Below are positions 1 to 37,183 of a stretch of DNA of 37,183 nucleotides, in pieces (the stretch's first letter is position 1; each line of letters opens with the position of its first letter). The DNA is taken from contig JAGBJY010000036.1 of the NCBI GenBank assembly GCA_017934185.1, positions 1-37,183 on the forward strand, given 5' to 3'. The notes under the pieces were generated by a model. It was not told the DNA's origin and ran no database searches. It saw nothing but the letters and a program-made list of their open reading frames with translations. Source of the stretch: Bacteroidales bacterium. GTDB lineage: Bacteria; Bacteroidota; Bacteroidia; Bacteroidales; UBA932. The position numbers and the translations under genes were made by a program.

Positions 1-102
1 CACACCGATAAAAACGCCCTGCTGCCCTGCTTCTGCAAGGCATAAAACCACTCAAAACGAAAAATAGTCAGAACGCCCTCCAGGCCAAATCGGCTCTGTA
101 AG

Positions 103-117
103 CCGCTCTATGAGCGG
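103..117. repeat. short perfect hairpin in the left-end non-coding stretch
   Basis: The sequence CCGCTC-TAT-GAGCGG forms a perfect 6-bp stem with a 3-base loop. It has no T-run after it on either strand, so it is a poor terminator. The surrounding stretch (1-212) holds no gene that I can support. The first 45 bases are open in frame 1 and end in a TAA at 43-45, which could be the tail of a gene lying outside the window. Confidence 0.4.
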
Positions 118-212
118 TTGCGGAGAAGTGGACGGTTACACATCATTTATTTTGGAATTCTTCATCATTATTTGTAGATTTGCAATTCGTAAATCATGAA
201 TTTCAAATAGAT

Positions 213-752
213 ATGAATGAAAAACAAATAGTTATGAGACCTATTGACGTGGTTATCCTATTGAAAAAGATTACACATCAAGGAATCGTCATGAATGGGA
301 AACAGTTGGCAGATTCGTTATGTGTCAGCGCCGCAGAAGTGTCGGTTGCAATGGAAAGAAACAGAATTGCACAATTAGTTGATGAAAGCAAGTCCAGAGT
401 GAATATCCTTGCACTCCGCGATTTTCTGGTATATGGAATCAGATATTGCTTCCCGGCAAAACCGGGCAGTATTGTACGAGGTGTTCCCACAGCATCATCC
501 GCAGGAATTATCAAACAGACAGTTGCGACCAATGGGGAGCAATATGTCTGGAAAAACTCTCTCGGAACGGAAAGAGGACAATCCATAATTCCGCTATATC
601 CCAAAGCCTCCGAAGCAGCAAGAAAAGATACTGATTTATATGCGCTTCTTGTCATAGTAGATTCGCTCCGCATCGGAAAAGCCAGAGAACGAAATGTAGC
701 AATTGAAGAACTTGATAAATACCTGAACCGCTATGCAAGCATTAAGCAATAA
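213..752 (+). CDS. winged-helix DNA-binding protein of an AbiE-like two-gene module
   Basis: The protein has 179 residues from the ATG at 213. A TTG at 180 in the same frame would add 11 residues, but the ATG lies directly before the conserved-looking stretch MRPIDVVILLKKI and is preferred. The N-terminal half reads as a helix-turn-helix (KQLADSLCVSAAEVSVAMERNRIAQL). The middle, with the motif GIRYCFPAKPGSIVRGVPT, is typical of small Bacteroidales proteins coded just before an AbiEii-type nucleotidyltransferase. Here it overlaps the remains of such a gene by 20 bases. The likely role is transcriptional control or antitoxin action for that partner, which is now broken. No signal peptide or membrane segment is seen. 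Codon use is more AT-rich than in dnaN, which fits acquired DNA. The family assignment is from memory of similar pairs, and the exact function is inferred. Confidence 0.7.
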   Translation: MNEKQIVMRPIDVVILLKKITHQGIVMNGKQLADSLCVSAAEVSVAMERNRIAQLVDESKSRVNILALRDFLVYGIRYCFPAKPGSIVRGVPTASSAGIIKQTVATNGEQYVWKNSLGTERGQSIIPLYPKASEAARKDTDLYALLVIVDSLRIGKARERNVAIEELDKYLNRYASIKQ

Positions 753-1010
753 TGAAAGACTCCTACAAGTTGCATCGGCCCTGGAAGAACTCAACGCAGA
801 AGTTGTATTTGTAGGAGGTGCCGTCATACAGCTTTACTCATCAGATTCAGCTGCGTTGAATTTGTCAATTATAAATGATGTTTGGGCACAAATAGGTATT
901 TTCTAGAAAAAATTTCTGCAATACCCGCAACCTTGGTTAATCTAAACGCAAAGATACTTCATTTTTGTGAAATACAAAAGTTTTCCTGTCAGTATTTGTT
1001 GAGCCTATAA
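733..1010 (+). pseudogene. decayed AbiEii-like nucleotidyltransferase
   Basis: The ATG at 733 opens a 57-residue frame ending at the TAG at 904-906. Its start carries the VFVGGAVIQLYSSDSAA stretch that begins the nucleotidyltransferase fold of AbiEii-type proteins. The catalytic Asp-x-Asp segment that should follow is absent. Instead the frame jumps to LNLSIINDVWAQIG, which looks like a C-terminal part. At about 897 a second reading frame continues as YFLEKISAIPATLVNLNAKI and stops at 1008-1010, so one base appears to be lost near 895-900. I read this as a gene with an internal deletion plus a C-terminal frameshift. It overlaps the upstream regulator gene by 20 bases, as expected for a coupled pair. 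The true 3' end of the ancestral gene is uncertain. Confidence 0.6.
949..979 (-). promoter_or_regulatory. putative leftward Bacteroidetes promoter with no matching gene
   Basis: On the minus strand a TTTTG (975-979) lies 18 bases before TATCTTTG (949-956), matching the TTTG / TAnnTTTG promoter pattern. It would transcribe leftward, antisense to the broken nucleotidyltransferase and its regulator. No leftward gene follows. It may be a remnant or a chance match. Confidence 0.4.
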
Positions 1011-1101
1011 GTGCAATAGAGAGAATGCTTCATAGCCTGGACTTCATGCACGCTGACTCTGGGAGACGCCCCGCCCAAGAAAAACCATTTTTGAATAAGG
1101 A

Positions 1102-1133
1102 TTGGCGGTTTTGCAAGAAAATGATTATATTTG
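1102..1133 (+). promoter_or_regulatory. putative dnaN promoter
   Basis: TATATTTG at 1126-1133 fits the Bacteroidetes -7 box TAnnTTTG exactly. A TTG at 1102-1104 lies 21 bases upstream as a -33 box. The dnaN start codon is 29 bases after the -7 box, which leaves a short leader. Confidence 0.6.
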
Positions 1134-1162
1134 TGAGCTAAGACAATAAAAAGATACGCCAT

Positions 1163-2284
1163 ATGAATCTGACCATTTCCAGCACCAATCTTCTGAAGGC
1201 CCTGATGGATGTCTCCAAGGCCATCCCTTCCAAGTCTCCCCTCCCCATCCTGGAGAACTTCCTTTTTGTCCTCAAGGATGGCAAGTTGGAAATCACCGCC
1301 TCCGATTCAGAACTGACCCTGCGCACCTCCATTGAGGCCGATGCCTCCGAGGAAGACGGCGCCATCGCCGTGCCCGCCCGTCACATGACAGACCTCCTGA
1401 AGGAACTCCCGGACCAGCCCATCCGCATCAAGACCCTGTCGGACAGTTCCTTCGAGTGCAGCTGGGCCAGCGGTAACTCCGTGCTCCCTTATTTCCCGGC
1501 CGATGACTATCCGGAAATCAAGACCACCGGCGAGGACGCCCTGAAGCTGGTTTTCCCGGCCGAAAGCCTGGTAAACGGCATCCAGAGCACCATTTACGCC
1601 ACGGCCGATGACGAGATCCGTCCTGCCATGAACGGTATTTTCTTTGACATTGAGCCCGGCAGCACCACCCTGGTGGCCTCGGATTCCCATAAGCTCATCT
1701 GCTACACCACCAAGGACGTGCAGGCCACGGAGAAGGCCTCCTTCATCCTGCACAAAAAGCCCGCCGGCGTGCTGCGCAGCATCATCGGCAAGGAGGTAGA
1801 AAACGTGGAAATCAGCTTTGACAGTTCCACCGCCCAGTTCACCTTCGGCGCCACCACCATGGTCTGCCGCCTGGTTGTGGGCAAATATCCCAAGTACCGC
1901 GACGTCATCCCCACCGGCAACTCCAATGTGCTGCAGATTGACCGCCAGCTCCTGCTGAACACCGTCAAGCGCGTGGCCGTGTGCGCCAACAAGGCCTCCA
2001 ACCACATCAAGCTCACCCTCAAGGAAGGCCAGCTGGAAATCTCGGCCCAGGACCTGGGTTTTGCCCTGGCCGCCTATGAAAAAATCAACTGCAACTACGC
2101 AGGAGACGAACTCACCATCGGCTTCAAATCCACTTTCCTCACGGAAATCCTCTCCAACATGGGCTGTGGCGGCCTGGTTGTAAAATTTGCCGATGCCCGC
2201 CGCGCCGCGCTCATCCTCCCGGCAGAAGAAGAGGCCGAGACGGAGAAGGTCTGCGGAATTTTGATGCCTATAATGATCCAGTAA
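1163..2284 (+). CDS. dnaN: DNA polymerase III beta subunit (sliding clamp)
   Basis: DnaN is the ring-shaped processivity clamp that tethers the replicative polymerase to DNA and serves as a docking site for repair and replication proteins. The 373-residue product has the usual family length and should form three similar clamp domains. Recognisable stretches include MNLTISSTNLLKALMDVSKA and KSPLPILENFLF at the N terminus, and a C-terminal end in ILMPIMIQ, which matches the hydrophobic MPM-type C terminus of clamps. The start is the ATG at 1163, 29 bases from a good -7 box. It is followed after 7 bases by a DnaQ-like exonuclease gene on the same strand, so the two are probably co-transcribed. 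No dnaA lies next to it in this window. Confidence 0.97.
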   Translation: MNLTISSTNLLKALMDVSKAIPSKSPLPILENFLFVLKDGKLEITASDSELTLRTSIEADASEEDGAIAVPARHMTDLLKELPDQPIRIKTLSDSSFECSWASGNSVLPYFPADDYPEIKTTGEDALKLVFPAESLVNGIQSTIYATADDEIRPAMNGIFFDIEPGSTTLVASDSHKLICYTTKDVQATEKASFILHKKPAGVLRSIIGKEVENVEISFDSSTAQFTFGATTMVCRLVVGKYPKYRDVIPTGNSNVLQIDRQLLLNTVKRVAVCANKASNHIKLTLKEGQLEISAQDLGFALAAYEKINCNYAGDELTIGFKSTFLTEILSNMGCGGLVVKFADARRAALILPAEEEAETEKVCGILMPIMIQ

Positions 2285-2291
2285 GTACCTT

Positions 2292-3254
2292 ATGGAGTTA
2301 CATTTAGAACGGCCGTTGCTCTTCTTCGATATCGAGAGCACCGGCCTTAATATTGCCACGGACGGGATTATTGAATTGTCGTTCGTGAAGGCCATGCCGG
2401 ACGGCGAGGTGAAAATCAAGACCTGGAAAATCAAGCCGTGGGACTATGCCCTCCATCGGCAGATTCCCATCAACCCGCAAGCCTCGGAGGTGAACGGCGT
2501 GAAGGATGAAGATCTCACGAACTGCCCCAAGTTCATTGAGGTGCTTCCGGAGGTGGTTTCCTGGCTGGAGGGCAGTGACCTGGCGGGTTTCAATTCGGCC
2601 AAGTTTGACCTGCCCCTGCTGGCAGAGGAAGTGGAACGCGCCCTGGCCTACTGCAAGCAGCGCCTGGACAAGCCGGAATCCCGTGAAAAGGCGCAGCAGA
2701 TGATAGGCTGCATCGGCAAAATTGACCTCCACGCCTGCCGCATGGTGGATGTGCAGAACATTTATCATCACTTTGAACCGCGAAACCTGCGGGCGGCCTA
2801 CCGCTTTTACTGCGGCGGCAAGGACTTCGAGAATGCCCACACGGCAGAGGCCGATACCCTGGCCACGCTGGAGGTGCTCAAAGGCCAGCTGGACCGGTAT
2901 GCAGAACCTACTGAGTATCAGCAGGAAGTGCTGAAAAACAACGTGGAGGCCCTGTCCAAAATCGGCCAGCGCAGCCGGAATGTGGATTTTGCCGGGCGTC
3001 TGATACTGAACGACGAGGGGGAAGCCTGCATCAGCTTTGGCAAGCATAAGGGGAAAACGGCCCGCGAAGTGTGGGAAACGGAGCCCTCTTACTTTGCCTG
3101 GATTGAGGGCGGAGATTTCACCCTGGACACCAAACGGCAGTTCGCGCGCCTCAAGGCCCGCTTCCAACAGGAACGCAAAGAGGCCCTGAACCGTCCTGCC
3201 ACTTCCGACGAACTCCAGGGGCTTGCCGATAAATTCAACGGACGGCTGTTCTAA
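2292..3254 (+). CDS. DnaQ-like 3'-5' exonuclease with ExoX-like C-terminal domain
   Basis: This 320-residue protein belongs to the DEDDh exonuclease group, which removes nucleotides from DNA 3' ends with two metal ions. The expected residues are visible: D13 and E15 in FFDIESTG, D106 in NSAKFDLPLL, and H183 with D188 in AHTAEAD. The N-terminal domain covers about residues 8-200. A separate C-terminal piece (about 245-278) has the pattern ISFGKHKGKTAREVW followed by SYFAWI, as in the small domain at the end of ExoX-like exonucleases. It starts 7 bases after dnaN, which suggests a replication or repair role beside the clamp. It could act as a proofreading subunit or as a stand-alone repair nuclease; the sequence does not decide this. 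Its TAA overlaps the stop codon of the converging permease gene. Confidence 0.88.
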   Translation: MELHLERPLLFFDIESTGLNIATDGIIELSFVKAMPDGEVKIKTWKIKPWDYALHRQIPINPQASEVNGVKDEDLTNCPKFIEVLPEVVSWLEGSDLAGFNSAKFDLPLLAEEVERALAYCKQRLDKPESREKAQQMIGCIGKIDLHACRMVDVQNIYHHFEPRNLRAAYRFYCGGKDFENAHTAEADTLATLEVLKGQLDRYAEPTEYQQEVLKNNVEALSKIGQRSRNVDFAGRLILNDEGEACISFGKHKGKTAREVWETEPSYFAWIEGGDFTLDTKRQFARLKARFQQERKEALNRPATSDELQGLADKFNGRLF

Positions 3255-4054
3255 GCAGCCGTATCCTCCCCTTTCACGAAAATCATGGCCATCAGCGGCA
3301 ACGCCAAGATGGCCATTGTTGCGCTGACGGGCAGGTAGATGCCGAAATTCACATACTGGACCACCAGGTAGGTGATGAGCAGCAAGCCCACCCCCATGGC
3401 ACTGCTGATAAGGTAATGCTTGCGGATATCCTTGCTCCGGCAGATGAGCCGGCTCAGATTGGGCACGCCCAGGGAGATGAAGCCGATGGGGCCGCAGATG
3501 CTCACGGCGCTGGTTACCAGGCACATAATGGCCAGGAGCAGCCAGGCTTTGTGGGCATTGGGGATTTCGATTTCCTCCTTGAAATGCCGCGTGAGCCTGG
3601 GTGCCTGCCAAAGCGCCACGCCCAGGCCCACGGCAAAGAGCACCAGGGAGAAAAGGATGTCGCCGGAGGTTACCCCTTCCAGGCGGAAATTGGCCGCACC
3701 CCAGAGATAATACTGCTTCAGGAGGTCTCCGTTAGGGGCATTGGTAACCACTATGGTACCCAGCGAGCCGATGAACGTGCCGAAAAGAATCCCGAAGGTA
3801 ATGAGCTGCTGCGTGTTCACCTTCAGTGTGACAAAGAAGCAGATGACGGTACAGATGAGCGTGCAGACAAAACTGCCCACCGTGAGGGAACACCAGCTGC
3901 TCATGGTGGCTGCGGCAGCCCCCAAGCAGGCGGCACTGCCCAGCCCGAGGCTGTAAACATCCCCGAGCTGGTTGCGCCAGAGGTACTGCATCTGGATACC
4001 GCCCACAGGAAGCGCGATACCCGAAATCAGGACATATAAGAGACTGAGTAGCAT
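3251..4054 (-). CDS. FecCD/BtuC-family ABC permease, N-terminally short
   Basis: The 267-residue product is almost entirely hydrophobic and matches the permease family that moves vitamin B12, haem or iron-siderophore across the inner membrane. Family features include the early ISGIALPVGGIQMQYLWRNQLGDVYSLGL segment (the SGxxxQxxxRNPLADP region of BtuC/FecCD proteins) and CGPIGFISLGVPNLSRLI (the usual GxIxFxGLxxPHxxR motif). Members are normally about 320-350 residues. This one begins right at the second conserved block, so the first transmembrane helix and its loop are missing. Its ATG directly follows the btuB stop codon with no gap, so it belongs to the B12-riboswitch operon and is best read as a BtuC-like part of B12 uptake. 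No ATPase (BtuD) or binding protein (BtuF) gene is in the window. Whether it is functional is uncertain. Confidence 0.8.
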   Translation of the reverse strand: MLLSLLYVLISGIALPVGGIQMQYLWRNQLGDVYSLGLGSAACLGAAAATMSSWCSLTVGSFVCTLICTVICFFVTLKVNTQQLITFGILFGTFIGSLGTIVVTNAPNGDLLKQYYLWGAANFRLEGVTSGDILFSLVLFAVGLGVALWQAPRLTRHFKEEIEIPNAHKAWLLLAIMCLVTSAVSICGPIGFISLGVPNLSRLICRSKDIRKHYLISSAMGVGLLLITYLVVQYVNFGIYLPVSATMAILALPLMAMIFVKGEDTAA

Positions 4055-5836
4055 CTAGAACTTGAAACTGATTCCACCGATGAGATTGCGTCCGGGCACA
4101 GGATAGCCGGAGATAATCTCATAGCGCCTGTTCAAAAGGTTTCTGGCGGCGAAATGGACGCCAATCGCAGTGCTTCCAAGGCGGAAACTCTTATCAAAAG
4201 TGAGGTCCAGAACGTTGTAATCGGGCATTTCACCGGCAGCGTCAAAGCGGCCCGCGCGAAGGAGCCACTGAACGCCCAACGTCCAGCCGGCATACGCCAG
4301 AGAAGCCTGCACCTGAGCCGTATGACGGGCCACATAAGAGATTTGCTGGTCAAAGGCATAGCTGTCCGGCGTCTTGTCAACGGCCTTCTGCCAGCCGTAG
4401 CGGGCTGTAAGAGAAGCCAGCCACAGGCCGGAAGTGAAGTCAAAGCCGGCCATTACATCGGCCCCGAAAGCCTGTACTTTGCCCACATTGAACGGCAGCC
4501 ATACGTAAGGGTCATCGGTAGGGGCCGATATAATCTTGTTGGTGAGGTAGTTATAGTAGCCGTCGGCCCGGGCTTTCAGGGTAAAGGTGCCCAGTTTCCG
4601 CCGGAAATCCAGGCCCAAGTCGGAGAGCCAGGCGTCCTCAGGTTTCAGCTCCGGGTTGCCGAAGCCGGGATAGTACAGCTCATTGAAAGACGGGGTACGA
4701 TAGGCGCGGCGGCCGAAAGCCACTGCGTCCAGGCCTTCCAGCAGCGTGAATCGCAGATCCACGGAGGGAGAGACGCTGTTCCAGGAGGCTCCGCTGCGGT
4801 CGAAGGTTCCCTGATACTCCACGGCGGCATCGGCCTTGAAACGCCGGAAGCGGAAGGCAGTGGCGGCAGCCCAGACCGTTCCCAGACGTACATCGTGATA
4901 AAGATCGGAACTGAGGCCGTCCAGGGAAACATCGGCCGCCACAGACAACTCCCACCAGGGTTTTACGCGGAATTTGTGCACGCTGTTGAGCTGAAATTCC
5001 GTTTGCTCGTACGTATTGTCACCCCACTCGCTCTGATAGAAAAGTTTGTCGTATGCCGTTTTGCTGCTGATATGCAGGGTATACACCGGGCCGAAGGACT
5101 TCCGAAGCAGGAACTGACCAAACACGTTGCGGTCGCTCTGGCGGTCTGTGGAAGGCCAGGTGAGACTGCCGGGCGTTCCCCTGTCGGCACCATTAAAGTA
5201 TACTTTGGCATGGAAGTCTCCGCCGTTCAGCAGGCCGAAAAGATCCAGGGCGCCGCGCAACTGCTTAAGGTCATTGTTCTGACGCAGGGTGCCGTCTTCC
5301 AGCGGGAAATTGCCATGGGTCAGGATGCCACCGGCCTGCGCCGACAGGCTCCAGCGCTGTCCAAGGCGGAAATTCAGGCGACCATAGGGCTGCCAGGTGC
5401 CGAAAGAGCCGTACGAAAGGCGCACATCCCCGGAAACCGGCCTTCCGGCAAACTGAGGGCGGGAGGTGAGGAAATTCAGGCTGTTCTGGGCATAATCGGC
5501 CACAACGGAAGAGACTGACTGAAGGTCCAGTATGCCCAGGTCACTCTGGCCGGACTGAACATTGCCAGCACGGATACCATCTATATAGATGGCGGTATGG
5601 GGACTGCCAAAGCCGCGGAGGCTCACGGATTTAAGCCCTGCCAGGGAACCATAATCTCCCACATACAGACCCGGAAGCTGCTGCAAGGCCGACGTTACAT
5701 CTTGTAAAGGATTGATTGTGAGGGTGTCAGTACGGGACACCACCAGGCCTCGGTCGGCCACCACCGTGGCGGCTTGGAGGCTGTCAGGCACGGCTGCAGC
5801 GAGCAGCGATGCCGATACCAGTAGAGAAAAAAACAT
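4055..5836 (-). CDS. btuB: TonB-dependent vitamin B12 outer-membrane receptor
   Basis: This is a 593-residue TonB-dependent outer-membrane receptor. After a short signal peptide (about residues 1-22, ending near SLQA) comes a plug domain with SALQQLPGLYVGDYG and VSLRGFGSPHTAIYIDGIRAG, then a long series of beta-strands ending in ISFKF with a terminal Phe, as needed for barrel assembly. The SusC-type N-terminal extension is absent. It is assigned to cobalamin because a cobalamin riboswitch lies directly upstream on the same strand and a BtuC-like permease follows with no gap. B12-responsive repression at high cobalamin is therefore expected. The length fits BtuB-like receptors. A related corrinoid cannot be excluded as the ligand. 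Confidence 0.88.
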   Translation of the reverse strand: MFFSLLVSASLLAAAVPDSLQAATVVADRGLVVSRTDTLTINPLQDVTSALQQLPGLYVGDYGSLAGLKSVSLRGFGSPHTAIYIDGIRAGNVQSGQSDLGILDLQSVSSVVADYAQNSLNFLTSRPQFAGRPVSGDVRLSYGSFGTWQPYGRLNFRLGQRWSLSAQAGGILTHGNFPLEDGTLRQNNDLKQLRGALDLFGLLNGGDFHAKVYFNGADRGTPGSLTWPSTDRQSDRNVFGQFLLRKSFGPVYTLHISSKTAYDKLFYQSEWGDNTYEQTEFQLNSVHKFRVKPWWELSVAADVSLDGLSSDLYHDVRLGTVWAAATAFRFRRFKADAAVEYQGTFDRSGASWNSVSPSVDLRFTLLEGLDAVAFGRRAYRTPSFNELYYPGFGNPELKPEDAWLSDLGLDFRRKLGTFTLKARADGYYNYLTNKIISAPTDDPYVWLPFNVGKVQAFGADVMAGFDFTSGLWLASLTARYGWQKAVDKTPDSYAFDQQISYVARHTAQVQASLAYAGWTLGVQWLLRAGRFDAAGEMPDYNVLDLTFDKSFRLGSTAIGVHFAARNLLNRRYEIISGYPVPGRNLIGGISFKF

Positions 5837-5885
5837 GTAATAGCGTTTATACCGAAGCTTGTCCCCGAGCCCCTACGTTAAACTT

Positions 5886-6050
5886 GACAAGGCAGGTCTT
5901 CTGACTACCCCCGGCGCGGCGTCTTCTCGCATTCCTGCAATGACATGGTTGCCGGACCGTTATGGGTTACACAGCTGCGGGCACAGTTCCGGATTCTCAC
6001 CGGCTTCCCTTTTGAGGCCTCTTCGGCACGAAGCAAGCACACCTTTGTCC
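5886..6050 (-). promoter_or_regulatory. cobalamin riboswitch
   Basis: Read on the minus strand, the leader of btuB contains the B12-box core GGGAAGCCGGTGAGAATCCG followed by GAACTGTGCCCGCAGCTGTG (within 5967-6012). The closing element AGTCAGAAGACCTGCC is at 5891-5906. These are the diagnostic elements of cobalamin riboswitches and appear in the correct order. The ends given are approximate. It should lower btuB-permease expression when adenosylcobalamin or a related corrinoid is bound. Confidence 0.95.
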
Positions 6051-6054
6051 GGCA

Positions 6055-6062
6055 CAAAGATA
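6055..6062 (-). promoter_or_regulatory. btuB: putative -7 box of the riboswitch-btuB transcript
   Basis: The minus strand reads TATCTTTG here, an exact TAnnTTTG match, located just upstream of the riboswitch. No convincing -33 box was found at the usual distance. It lies 45 bases from the start codon of the divergent protease gene. Confidence 0.55.
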
Positions 6063-6107
6063 CAAAAAACTATGCGATTACGGGAATTATTCCTTAACTT
6101 AGTGGCT

Positions 6108-9100
6108 ATGAAACGAATTCTTACCTTCCTGCTGATAACCGGCACGGCTGTGCTGGCATCGGCCCAAGATGAAGCGCGCCTGCTGCGCTTCCCCGCCACC
6201 AACGGCAGCGATGTTGTATTCACTTATGCCGGAGACCTCTGGACGGTTCCCATCGGGGGCGGCGAGGCACGAAGGCTCACCAGCCACATCGGCTATGAGG
6301 GCTTTGCCCATTTCTCCCCGGACGGCAAAACCCTCGCTTTTACGGCCGAATATGACGGCAACCGCGAAGTGTACCGCATGCCTGCCACCGGCGGTGAACC
6401 CGTGCGCCTCACTTACACCGGCACCAATCCGCGCGACGATATGGGCGACCGCATGGGGCCCAACAACATGGTGATGGCCTGGAGCCCGGACGGCAGCCGG
6501 ATTATCTACCGCAACCGCGTGGAAGACGGTTTCTTCGGAAAGCTCTGGAGCACGTCCCCTCAGGGCGGAATGCCGGAGCAACTGCCCCTGCCGGAAGGCG
6601 GCTTCTGCTGCTACTCCCCCGACGGCAGCCGCCTGGCTTACAACCGCGTGATGCGCGAATTCCGCACCTGGAAGTACTACCGCGGCGGCATGGCCGATGA
6701 CATCTGGATTTGGGACCCCGAGGAGGGCAAAGTGAGCAACATCACGCAGAATGACGCCCAGGACATCTTCCCCATGTGGGTGGGCGATGAAATCTATTTC
6801 GCCAGCGACCGCGACATGATTATGAACCTCTTCGCTTACAATACCGTGAGCGGCGCCACCCGGAAGGTCACCAACTTCACTGAGTATGACGTGAAGTTCC
6901 CTTCCACCGACGGGCATACCATTGTTTTTGAGAACGGCGGCTGGCTGTACAAACTGGTGCCCGCCACCGGAGAATGCAGTAAAATCACCGTTACGCTGAG
7001 CTCCGATGCCGTTTACGGCCGCAGCAGCTTCAAGAAACTGGCCGATTACGTGAACGCCGCGAGCCTCTCGCCGGACGGTTCCCGCGCGGTGGTGACCGCC
7101 CGTGGTGAAGTCTTTGACGTGCCGGTGGGAAAGGGCGTCACCCGCAACCTCACCCGCTCTTCCGCCTCCAACGACCGCAGTGCCGCCTGGAGCCCGGACG
7201 GCAAATGGATTGCCTGGATTGGGGACGGCAGCGGCGAAACCGAAATCTACCTCTACGACGTGAAGGCCGCCTCCGTGAAGCAGCTCACCAGCGGGGCCGA
7301 TACCTATATCCGCTCCCTCCAGTGGGCCCCGGACAGCCGCCACCTTTATTTCACGGACCGTAAGAACCGCTTTGTGGAAGTGTCCCTCAGTGGTGCCAAA
7401 AGAACGGTGATGGAATGCCCGGAGCAGGAGTTTCGCGGAGTAAGCATTTCCCCGGACAGCCGGTGGATTGCCTATACCCGCCCGGCCGCCAACGAGATGG
7501 ACATCGTCTACCTCGGGAACCTGGTCTCCGGCGCCGAGTATCCCGTGACGGACCGCTGGTACAACAGCGGCGGCCCCGTCTTCTCTACCGACGGTAAATA
7601 CCTCATTTTCACCAGCGACCGCGATATGAGCCCGCAATACAGCCGCATTGAATGGAACTATTCCTTCCAGGACATGAGCGGCGTGTATCTGGCCCTTCTC
7701 TCGGCCGATACGCCATCACCGCTCATCGCCAAAGACCCTGAGGTGAAGGCCGATAAACCCGCCGACGCCTCCGCCGACAAGCCGGAAAAACCCGCGCCGG
7801 CCCCTTCGGTGAAAGTGGACCCTGAGGGCATCGGGGAGCGCATTGTGAAGCTTCCGGTCAAGGGTCGCCGTTTCTACTGCGACGGGAAGAGCCTCTGGTA
7901 CATCGGCCGGGGCGGCACCCGCATCTTCACCTTTGAAAGCGGAGAGGATGAGGCGTGCAGCGACGCCTCCATGGACGTGACGCCGGGGGCCAAGAAGGCC
8001 CTGCTCCGCAAAGGCGGACAGTTGTACGTGGCTTCCATCGGCCCCAAGATGGCCCTCAAGGACAAGATTGAGCTGGACGGCCTCACCACCACCGTGGACT
8101 ACGCCAGGGAATGGGCACAGCTCTACGACGAAGTCTGGCGCGCTTTCCGGGACGGTTACTACCTGGAAAACATGCACGGCCGCGACTGGAAGGCAGTGAA
8201 AGCCAAGTATGAAGTGCTTCTGCCCTATGCCCGCACCCGCCTGGATGTGAACTACATCATCGGCGAAATGATTTCCGAGGTAGCCACCGGCCACTGCTAC
8301 GTCACGCCCGGCGAGTATCCCAAGCCCGAGCGCATCCAGATGGGACTGCTGGGCGCCGAATTCTCCAAGGTGGACGGCGGTTTCCGCATCGACCGAATCC
8401 TGGAGGGCGCCACTTATCGGCCAGAACTCCGTTCCCCGCTCACCGAACCCGGCCTGGACGTGAAGGAAGGCAACGTGGTGAGCGCCATTGACGGGGTGTC
8501 CCTGGCCGATGTGGACAACCTCTACAAACTGCTGGTGGGGAAAGCCGGCGTGCTCACGGAACTCACGGTAGGAGGCAGAAAGGTGGTGGTGAAACCCATT
8601 GCCGATGAAGGTCCGCTCTACCACTACGCCTGGGTACAGAACAACATCCGCACCGTAGAAAAGCTCTCCGGCGGGCGTGTGGGGTATATCTACATCCCCG
8701 ACATGGGACCGGAAGGTCTCAGCGAATGGGCCCGCTACTATTACCCGCAGCTGGACAAGGAGGCCCTCATCATCGACGACCGCGCCAATGGCGGCGGCAA
8801 CATTTCGCCGATGATTATCGAGCGCTTGCAGCGCAAAGTGTACCGCATGACCATGCGGCGGGGCTCCACCCTCAACGGCACCGTGCCCGAAGGAACGCAC
8901 ACCGGCCCCAAGGTGCTCCTCATCAACAAGTATTCGGCCTCCGACGGCGACCTCTTCCCTTGGAGCTTCAAGGCCAATAACTTGGGAACGGTCATCGGCA
9001 CGCGGACCTGGGGCGGCATTGTGGGCATCAGCGGACCGCTGCCTTATGTGGACGGAACAGACGTGCGCGTCCCCTTCTTCACCAACTACGACGCCGCCAG

Positions 9101-9302
9101 CGGCGAGTGGATTGTGGAGAACCATGGCGTAGACCCGGACATTGAGCTGGATAACGATCCTGTCCTGGAGGCGGCCGGGGTGGACCAGCAGCTGGAAAAG
9201 GCCGTAGAAGTGGCCCTGGAGCAGCTCGCCGGCCGCAAACCCCTTCCCAGCACCCCCGCTCCCCGCACCTTCAAGGACCTGGGGCTCCCGCAGCTGCCGT
9301 AA
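6108..9302 (+). CDS. tricorn-type S41 protease
   Basis: The product is a large exported peptidase that probably degrades peptides in the periplasm or at the cell surface. From the ATG at 6108 it has 1064 residues and begins with a signal peptide (MKRILTFLLITGTAVLASA, cut before Gln). An earlier in-frame ATG at 5859 is rejected because it lies inside the riboswitch and hides this signal peptide. About residues 25-640 hold beta-propeller repeats of the PD40 type (many FSPDGK and WSPDGS units). A Pro/Ala/Lys-rich linker follows (about 640-650), then a PDZ-like region and a C-terminal S41 domain. The catalytic pattern of tricorn is preserved: H729 in ATGHCY, S945 in YSASDGD and E1004 in VENHGVDPD, spaced like the archaeal enzyme. 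The substrate is unknown. It stands alone as a transcription unit. Confidence 0.92.
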   Translation: MKRILTFLLITGTAVLASAQDEARLLRFPATNGSDVVFTYAGDLWTVPIGGGEARRLTSHIGYEGFAHFSPDGKTLAFTAEYDGNREVYRMPATGGEPVRLTYTGTNPRDDMGDRMGPNNMVMAWSPDGSRIIYRNRVEDGFFGKLWSTSPQGGMPEQLPLPEGGFCCYSPDGSRLAYNRVMREFRTWKYYRGGMADDIWIWDPEEGKVSNITQNDAQDIFPMWVGDEIYFASDRDMIMNLFAYNTVSGATRKVTNFTEYDVKFPSTDGHTIVFENGGWLYKLVPATGECSKITVTLSSDAVYGRSSFKKLADYVNAASLSPDGSRAVVTARGEVFDVPVGKGVTRNLTRSSASNDRSAAWSPDGKWIAWIGDGSGETEIYLYDVKAASVKQLTSGADTYIRSLQWAPDSRHLYFTDRKNRFVEVSLSGAKRTVMECPEQEFRGVSISPDSRWIAYTRPAANEMDIVYLGNLVSGAEYPVTDRWYNSGGPVFSTDGKYLIFTSDRDMSPQYSRIEWNYSFQDMSGVYLALLSADTPSPLIAKDPEVKADKPADASADKPEKPAPAPSVKVDPEGIGERIVKLPVKGRRFYCDGKSLWYIGRGGTRIFTFESGEDEACSDASMDVTPGAKKALLRKGGQLYVASIGPKMALKDKIELDGLTTTVDYAREWAQLYDEVWRAFRDGYYLENMHGRDWKAVKAKYEVLLPYARTRLDVNYIIGEMISEVATGHCYVTPGEYPKPERIQMGLLGAEFSKVDGGFRIDRILEGATYRPELRSPLTEPGLDVKEGNVVSAIDGVSLADVDNLYKLLVGKAGVLTELTVGGRKVVVKPIADEGPLYHYAWVQNNIRTVEKLSGGRVGYIYIPDMGPEGLSEWARYYYPQLDKEALIIDDRANGGGNISPMIIERLQRKVYRMTMRRGSTLNGTVPEGTHTGPKVLLINKYSASDGDLFPWSFKANNLGTVIGTRTWGGIVGISGPLPYVDGTDVRVPFFTNYDAASGEWIVENHGVDPDIELDNDPVLEAAGVDQQLEKAVEVALEQLAGRKPLPSTPAPRTFKDLGLPQLP

Positions 9303-9336
9303 CAACGAAAGAACGAGACTGACCAAAAAGTCAAAT

Positions 9337-9358
9337 GGCTAGTGGTTGGCCTCTTTTT
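9337..9358 (+). terminator. putative terminator after the tricorn-type protease gene
   Basis: A 5-bp stem (GGCTA / TGGCC, one G-U pair) with a 5-base loop is followed by TCTTTTT, 35 bases after the stop codon. The stem is short, so efficiency may be modest. Confidence 0.5.
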
Positions 9359-9377
9359 CTATTTCACTGTTCCTAAT

Positions 9378-9447
9378 GTCCCCAAAACTGGGACGATAGG
9401 AGCAAAATCTGCATGAAATGCAACCGATGTCCCACTTTCTGGGACAT
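9378..9447. repeat. two related GTCCC/GGGAC hairpins
   Basis: The first hairpin is GTCCC (9378-9382) with GGGAC (9390-9394). The second is a perfect 8-bp stem, ATGTCCCA (9427-9434) with TGGGACAT (9440-9447), around a 5-base loop. Both show the same TGTCCC/GGGAC theme, about 45 bases apart, between two convergent genes. Neither has a T-run, so they are not ordinary terminators. The function is unknown. Confidence 0.6.
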
Positions 9448-9469
9448 TAAGCACATCCGGCCTCAATAA

Positions 9470-9505
9470 AAAAGAGGGCAACTCACTTTTGAGTCACCCT
9501 CTTCT
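9470..9505 (-). terminator. terminator of fba, possibly bidirectional
   Basis: On the minus strand AAGAGGG-TG-ACTCA pairs with TGAGT-TG-CCCTCTT around a short loop (7 plus 5 base pairs with a 2-base internal bulge), followed by six T. It lies 20 bases after the fba stop. Read on the plus strand it is followed by a weaker pyrimidine-rich tail, so it could also stop transcription from the left. Confidence 0.85.
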
Positions 9506-9523
9506 TTCGCTTATATCCAAGTA

Positions 9524-10525
9524 TTACTCGGCCTTGCCGTCGGAGCCCAGCACATTCACAATCTTGTGCATGTAGAGCTTCTTCATCTCGTCGCGGGCGG
9601 GACCCAGGTATTTGCGGGGGTCAAACTCACCGGGCTTGTCATTGAAGACCTTACGCACGGCGGCGGTCATGGCAAGACGGCTGTCGGAGTCGATGTTGAT
9701 CTTGCACACGGCGCTCTTGGAAGCTTCGCGGAGCTGCTCCTCGGGGATACCTACTGCATCCGGGAGTTTGCCACCGTTGGCGTTGATGATGTCCACATAT
9801 TCCTGAGGAACAGAGGAGGAACCGTGCAGGACGATGGGGAAGCCGGGAAGCTTCTTCTCAATCTCATGCAGAACGTCGAAGGCAAGCGGCGGGGGAACCA
9901 GACGACCGGTCTTGGGGTCACGGGTGCACTGCTCGGGCTTGAACTTGTAGGCTCCGTGGCTGGTGCCGATGGAGATGGCGAGGGAGTCGCAACCGGTGCG
10001 GGTTGCAAAGTCAATCACTTCTTCCGGACGGGTGTAGTGGGATTCCTCGGCGGAAACCTCATCCTCAACGCCGGCCAGGACGCCAAGCTCGGCCTCCACG
10101 GTTACGTCGTACTGGTGAGCGTAGTCCACCACTTTCTTGGTGAGGGCGATGTTTTCCTCGTAAGGGAGGGAGGAGGCGTCAATCATCACGGAGCTGAAGC
10201 CCATGTCTACGCAGCTCTTGCACAGCTCGAAGCTGTCGCCGTGGTCCAGGTGAAGCACAATCTGGGGATGCTCCCAGCCCAGTTCCTTGGCATATTCCAC
10301 AGCACCCTCGGCCATATAGCGCAGGAGGGTCTGGTTGGCGTAGTTACGGGCACCCTTGGAAACCTGGAGGATTACCGGGCTCTTGGTCTCGGCCGAAGCC
10401 TGGATGATAGCCTGGAGCTGCTCCATGTTGTTGAAATTGAATGCGGGGATGGCGTAACCGCCGGCAACTGCCTTCTTGAACATTTCACGGGTGTTCACAA
10501 GACCCAATTCTTTGTAAGATACCAT
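9524..10525 (-). CDS. fba: class II fructose-bisphosphate aldolase
   Basis: This enzyme cleaves fructose 1,6-bisphosphate into dihydroxyacetone phosphate and glyceraldehyde 3-phosphate in glycolysis, using zinc. The 333-residue product begins MVSYKELGLVNTREMFKKA. The first family block is AIPAFNFNNMEQLQAI, followed by the metal-binding and active-site region VLHLDHGDSFELCKSC, then EAELGVLAGVEDEV and IVLHGSSSVP. The start at 10525 is chosen over an upstream in-frame start at 10600, which would place the promoter inside the gene and add a non-conserved leader. A good -7 box lies 41 bases upstream. It is transcribed alone and ends at a strong hairpin terminator. Confidence 0.96.
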   Translation of the reverse strand: MVSYKELGLVNTREMFKKAVAGGYAIPAFNFNNMEQLQAIIQASAETKSPVILQVSKGARNYANQTLLRYMAEGAVEYAKELGWEHPQIVLHLDHGDSFELCKSCVDMGFSSVMIDASSLPYEENIALTKKVVDYAHQYDVTVEAELGVLAGVEDEVSAEESHYTRPEEVIDFATRTGCDSLAISIGTSHGAYKFKPEQCTRDPKTGRLVPPPLAFDVLHEIEKKLPGFPIVLHGSSSVPQEYVDIINANGGKLPDAVGIPEEQLREASKSAVCKINIDSDSRLAMTAAVRKVFNDKPGEFDPRKYLGPARDEMKKLYMHKIVNVLGSDGKAE

Positions 10526-10566
10526 AGTTTCTTTATGAATTAGAACAATAAATTTCTTAAAGCCTA

Positions 10567-10603
10567 CAAATTTAATTATTTTTGCAGAAATTACCTGCAA
10601 AAA
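10567..10603 (-). promoter_or_regulatory. fba: putative fba promoter
   Basis: On the minus strand TAAATTTG (10567-10574) is an exact TAnnTTTG box, with TTTTTG (10598-10603) 23 bases before it. Its -7 box sits only two bases from the -7 box of the divergent gmk promoter. Confidence 0.55.
10577..10584 (+). promoter_or_regulatory. gmk: putative gmk -7 box
   Basis: TATTTTTG fits TAnnTTTG and lies 48 bases before the gmk start codon. It faces away from the fba promoter and nearly touches it, so RNA polymerase binding at the two may compete. Confidence 0.5.
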
Positions 10604-10632
10604 TAGTGCAGAATTAACACTGTCAAACCATT

Positions 10633-11199
10633 ATGAGCGGAAAAGTTTTGATATTTTCGGCGCCTTCCGGTAGCGGAAAGAGCACTGTGGTGAATCATAT
10701 CCTGGGCCTTCACCCGGAAATAGAGTTCTCTGTATCGGCCACCTCCCGTGCCCCGCGCGGCACGGAGCAGGACGGCGTGGAATACCTCTTTTACAGCGCA
10801 GACGTTTTCCGCGCCCTGGTGGCCCAGGATAAGTTCGTGGAATACGAGGAAGTGTATCCGGACCGCTTTTACGGCACGCTCAAGAGTGAAGTGAACCGCA
10901 TCTGGGCCAAAGGGCATGTGATTATCTTTGACGTGGATGTGAAAGGCGGCGTGTCGCTCAAAAAGTATTTCGGGGAGGCAGCCCTTTCCGTCTTCATCCA
11001 GGCGCCGTCCGTGGAGGAACTGCGCCGCCGGCTCATTGCCCGGGCAACCGATTCGGCCGATGCCATTGAGGAGCGCGTTGCCAAGGCCGCCGAGGAGATG
11101 ACCTACGCCCCCCAATTTGACAAGGTGCTCATCAACGATGACCTTGCTACCGCCTTCGCAGAGGCCGAAAAGATGGTGGACGACTTCCTATGCGCATAG
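10633..11199 (+). CDS. gmk: guanylate kinase
   Basis: Guanylate kinase phosphorylates GMP (and dGMP) to the diphosphate with ATP, in purine nucleotide supply. The 188-residue product has the P-loop APSGSGKST at residues 10-18, the GMP-binding segment SATSRAPRGTEQDGVEYLF, and VEYEEVYPDRFYGT, all characteristic of the family. Length is normal. The ATG at 10633 is the only sensible start. The gene overlaps the next one, nadD, by 10 bases on the same strand, so the two are translationally coupled; gmk-nadD pairs are seen in other Bacteroidales. Confidence 0.97.
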   Translation: MSGKVLIFSAPSGSGKSTVVNHILGLHPEIEFSVSATSRAPRGTEQDGVEYLFYSADVFRALVAQDKFVEYEEVYPDRFYGTLKSEVNRIWAKGHVIIFDVDVKGGVSLKKYFGEAALSVFIQAPSVEELRRRLIARATDSADAIEERVAKAAEEMTYAPQFDKVLINDDLATAFAEAEKMVDDFLCA

Positions 11200-11747
11200 C
11201 CGTTTACAGCGGGAGCTTCAATCCCCTTCACATCGGCCATGAGGCCATTATCCGTTTCCTTACGGAGAAAGCGGATTTCGACCTTGTGTATCTGGTGGTT
11301 ACGCCGCAGAATCCCTTCAAACAGGCGCATACACACCCTACGGGGAAAGAGCGCTTCGATGCAGCCGTGGAAGCCATCGGCCGGCATCCGGAGCTTAAAG
11401 TGGTGGCGCAGGACTTGGAACTGTACATGGCTCCGCCGCAGTACACCATCCGTACGCTGGATACCCTGCATGAGCGGGAGCCGGAGCACGAATTCACCCT
11501 GGTTATCGGGGCCGACAACCTGGCCAATTTCGGCGGCTGGCGCTTTCATGAGCGCATCCTGCTGGACTATGGCGTAGTGGTTTTCCCCCGCAAGGGCTAC
11601 CACCGGGGCCATGCAAAAGCCCGGCTCCTGAAGGAGAATCCGGGCTATAAGATAAGGCTTCTGAAGGCTCCACTCGTCACCATCTCCTCAACAGAAATCC
11701 GCGAGGGCATTGCCGAGGGCCGCGACATGTCCGCCTGGCTGATGTAG
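11190..11747 (+). CDS. nadD: nicotinate-nucleotide adenylyltransferase
   Basis: NadD transfers AMP from ATP to nicotinate mononucleotide, the penultimate step of NAD synthesis. The 185-residue protein begins with the nucleotidyltransferase signature GSFNPLHIGH (residues 8-17) and ends with ISSTEIREGI, the second conserved ATP-binding motif of this family. FTLVIGADNLANFGGW in the middle is also typical. It starts inside the last codons of gmk and is probably expressed with it. Its stop codon is one base away from the stop codon of the convergent copper ATPase gene; I see no hairpin terminator between them. Confidence 0.95.
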   Translation: MRIAVYSGSFNPLHIGHEAIIRFLTEKADFDLVYLVVTPQNPFKQAHTHPTGKERFDAAVEAIGRHPELKVVAQDLELYMAPPQYTIRTLDTLHEREPEHEFTLVIGADNLANFGGWRFHERILLDYGVVVFPRKGYHRGHAKARLLKENPGYKIRLLKAPLVTISSTEIREGIAEGRDMSAWLM

Positions 11748-11748
11748 C

Positions 11749-13911
11749 CTAGCGAAGCCGGAGGGAGTTGAGCACCACGCAGACGGAAGAGAGGGCCATG
11801 CAAGCCGCGGCAATCATGGGGCTTACCAGGAAGGGGTAGAAAACGCCGGCGGCCACCGGAACGGCCAGGACATTGTAGAAGAATGCCCAGAAGAGGTTCT
11901 CCCGGATTACACGCACGCTGCGGCGGGAGAGCTTGATCAGTTCCCGCAGTTTGGACAGGTCGCCGGACACAATGGTCACCTGCGCTGCGTCGATGGCGAT
12001 ATCGGCCCCGCTGCCCATGGCAATGCCAAGGTCGGCGCGCGCCAGGGCGGCAGAGTCATTGATGCCGTCCCCCACCATGGCAACTTTCTTCCCGGCTGCC
12101 TGAAGCTCAGACACATACAGCGCCTTGTCCTGCGGCAGCACATTGGCATGTACGTGAGAAATGCCCGTATCGGAAGCGGCGCGGCGGGCGGCCACTTCGT
12201 TGTCGCCGGTGAGCAGGTGCACCTCCAGCCCCATTTCCTGCAACGCTCGCACGGCCTGCACGGAAGATTCCCGCAGTTCATCGGAGAGGGCCAGAACGGC
12301 ATACACCCGCGTAGTGTCAAACAGCAGGGTTACGGTATACCCTTCGTTCATCCATTCGGCGGCGCTGTCGGAGAGCAGCGGAAGGGTTTCGGCGGGAATG
12401 CCGCCCGGAAGTACCTCCTTCAGCAGTTCCAGATTGCCCACATAATAAGTGCCGCCGTTTACCTCGCCCTTGATTCCCTTGCCCAGAAGGGCTTCAAAGG
12501 CCGAAACCGGCAGTCTTTCACAGCCCCGGAGCGAGGCACAGACCGCCGCAGCCAGCGGATGGTCGGAACTCATTTCCAGGGAATAAAGGATGTCACGCAG
12601 GACATCGGCCGCAGAAGGGTCCCATACGCTTTCCACCACCGAAGGCTTGCCCCGGGTGAGCGTACCTGTCTTGTCCAGCACAACGGCATCCACTTTCCGG
12701 GCCGATTGCAGGATGCCCGCATCTTTGATAAGGATGCCCTTGGAAGCCCCGTTGCCGATGCCCGCAATAATGGCCGTCGGCGTGGCCAGCCCCAGGGAAC
12801 AAGGACAGGCAATGACCAGTACGCTTACCATGCACAGCAGGCCGAGGGTAACCCCGTCCTGACCGCCCCAGAGGCACCATGCCACCAGTGTGAGTACCGC
12901 CAGGCCGATGATTACCGGCACAAACACGGCGGCAATCTTATCTACCAGGTGCTGCACCGGCGCCTTGGAGCCCTGCGCATCCCGCACCATGCGGATAATG
13001 CCGGAAAGAAGCGTGTCGGGGCCCACTTTATCGGCCTTCACATTCAGGTAACCGCTCTGGTTGAGGGTTCCGGCAAAGACCCTGTCCCCTTTCTTTTTCA
13101 CCACAGGCACCGGTTCGCCGGTGAGCATGCTCTCATCTACGTAAGAGCCGCCGTCAAGGACCACACCGTCCACCTGGATGCGGCTGCCGGGTTTCACCGG
13201 AACTACATCGCCGGGGCGCACATTTTCGGCCTTGGGCTGCAGGCCGATGAGCGCGCGGATAGCCGCCGTAGTGCTGTGCTTGGCCCTTTCCTCCAAGAGG
13301 CGTCCTACGAGGATGAAGGCCACAATCATGGTGGCCGATTCGAAATACAGGTGCGGCTGAAGTCCCCGCGAAGTCCAGACCTGCGGGAAGAGGAGGTTGA
13401 AAACGCTGAACAGATAGGAGATGCTCACAGAAAGCGCCACCAGCGTGTCCATATTGGCACTTCCGTGGCGCACGGCGCTGAAACCGGCCTTGTAAAAACG
13501 GCGTCCGCACCAGAACACCACCGGCGTTGCCAGGGCCCAAAGGAGATATCCCTTGAGCGGGAAATCCTTGAATCCCATGCCGATGAGCATCACCAGCGCA
13601 GCCAGAACGGCGGCGGCCAGGGTGTCTTTTTTCAGGGTATTGTAGGCCTCGGCCCGGGCAGCTTCGGCCTCACTGTCGGCCTCGTCATCCGAGCCGTCCA
13701 CCAGCATATCATAGCCGGCATCCTGCACAGCCTTCTTGAGCTCACCGGGGGTAGTGAGGGCGGCATCGTACTCCACCAGGGCGCTATTGGAGGCCAGGCT
13801 TACGCTGGCGCTGCACACCCCTTTGGCACTTTTGAGGGCCCCCTCTACGCGGGCCACGCAGGCGGCGCAGCCCATTCCCTGCACGGGGAAATTCCGTTTT
13901 TCCTTACTCAT
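11749..13911 (-). CDS. copA: copper-translocating P-type ATPase
   Basis: This 720-residue P1B-type ATPase probably exports monovalent copper across the inner membrane. A single N-terminal heavy-metal domain carries GMGCAAC (C15 and C18). Transmembrane helices start near residue 95. The transport-site motif CPC is at 369-371 ([11 protein letters not shown]), the phosphorylated aspartate is D413 in DKTGTLT, and the SSDHPLAAA and [10 protein letters not shown] motifs mark the nucleotide-binding and hinge regions. The CPC motif with this N-terminal domain favours copper or silver over zinc. The start overlaps the end of trpS by 8 bases, so it is expressed as the last gene of the coiled-coil-trpS-copA unit. 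No copper-responsive regulator is visible nearby. Confidence 0.94.
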
Positions 13912-15019
13912 TTCTGTATTTGGCGGCTTGCTCCGCTATGAGCGCTGCGTCGTCAAAGTAATTGATTTTCATGGCGTCCTTCATCTCGTGAAGGGTGGCG
14001 GCGGCCACTTCGCGGGCGGCTTCGGAGCCCTTTCGCAGAATGTTGTACACCTCGGGGATGTCCTGCTCAAATTCGTGGCGTCGGGCACGGATGGGCTCCA
14101 GACGGTCATTGAGGACACTGATAAGGAACTTCTTGCACTTCATGTCACCCAGGCCGCCGCGGCGGTAATGGCCCTTGAGCTCATCCAGGGAGGCATATTC
14201 GGGCCAGAACTTGGCAAAATCTCCCGCCTCACAGAAGGCATCCAGGTAGGTGAACACCGTATTGCCTTCCACCTTGCCGGGATCTTCCACGCGAAGATGG
14301 CCGGGGTCTGTGAACATGCCCTTCACCTTGCGTTCCATCTCCTTGGGGTCGTCGCTCAGATAGATGCAGTTCCCGAGGGACTTGCTCATCTTGGCCTTTC
14401 CGTCGGTGCCGGGCAGGCGGCGGCAGACCAGATTGGACGGAAGCAGAATCTCCGGCTCTACCAGCACATTACAGTTGTAAGTACCGTTGAAACTGCGCAC
14501 AATCTCCCGGCACTGCTCAATCATGGGCTCCTGGTCTTCCCCCACGGGAACCGTGGTGGCTTTGCAGAAGCAGATATCGGCCGCCTGGGAGATGGGATAG
14601 GAGAAGAAGCTCACGGGAAGTCCCCGCACATTGTTGTCCTCCGTATCGGCCCCAAAACCGCGGAGGGCCATTTCGGCCTTCACGGTGGGGTTGCGCTGCA
14701 AACGCTGCACCGTTACCAGGTTAGAGAAGAACTGCGTCATCTCATGCAGCTCCGGTATCCGGCTCTGGATAAAGAGCGTCACTTTCTCCGGATCCAGGCC
14801 GCAGGACAGGTAGTCCAGGGCCACCTCTATGATGTTCTGGCGCACTTTCTCCGGATTGTCGGCGTTGTCCGTGAGGGCCTGGACGTCGGCAATGAAGACA
14901 AACATTTTATCGTAATTGCCCTCGTTCTGCAGCAGCACACGGTTTCTGAGGCTGCCCACATAGTGGCCCAAGTGCAGTTTTCCGGTGGGACGGTCGCCGG
15001 TGAGGATGATTCGGCCCAT
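13904..15019 (-). CDS. trpS: tryptophanyl-tRNA synthetase
   Basis: This class I synthetase charges tRNA-Trp with tryptophan. The 371-residue protein has the HIGH-type motif [12 protein letters not shown] near the N terminus and the KMSKS motif as [30 protein letters not shown] and [11 protein letters not shown] are typical of TrpS. It is slightly longer than the common 330-residue form. It starts one base after the stop codon of the upstream coiled-coil gene, and its end overlaps copA, which indicates one transcript. No tryptophan-responsive leader was seen. Confidence 0.96.
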
Positions 15020-15020
15020 A

Positions 15021-15755
15021 CTAATATGCTTTAAGGGTATCCAGCGCTTCGAACACCCGGGCGGCGGTATCGGCCTTCCCGGCAGCCTCAGCAGCCTTTT
15101 TCTCGGCCTTTTCTGCGGCCTGCTGGGCCTTGATGAGGTCTTCCTGCTTAGCGGCTATGTCCTTCTGTTCCTTGAGGCCCTTCTGGGCGGCGTTCACCTC
15201 TTTCTGGGCATCCTTGACATCCTTTTTGGCCGCAGAGATGTCCTTCTTGTGCCCCTTGATGGCAGCCTGAAGGTTTTTCACCCGGGCTTTGCTCTGGTTC
15301 ACTTTGGCCTGCGCCTCCTTATACTCCCCCTGGGACACTTTGTAGTCCCGCTCCAGCGTACGGATTTCCTCTTCCAAGGCGGCAACTTCCAGCTTGTCTT
15401 TGGCATCGTAAATGCCATCATCGGCCTTGCGGGCCTTCTTTTCCAGTTTGAGGGCGGCCTTCTTGGCCTTAATCACGTCCATCTTGGCTTTGTTGGACTG
15501 CTTCAAAATCTGGAGGGAACGGTTGCCCTGCTTGTACAGGTCCTGGGCCTCGTCCAACTCAATGGAAAGACGGTCAATCTGCGACTGGCTGGCCTGGGTC
15601 TGCTGGGCCGCCTTGTTCTGCGCGTCCGTAAGGTCCTGCTTACGCTGCTGAACCTGCTGCTCGGCCGCCTGAATAGCCTCTTTATTGGTTTGCGCCTGGG
15701 CACCCATGGCCACAAGAAGGGCCACTAGCGTCAAAAGAACGGTTTTTGTTTTCAT
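15021..15755 (-). CDS. exported coiled-coil protein of unknown function
   Basis: The 244-residue product starts with a clear signal peptide ([21 protein letters not shown], cut before Gln). The rest is almost wholly charged and rich in Ala, Lys, Glu and Gln with heptad-like spacing, so it should form long coiled coils in the periplasm. Repeated runs such as [16 protein letters not shown] and [17 protein letters not shown] occur near the C terminus. I recognise no enzyme domain. It is the first gene of the unit with trpS and copA, with a promoter just upstream. A structural or envelope role is possible but not shown. Confidence 0.8.
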
Positions 15756-15777
15756 ACTTTCTTCTTTAAATAGTTCA

Positions 15778-15808
15778 CAAAATTACATAAAAAAAGCGAC
15801 CTCCGCAA
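15778..15808 (-). promoter_or_regulatory. putative promoter of the coiled-coil-trpS-copA unit
   Basis: On the minus strand TAATTTTG (15778-15785) fits TAnnTTTG. A TTG (15806-15808) lies 20 bases upstream, inside the loop of the preceding gene's terminator. The start codon is 22 bases downstream. Confidence 0.55.
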
Positions 15809-15819
15809 GGGGAGGCCGC
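15789..15819 (-). terminator. terminator after the MFS transporter gene
   Basis: On the minus strand GCGGCCTCC pairs with GGAGGTCGC (one G-U pair) around a 6-base loop, followed by seven T. It lies about 18 bases after the transporter stop codon and closes the SGNH-GH3-MFS unit. Confidence 0.9.
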
Positions 15820-15836
15820 CCTTTGCAAGCATGCCG

Positions 15837-17093
15837 CTACTTCTTTCTGGTAAGATACCAGACAAACAGCGTGAAAACCACCGAGAGAATGGCTGCGCCC
15901 AGCCAGAACCAGGAAACCACGGAAAAATCATAGCCGGCACCTGCAGTTTTTCCGGCTTCAATGGTCATACCGCTCACAAAATCCTGCAAGGCAGCGCCCA
16001 GGTAGCTGGCAATTCCCACTACGCCCAGCGCTGCGCCGGAGGCTTTCTTTGATGCGATATCCACGGCCATGAGGCCGCCCAGATAACAAATCAACGCGCC
16101 GATGGCAAGCCCGAACACCACCATGGCTGCAATCATGCATCCATGCGTAGCGGGGCCAAAGAGGAACAGCCACAGGCCCAGTACGTTCATCAGGCCGAAG
16201 ATAACGGCCGGGGCATTACGGCTTCCCTTGAAGAACCAATCGGAGACAAAGCCGGAGACCACCGTGCCAATAATGCCACAGACAGAACTGATGGAGATAA
16301 TAGAACTGGCTTCCAGCGTGGTATACCCCCGCTGGGCTTCCAGATAAAAGACGCCCCAGCTGTTCACTGCATAGCGTGAAATGTACATGAACGCACTTGC
16401 GAGTGCCAGCATCCAGATGGCCGGATTTCTGAGTACCTCTTTCTGGTGTTCCCAAACGGATTTTTCCTCTTGCTTGGCCTCAACGGTAGCATCAGGCGAG
16501 GGCAGACCGCAGCTTTGCGGGGAATCTCTGAGCAGCAGCGCCAGCATCCCGGTACCCAGCAGTCCCAGGAGACCGGCAGCCCGGAAGCCCCACTGCCATC
16601 CGGCGGCTGACACCACGGCCGCCACCAGAATAGAAGTCAGGGCTTCGCCAATGTTATGGCTGGCCGACCAGACACCATAAAAGCGTCCCCTCTGTTTGTC
16701 CGGAATCCAACGCGACTGGGCCACAACCCCTGCAGGAGCCCCCATGGACTGGGCCCAGCCGTTGATGGCCCAAAGGACGATGAAAACCCCTGTTGAGACA
16801 TGAAATCCCAGTAGCAGATTCACCAAAGCGGCCACCAGCAAACCCAGGGACATAAAACGGCGGATGTTTACCCGGTCGGCCAGAAAGCCATTGACAAACT
16901 TTCCCACCGCGTAGGTGATGAAAAGGGCCGACCCGATAATCCCCAGTTCGGTTTCCGTCAAGGTTCCTGAATCCACGATGGGCTTTTTGACCACATTCAG
17001 ACTCAGCCTGCATACATAATAAATCCCGTAACCCACCGTGGCCGACAGAAAAACCTGCCAGCGCAGACGTGTATATCGTTTATCTTCCGTCAT
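15837..17093 (-). CDS. MFS transporter of the organophosphate:phosphate antiporter type
   Basis: The 418-residue protein has about twelve hydrophobic helices and begins with RWQVFLSATVGYGIYYVCRL, a stretch typical of the GlpT/UhpT (organophosphate:phosphate antiporter) branch of the major facilitator superfamily. That branch carries glycerol 3-phosphate or sugar phosphates in exchange for phosphate. Further family-like segments are GKFVNGFLADRVNIRRF and INGWAQSMGAPAG. It lies 6 bases after the family 3 glycoside hydrolase gene and should be co-transcribed with it and the SGNH hydrolase. The likely job is uptake of a product of that unit across the inner membrane, perhaps a phosphorylated one. 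The true substrate cannot be read from the sequence, and other solutes are possible. Confidence 0.83.
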   Translation of the reverse strand: MTEDKRYTRLRWQVFLSATVGYGIYYVCRLSLNVVKKPIVDSGTLTETELGIIGSALFITYAVGKFVNGFLADRVNIRRFMSLGLLVAALVNLLLGFHVSTGVFIVLWAINGWAQSMGAPAGVVAQSRWIPDKQRGRFYGVWSASHNIGEALTSILVAAVVSAAGWQWGFRAAGLLGLLGTGMLALLLRDSPQSCGLPSPDATVEAKQEEKSVWEHQKEVLRNPAIWMLALASAFMYISRYAVNSWGVFYLEAQRGYTTLEASSIISISSVCGIIGTVVSGFVSDWFFKGSRNAPAVIFGLMNVLGLWLFLFGPATHGCMIAAMVVFGLAIGALICYLGGLMAVDIASKKASGAALGVVGIASYLGAALQDFVSGMTIEAGKTAGAGYDFSVVSWFWLGAAILSVVFTLFVWYLTRKK

Positions 17094-17099
17094 AGCCTC

Positions 17100-19088
17100 C
17101 TATTCTGCTATAGTAATTTCCGCACGACTCCGGATATCCAGGGCCGATGCTCCTGCCTCAAGGGTGAAACGCCCGGGGCTTACCCGCCAGTCATGCACAT
17201 CGGTATTATACCAGGCAAAGGCTTCACGTCCCAGATGGAAAGACACCCTGGTCGTCTGCCCCTTTGCCAAATTTACTTTCTTAAACGCTTTCAGCTCGCG
17301 TTCCGGACGGGGAACCGCCGGATCGTTTTCATGGACATAAAGCTGAACCGTTTCTGCTCCTGCCACTTTTCCCGTGTTTTTCACCTCCAGGGAAACTTCA
17401 TAGCCATCCGCTGAAAGAGCCACCGTAAGCGGTCCATATTCGAAGCTGGTATAACTCAGGCCATAACCGAAAGGATAAAGCGGTTCGGTCTGAGCATATC
17501 CCCGATACCCGACAAACACCCCTTCCGCATAAACCGAGGGTTTCACGGAGTGGCCACGCTTGGAAACGGGGGGCGCCGGCAGATAATAAACTTGGGAAGG
17601 ATTGTCTTCCAGATGAAGCGGGAAACTGACCGGCAACCGGCCGGAGGGATTCACCTGTCCATACAGAATCTGGGCCAGGGCTTTGCCTCCTTCCTGCCCC
17701 GGATACCAAGCCCAAAGGATGGCACTGGCTTTGTCACCGATACGCGACAGGTCGGCGGCGCCGCCGGCGTTCACCACCAGAATCACCTTATGACCTTTGG
17801 CGATGGCTTCATCGACAAGGGCTTCCTGCCCTTCCGGAAGGGAAAACGTACGGTCGCTGTTTTCTTTCTCCGTTTCGCGGTCAAATCCCAGCGCCAGTAT
17901 TTCCACCGGTGCATCCGGAACCAGTTTGGCACCCAATTCCTGCAATCCTTCTTTCAGGGATACTGCATACAGCGGATCCACCGCACCGCTGCCGCCCCCG
18001 CAGGGTACCGTGTCGGCCCGGGGACCGGAAAGGCTTAGCCTCTGACGCTTGGAAAGCGGAAGGATACCGTCATTTTTTAACAGGACGATACTCTCGCAGG
18101 CCAGCCGATAGGCCACTTCGCGGGAATAAGGATTATCCTCCGGAATGGAAGCATCCAACTGTTCCCGGTCTAAAAAGCCGTATGCCACATAGGTTTGCAG
18201 AATCCTTTGCACCTTGGCCTCCAACTGCGTTTCTGAAACCACCCCTTTGTCCAACAAGGGCAGCAAGGTATCCGCATTGTAACAGAAGCCCCGGGGCATT
18301 TCCACATCCACCCCGTCCTGCATCATCAGCACAGGAGAATACGTAGAGGTCCAGTCACTCATGGTAAAGCCGTCAAAATGCCATTTTCCGCGCAGCATCT
18401 CCTCAATAAGGTAGGGGTTTTCTGCACTGTGGACGCCGTTGACAAGGTTGTAGCTGGTCATTACCGAAGCCACACGGCCACGTTCCACCGCTGCTCTGAA
18501 AGCCGGAAAATAGATTTCATTGATGGTGCGCTCATCGGCAATGGAATTGGTGTGATGCCTGTCATATTCCAGGTTGTTCAGGGCAAAATGCTTGACGGTT
18601 GCCATAACACCCTGCGACTGGACGCCCCGAATATAAGCCACGGCTGTTTCTGCCGCCAGAAAAGGGTCTTCGCCAAAATACTCAAAACCACGGCCGCTGA
18701 GCGGACTGCGGCAGATATTGACACCCGGGCCCAAAAGGATATGTACTCCCCTGGCCCTGGCATCCTGTCCCAGCGCAATGCCCATCTCATGCACCAGCGC
18801 GGGATTCCAGCTGGCGGCAGCGGCCGCTCCGCAGGCAAAAAGGGTGCTGCGGGTGTCATTGCGAACGCCTTGCGGACCATCGGCAAGACGGACTTCCGGG
18901 ATTCCCAAACGAGGAATGGGGGCCATATGGAAACCATCCCTGTAACCGGCCACAAAGGTGATTTTTTCTTTCAGCGTCATCTGTGCCACCAAGGCGGCGG
19001 CCCTGTCTTTATGCGCCTGGGTTATTTCCTGCGCCCTCAGAGGGAGTGCTGCGGCAATGAGCAGCAGCGGAAGAATCCTTGTTTTCAT
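17100..19088 (-). CDS. glycoside hydrolase family 3 enzyme (beta-glucosidase type)
   Basis: This exported 662-residue enzyme should release terminal beta-linked sugars by a retaining mechanism. A signal peptide (about 1-19, ending RAQ) is followed by the (beta/alpha)8 domain with the substrate-binding KH pair at 166-167 and the nucleophile D245 in GFTMSDW. A second alpha/beta domain follows, and the C-terminal fibronectin-III-like domain (about 560-645) contains NTGKVAGAETVQLYV. This is the standard three-domain layout of beta-glucosidase-type family members; xylosidase activity is also possible. Its start overlaps the SGNH hydrolase stop by 4 bases (ATGA) and the MFS gene follows 6 bases later, so the three act as one unit in sugar release and uptake. 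Confidence 0.93.
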   Translation of the reverse strand: MKTRILPLLLIAAALPLRAQEITQAHKDRAAALVAQMTLKEKITFVAGYRDGFHMAPIPRLGIPEVRLADGPQGVRNDTRSTLFACGAAAAASWNPALVHEMGIALGQDARARGVHILLGPGVNICRSPLSGRGFEYFGEDPFLAAETAVAYIRGVQSQGVMATVKHFALNNLEYDRHHTNSIADERTINEIYFPAFRAAVERGRVASVMTSYNLVNGVHSAENPYLIEEMLRGKWHFDGFTMSDWTSTYSPVLMMQDGVDVEMPRGFCYNADTLLPLLDKGVVSETQLEAKVQRILQTYVAYGFLDREQLDASIPEDNPYSREVAYRLACESIVLLKNDGILPLSKRQRLSLSGPRADTVPCGGGSGAVDPLYAVSLKEGLQELGAKLVPDAPVEILALGFDRETEKENSDRTFSLPEGQEALVDEAIAKGHKVILVVNAGGAADLSRIGDKASAILWAWYPGQEGGKALAQILYGQVNPSGRLPVSFPLHLEDNPSQVYYLPAPPVSKRGHSVKPSVYAEGVFVGYRGYAQTEPLYPFGYGLSYTSFEYGPLTVALSADGYEVSLEVKNTGKVAGAETVQLYVHENDPAVPRPERELKAFKKVNLAKGQTTRVSFHLGREAFAWYNTDVHDWRVSPGRFTLEAGASALDIRSRAEITIAE

Positions 19089-20167
19089 CGAATACCGTAT
19101 TTCTTTAAGATTTTAAGCAGCGGTTTTTTTATGCTGCGGGCCCACAGCGTATATCCGTAGTCACCGGGATGCGTCCCGTCCACTGAAGTGTAATGATCTT
19201 CGGATGTAGCGTTGGTGGTGGTAATGTAGTAGACGTCTTTGTACTTCCGGCAAGCTTCTTTCATGAGGGATGCCGCCAGCTGTATCCGCTCTTTTTCAAA
19301 AGCATCGGCCTTGCGGTTGAAATTCCGCCTTTCGCGATAGATGGTTTGCTGGAAAATGAGCGGTTTGCCGGGATGGGCGGCCTGCATGGCCTCAATGAAG
19401 GGGAAAAGGCGCTCGCGGATCTCATCCAGGGAAGGGTTTGAGAAGGTGTCAAAGAGGAAGGCGTCCACATCGGGCGCATCGGCCAGGGCGGCAGCGAAGT
19501 AATCCTGCAGGCGGCAACGGCCGCTTACCCCCAGATTCAGGAACTGTATGCCGGTTTCGCGGGTCAGGATGGAAGGATAGGCCATTCCCGCCTTTGAAGT
19601 GGAGGCGCCATGGGTGAAACTGGAGCCGAAAACGGCCACTCTGTGCCGGAAGGGCTGAGGCAGGGGTTCCAGGACACGTCCTTCCTCCACGCCCACTTTC
19701 ACTGAAGAGACTTCGCTCCGGACGGGAAGATACAGCAGGCATTCTTTCATGCTGCTGTCCATATCCTGAATCAGCTTAACGGGTTTATCCAGCGCATGGT
19801 CGTTCTGCAGACCAGAAGCAGCCCAGAGCCACTTTCCGTCTTTTTTGATATAGAGGTCAAATCCCCGGCCGGCAAAGCCGGTGGTACCGCCGCCGAAATA
19901 GGGACGCACATACACGGGAAGTACCCGGATGGAGGGAGAATCGGTGCGGAAGGCCACAGCCGTCCCGGCAGACTCAAGCAAAAGACGTACTTCTTCGGCG
20001 GTGAAACCCTTGTAACGCGCAGTGTCCATCCGATGGTAAGGGTTGGGTGTATCCGGAAACACCTGCCCGGTGAGGGTGAGTTCCGAAGCCTCCACGTAAC
20101 GGTATTCCTGGGCCGATACGGCCAGCGCCAGCAGCAAGGCCAGGCCTGTCACGATAAGTTTATTCAT
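19085..20167 (-). CDS. exported SGNH/GDSL hydrolase, possible carbohydrate esterase
   Basis: The 360-residue product starts at the ATG at 20167, which gives a signal peptide (MNKLIVTGLALLLALAVSA). A longer in-frame start at 20230 would run through the terminator hairpin and is rejected. An N-terminal beta-sandwich (about 25-160) precedes the catalytic domain. That domain shows the SGNH blocks: the serine in VAVFGSSFTHG, a glycine in GVSGRC and the Asp/His pair in VDGTHPGD. Relatives remove acetyl or similar esters from sugars, which would fit the adjacent family 3 enzyme. The substrate is not known. It overlaps the next gene by ATGA. It begins only 18 bases after a strong terminator, so either it has its own promoter or it depends on read-through from the large upstream locus. 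Confidence 0.88.
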   Translation of the reverse strand: MNKLIVTGLALLLALAVSAQEYRYVEASELTLTGQVFPDTPNPYHRMDTARYKGFTAEEVRLLLESAGTAVAFRTDSPSIRVLPVYVRPYFGGGTTGFAGRGFDLYIKKDGKWLWAASGLQNDHALDKPVKLIQDMDSSMKECLLYLPVRSEVSSVKVGVEEGRVLEPLPQPFRHRVAVFGSSFTHGASTSKAGMAYPSILTRETGIQFLNLGVSGRCRLQDYFAAALADAPDVDAFLFDTFSNPSLDEIRERLFPFIEAMQAAHPGKPLIFQQTIYRERRNFNRKADAFEKERIQLAASLMKEACRKYKDVYYITTTNATSEDHYTSVDGTHPGDYGYTLWARSIKKPLLKILKKYGIR

Positions 20168-20179
20168 CTTGTTCAGTTT

Positions 20180-20213
20180 AAAAAGGGGCCGGCCACTTTC
20201 ACCGACCGGCCCC
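20180..20213 (-). terminator. strong terminator closing the large lipoprotein locus
   Basis: On the minus strand GGGGCCGG (plus three further base pairs including G-U) pairs with CCGGCCCC around a 7-base loop, and is followed by five T. It lies 27 bases after the preceding lipoprotein gene and 13 bases before the SGNH start codon. Confidence 0.9.
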
Positions 20214-20239
20214 AACGCATAACAAACCAACTAACGAGT

Positions 20240-22078
20240 TTATTCGATGGTTATCTTGTAAATACTCTTCGTGCTCTTGTTTACAAGATACAGGTGGCTA
20301 TATGTACTGTCAAAGACCAAACCGTCAACACTGGTCAGCGCTCCACTTTCTGTAATGGTCATCAGCGTTCCGTCTTCCAGACCAGTTGCGCCACGAACCA
20401 GCTTTCTTACAGCGTAAGTGTCTGCAATATAAAGATTGCCAGAACCATCAAACTGCATCTGTAACATATTGGCAGAGAAAGCCGCCGACGAAGACTTCCC
20501 GTCAGCAAGCGCGGCATAATTGGCAGCTTTTGTCCCACTTCCGAAAATAGGCTCCGGTGTCGCACCCTTGGAGGCAACGCGATATAGTTTAAAGCATTCG
20601 GTTGGAGATCCGGACGAGGCGGAAACGGCCACCACCATAGACCCGTCAGTATCAAAGGCAAAAGACAAGGGCCAAACCTTTCCGGTAGACGCCGTTACCT
20701 TCGAAAAATCAGCAAATACTTCCGGGTCAACCTCTCCGGGGACACCGCCGGTATGCACATGGATCTTTCCGGCCGCACTTCCGTCTCCACGACCAAGGAC
20801 ATAGATACTGCCATTGTGTTCCTGAATCTGCATGGCCTGGTTGAATCCGGTAGAAACTATCGAATAGATTTCGGTAGTCCTGTCATATTTGTAGATGCCG
20901 TTCCCTGTAGCACCGACTTTATTGGCAATCCAAAGATTATTCCCGACACTGCAGACGCCATACGGATATTGGGGATATTTTGAAGCAGAATTAACAGCAG
21001 ATTGTGTGGCCGTTTTATTGACAACATCCAAGAAGAACACATGATAGGGTTCTCCTGTTACAACAAACAGATTGTCAGTGATTCTGGCCATATTATGCGG
21101 AGTACGGGTGAGACCGGAGATAATTGTCTCCACACTGTACTTCGTCAGCACGATGGCGGGCATGGGTTTGATGTGGGCGCGCTCAATCTGAACGTTGGTG
21201 GCATTTTTCTCGGAGCCGGGGACGGGGGTGCCGTCGTCAAAGGTCATCTTCACGTTCAGCTGTGGATAGACATGAGCGGTGCCGTCCATTTCAGGCCCTA
21301 CGGGCAGCGGGACATACACAGTGATGCCGTCGTCTGAGGCGCGCTGGGCAGCCGTTGCATTTTTGATATTCACGGTAACGGAATAGTTGCCGGTATGGGC
21401 ATAGGCCTGAACATAAGGAGTCTCCGAGCCAAATCCGCCTTCAGCGGTGGTCCAGTTGTAAGTTTTGCTCATGGTCTGGCAAATCTTGTACGTGTTCTTG
21501 CCCTCGGCAAGGAGCGCAGCATCCGTCACCGGCGCCGTAACCACCACCTTGGTGGCCTTAGGCGGCACATTTTTGTAGGTGAGCTTCAGAACTCCGCCCA
21601 ACTGCTTGAATTCAAGCGGCGTGGCAGAGCTGGTAACCTTGGCCAGCATAGGTGCCTCAACGTTGCCCTCAAACCAAGTATAGGTATCCTTGAGCACCAA
21701 CTTCAGCGAACCGTCTTCTTCCTTGGGATAGGCAGCCGCGCCCGTTCCACTGGTCTTGGCAGGATAGATGGCAAAAGAATTGTTGCCATAGGTGATGACA
21801 TCGCCCTCCGTATTGGGATTGAAAGCGGCCGGGCCGGCAGTGTCTTCGCCGGTGTATTTATAAACAGTGAAACCATTGGCATTGTTGCTGCGGACCACCA
21901 TATTGTCATTCTGTTTCCACATGTAGGTTCCGCCCACAAACGCTGTCTTGGTTTCGCTTTCGGCAAACGTAGCCGTAAGCGCTTTTTCAGATACGGGAGC
22001 GCTTTCCGGAAGGTTCTGCTCCTTATTGCAGGAAACTGCGCCCAGCACAAGCAGGGTAAAAATAAGTGTTTTCTTCAT
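20240..22078 (-). CDS. lipoprotein with fimbrillin-like domain and beta-propeller repeats
   Basis: The 612-residue product is a lipoprotein: the signal ends in the lipobox AVSC with C17. About residues 30-290 resemble the fimbrillin-like fold found in Bacteroidales surface proteins (TATFAESETKTAFVGGTYMW, then DVITYGNNSFAIYPA). The second half (about 300-612) has NHL-like propeller units (SFAFDTDGSMVV, MQFDGSGNLYIADTYAVRKL, VDGLVFDSTYSHLYLV). No catalytic motif is seen; a glycan- or protein-binding surface role is likely. It is a paralogue of the frameshifted gene two positions upstream, sharing the order of domains and the FKQLGGVLKL junction. It is the last gene before the strong terminator and has a GAGGAGGA ribosome-binding site. 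Confidence 0.8.
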   Translation of the reverse strand: MKKTLIFTLLVLGAVSCNKEQNLPESAPVSEKALTATFAESETKTAFVGGTYMWKQNDNMVVRSNNANGFTVYKYTGEDTAGPAAFNPNTEGDVITYGNNSFAIYPAKTSGTGAAAYPKEEDGSLKLVLKDTYTWFEGNVEAPMLAKVTSSATPLEFKQLGGVLKLTYKNVPPKATKVVVTAPVTDAALLAEGKNTYKICQTMSKTYNWTTAEGGFGSETPYVQAYAHTGNYSVTVNIKNATAAQRASDDGITVYVPLPVGPEMDGTAHVYPQLNVKMTFDDGTPVPGSEKNATNVQIERAHIKPMPAIVLTKYSVETIISGLTRTPHNMARITDNLFVVTGEPYHVFFLDVVNKTATQSAVNSASKYPQYPYGVCSVGNNLWIANKVGATGNGIYKYDRTTEIYSIVSTGFNQAMQIQEHNGSIYVLGRGDGSAAGKIHVHTGGVPGEVDPEVFADFSKVTASTGKVWPLSFAFDTDGSMVVAVSASSGSPTECFKLYRVASKGATPEPIFGSGTKAANYAALADGKSSSAAFSANMLQMQFDGSGNLYIADTYAVRKLVRGATGLEDGTLMTITESGALTSVDGLVFDSTYSHLYLVNKSTKSIYKITIE

Positions 22079-22092
22079 AGAGCCGTCCTCCT

Positions 22093-22275
22093 CTAAAAAA
22101 GACCAGGAATACCGGGGAACTCAGGAAGACCCGGGGCATTCCATGAACCGGGGCCATCTTCGGTCCATCCCTCAATACCGCCGTCGCCGGCGTTTAATCC
22201 GGATGCGCAGATCATCTGCTCTGCATGCAGCATCAATTCTTCTGAAAGAGGCTGCAGATACTTTTCCTTTTTCAT
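22093..22275 (-). CDS. 60-residue peptide with Pro/Gly-rich tail, unknown function
   Basis: The frame starting at the ATG at 22275 codes for MKKEKYLQPLSEELMLHAEQ and ends in a Gly/Pro/Asp/Trp-rich tail finishing PGLPEFPGIPGLF. A longer in-frame start at 22344 is rejected because it overlaps the upstream gene and lacks the MKKxxYxxP opening common to short Bacteroidales peptides in such loci. There is one Cys (MICASG) and no classical signal peptide or membrane segment. It sits between two related lipoprotein genes, 35 bases after the first and 14 bases before the second, so it is probably co-expressed. I cannot assign a function; a small secreted or structural peptide is possible. Confidence 0.65.
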   Translation of the reverse strand: MKKEKYLQPLSEELMLHAEQMICASGLNAGDGGIEGWTEDGPGSWNAPGLPEFPGIPGLF

Positions 22276-22310
22276 GTCTTGTGTTATTAAATTTTGATTA
22301 TTGTTTGATT

Positions 22311-24946
22311 CTATTGAAAGGCAAAATCCACCATCACGGGCCAATGGTCAGAGGGGTAATAAGCATTGTATGTATCGTCTATCACCTGATATTTCACTAC
22401 ATCCAGACCCGTATTGAAGTACAGGTAATCAATGCGGTGATACCATTTGCTGCGCTGGTCTTCCTCATAGCTGTATGCATTATAGGTGGCCACCGGTCCG
22501 CTCTTAACGCCCAAGTCGGCACTGCGGTAGTAGGCATCCGTAAACGCCGTTTTGAAATAGTCCGTATGGGCCCCCTCCGTGGTAGCGCTGTTCATGTCGC
22601 CCCCCAGAATCAGCGCATAGCTTTCCGGATTGAGGGTTTCGGCACGGTTACAGATGAGTTCGGCCGACAAGGAGCGCACGGTGACCGCTTCTTCCTCACT
22701 GATGGACGTTCCCGAACTGGTAACTTCCAGGTGCGTATTCAGATAGAAGAACTTGTAACCGCTCGCCCTGTCTTCCAACTTCACCCACTGACAGATACGC
22801 TTGCGGCCGGGATCGGTGGAAATCCATCCGGGATAGGGGCTGCTGGGGGTATCCGGTGTGGCAGAAAGATAGAAGTATCCCTTATCCAGTTCCACATATT
22901 TATCCGTTTTCCAGGCAAGACAGGGTTCTTCCGGTGTCTCATAGAAGGTATAGGCCGGGAGATTCTCTTTCAGGTAGGTTCTCTGTTCCGGCCGGCTTTC
23001 CTGGAACCCCACTACGTCAAAGGAATAGTCCTTGATTAACTGGACAACACCGGTCCGGCGGGAAGCCCAGCTGCGCTCCGCCGTATCTTTATCCGTCACG
23101 AAACGGATATTGAACGTGGCGGCACGGACCGTTGGAGCAGGGGTAACTGGGGCATCCGGCTCCCCGATGTACAGTTCCCGGATTTGCCCGGTTCCCTGGT
23201 CACTGATATACAAAGTAGAGCCGTCGCTGCTGAGCAGAAGGCCGCCCAGCTGGCGGAAGGTGGCCGCCGTGCCCACTCCATCCTGAACAGCCGCCATATT
23301 GGCCGCCTGAGAACTGCCGGCAACGGTGCTTACCACAGCATCGGAGTAGCCCGCAGCGCCCTTGCGGATTCTGCGGATCCGGTACCAGTCGGCAAGATAG
23401 ATATCACCATTGGGAGCAATGGCCAAATCGGCCAGGTTGGCAGTGAACTTGGCCGTAAGCGGACTTCCGCTTGTCCCGTCATCAAAGGCTTTGGCGTCTT
23501 TGATGCCGGCAATGACCTCAAAGGCTCCTGTTACAGGATTCACTTTGAGCAGCTGACAGCCGTTGGTCACCACCATCAGGTTCCCGTCGGCGTCAAAAGC
23601 CATGGCGTTGGGCCATTTGCCCAAATTGGCCTGCCATTCCGGGCTGGCTGTAAAATCCCCGCCGGAATACTTGTAGATGGTATTGAGGTCACGGACGGCA
23701 AGATAACCGTTCCCTTCCGCATCAAAAGCCACATCCATGGCGCTCTTCCCGTTCCAGGCACTCTGGGCGGCTATCTGGGCAAAACTCTTGTCCGACGGAT
23801 CAAAGGTGTAGACCTTGGCCTTGGCTTTCTCGGCAAACCAGACTTTTCCGTCGTGCAGGCATCCCAGCCAGGGCACGTGATTCGCATCACCATAGGTGTA
23901 AGGGGCCGACAGGGTACCGGCTTCCAGATCCCAGATACGCACGCTCTGGACCTGTTCCAGCACAAATGCCTGCTTGTCGGGGACAATCCATCCCATTCCG
24001 CGGACCGCACCCAGGACAGCTGACGACTTGTCGCCGCCTTTTTTGTCGGCCACGGCATTTTTTAGAGCGATGGTTCCCATCAGGGTTGTCACCGTCAGAG
24101 GGGACTTGAGTGCCGGATAGGCAATATCCTCCATCGGCTTGATGTGGGCCCTGTCCACCCGGATATTCCGGGCACTGCGCTGGGTGCCGGAGATCATATG
24201 CCCACCGGAATCCACCAGATAAATCCTTATTTCGGGATAAGTATGTTCACTGTCCGGCCCCACGGGAAGCGGGACATAGAACACTTTGGAAGTGGAAGAA
24301 CCGGCGGCAAAGGAGATGCCGATGAGGCCGTCTTCTCCCGCATAAGCCTGAATATAGGGTTGGGGCAGCGAAAAGCTTCCCTCCCAGCCGTGCACCGCCA
24401 TGTCTTTGGTAATGACGTATCCGGGAGTACACAGCATGAGTTTGGCCGCGGCGGCGGGAATATTGGTCAGGGATACTTTCAGCAAGCCCCCAGCTGGGTA
24501 AAGGACAGGTCAGTTCCGGAAACCAGGGGCGATATCATCGGGGCTTCGGCATTGCCTTCGCTCCAGAGATATTGGTTTTTAAGATTCAAGGTAAGGGCGG
24601 TTCCCGCAACTTGCACACTGCCCGGAGCCAGGGAAGGATACAGGGCAAAGCCTTCATCACCGTAGCGCAGGGCAGCCGAAGGGGTCTGCGTTTGAACAAA
24701 CGTTGCTTCACCGGAAGTATTGGGTCCTGCATAGCGCAAATCCAGGGTACTGCCGTCGGCCAGCGTGGCCCTGATACGGTCTCCGGTGCGCCACTGATAA
24801 ACAGCGCCGTCAAAACCGGTTTTGGTGTCCGGGTCTCCAAAAACCGCTCTCAGCACAACAGCATCCGTGGTCTGGGGCAAGTCGCTTTCCTTTTGGCAGG
24901 CCAGCGGCAGCAACAGGAGCGGAATCAGGTATAGAATGCGTTTCAT
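22311..24946 (-). pseudogene. frameshifted lipoprotein: fimbrillin-like domain, NHL propeller and EEP domain
   Basis: Two frames belong to one gene. The first (24479-24946, 155 residues) has a lipobox (PLAC, C17) and a fimbrillin-like start, and stops right after FTQLG. The second continues with LLKVSLTNIP and runs to 22311. In the 612-residue paralogue the same place reads FKQLG then GVLKLTYKNVP. The break falls on a run of five G (minus strand, plus-strand 24487-24491); one more G would restore an open frame of 878 residues. The rest holds NHL propeller units (about 300-595) and a C-terminal endonuclease/exonuclease/phosphatase domain (last about 275 residues) with VVGFQESR, NTHLEV, GGDMNS and a final SDHWPV, so its catalytic residues are intact. 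It may be a real mutation, a switchable tract or a sequencing error. Confidence 0.85.
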
Positions 24947-24950
24947 AGGC

Positions 24951-25898
24951 TCAGAGGGCAAAATCAACAATGATGGGAAGATGGTCTGAAGGATGGCAGA
25001 AGCCTTTGATTTCCGCATCCCGCACGGGTTGGGTATAAGCATCCAGGACAATCCGGGCGTCGGTGATGAAAGGATACAGGTCCGGCGTACAGAACACGTA
25101 GTCATAACGGGTGTTCTCTATGGTGGAAACCACTACCTCTTCCGGATTCCGGCGCTTGATAATGTCCCAGTAGGGAGTATGCTCATGCATATAGTCCTGC
25201 GCCTGAAACTTGGGGTCATCGGCCGGAAGCCCATACAAAGCATTGTCCGTGCGGGAGAGAGAGTTGAAATCGCCCATCATGAGCCAGTTCCCTTCTGTCT
25301 GCGAGCCGATGGTATGCTTGCATACGTATTCCACTTCCATCTTCCGGTAGGCATCGCCGCCATGGGCCGCTTTGGAGGCCTCCTGGTCTTCGGCACCAAA
25401 GGCATAAGGATGCGGCCAGGTATGGAGGGCGACAAAATTCAAGGTCTTCCCTTTTACCTGTACCTGCGCCCACAACGCGCCATGTGACACTACGCTGTCG
25501 GGCTGGACACCCACAATCTGCGCTTTCCCGTAAATGGGAGTCTTGGAAGTAATTACTTGGGGATAATTGTCCCGCATGCCGCCCACATAGACATATTTGT
25601 GTCCATAACGGGCGGCCAGTTCCGGCCAATGCTCTACCAGGTACTTCTCTTCCACCGGCATCTTGTCACGGGTGCCGTCATAGTAAATGGTACGGGCTTC
25701 GCACCATACGCAGACATCGGGATCCTGATCTTTCACCCAGTCTACAAAACGGTTGTAGTTGTCTCCCTGCCCGGACCACATTCCGTTCTGAATATTCCAC
25801 AGCAACAAACGGAAAGGCTCCCCGGATGTTGCCCGGGGGGCTTTGGGAGCACAGGCGGCGAGCAGCAGGGCGGCCGCCATGGGGATAAGTCTTTTCAT
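24951..25898 (-). CDS. EEP-family phosphatase/phosphodiesterase lipoprotein
   Basis: The 315-residue lipoprotein (lipobox LAAC, C16) is a member of the endonuclease/exonuclease/phosphatase fold, metal-dependent enzymes that cleave phosphoester bonds in nucleic acids, lipids or sugar phosphates. The active-site set is visible: N35 in LLLWNIQNG, E67 in VWCEAR, H159 in VALHTW, D210 and N212 in MMGDFNS, and D305-H306 in HPSDHLPIIV. The membrane anchor places it outside the cytoplasm, so nucleic acid repair is unlikely, and cleavage of a phosphodiester in a glycan or lipid is a better guess. It overlaps the preceding gene by ATGA and is followed 4 bases later by the frameshifted gene that carries a second, different EEP domain. 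Confidence 0.88.
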   Translation of the reverse strand: MKRLIPMAAALLLAACAPKAPRATSGEPFRLLLWNIQNGMWSGQGDNYNRFVDWVKDQDPDVCVWCEARTIYYDGTRDKMPVEEKYLVEHWPELAARYGHKYVYVGGMRDNYPQVITSKTPIYGKAQIVGVQPDSVVSHGALWAQVQVKGKTLNFVALHTWPHPYAFGAEDQEASKAAHGGDAYRKMEVEYVCKHTIGSQTEGNWLMMGDFNSLSRTDNALYGLPADDPKFQAQDYMHEHTPYWDIIKRRNPEEVVVSTIENTRYDYVFCTPDLYPFITDARIVLDAYTQPVRDAEIKGFCHPSDHLPIIVDFAL

Positions 25899-27139
25899 CG
25901 GATGCTCACTTTTCGGATAAGGCAGTTCTGCGAATCGCAGATATACAGGGTATTCTCATCGTACACCAGAACGCCGTCCACTTCATTGAACTTGGCATTC
26001 AAGCCTTTTCCGTCGGCATAACCTTTGGTGCCGCCCAGGATGGTTTCCACGGTACCCTTGGTATAATCACCGTTTTCGTCCGGCGTGAGTTTGCGCACGC
26101 AGTGGTAGGCGGCATCGCCAACATAAATGGTTCCGTCCGGAGCAATGTCAAAGCCCTGACAGGAGCGTACGGTGGCCTTCAGGGGATCTCCTTCGCCATC
26201 ATTCCTCTCGTCGGTCTTCTCTCCGGTACCCATGATGACGGTTTGCGTGCCGTCGGGAGCAACCGACACCAGCACGAAACCATTCCACAACGCCGCAATC
26301 AGGTTGCCCTTGGGATCAAAGCCGATGAAAGAGGGTCCGCCAGTTTCAAATTTGGCATATTCGCTCTTCTCCATGGTCCCGGCGGCAAATTTGTACACAA
26401 TCTGCGCATTCCGGCAGGGGACATAGATATTGCCATCGTCGTCAATGGCCACGTTCATGGGATTGTTCAAGCCGGTGGCCATCACGTCGTTTTTCTTGGT
26501 GGCGGGATTGAAACGGTAGAGCTTTCCTTTAGCCTTGTCATTGTACCAGTAATTTCCCTGCGCGTCAAAACAGCCTTGCCATACGGCAGCTCCGCTTTCC
26601 TCAACGGCGGCTTCGCTGGTCACGCTCATGTCAGGAGCGATGTGACGGATTTTATTGCCGCCACGGTCTGTAAACCACAGCGTACCGTCGGCCGCCTTGT
26701 TGATTCCTGTGGGCATATAAGTGGCGGCACCGGTACCCACACCGTCAATACACTTACGCACACCCTGTTGTCCCACAATTGTAGACACCAGGTATTCATG
26801 GTCGGGAATCTTCAGATAATTGAACTGGACTCCTTCGGCCTTCCCTGAAGGGGCCTCCACCATAAAGGTGTACAGGCCCGGCTCATGTTCGGGCAAAATA
26901 ACCAGAAGGCGGTTGGTATAGGCTTCCAGCACCCTGGCACGCTCTCCGCCCACCGTGACTACATTCTCTGAGGGATCGGTGGAAAAGTTGTTTCCCAGCA
27001 GGGTTACCAAATCTCCGGGATACCCGTTCTTGGGGTCTACCGACACCAGGCGGACATCCGTTACGCGCGCCACGTATTTATTCTGCTGGCAGGAAGCCAG
27101 CGAAAGCAGTGGAAGCAGAATATATAGAATCTTTTTCAT
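25895..27139 (-). CDS. TIG-domain and NHL-propeller lipoprotein
   Basis: The 414-residue lipoprotein (lipobox SLASC, C17) has one IPT/TIG immunoglobulin-like domain at about 28-110 (VSVDPKNGYPGDLVTLLGNNF is its start). An NHL-type beta-propeller of about 290 residues follows (INKAADGTLWFTDRGGNKIRHI, VAIDDDGNIYVPCRN, FDIAPDGTIYVGDAAYHCVRKL). Such proteins lack known catalytic residues and usually bind ligands at the cell surface. It lies 3 bases after the larger TIG-NHL gene and overlaps the next EEP gene by 4 bases. By position after SusD it may act as a surface glycan-binding protein, which is an inference. Confidence 0.85.
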   Translation of the reverse strand: MKKILYILLPLLSLASCQQNKYVARVTDVRLVSVDPKNGYPGDLVTLLGNNFSTDPSENVVTVGGERARVLEAYTNRLLVILPEHEPGLYTFMVEAPSGKAEGVQFNYLKIPDHEYLVSTIVGQQGVRKCIDGVGTGAATYMPTGINKAADGTLWFTDRGGNKIRHIAPDMSVTSEAAVEESGAAVWQGCFDAQGNYWYNDKAKGKLYRFNPATKKNDVMATGLNNPMNVAIDDDGNIYVPCRNAQIVYKFAAGTMEKSEYAKFETGGPSFIGFDPKGNLIAALWNGFVLVSVAPDGTQTVIMGTGEKTDERNDGEGDPLKATVRSCQGFDIAPDGTIYVGDAAYHCVRKLTPDENGDYTKGTVETILGGTKGYADGKGLNAKFNEVDGVLVYDENTLYICDSQNCLIRKVSIR

Positions 27140-27142
27140 GGC

Positions 27143-28933
27143 TTAGTCAATGAGGATTTCACGAATGAGGTAGGCATTGTACTCGGTGACAATCAAGCGT
27201 TTGCCGCTGGGATCCATCCGGATTTCACCGGGCGAATTGAAGCTGGCCTCCAGGCCGGCGCCATCGGTTTTTCCACTCTTACCGGAGGTGCCGGCTATAG
27301 TGCTCACCACGGCATCTTCATAGCCATTCTCACCGCGGGTGATAAGCTTGATAATCTTAAAGGAATCATCGGCCACATAAATATTGCCATCCTTGTCGAG
27401 GGTCATACCGAAGAGGTTGGATCCGAATTTTGCCGTGAGCGGTTTGCCGGGATCACCGGGATCATTGGCCTTTCCTGCACGGATACCGGCAATCACGAAC
27501 TGGGTGCCGTCCGGCTTCACGCCGATTACCTGGCAGCCGTTGGTGGTGACAATCAGATTGCCCTCCGGATCAAACTCCATGGCCAGCGGCCCATCGGCAA
27601 AGGTAGTGAATGTTTCCAAGGTGGACAGGTCGTCCCCCGTTGCCTTGAAAATAGTCTTGGAACCGTCGCGGACCAGCACGTAGGCATTGCCTGCGGCATC
27701 AAAGGCTACATCCATCGGCGAGGTGCCGGTGAAGGTAGCCGTAAGCACTTCGGCAACGTCAGTCTTGTAATTATAACGGATAATCTTGTCGTTACCCTTA
27801 CTGGCATAATAGAACCAGTCTCCGTGCATGGCACCTCGCCAACCTGCGTTGGAAATGGACTTGGTGGCCGTGCTGGAGGTTACGTCCCAGGTACTCATGT
27901 CCATGAAACGCATGCAATTGTTGCCATTGTCCAGGATGGCCAGGCGCCCGTCCGGCAGGAAGGCTACACCGCGGGGCTGACGGAACTTGGCCACGGTGGG
28001 GCCACCATCAACAAGGGTCGTGGCATCGGCCGCACGACCGGCCGAACCGGACATGGTTTTCACCGTATAGGTATGCGATTTGGCCACATACATGAAGGCC
28101 GGTCCCTCGAAGGTCTTGTCGCCTACGGTTACAACCACAGGATAGGAACCGCGGGGATTCTCGGGAATCTTTACGGACAGCTTGGTAGTGGTAGCAGAGA
28201 GCACCTCGGCCTGGACGCCATTCAGGGTAACCGTGTTCTCAGAGGGGACCCCACTGAAACAAATGCCGTCCAGCACCACAATGTCTCCCTCCGAACCGCT
28301 GTTGGGTGTTACACTGAATACAGTCAGTTCGGGTTTCTTGTTATAGGTAAACATCGGACCTGTCACCGTTTCTCCTTCCACAGTGACCTCAAAAGGATAC
28401 TGCCCTTCCGGATTGTCCGGCAGAACAACCACCAGCCTGCTGTCATTGGCAGAAACTATCTCTGCCGCCAGACCGTTGATGCTTACACTGTTGCGTTCCT
28501 TCTTATTGGAGAAAAGCTGGCCGCTGATGGTAATCTGATCCCCTTCTATGCCCGAAGTGGGGCTGTAGGAGAAAACGGCCAGTTTCTCCTGCTCTACCGG
28601 TTCGGCATAACGGAAGGAAAGCCCCTCCAGCACAACGCCCCCGGTATTGACATTCACAACAGCAGTACCCAGCTCATGTTCGGGCATCAGGATATAAATC
28701 CGGTCGTTCGTAACCGATTTCACCGATGCTTGAACGCCGTCCACCGCAACGGTGAGGGGTTCGGTAAACCCATACCCAGAAATCACGGCTTCCGTGCCCG
28801 GATATCCCGCTTTAGGTATCAGAGAGAGCACCTTAGGCTTCGGGGCACTGGGAGTAACGGGCTCTTGATGGCAGGAAGCAGCCACAAGCAGGGCCGATGC
28901 CGCCAATACACTATATATAACAAACTTTTTCAT
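27143..28933 (-). CDS. lipoprotein with three TIG domains and an NHL propeller
   Basis: The product has 596 residues from the ATG at 28933; an upstream in-frame start at 28963 would hide the lipoprotein signal (lipobox VAASC, C21). Three IPT/TIG domains follow in tandem (about 32-118, 119-207, 208-290), each opening with a PxxG pattern such as LIPKAGYPGTEAVISGYGF. The C-terminal half is an NHL propeller with MDVAFDAAGNAYVLVRDGSK, MEFDPEGNLIVTTNGCQ and KDGNIYVADDSFKIIKL. Two of these units closely match the propeller of the frameshifted gene (the TNGCQ unit and the VAFDA unit), so they are relatives. It starts 2 bases after the phosphodiester glycosidase gene. The role is probably surface binding and presentation of substrate. 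Confidence 0.87.
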   Translation of the reverse strand: MKKFVIYSVLAASALLVAASCHQEPVTPSAPKPKVLSLIPKAGYPGTEAVISGYGFTEPLTVAVDGVQASVKSVTNDRIYILMPEHELGTAVVNVNTGGVVLEGLSFRYAEPVEQEKLAVFSYSPTSGIEGDQITISGQLFSNKKERNSVSINGLAAEIVSANDSRLVVVLPDNPEGQYPFEVTVEGETVTGPMFTYNKKPELTVFSVTPNSGSEGDIVVLDGICFSGVPSENTVTLNGVQAEVLSATTTKLSVKIPENPRGSYPVVVTVGDKTFEGPAFMYVAKSHTYTVKTMSGSAGRAADATTLVDGGPTVAKFRQPRGVAFLPDGRLAILDNGNNCMRFMDMSTWDVTSSTATKSISNAGWRGAMHGDWFYYASKGNDKIIRYNYKTDVAEVLTATFTGTSPMDVAFDAAGNAYVLVRDGSKTIFKATGDDLSTLETFTTFADGPLAMEFDPEGNLIVTTNGCQVIGVKPDGTQFVIAGIRAGKANDPGDPGKPLTAKFGSNLFGMTLDKDGNIYVADDSFKIIKLITRGENGYEDAVVSTIAGTSGKSGKTDGAGLEASFNSPGEIRMDPSGKRLIVTEYNAYLIREILID

Positions 28934-28935
28934 AT

Positions 28936-29886
28936 CTAGGGTTCGTTGACAGTTACCATCCACGTATTCACGACAGGCCGCTGAGCACCGTCAGAAGCAC
29001 GGTTGCGCAGCTGATAGATATCGGCCGACGGATGCCGGATAACCAGTTGCGCGCTGCCGCCACCGTCCAGATTGGAGGCCCAGCTGCACCCCAGGCTTTT
29101 CATAATCTCACCCATCTCCCAATAAAGCATACCGTCCGACCACAGGGGCTGACGCCCGTCCACAATCATGAAATACACAGTATTTCCATCCTCAGAATAA
29201 CCCACCACATTGCGCGGGTGCCTGTTGGTGGAATAGCCGGAGAAATCACCGGGCACTTCGCCGTTCTGCAGGACAATGACACCGCTGCCGGTGACATCCC
29301 TCAGGTCCGGAGCAAGGACGCGGTAGGTTACCGTATCCCTGATGACCGGTTTTCCGTCAAAGTCCAAACCGAAGAAACTGATGGCCTGGTCTGTGAGCGT
29401 AGAGGAATAGACAAAGCTGTCCTTGAGCACCCGGCCGTTCCGGTGGATGGGCCCTCTGATTTTTCCGTTGGAAGTATCCCAGAAGTCGGCATTCACTACA
29501 GCTACCACCCTTTGACCGGGCTTGTCCACATATTCAATCATGTCGGAGGGGGTCTGCCGGCTGCCTATCACATAAGAATCCAGGTCATAGGGCATACCCA
29601 CTTTCATTTTCACTCCGGGCTCGGCCAGGTTGACCCGCAGGATGAACACATGCTCTACTTTGGCAAGGGATGTCTGAAGATGGATATCGGTTTCATCCAC
29701 ACCATTGGCAATGACAAATGTGGTATCGGCATATACATGCCCAACCGATGCGGCTGTAGCCACCTTCTTTCCCAATTCCGTTCTGGGAACATAGTCGGTA
29801 TCCGGAATGTCCTGCGGTCCGGCAGGAAGTTTCTTACAGGCAATGAGGCCTGTGAAGAACAACGCGAGATATAAATATCTTTTCAT
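28936..29886 (-). CDS. phosphodiester glycosidase (NAGPA/DUF2233) lipoprotein
   Basis: The 316-residue lipoprotein (lipobox LIAC, C17) matches the family of the human uncovering enzyme, which removes GlcNAc from a GlcNAc-1-phospho-6-mannose diester; bacterial members share the fold. Conserved-looking blocks are VVNADFWD (131-137), NRHPRNVVGY with R225, VDGRQPLWSDGM with D243 and R245, NLDGGGSAQLV (272-282) and RPVVNTW (303-309). The catalytic domain therefore appears whole. It follows SusD by 4 bases with a GGAGGA ribosome-binding site and precedes the TIG-NHL gene by 2 bases. It is the strongest pointer to a phosphodiester-containing substrate for this locus. The exact sugar-phosphate bond is not known. 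Confidence 0.9.
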   Translation of the reverse strand: MKRYLYLALFFTGLIACKKLPAGPQDIPDTDYVPRTELGKKVATAASVGHVYADTTFVIANGVDETDIHLQTSLAKVEHVFILRVNLAEPGVKMKVGMPYDLDSYVIGSRQTPSDMIEYVDKPGQRVVAVVNADFWDTSNGKIRGPIHRNGRVLKDSFVYSSTLTDQAISFFGLDFDGKPVIRDTVTYRVLAPDLRDVTGSGVIVLQNGEVPGDFSGYSTNRHPRNVVGYSEDGNTVYFMIVDGRQPLWSDGMLYWEMGEIMKSLGCSWASNLDGGGSAQLVIRHPSADIYQLRNRASDGAQRPVVNTWMVTVNEP

Positions 29887-29890
29887 AGGG

Positions 29891-31195
29891 CTATTCCTCC
29901 GTATCTTGGGTTGTAGCAGTCCAGAGCGGGTGCTGTTTCAACAATTTGTTCAGGGTAAGCTCACGGGAAGGGATGGGCTGCACCGTGTATTTTGCGTCCA
30001 CGCCCACCGTCTGTTCGTATTTTCCGGTACGGACAAGGTCAAACCAGCGGAAGCCCTCACCGAACAGTTCCAGGCGGCGCTCATTGAGCACGGCATCCAA
30101 AAACGCTTCCTCCGTGGCAGGATGGACATCAGGAAGGCCGCGGAAACGGCGAAGCTCATTCAGCCGGTCAATACCCAGGGCCAGCCCCTTGCTTTCCGCG
30201 CTGATGAGATACATCTCGGCAAGCCTGGTAATGTAGATGGGATCATGGCCGGCGTCCCCCATACAATACTTGTTCACAACATTGTTGCTTCCCTGGATAT
30301 CCACAGAAACGTTGCGGCGCTTGTCAATATGTTCAAACATATCCATGGCCGCCTGGGTAGGACAGAAAGTATAACTGCCGCCCACCGGAGATTCTTTCGT
30401 ATAATAGTAGGAGCCGATATTATAGCTCCCTTCCTCCAGCAGGTTGGCAAAAGTGAAGATTTCTTCCCGGTTGGCAACGCCACGGAAAATCTCAGAGAAA
30501 TCGGCCAGGGCAAAACGTCCGCAAGTAATCAGTTCTTCGGCCAGTTGAGCCGCCTCTGCCTTTTTCCCCATGGCAAGATATGTACGGGCCAGAAGAGCCT
30601 TTGCGGCATCCTTGGACACGTAATTCTTGGTGGTAAAATCGGGAGCCAGCTCGACGGCAGTCTTAAACTCAGACTCGACGAACTTCCATGCGTCCGCCTC
30701 GGGCGTCTGCTCAATGTCCTCAGAAATAATCTTATCTACAATGGGCACATTTCTCCAACGGGCCACGATATTGTAATAGTACAGTCCGCGGAAGAAATGG
30801 CCGGTTCCCAGCATCTCATTCTTTTTCACCGAATCGGGCAGTTTCTCCACAGAGAGAATAAAATTGTTAATCTGATACATGCCGGCATAGTACCCATTCC
30901 ACGGACCGCTTACCATGGAATTGTCGGGGCCGATGGCACCCTGTACAACCAGTGCGGGCGTGTTGGTGGAAGTGGCACCGGGACGGATAAGGTCTCCGCC
31001 GATAATGTCAAACATGGCCCAGCCATTGAAAGTAGGCTTATACTGGGCGATATTGTACACACCTACCATAAGCATTTCTGCATCGTCCTCCGTAAGATTG
31101 TCACTGGAGACTGCGTTATGCGGATATTGGTCCAGGAATTTTCCACAGGAGACCAAGGCCACTACAGCAACTATTATAAAAATGTATTTTTTCAT
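29891..31195 (-). CDS. SusD/RagB-family nutrient-binding lipoprotein
   Basis: SusD-type proteins form the lid over the SusC pore and bind the glycan at the cell surface. This lipoprotein (lipobox ALVSC, C17) has 434 residues, which is on the short side for the family (often about 500-600). Typical features are CGKFLDQYPHNAVSSDNL after the lipidation site, a tetratricopeptide-like helical region (KDAAKALLARTYLAMGKKAEAAQLAEEL) and the C-terminal LNERRLELFGEGFRWFDLVR, the standard SusD ending block. It starts 5 bases after the SusC stop. The shorter length may mean fewer loops around the ligand site. Confidence 0.95.
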   Translation of the reverse strand: MKKYIFIIVAVVALVSCGKFLDQYPHNAVSSDNLTEDDAEMLMVGVYNIAQYKPTFNGWAMFDIIGGDLIRPGATSTNTPALVVQGAIGPDNSMVSGPWNGYYAGMYQINNFILSVEKLPDSVKKNEMLGTGHFFRGLYYYNIVARWRNVPIVDKIISEDIEQTPEADAWKFVESEFKTAVELAPDFTTKNYVSKDAAKALLARTYLAMGKKAEAAQLAEELITCGRFALADFSEIFRGVANREEIFTFANLLEEGSYNIGSYYYTKESPVGGSYTFCPTQAAMDMFEHIDKRRNVSVDIQGSNNVVNKYCMGDAGHDPIYITRLAEMYLISAESKGLALGIDRLNELRRFRGLPDVHPATEEAFLDAVLNERRLELFGEGFRWFDLVRTGKYEQTVGVDAKYTVQPIPSRELTLNKLLKQHPLWTATTQDTEE

Positions 31196-31200
31196 AACGC

Positions 31201-34200
31201 TCAGAATTTAAGATTGATACCGAACGTAAAGGAACGCGGCTGGGGAATCCACATGCAGTCAAGACCCATCTTAGTGGCATTCAGGGAGGTGTTCACTTCC
31301 GGATCCAGGAAACGGAAGGGAGAGAGGAGCCATACATTGTCGCCCTGCACGTAGATGCGAAGCTTATCCACACCGATGCGCTTGGTCAGATTCTTGGGCA
31401 GGGTATACCCCAACGAGACACTTCTCAGACGCAGATAAGACGCATCGTGCAGGAAACGGGTATTCTTGAACATGGTGGAATTCCAGGTATATCCATAGAT
31501 GGCGCGGGGCGTAGTGTTGGTGGTGCCGGGACCTGTCCAGCGCGCCAGCGCTTCCGACTCCTGGGCAGGCCAGTTTCCGTTACCCAGACGAAGACCGCCC
31601 GTCCAGTACTCATACAACTTTGAGCCATAGGAGAAGGTAAAGAAGACGTTGAAATCCAAGCCTTTGTACGTAAAAGAGTTATTGAAACCGCCTGTAAACT
31701 TGGGATTGGGCGAGCCCACGAACTGACTGTCATAGGCCGAGTTGATGTCTCCGTCAGGCTCTCCGTTAGGACCCGAGACATCTTCATAGATAACGTCACC
31801 GGCGCGGACCCCGTAATTCTCATACAGATACGTGGGGACCTCTTCGTCACTCTGGTAAATGCCCAGCATCTTGATCATATAGAAACTGCCCACTTCCTCT
31901 CCCACTTTCAAGGCATGATAGTCGTCGGTTCTGAGAATTTCATCTTCACCAATCAGCGATGTGAGCTTGTTCCGGACAAAAGAGATATTGAAGTCGCCTT
32001 TCCAATGAAAATCGTGTTTCCCGAGATTCCCGCCTACGGCAAATTCAAGGCCCTTGTTGCGCATGGAGCCGATGTTGCAGGTATAATTGGTAAAACCGGT
32101 GGTGGCAGCAGTAGGCTTCGAGTACAGAAGGTTACGGGTGTCTTTCAAGAAAGCATCGACCGTGAAAGTGAGGGCGCCGGAGAAGAAGGAAAGGTCTGTA
32201 CCGATATCATACTGGTCGGCCTTCTCCCATTCCAATTCCCGGTTTCCCTGCGTCATAACCGCCAGGCCATTCTTGTTCATATAGTTATAACCACCATTGG
32301 CCAGGGACTGATAGGCATAAGAGCCGATGCCCCCCTGGTTACCCGTGGCACCATAACTCACACGGAGTTTGGCGTTGGTGGTTTTGAATTGCCAGAATGG
32401 CTCTTCAGACAGGTTCCAACCCAGCGAAACTGAGGGGAAGAAGCCGTAACGGTGTTCCGGTGCAAATTTGGACGAGCCGTCATATCGGGCGTTGACGGTT
32501 ACCAGATAACGGTCTTTCCAGTTAACGGTGGTTCGAAACATGAACGACTGCAGTCCCCAAGTGGAAAGGCCCGTGGTAACATCGGTAAACTCGGCGGCAA
32601 CGGAGTTGACGTCAAACGATTTGGAAGGGAATCCCTGTCCTTTCTGATAGGCCGTTGAATTGTTGTCAAGCTGGAAAGAATGTCCCAGCATGGCGCTTAG
32701 CGACAGGCCGCCGAAGGTATGGCTGTAATCCAGGATATTGTCCACCACAATGGATGTAAAGTTCTTACGGGAGTCAATCAGGACACCCACAGAATTTCCG
32801 TACATGTGGTCTGCCGTGTACTGCACGTGGTCTTCGGCCGCCATGATATCTCCGCCAAAACTGGTCTTGAAGTGTAAGTCTTTGGAGAAGTTGATGCGCG
32901 CAAAGACACTTCCATATGCACGGTAGCTTTTATTGTAAACATTCTGCTCATTGATGGCCTGCACCAGATTGTAGTGCAACAGTTCCGCGTTGATGATTGT
33001 ATAGGAACCGTCCGGTTTGAACGGTGTATCCCAGGGGCGGTGTTCCAGCCCATGGGTGAGCATGGAGGTGCCGATGCTTCCGTCCGGAACGCGGTTGGCA
33101 TTGGTATAACTGAAATTCAGGGAGGCTCCAACAGAAAGCCAGCGCCTGACATCGCTGTTGACATTGGCTTTCACCCCATACTTTTCATACAGGCTTCCAA
33201 TCCCCACACCTTCGTTCTGCTTGGCACTGGCAGACACATAGTAATTGCTGTTTTCGGAACCTCCGGATACAGAGACATTGGCGCTCCAACTTTTGGCCAC
33301 ACGGAAAACCATATCCAACCAGCTGAATTGCGGTTTACCGGGGTATGGATTCTCCAAACGGGCTATAGAGCTTCCTGTCTGCATATTATAGTTGTCAATG
33401 GCCTCATTCTGCACTTCCAGGTACAGGTCGGCATCAGCCACCTTCAGCTTGGAAAGATTTGGGAGATAACTGAGGCCGAAGTTGGCATCGGCCGAAAGTT
33501 TTGGAGCCCCTTTTGTTCCTTTCTTCGTGGTGATGATGATAACACCATTGGTACCACGGGACCCATAGATGGCCGCAGAAGCCGCATCCTTGAGCACCTG
33601 TACCGACTCTATATCGGCAGGATTGATATCCGACAAGCCGGAAAGAGACTCTCCCCCCCAGGCCCCGGTATCTCCGGAGGTATTGCTCATGGGAATTCCG
33701 TCAATTACATACAAGGGCTCGTTCCCCGCAGTGAGCGAGCCGATACCACGGATGCTTACACGGCTCTTTCCGCCGGGCGTTCCGGAGGCGGCGGTGACAT
33801 TCACACCGGGCACACGGCCCTGAAGCATGGCATCGGGGCTGAGGACCTGGCGTTCCCCTTCTTCTGCCGGCTTGTATGTGGCAATGGCGGATGTAATGTC
33901 GCGGCGCTGCATGGTACCATAACCCACCACAACAGACTCCTCCAGCAACGTTATGTCGTCCAGAAGCCGGATAGAGAGCTTGTCGGTCTGGGAGCCCAGA
34001 GGCATACGCACCTCTTTATATCCCATCATACTGATTAGCAGGACATCTCCTTTTCTGGCAGGAATGGAGAAAGAGCCATCCACGCCTGTTGTGGCCACTT
34101 CCTTACTTTCTTCCACTACCAAAACCGCCCCTATTACCGGTCCGTCTTTATCAAAGACTTTTCCGGAATAGGTTTGGGGCGTGGACTCCGTGTTTTGTTT

Positions 34201-34497
34201 TCTCACAATCAGGATCATGCGATCCTTGATGCGGGCCTCACAGGCAGTGCCTTCAAGAAGAAGGGAAAGCGCCTGTGTGAGTTTCTTGCCGCTGGGTACG
34301 GAAACGGTTTTTCCAAGATCCAGCAGGTCTTCATTGTACGCGATGGAGTATCCGCTTAGTTGCTCCACTGTCTTCAGCGCTTCGGAAAGGGTCATCCGGC
34401 TTTTGGGGAAATTGATGACCGGTTCCTCCTGCGCATACAGCAATGAAGACAAAAGCATGCTCAAAAGCATACATGTCAGCATTACAGTCTTTCTCAT
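31201..34497 (-). CDS. SusC/RagA-family TonB-linked outer-membrane transporter with STN domain
   Basis: This 1098-residue protein imports the ligand captured by SusD through a beta-barrel, powered by TonB. After the signal peptide (about 1-22) there is an STN domain (about 30-100, SEALKTVEQLSGYSIAYNED), which contacts a FecR anti-sigma factor. Then come a carboxypeptidase-regulatory-like domain (about 112-190), the SusC signature SVVVGYGTMQRRDITSA, and a plug with YVIDGIPMSN and DIESVQVLKDAASAAIYGSR. The barrel ends in FTFGINLKF. The STN domain together with fecR and the sigma gene directly upstream shows that this transporter also signals: ligand passage should release the sigma factor and induce the locus. 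It follows fecR by 16 bases. Confidence 0.96.
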   Translation of the reverse strand: MRKTVMLTCMLLSMLLSSLLYAQEEPVINFPKSRMTLSEALKTVEQLSGYSIAYNEDLLDLGKTVSVPSGKKLTQALSLLLEGTACEARIKDRMILIVRKQNTESTPQTYSGKVFDKDGPVIGAVLVVEESKEVATTGVDGSFSIPARKGDVLLISMMGYKEVRMPLGSQTDKLSIRLLDDITLLEESVVVGYGTMQRRDITSAIATYKPAEEGERQVLSPDAMLQGRVPGVNVTAASGTPGGKSRVSIRGIGSLTAGNEPLYVIDGIPMSNTSGDTGAWGGESLSGLSDINPADIESVQVLKDAASAAIYGSRGTNGVIIITTKKGTKGAPKLSADANFGLSYLPNLSKLKVADADLYLEVQNEAIDNYNMQTGSSIARLENPYPGKPQFSWLDMVFRVAKSWSANVSVSGGSENSNYYVSASAKQNEGVGIGSLYEKYGVKANVNSDVRRWLSVGASLNFSYTNANRVPDGSIGTSMLTHGLEHRPWDTPFKPDGSYTIINAELLHYNLVQAINEQNVYNKSYRAYGSVFARINFSKDLHFKTSFGGDIMAAEDHVQYTADHMYGNSVGVLIDSRKNFTSIVVDNILDYSHTFGGLSLSAMLGHSFQLDNNSTAYQKGQGFPSKSFDVNSVAAEFTDVTTGLSTWGLQSFMFRTTVNWKDRYLVTVNARYDGSSKFAPEHRYGFFPSVSLGWNLSEEPFWQFKTTNAKLRVSYGATGNQGGIGSYAYQSLANGGYNYMNKNGLAVMTQGNRELEWEKADQYDIGTDLSFFSGALTFTVDAFLKDTRNLLYSKPTAATTGFTNYTCNIGSMRNKGLEFAVGGNLGKHDFHWKGDFNISFVRNKLTSLIGEDEILRTDDYHALKVGEEVGSFYMIKMLGIYQSDEEVPTYLYENYGVRAGDVIYEDVSGPNGEPDGDINSAYDSQFVGSPNPKFTGGFNNSFTYKGLDFNVFFTFSYGSKLYEYWTGGLRLGNGNWPAQESEALARWTGPGTTNTTPRAIYGYTWNSTMFKNTRFLHDASYLRLRSVSLGYTLPKNLTKRIGVDKLRIYVQGDNVWLLSPFRFLDPEVNTSLNATKMGLDCMWIPQPRSFTFGINLKF

Positions 34498-34513
34498 AGA
34501 GATTGTTTATTAT

Positions 34514-35422
34514 TTATTTTATGTAGATTACATTATTTTGGGAACGGGTATACCGCATGGAGGGCACTACGGAGCAAATGGCATCCAGAAGTTCATCTAC
34601 GGTTTCACCATGAATAAACCGGGCACTGATCTTTGCATTGTCATATTTGTCGGTAGTTAAAAACACCTCCACCCCATAACGGCGTTGAATTACCCGAATA
34701 ATATCATGGATGGATTCTGAACGGAAACAAAGGTTTCCCCCTTCCCAGGACATGGTTTCTGCCGAATTGGAATTACCACTGACTATAGCACCCGTGGCGC
34801 GCTCAAAACTGAAAAACTGCTCCGGCTGAAGCTCCACCAGTCTTTCGGGGGATGTTTTGGGCCATGCGGCTATGGCTCCCCGGTTGAGGGTGGCCGTAAC
34901 CAAAGGATCATCATAATAGGCTTTAACGTCAAAACGGGTTCCGTGAACACGGACAGTAATATCTGACGTCTCCACATAGAAAGGTTGCTCATCAGAAGCT
35001 GTTACGTCAAAGATGCCTTCGCCTGACAGGAAAACTTTTCTTTCGCCGGTAAACCTGTCCGGGAAAATCAATACCGACTGAGCGTTCAGAATAACGCGGG
35101 ACTGGTCTGGAAGAATGACTTCGGCGGTTTCCCCACACGAAGTGGAGCGCTGTACATAATTTACAGCCACCTGTTGTTCCGGCAAGGTCTTGTGTGCATA
35201 TCTTACAGAAAGATACGGAACAAGAATCAGGGTACATACCGCTGCAACTGTCATTACAGTGCGCAGCAGGAAGGATTTTCTTCTCCTGCGCTCTTTGTCA
35301 AGGTAATCCTCCAGCGCCCGTGAGCGCATCATGACTTCCTCAAAAGCCCGGTCAATTTCCTCTTGGGAGATGGCGGAACCATCAATATGATCCCATCCGG
35401 GAAAATTAGTGTAATTAATCAT
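34514..35422 (-). CDS. FecR-type anti-sigma factor
   Basis: FecR proteins span the inner membrane and hold the ECF sigma factor until the outer-membrane transporter signals. The 302-residue product has a cytoplasmic N-terminal part (about 1-50, ending in the basic run RRRRK), one transmembrane helix (about 51-72), a FecR domain (about 90-200, with VILPDQSRVILNAQSVLIF and VRVHGTRFDVKAYYDD) and a C-terminal domain of the DUF4974 type (about 220-302). The start at 35422 gives the full N-terminal segment. Its start codon lies in the loop of a perfect 11-bp inverted repeat, and a strong terminator separates it from the sigma gene, so its expression may be controlled independently. Confidence 0.93.
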   Translation of the reverse strand: MINYTNFPGWDHIDGSAISQEEIDRAFEEVMMRSRALEDYLDKERRRRKSFLLRTVMTVAAVCTLILVPYLSVRYAHKTLPEQQVAVNYVQRSTSCGETAEVILPDQSRVILNAQSVLIFPDRFTGERKVFLSGEGIFDVTASDEQPFYVETSDITVRVHGTRFDVKAYYDDPLVTATLNRGAIAAWPKTSPERLVELQPEQFFSFERATGAIVSGNSNSAETMSWEGGNLCFRSESIHDIIRVIQRRYGVEVFLTTDKYDNAKISARFIHGETVDELLDAICSVVPSMRYTRSQNNVIYIK

Positions 35423-35444
35423 GCGAAAAGCTTTTACACTAATT
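35404..35444 (-). repeat. 11-bp inverted repeat around the fecR start codon
   Basis: AATTAGTGTAA (35404-35414) and TTACACTAATT (35434-35444) are perfect complements separated by 19 bases that include the fecR start codon (35420-35422). In the mRNA this would form a stem-loop with AUG in the loop; as DNA it could be an operator. The spacer also holds part of the palindrome AAAAGCTTTT (35426-35435). Confidence 0.7.
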
Positions 35445-35449
35445 AGACG

Positions 35450-35470
35450 AAAAAAGGGGGCCTTGCCCCC
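35450..35470 (-). terminator. terminator between the sigma factor gene and fecR
   Basis: On the minus strand GGGGGC pairs with GCCCCC around AAG, followed by six T: a near-ideal intrinsic terminator 18 bases after the sigma gene stop codon. Confidence 0.93.
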
Positions 35471-35488
35471 AAGAGAAAAACAAAAATT

Positions 35489-36034
35489 TTATAGGAAAAC
35501 AGCGATACAGGAGGTTATTTTTCTCAATTCCCGCAACGCCGCATTCAAATGATTCTCCACCGTTTTTTTGGTAATTCCCATCCGAAGGGCGATTTCCTCG
35601 TTGCTTAACCCCTCTTTCCGTGAAAGCAGGAAGACCTGTTTCCTTTTTTCCGGCATCTTCTCTACCTGACGGTCCATCTGGAACTGACGCTCTCTTGCAA
35701 AATACTCTTCATCCAGCGGATATGAGAACGGCTCATCGGCCGGTTCTTCAAAGGGAACCTTAATTTTATGGGTGCGGCCATAATCAATGGCGGCATTCCG
35801 GCACATCCTGTACAGATAGGCTCCGATGGCATGAATTTTTGACAGAGATGCTCTCCTGAGCCATATTTTGACAAAGAGATTCTGGGCAAGATCCCTTACT
35901 TCGTTTTCGTCCCGGATCAGGGGCATCAGAAACGTTACCACCTTGGGATAATAATAGTCGAAAAGCTTCCGAAAAGCCTCTTCGTCATTCCCCCGGGAAA
36001 TCTGTTCCAATATTTTCGCTTCATCTGTGAGCAT
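35489..36034 (-). CDS. ECF-type sigma factor (FecI-like)
   Basis: The 181-residue protein is an extracytoplasmic-function sigma-70 factor that should direct RNA polymerase to the locus once freed by FecR. Region 2 is seen at about 22-95 (FRKLFDYYYPKVVTFLMPLI, EVRDLAQNLFVKIWLRR) and region 4 at about 120-172, with the helix-turn-helix GLSNEEIALRMGITKKTVENHLNAAL. The two conserved ECF domains and the adjacent fecR and STN-bearing susC place it in the FecI-like group of Bacteroidales glycan loci. A TACATTTG box ends only 4 bases before the ATG, so the mRNA may be nearly leaderless. It is probably transcribed alone, because a strong terminator follows. Confidence 0.95.
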   Translation of the reverse strand: MLTDEAKILEQISRGNDEEAFRKLFDYYYPKVVTFLMPLIRDENEVRDLAQNLFVKIWLRRASLSKIHAIGAYLYRMCRNAAIDYGRTHKIKVPFEEPADEPFSYPLDEEYFARERQFQMDRQVEKMPEKRKQVFLLSRKEGLSNEEIALRMGITKKTVENHLNAALRELRKITSCIAVFL

Positions 36035-36038
36035 ACTG

Positions 36039-36046
36039 CAAATGTA
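36039..36046 (-). promoter_or_regulatory. putative -7 box of the sigma factor gene
   Basis: The minus strand reads TACATTTG, an exact TAnnTTTG match, with only four bases between it and the start codon. No clear -33 box was found. If used, transcription would begin at or very near the AUG. Confidence 0.45.
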
Positions 36047-36135
36047 AGAAAACTCTCAAAAAAAACGAAAAAAATGGACACCATGCTTTAAGTGAGCGCG
36101 GCGTTCAATCTTTCCATGACAATCCCCACCACCCA

Positions 36136-37183
36136 CTAAGCCCGCTCTATCCTGCAACTATGCTGTTTGGACTCCCTGTCGTAATTAATTCCCACCAGAA
36201 GCATCTTTCCGGAATAGTCCGCCACTTTGGCAGGGTACTCCTTTCTTCGTATCTGATCGATGGCGGCATCGGCGCTCCCGTCCACTTTGAGCTCAATGAC
36301 GAGGGCTGGCGAATCAACGTTCTTCCGTGGAATGAACACAATGTCGGCAAAGCCTTTGCCCGTTGCCAGTTCCCGGTGCATCACATAATTGTTGCGGGCA
36401 TAGTAATAGGCGATGCTCAGCACACAGGCAAGGGAATTCTCATCGTTGTAGCTAAGAATACTGGTGTTTTCGTCGTGAGCGAGTTCAATGCCCCTGGCTA
36501 CGGCCTCCTCGTCGCAGGAAAGGGTGGCCTGGAGCAGTTTTTTCGACTTGTCAAGCGAATGCGCCACTTCATTCCATCTGTTGGCCTTGATGGCTCTCAC
36601 CATCTCTTCGGCCACTTCACGATTGGGGATATAGCACTCTCGTTTGTGCCAGTCATAAGAAAGGTAGCCAAGATGGATGAGCACCGTCAGCACATCATCC
36701 TTGCTGTGGACATCACGCATATCATTCCCAAAACCTGCTGGATCCACATCTCGACGCCCGCCCGCCAGCATGGCGATAATGTCATCCTTCAATCCCTGAT
36801 AATTCATTCCGATATAACCAGCGATTGCCTCATAGGAGGCGGTAGAGGACCAGTAATTCTCGCACATGCGGCTTTCCAGTGCCATCATTACGCTGTTGGG
36901 ATTGAAGATAGAACGTTCGTCGCCTATCTGGTAACCGTCATACCAGTTTTCCAATTCATCGAAGCTCATTCCATATTTCTCAGACAGGGTTCGGACCTCG
37001 TCTTTCGTAAAGCCAAAGTACTTCCCCATGCCGACAGGCCTGACCATGGAATACTCCACAAAGTTGTTCAAGGCCGACTGCGTATTGTATTTCTTGATAG
37101 GAAGAATACCGGTGAGGTACACCCCCGCAAATACTTGCGATGACAGGCCGCCCTTGAACAGGCGCCGCAGCCAGTTCACATAG
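36136..37183 (-). CDS. AAA-ATPase-like / PD-(D/E)XK nuclease family protein, partial
   Basis: The frame is open to the right end of the window, so the true start lies outside; GTG at 37179 is only the first possible start inside. The visible 348-350 residues begin within the end of an ATPase-like domain (LFKGGLSSQVFAGVYLTGIL, then PIKKYNTQSALNNFVEYSMV). They finish with a PD-(D/E)XK nuclease-like domain: GKGFADIVFIPRK followed by ALVIELKVDGSADAAIDQI gives the Asp and the ExK motif. Complete members are about 500-550 residues and are common in several copies in Bacteroidales genomes, with unknown role. It is on the same strand as the sigma gene but about 100 bases away and not obviously linked to it. 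Confidence 0.88.
   Translation of the reverse strand, partial: YVNWLRRLFKGGLSSQVFAGVYLTGILPIKKYNTQSALNNFVEYSMVRPVGMGKYFGFTKDEVRTLSEKYGMSFDELENWYDGYQIGDERSIFNPNSVMMALESRMCENYWSSTASYEAIAGYIGMNYQGLKDDIIAMLAGGRRDVDPAGFGNDMRDVHSKDDVLTVLIHLGYLSYDWHKRECYIPNREVAEEMVRAIKANRWNEVAHSLDKSKKLLQATLSCDEEAVARGIELAHDENTSILSYNDENSLACVLSIAYYYARNNYVMHRELATGKGFADIVFIPRKNVDSPALVIELKVDGSADAAIDQIRRKEYPAKVADYSGKMLLVGINYDRESKQHSCRIERA

Follow-up and report, generated by a model that had tools for sequence, protein, structure and literature searches.

A conserved Sus-type locus of a Bacteroidales bacterium that probably feeds on sugar chains with phosphate bridges

A block of genes on the minus strand of a 37,183-nucleotide contig from a rumen Bacteroidales bacterium (the window, by which we mean the whole stretch of DNA analyzed) probably allows its host to feed on sugar chains with phosphate bridges; judging from the protein families, a sugar-phosphate bond would be cut and the phosphate then taken off. 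An earlier note on this DNA had placed here a set consisting of sigma factor, FecR, SusC, SusD, NAGPA, TIG/NHL, EEP and fusion genes, and profile searches of the window ORFs confirmed all of them, in the order noted and on the minus strand. A small ORF at 22093-22275 is an addition to that gene list. The features are as follows.

35489..36034, minus strand: ECF sigma factor (Sigma70 r2/r4; PF08281 54 bits, PF04542 38.1 bits)
35470-35456: terminator-like hairpin after the ECF sigma gene (pattern match)
34514..35422, minus strand: FecR-type anti-sigma factor (PF04773, FecR; PF16344, FecR_C)
31201..34497, minus strand: SusC/RagA TonB-linked outer membrane protein with an STN-like N-terminus (TIGR04056 828.9 bits, TIGR04057 64.6 bits)
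29891..31195, minus strand: SusD lipoprotein (PF07980, PF14322)
28936..29886, minus strand: NAGPA-family (PF09992) lipoprotein (115.9 bits against a cut-off of 25; lipobox LIAC, read by eye)
27143..28933, minus strand: TIG(x3)-NHL propeller lipoprotein (PF01833 99.1 bits in 3 stretches, NHL; ATG at 28933)
25895..27139, minus strand: TIG-NHL propeller lipoprotein (PF01833, TEN_NHL)
24951..25898, minus strand: EEP1, a divergent EEP lipoprotein (PF03372 25.9 bits against a cut-off of 24.5, marginal)
22311..24946, minus strand: fusion of an N-terminal domain also present in the 20240-22078 protein, an NHL-like propeller and a C-terminal EEP domain (frameshifted once near 24491)
22093..22275, minus strand: conserved small ORF of 60 codons, without a Pfam match
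20240..22078, minus strand: lipoprotein that resembles the N-terminal domain and propeller of the fusion (by alignment)
20185..20213, minus strand: terminator-like hairpin after the core (11 pairs and a T-run; pattern match only)
19085..20167, minus strand: SGNH hydrolase with a GxDLY domain (PF14606 117.3 bits, PF14607 107.1 bits; GxDLY and Lipase_GDSL_3; first ATG at 20167)
17100..19088, minus strand: GH3 enzyme (PF00933, PF01915, Fn3-like) with a signal peptide-like N-terminus (by eye)
15837..17093, minus strand: MFS transporter of the organophosphate antiporter type (TIGR00881 255.1 bits; GlpT 1pw4, E 2.8e-50)

The SusC and SusD genes are adjacent, as in Sus-type loci, and the sigma and FecR genes adjoin SusC. 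The earlier note called the SusC/SusD pair a signaling one; the STN domain of SusC (31201-34497) scores 25.1 bits, under the cut-off of 28.4. From SusC to the first EEP gene, the intergenic gaps are 5, 4, 2 (with the ATG at 28933), 3 and -4 nt. The propeller lipoproteins proposed previously were recovered as two TIG/NHL proteins; the 20240-22078 protein matched no family in a Pfam profile search, and its assignment as a propeller comes from an alignment with the fusion protein that extends over 497 columns at 25% identity (E 2e-29). A putidacin-lectin match on this protein (E 0.007) was dismissed as noise. The second EEP domain had been assigned to a fusion protein, which holds (42.1 bits, within 22311-24485) with the correction that a one-base frameshift in a run of G near 24491 interrupts the gene, which begins with an ATG at 24946. 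The reading frame is open in loci L037, L038 and L041, and the alternative of two separate genes (24479-25105 and 22311-24485) was ruled out in favor of a single frameshifted gene.

Loss of synteny in close relatives had been named as an outcome that would count against the locus, but the gene order from the sigma factor to the last lipoprotein is kept, with small exceptions, in the 14 rumen loci long enough to cover it, which fall into 7 clusters at 97% NAGPA identity, although the locus is patchy in distribution and no close NAGPA was found in three sampled genomes of the same genus. The exceptions are a reversed sigma gene in L046 and L047, a missing EEP1 in L046, a truncated NAGPA in L047 and single split genes in L035 and L047. 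A pattern search placed the small ORF at the same position in 13 of the 14 loci. The ORF of L047 that fuses the NAGPA and TIG/NHL domains was rejected as evidence of linkage, because a truncated NAGPA there joins a lipoprotein with its own signal, which looks like a deletion or an assembly fault. Stretches L058 and L114 belong to a different contig from L046 and were left out of the comparison.

The NAGPA lipoprotein is matched by 3ohg and by the animal NAGPA structures, and the name of family PF09992 (NAGPA) itself rests on the animal enzyme. With chains of this animal uncovering enzyme (6pki, 6pkg, 6pku, 6pky) the bacterial domain shares N132, R225, D243, D274, G275-277 (GGG) and S278, that is, the common N, R, D and DGGGS residues. 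In contrast, the columns of D134, H223 and R245, kept in 11 or 12 of 12 aligned rows, differ in the animal enzyme, and here the protein is a lipoprotein encoded in an operon. The source genome has a second NAGPA, situated among GH20, GH2 and NagP/NagA/NagB-like genes, so that in this organism the NAGPA fold also occurs in the company of GlcNAc catabolism. Counting against the phosphodiester-glycan reading, the COG title given to NAGPA relatives in a table of PMC5114307 is 'exopolysaccharide biosynthesis protein'.

The two EEP proteins differ in how well they can be placed. The nearest solved relatives of the fusion EEP domain are 3mpr and 4c1r (E about 1e-20), with which it shares the EEP motif residues; 4c1r was deposited as a mannosyl-6-phosphatase, and on similarity and motif the domain is a likely member of that group, with the difference that here it is joined to a propeller. 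We take 4c1r/3mpr to be BT3783 of the B. theta yeast-mannan system. However, yeast-mannan PULs are defined by the alpha-mannan families GH76, GH92 and GH99, none of which was detected among the 28 window ORFs scanned, and we ruled out membership of that class. EEP1 matched no PDB sequence at E 0.001 and was not assigned to the 4c1r group; its best PDB match by profile, 2v0s, presumably a retrotransposon endonuclease, is weak (E 0.053), and a profile comparison with the fusion reached 68.6% probability and covered just the C-terminal part. Across 9 sequences including that of the window, EEP1 has invariant N35, E67, H159, D210/N212, D266 and S304-D305-H306. As a marker gene of the system EEP1 fell, since relatives occur elsewhere: 4 of 5 distant ones show no SusCD or NAGPA alongside, although two of these four are on short contigs (6.9 and 8.4 kb) and three belong to one genus.

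The next unit had been described as an SGNH hydrolase, a family 3 enzyme and an organophosphate-type transporter, and the GxDLY/Lipase_GDSL_3 and GH3 profiles, together with the affinity of the MFS protein for PgtP/UhpC/GlpT models, agree with this. A terminator-like hairpin (20213-20185) lies just before the SGNH ATG at 20167, which fits the proposed split between core and next unit. Among the best 25 of 28 matches the MFS protein is closest to the PgtP, UhpC and GlpT models, although its best score (TIGR00881, 255.1 bits) is below the cut-off of 407.75, as are its scores for these transporters generally. When it is aligned with GlpT (1pw4), two arginines, one lysine and one histidine coincide, including the phosphate-site arginines, which we take to be R45 and R269 of GlpT.

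In Bacteroides xylanisolvens XB1A (L048), the sigma factor, FecR, SusC, SusD, NAGPA (53%) and two TIG/NHL genes are kept, with an SGNH gene nearby, whereas a GDPD with an HRG..EN motif follows the second TIG/NHL gene and replaces both EEPs; the searches used found neither the small ORF nor the last lipoprotein. An orthologous locus in G467 (93% NAGPA) has no GDPD nearby. More distantly, L068, which encodes the solved DUF2233 protein 3ohg (presumably B. ovatus BACOVA_00430), shares the sigma-FecR-SusC-SusD-NAGPA order and family PF09992, but encodes a pair of NAGPA proteins together with a BACON protein and DUF6528; its NAGPA identity is 23-27%, and TIG/NHL, EEP and the small ORF were looked for there without a match. 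NAGPA PULs as such are thus not new, and the protein families are individually known.

In 27 Bacteroides-genus genomes with NAGPA, 13 of 33 MetallophosC (calcineurin-type) genes, 14 of 37 GxDLY-SGNH genes and 5 of 100 GDPD genes lay within 10 kb of a NAGPA gene, against 0.25, 0.31 and 0.75 expected from random placement, a weak null applied to same-genus genomes that are not independent. MetallophosC or GDPD accompanied 18 of 43 NAGPA clusters in these genomes. In contrast, a search of 10 Bacteroides genomes placed none of their 72 EEP genes close to NAGPA, which ruled out EEP as a general partner there. At the PUL level in two genomes (best 150 of 190 SusD matches), a phosphoesterase was present within 15 kb in 3/6 NAGPA PULs and 7/129 others, GxDLY in 4/6 and 4/129, and EEP in 0/6 and 6/129; the NAGPA PULs at G476 371504 and 395877, counted separately among the six, share one NAGPA cluster. 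The association was weaker at 10 kb (same SusD matches), with a phosphoesterase in 2/5 versus 7/130 (P 0.036) and GxDLY in 0/5 versus 5/130. PMC11188070 reports fusions of NAGPA with calcineurin-like phosphoesterase domains in other bacteria.

The sequences show which genes are present, how they are ordered and conserved, which active-site motif residues they keep, and that NAGPA and phosphoesterase genes are repeatedly neighbors; activities, surface location, signaling and substrate are inferred. We give an even chance to the reading that the locus is a Sus-type utilization system for a glycan carrying glycosyl phosphodiesters, which are uncapped and then dephosphorylated. SusD and the TIG/NHL lipoproteins would bind the substrate at the cell surface, where the NAGPA lipoprotein would hydrolyze the bond between the anomeric carbon of the capping sugar and phosphate to leave a phosphomonoester; the propeller-anchored EEP domain, as a relative of mannosyl-6-phosphatase, could then remove the exposed phosphate, and EEP1 may cut a second type of phosphoester. 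SusC would import the trimmed chain, to be deacylated by the SGNH enzyme and trimmed by the GH3 enzyme, with the MFS protein possibly taking up any released organophosphate. Signaling through SusC, FecR and the sigma factor would switch the locus on when substrate is bound. As the substrate we favor a diester of the sugar-1-phospho-sugar type, either phosphomannan-like or a GlcNAc-1-phospho-hexose, which may come from fungi, protozoa or the surface polymers of bacteria, rather than a glycerol-phosphate polymer. The phosphodiester-glycan interpretation of the earlier note thus gains from the 14-locus synteny, the exchange of EEPs for GDPD, the enrichment of two phosphoesterase families near NAGPA, the kinship of the EEP domain and the GlpT-like residues, and loses from the absence of EEPs near NAGPA in 10 Bacteroides genomes and from the distant EEP1 relatives that lack SusCD or NAGPA.

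A different phosphate-bearing substrate is conceivable but improbable: the locus could scavenge teichoic acid, capsule or another glycerol-phosphate polymer, with NAGPA removing or cutting a sugar-1-phosphate linkage, phosphodiesterases releasing glycerol phosphate and the GlpT-like MFS importing it. The GDPD in the EEP position of B. xylanisolvens fits this idea, as does the glycerol-3-phosphate transporter 1pw4 as the best solved relative of the MFS protein, and the calcineurin-type enzymes near NAGPA belong to a superfamily that, according to PMC11188070, includes the teichoic-acid degrading PhoD. However, the scan of the window ORFs gave no GDPD family match, the closest solved relative of the fusion EEP is a sugar phosphatase, and the MFS protein stays under the equivalog cut-offs among its best 25 of 28 matches. 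An MFS match was also lacking within about 3 kb past the core in L045 and L046, within about 13 kb of it in L047 (L059), and next to GH3 in L055.

Equally unlikely, in our estimation, is a mixed glycan PUL without a single pathway, in which NAGPA would act as an ordinary alpha-glycosidase while the EEPs would scavenge phosphate as surface nucleases or phospholipases. Nucleases and lipases both belong to the EEP superfamily, and the weak match of EEP1 to 2v0s, the separation of EEP and NAGPA genes in Bacteroides, the GH2 and GH20 genes around the source-genome paralogue and the occurrence of Bacteroides PF09992 in loci with GHL10, SASA, GH3 or BACON proteins all point this way. Against it stand the tight conserved gene order, the different phosphodiesterase that occupies the EEP position in B. 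xylanisolvens, and a proximity of NAGPA to phosphoesterases beyond random placement. A system for phospholipid or inositol-phosphate head groups (glycerophosphoinositol, GPI-like anchors) is very improbable: EEP folds include inositol phosphatases and a His_Phos_2 phosphatase gene lies beside L046, but that gene is on the other strand and was seen in one locus, no phospholipase family was found among the core proteins scanned, and nothing is specific to inositol.

Sugars linked through phosphate are present in fungal mannan, in the surface glycans of protozoa, in capsules and in teichoic acids, and a limited literature search (NAGPA or phosphodiester glycosidase with PUL) found no account of Bacteroidota cutting sugar-phosphate bonds for food. 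Returning to the glycosyl-phosphodiester reading, we tentatively suggest, at less than even confidence, that NAGPA PULs form a general class feeding on such glycans by a two-step uncapping and dephosphorylation at the surface, in which the phosphoesterase may be an EEP, a GDPD or a calcineurin-like enzyme and the rumen branch has added a conserved small protein; the chemistry of lysosomal mannose-6-phosphate uncovering would then serve for feeding. If the glycosyl-phosphodiester reading of the locus is right, it points to a pair of enzymes that can be assayed and to a group of PULs in which the phosphoesterase is exchangeable, and it could be a source of uncovering enzymes from bacteria.

The gene set described in the earlier note was borne out. 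On the minus strand from 36034 to 20240, genes for an ECF sigma factor, FecR, SusC and SusD are followed by those for a PF09992 (NAGPA) lipoprotein, two TIG/NHL lipoproteins, an EEP lipoprotein (EEP1), a long propeller lipoprotein with a C-terminal EEP domain (the fusion) and one more lipoprotein. The contig is number 31 in a 62-contig assembly (2.13 Mb total, 85.8% complete). As the note had also said, the core lacks an ordinary glycosidase (20240-36034 gave no match to a glycoside hydrolase family), and the next unit encodes a GxDLY-domain SGNH hydrolase (first ATG at 20167), a GH3 enzyme and an MFS transporter near the PgtP/UhpC/GlpT group. A terminator-like hairpin (20213-20185) separates the core from this set and a second follows the sigma gene, both being pattern matches from a search that returned 30 matches versus a mean of 20.3 in shuffled sequence. 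A PDDEXK_9 protein (36136-37179, minus strand) is encoded upstream of sigma, close to the window end.

The note had proposed searching genomes for conserved gene order. A scan of genome contigs yielded 21 loci (L033 to L053), of which L053 stands far apart from the rest, L048-L050 come from Bacteroides, and L036, L042 and L043 lie on short contigs; 14 reach from sigma to the last lipoprotein, which in L040 and L051 is truncated where the stretch stops. The order was kept in these 14 spanning rumen loci (seven clusters at 97% NAGPA nucleotide identity), with small exceptions: sigma is reversed in L046 and L047, EEP1 is absent from L046, SusC is split in L035, and in L047 the fusion is split and NAGPA truncated. 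The counterpart of the fusion is a stand-alone EEP in L045 and lacks the N-terminal domain in L046. SGNH follows the core in nine of the 12 spanning loci running far enough, and GH3 follows SGNH in all four loci examined, three of which have the MFS gene, once as two ORFs. The truncated NAGPA of L047 continues in frame into the next TIG/NHL lipoprotein, signal included (10001-12646), probably through a deletion or an assembly fault. The locus is rare: when 393 genomes of the order were searched, a NAGPA match at 1e-20 came from the window's own genome alone. In a sample of three genomes from the same genus, NAGPA gave no match at 0.001 in two and weak matches, 6e-15 at best, in the third.

The fusion gene starts with an ATG at 24946 and ends at 22311, and a single-base frameshift in a run of G at ~24491, either genuine or an artefact of assembly, splits the propeller-EEP frame; this frame is intact in L037, L038 and L041. 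The last lipoprotein (20240-22078), for which a Pfam search gave no matches, aligns with the N-terminal and propeller parts of the fusion, whose propeller also shares 36% identity with the first TIG/NHL propeller across 283 columns. The propellers of these proteins are paralogous. One further feature was absent from the earlier note:

22093-22275, minus strand: conserved small ORF of 60 codons, between the fusion and the last lipoprotein

Counterparts in relatives, at the equivalent position, have 47 to 51 codons. They carry an early Y..P, the motif C(A/G)(S/T), and G(L/I)E with an acidic stretch behind it whose end is at or close to a W. A pattern built from the relatives' ORFs themselves gave 12 distinct matches when 1.50 Mb of partly overlapping sequence was searched, 11 of them at this position and one elsewhere. 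By this pattern 13 of the 14 spanning loci from the rumen carry the ORF, and the remaining one, L033, has a shorter ORF bearing the motif. Third codon positions vary most in all three moderately diverged comparisons; the product matched no Pfam family.

The NAGPA profile matched the solved DUF2233 protein 3ohg at 1e-105, with 3ohg's own row (from L068) included in the profile, and chains of the animal enzyme at 2e-13 to 2e-11; the window sequence by itself scored 5.9e-16 and ~2e-5, respectively. The animal chains have N132, R225, D243 and D274-G-G-G-S278 in common with the bacterial set but lack its D134, H223 and R245. A COG title for NAGPA relatives in a table in PMC5114307, 'exopolysaccharide biosynthesis protein', is a reminder that some members of the family may not be catabolic. 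The window's own genome has a second NAGPA on contig 18 (L113, 2581-14261), in a run with GH2, GH20, DUF4855, a NagP-like MFS, NagA (scoring above cut-off) and a NagB-like protein; this run is a GlcNAc-type operon.

The nearest solved structures to the fusion EEP domain are 3mpr, 4c1r (deposited as mannosyl-6-phosphatase), 3g6s and 3l1w. EEP1 aligns with the fusion over its C-terminal part only, and no clear solved relative of it was found; its motif residues are invariant in nine sequences. Among the order's other 392 genomes, five have EEP1 relatives at 1e-15. SusCD or NAGPA was not found alongside four of these, in stretches of 14.5, 6.9, 20 and 8.4 kb, one genus accounting for three of the four genomes; the fifth sits by SusC and SusD in a locus that also has another EEP. 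A SusC-SusD locus in L112 (4306-15494), in which a pair of EEP genes accompanies DUF5689/BACON proteins and no NAGPA was found with the seeds used, is another EEP-type PUL. The window MFS can be aligned to GlpT: R29 and the arginine of ISRYAV match the phosphate-site arginines R45 and R269 of GlpT, and a K and an H are matched too.

In B. xylanisolvens XB1A (L048), the genes from sigma to the second TIG/NHL are followed by a glycerophosphodiester phosphodiesterase (GDPD) with DUF4996 and a reversed SGNH; this locus has an orthologue in four of 60 Bacteroides genomes, with GDPD nearby in three but not in G467. We surveyed PF09992 genes at 1e-8 in these 60 genomes (27 positive; 55 matches in 43 clusters) for neighbours within 10 kb. 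Calcineurin-type phosphoesterases (MetallophosC) were near NAGPA in 13 of 33 cases (0.25 expected), GxDLY in 14 of 37 (0.31), GDPD in five of 100 (0.75) and EEP, searched in 10 genomes, in none of 72 (0.7), expectations being under random placement. This null is weak, since all of these genes could have a preference for PULs and same-genus species share loci. As a PUL-level control we used SusD loci of two genomes, among 150 of 190 matches listed, with nearby ones merged. Among these, within 15 kb, a phosphoesterase accompanied 3/6 NAGPA PULs (two sharing one NAGPA cluster) versus 7/129 others (P 0.005), GxDLY 4/6 versus 4/129, and EEP 0/6 versus 6/129; within 10 kb, the values among the matches listed were 2/5 versus 7/130 (P 0.036), 0/5 versus 5/130 and 0/5 versus 4/130. 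Independently of these counts, a preprint reports bacterial NAGPA fused to calcineurin-like phosphoesterase domains (PMC11188070). Bacteroides NAGPA loci vary in type, by a Pfam scan of 10 proteins from 40 contexts: L063 has NAGPA with DUF5018, GHL10, calcineurin-type and SASA proteins, L064 a long NAGPA protein alongside GDPD and SGNH, and L062 and L068 NAGPA with BACON proteins. The NAGPA protein of L064 and L074 has ~1100 residues and occurs with GDPD, FecR and SusC, and in L064 also with SGNH.

No description of such a locus was found in the literature searched, which took in few subscription journals. The best account is that the locus encodes a surface system which would cut sugar off a phosphodiester of a phosphorylated glycan and afterwards remove the phosphate, ahead of uptake by SusC. 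Because of the GDPD exchange and the GlpT-like MFS, glycerol-phosphate polymers stay in play as its target.
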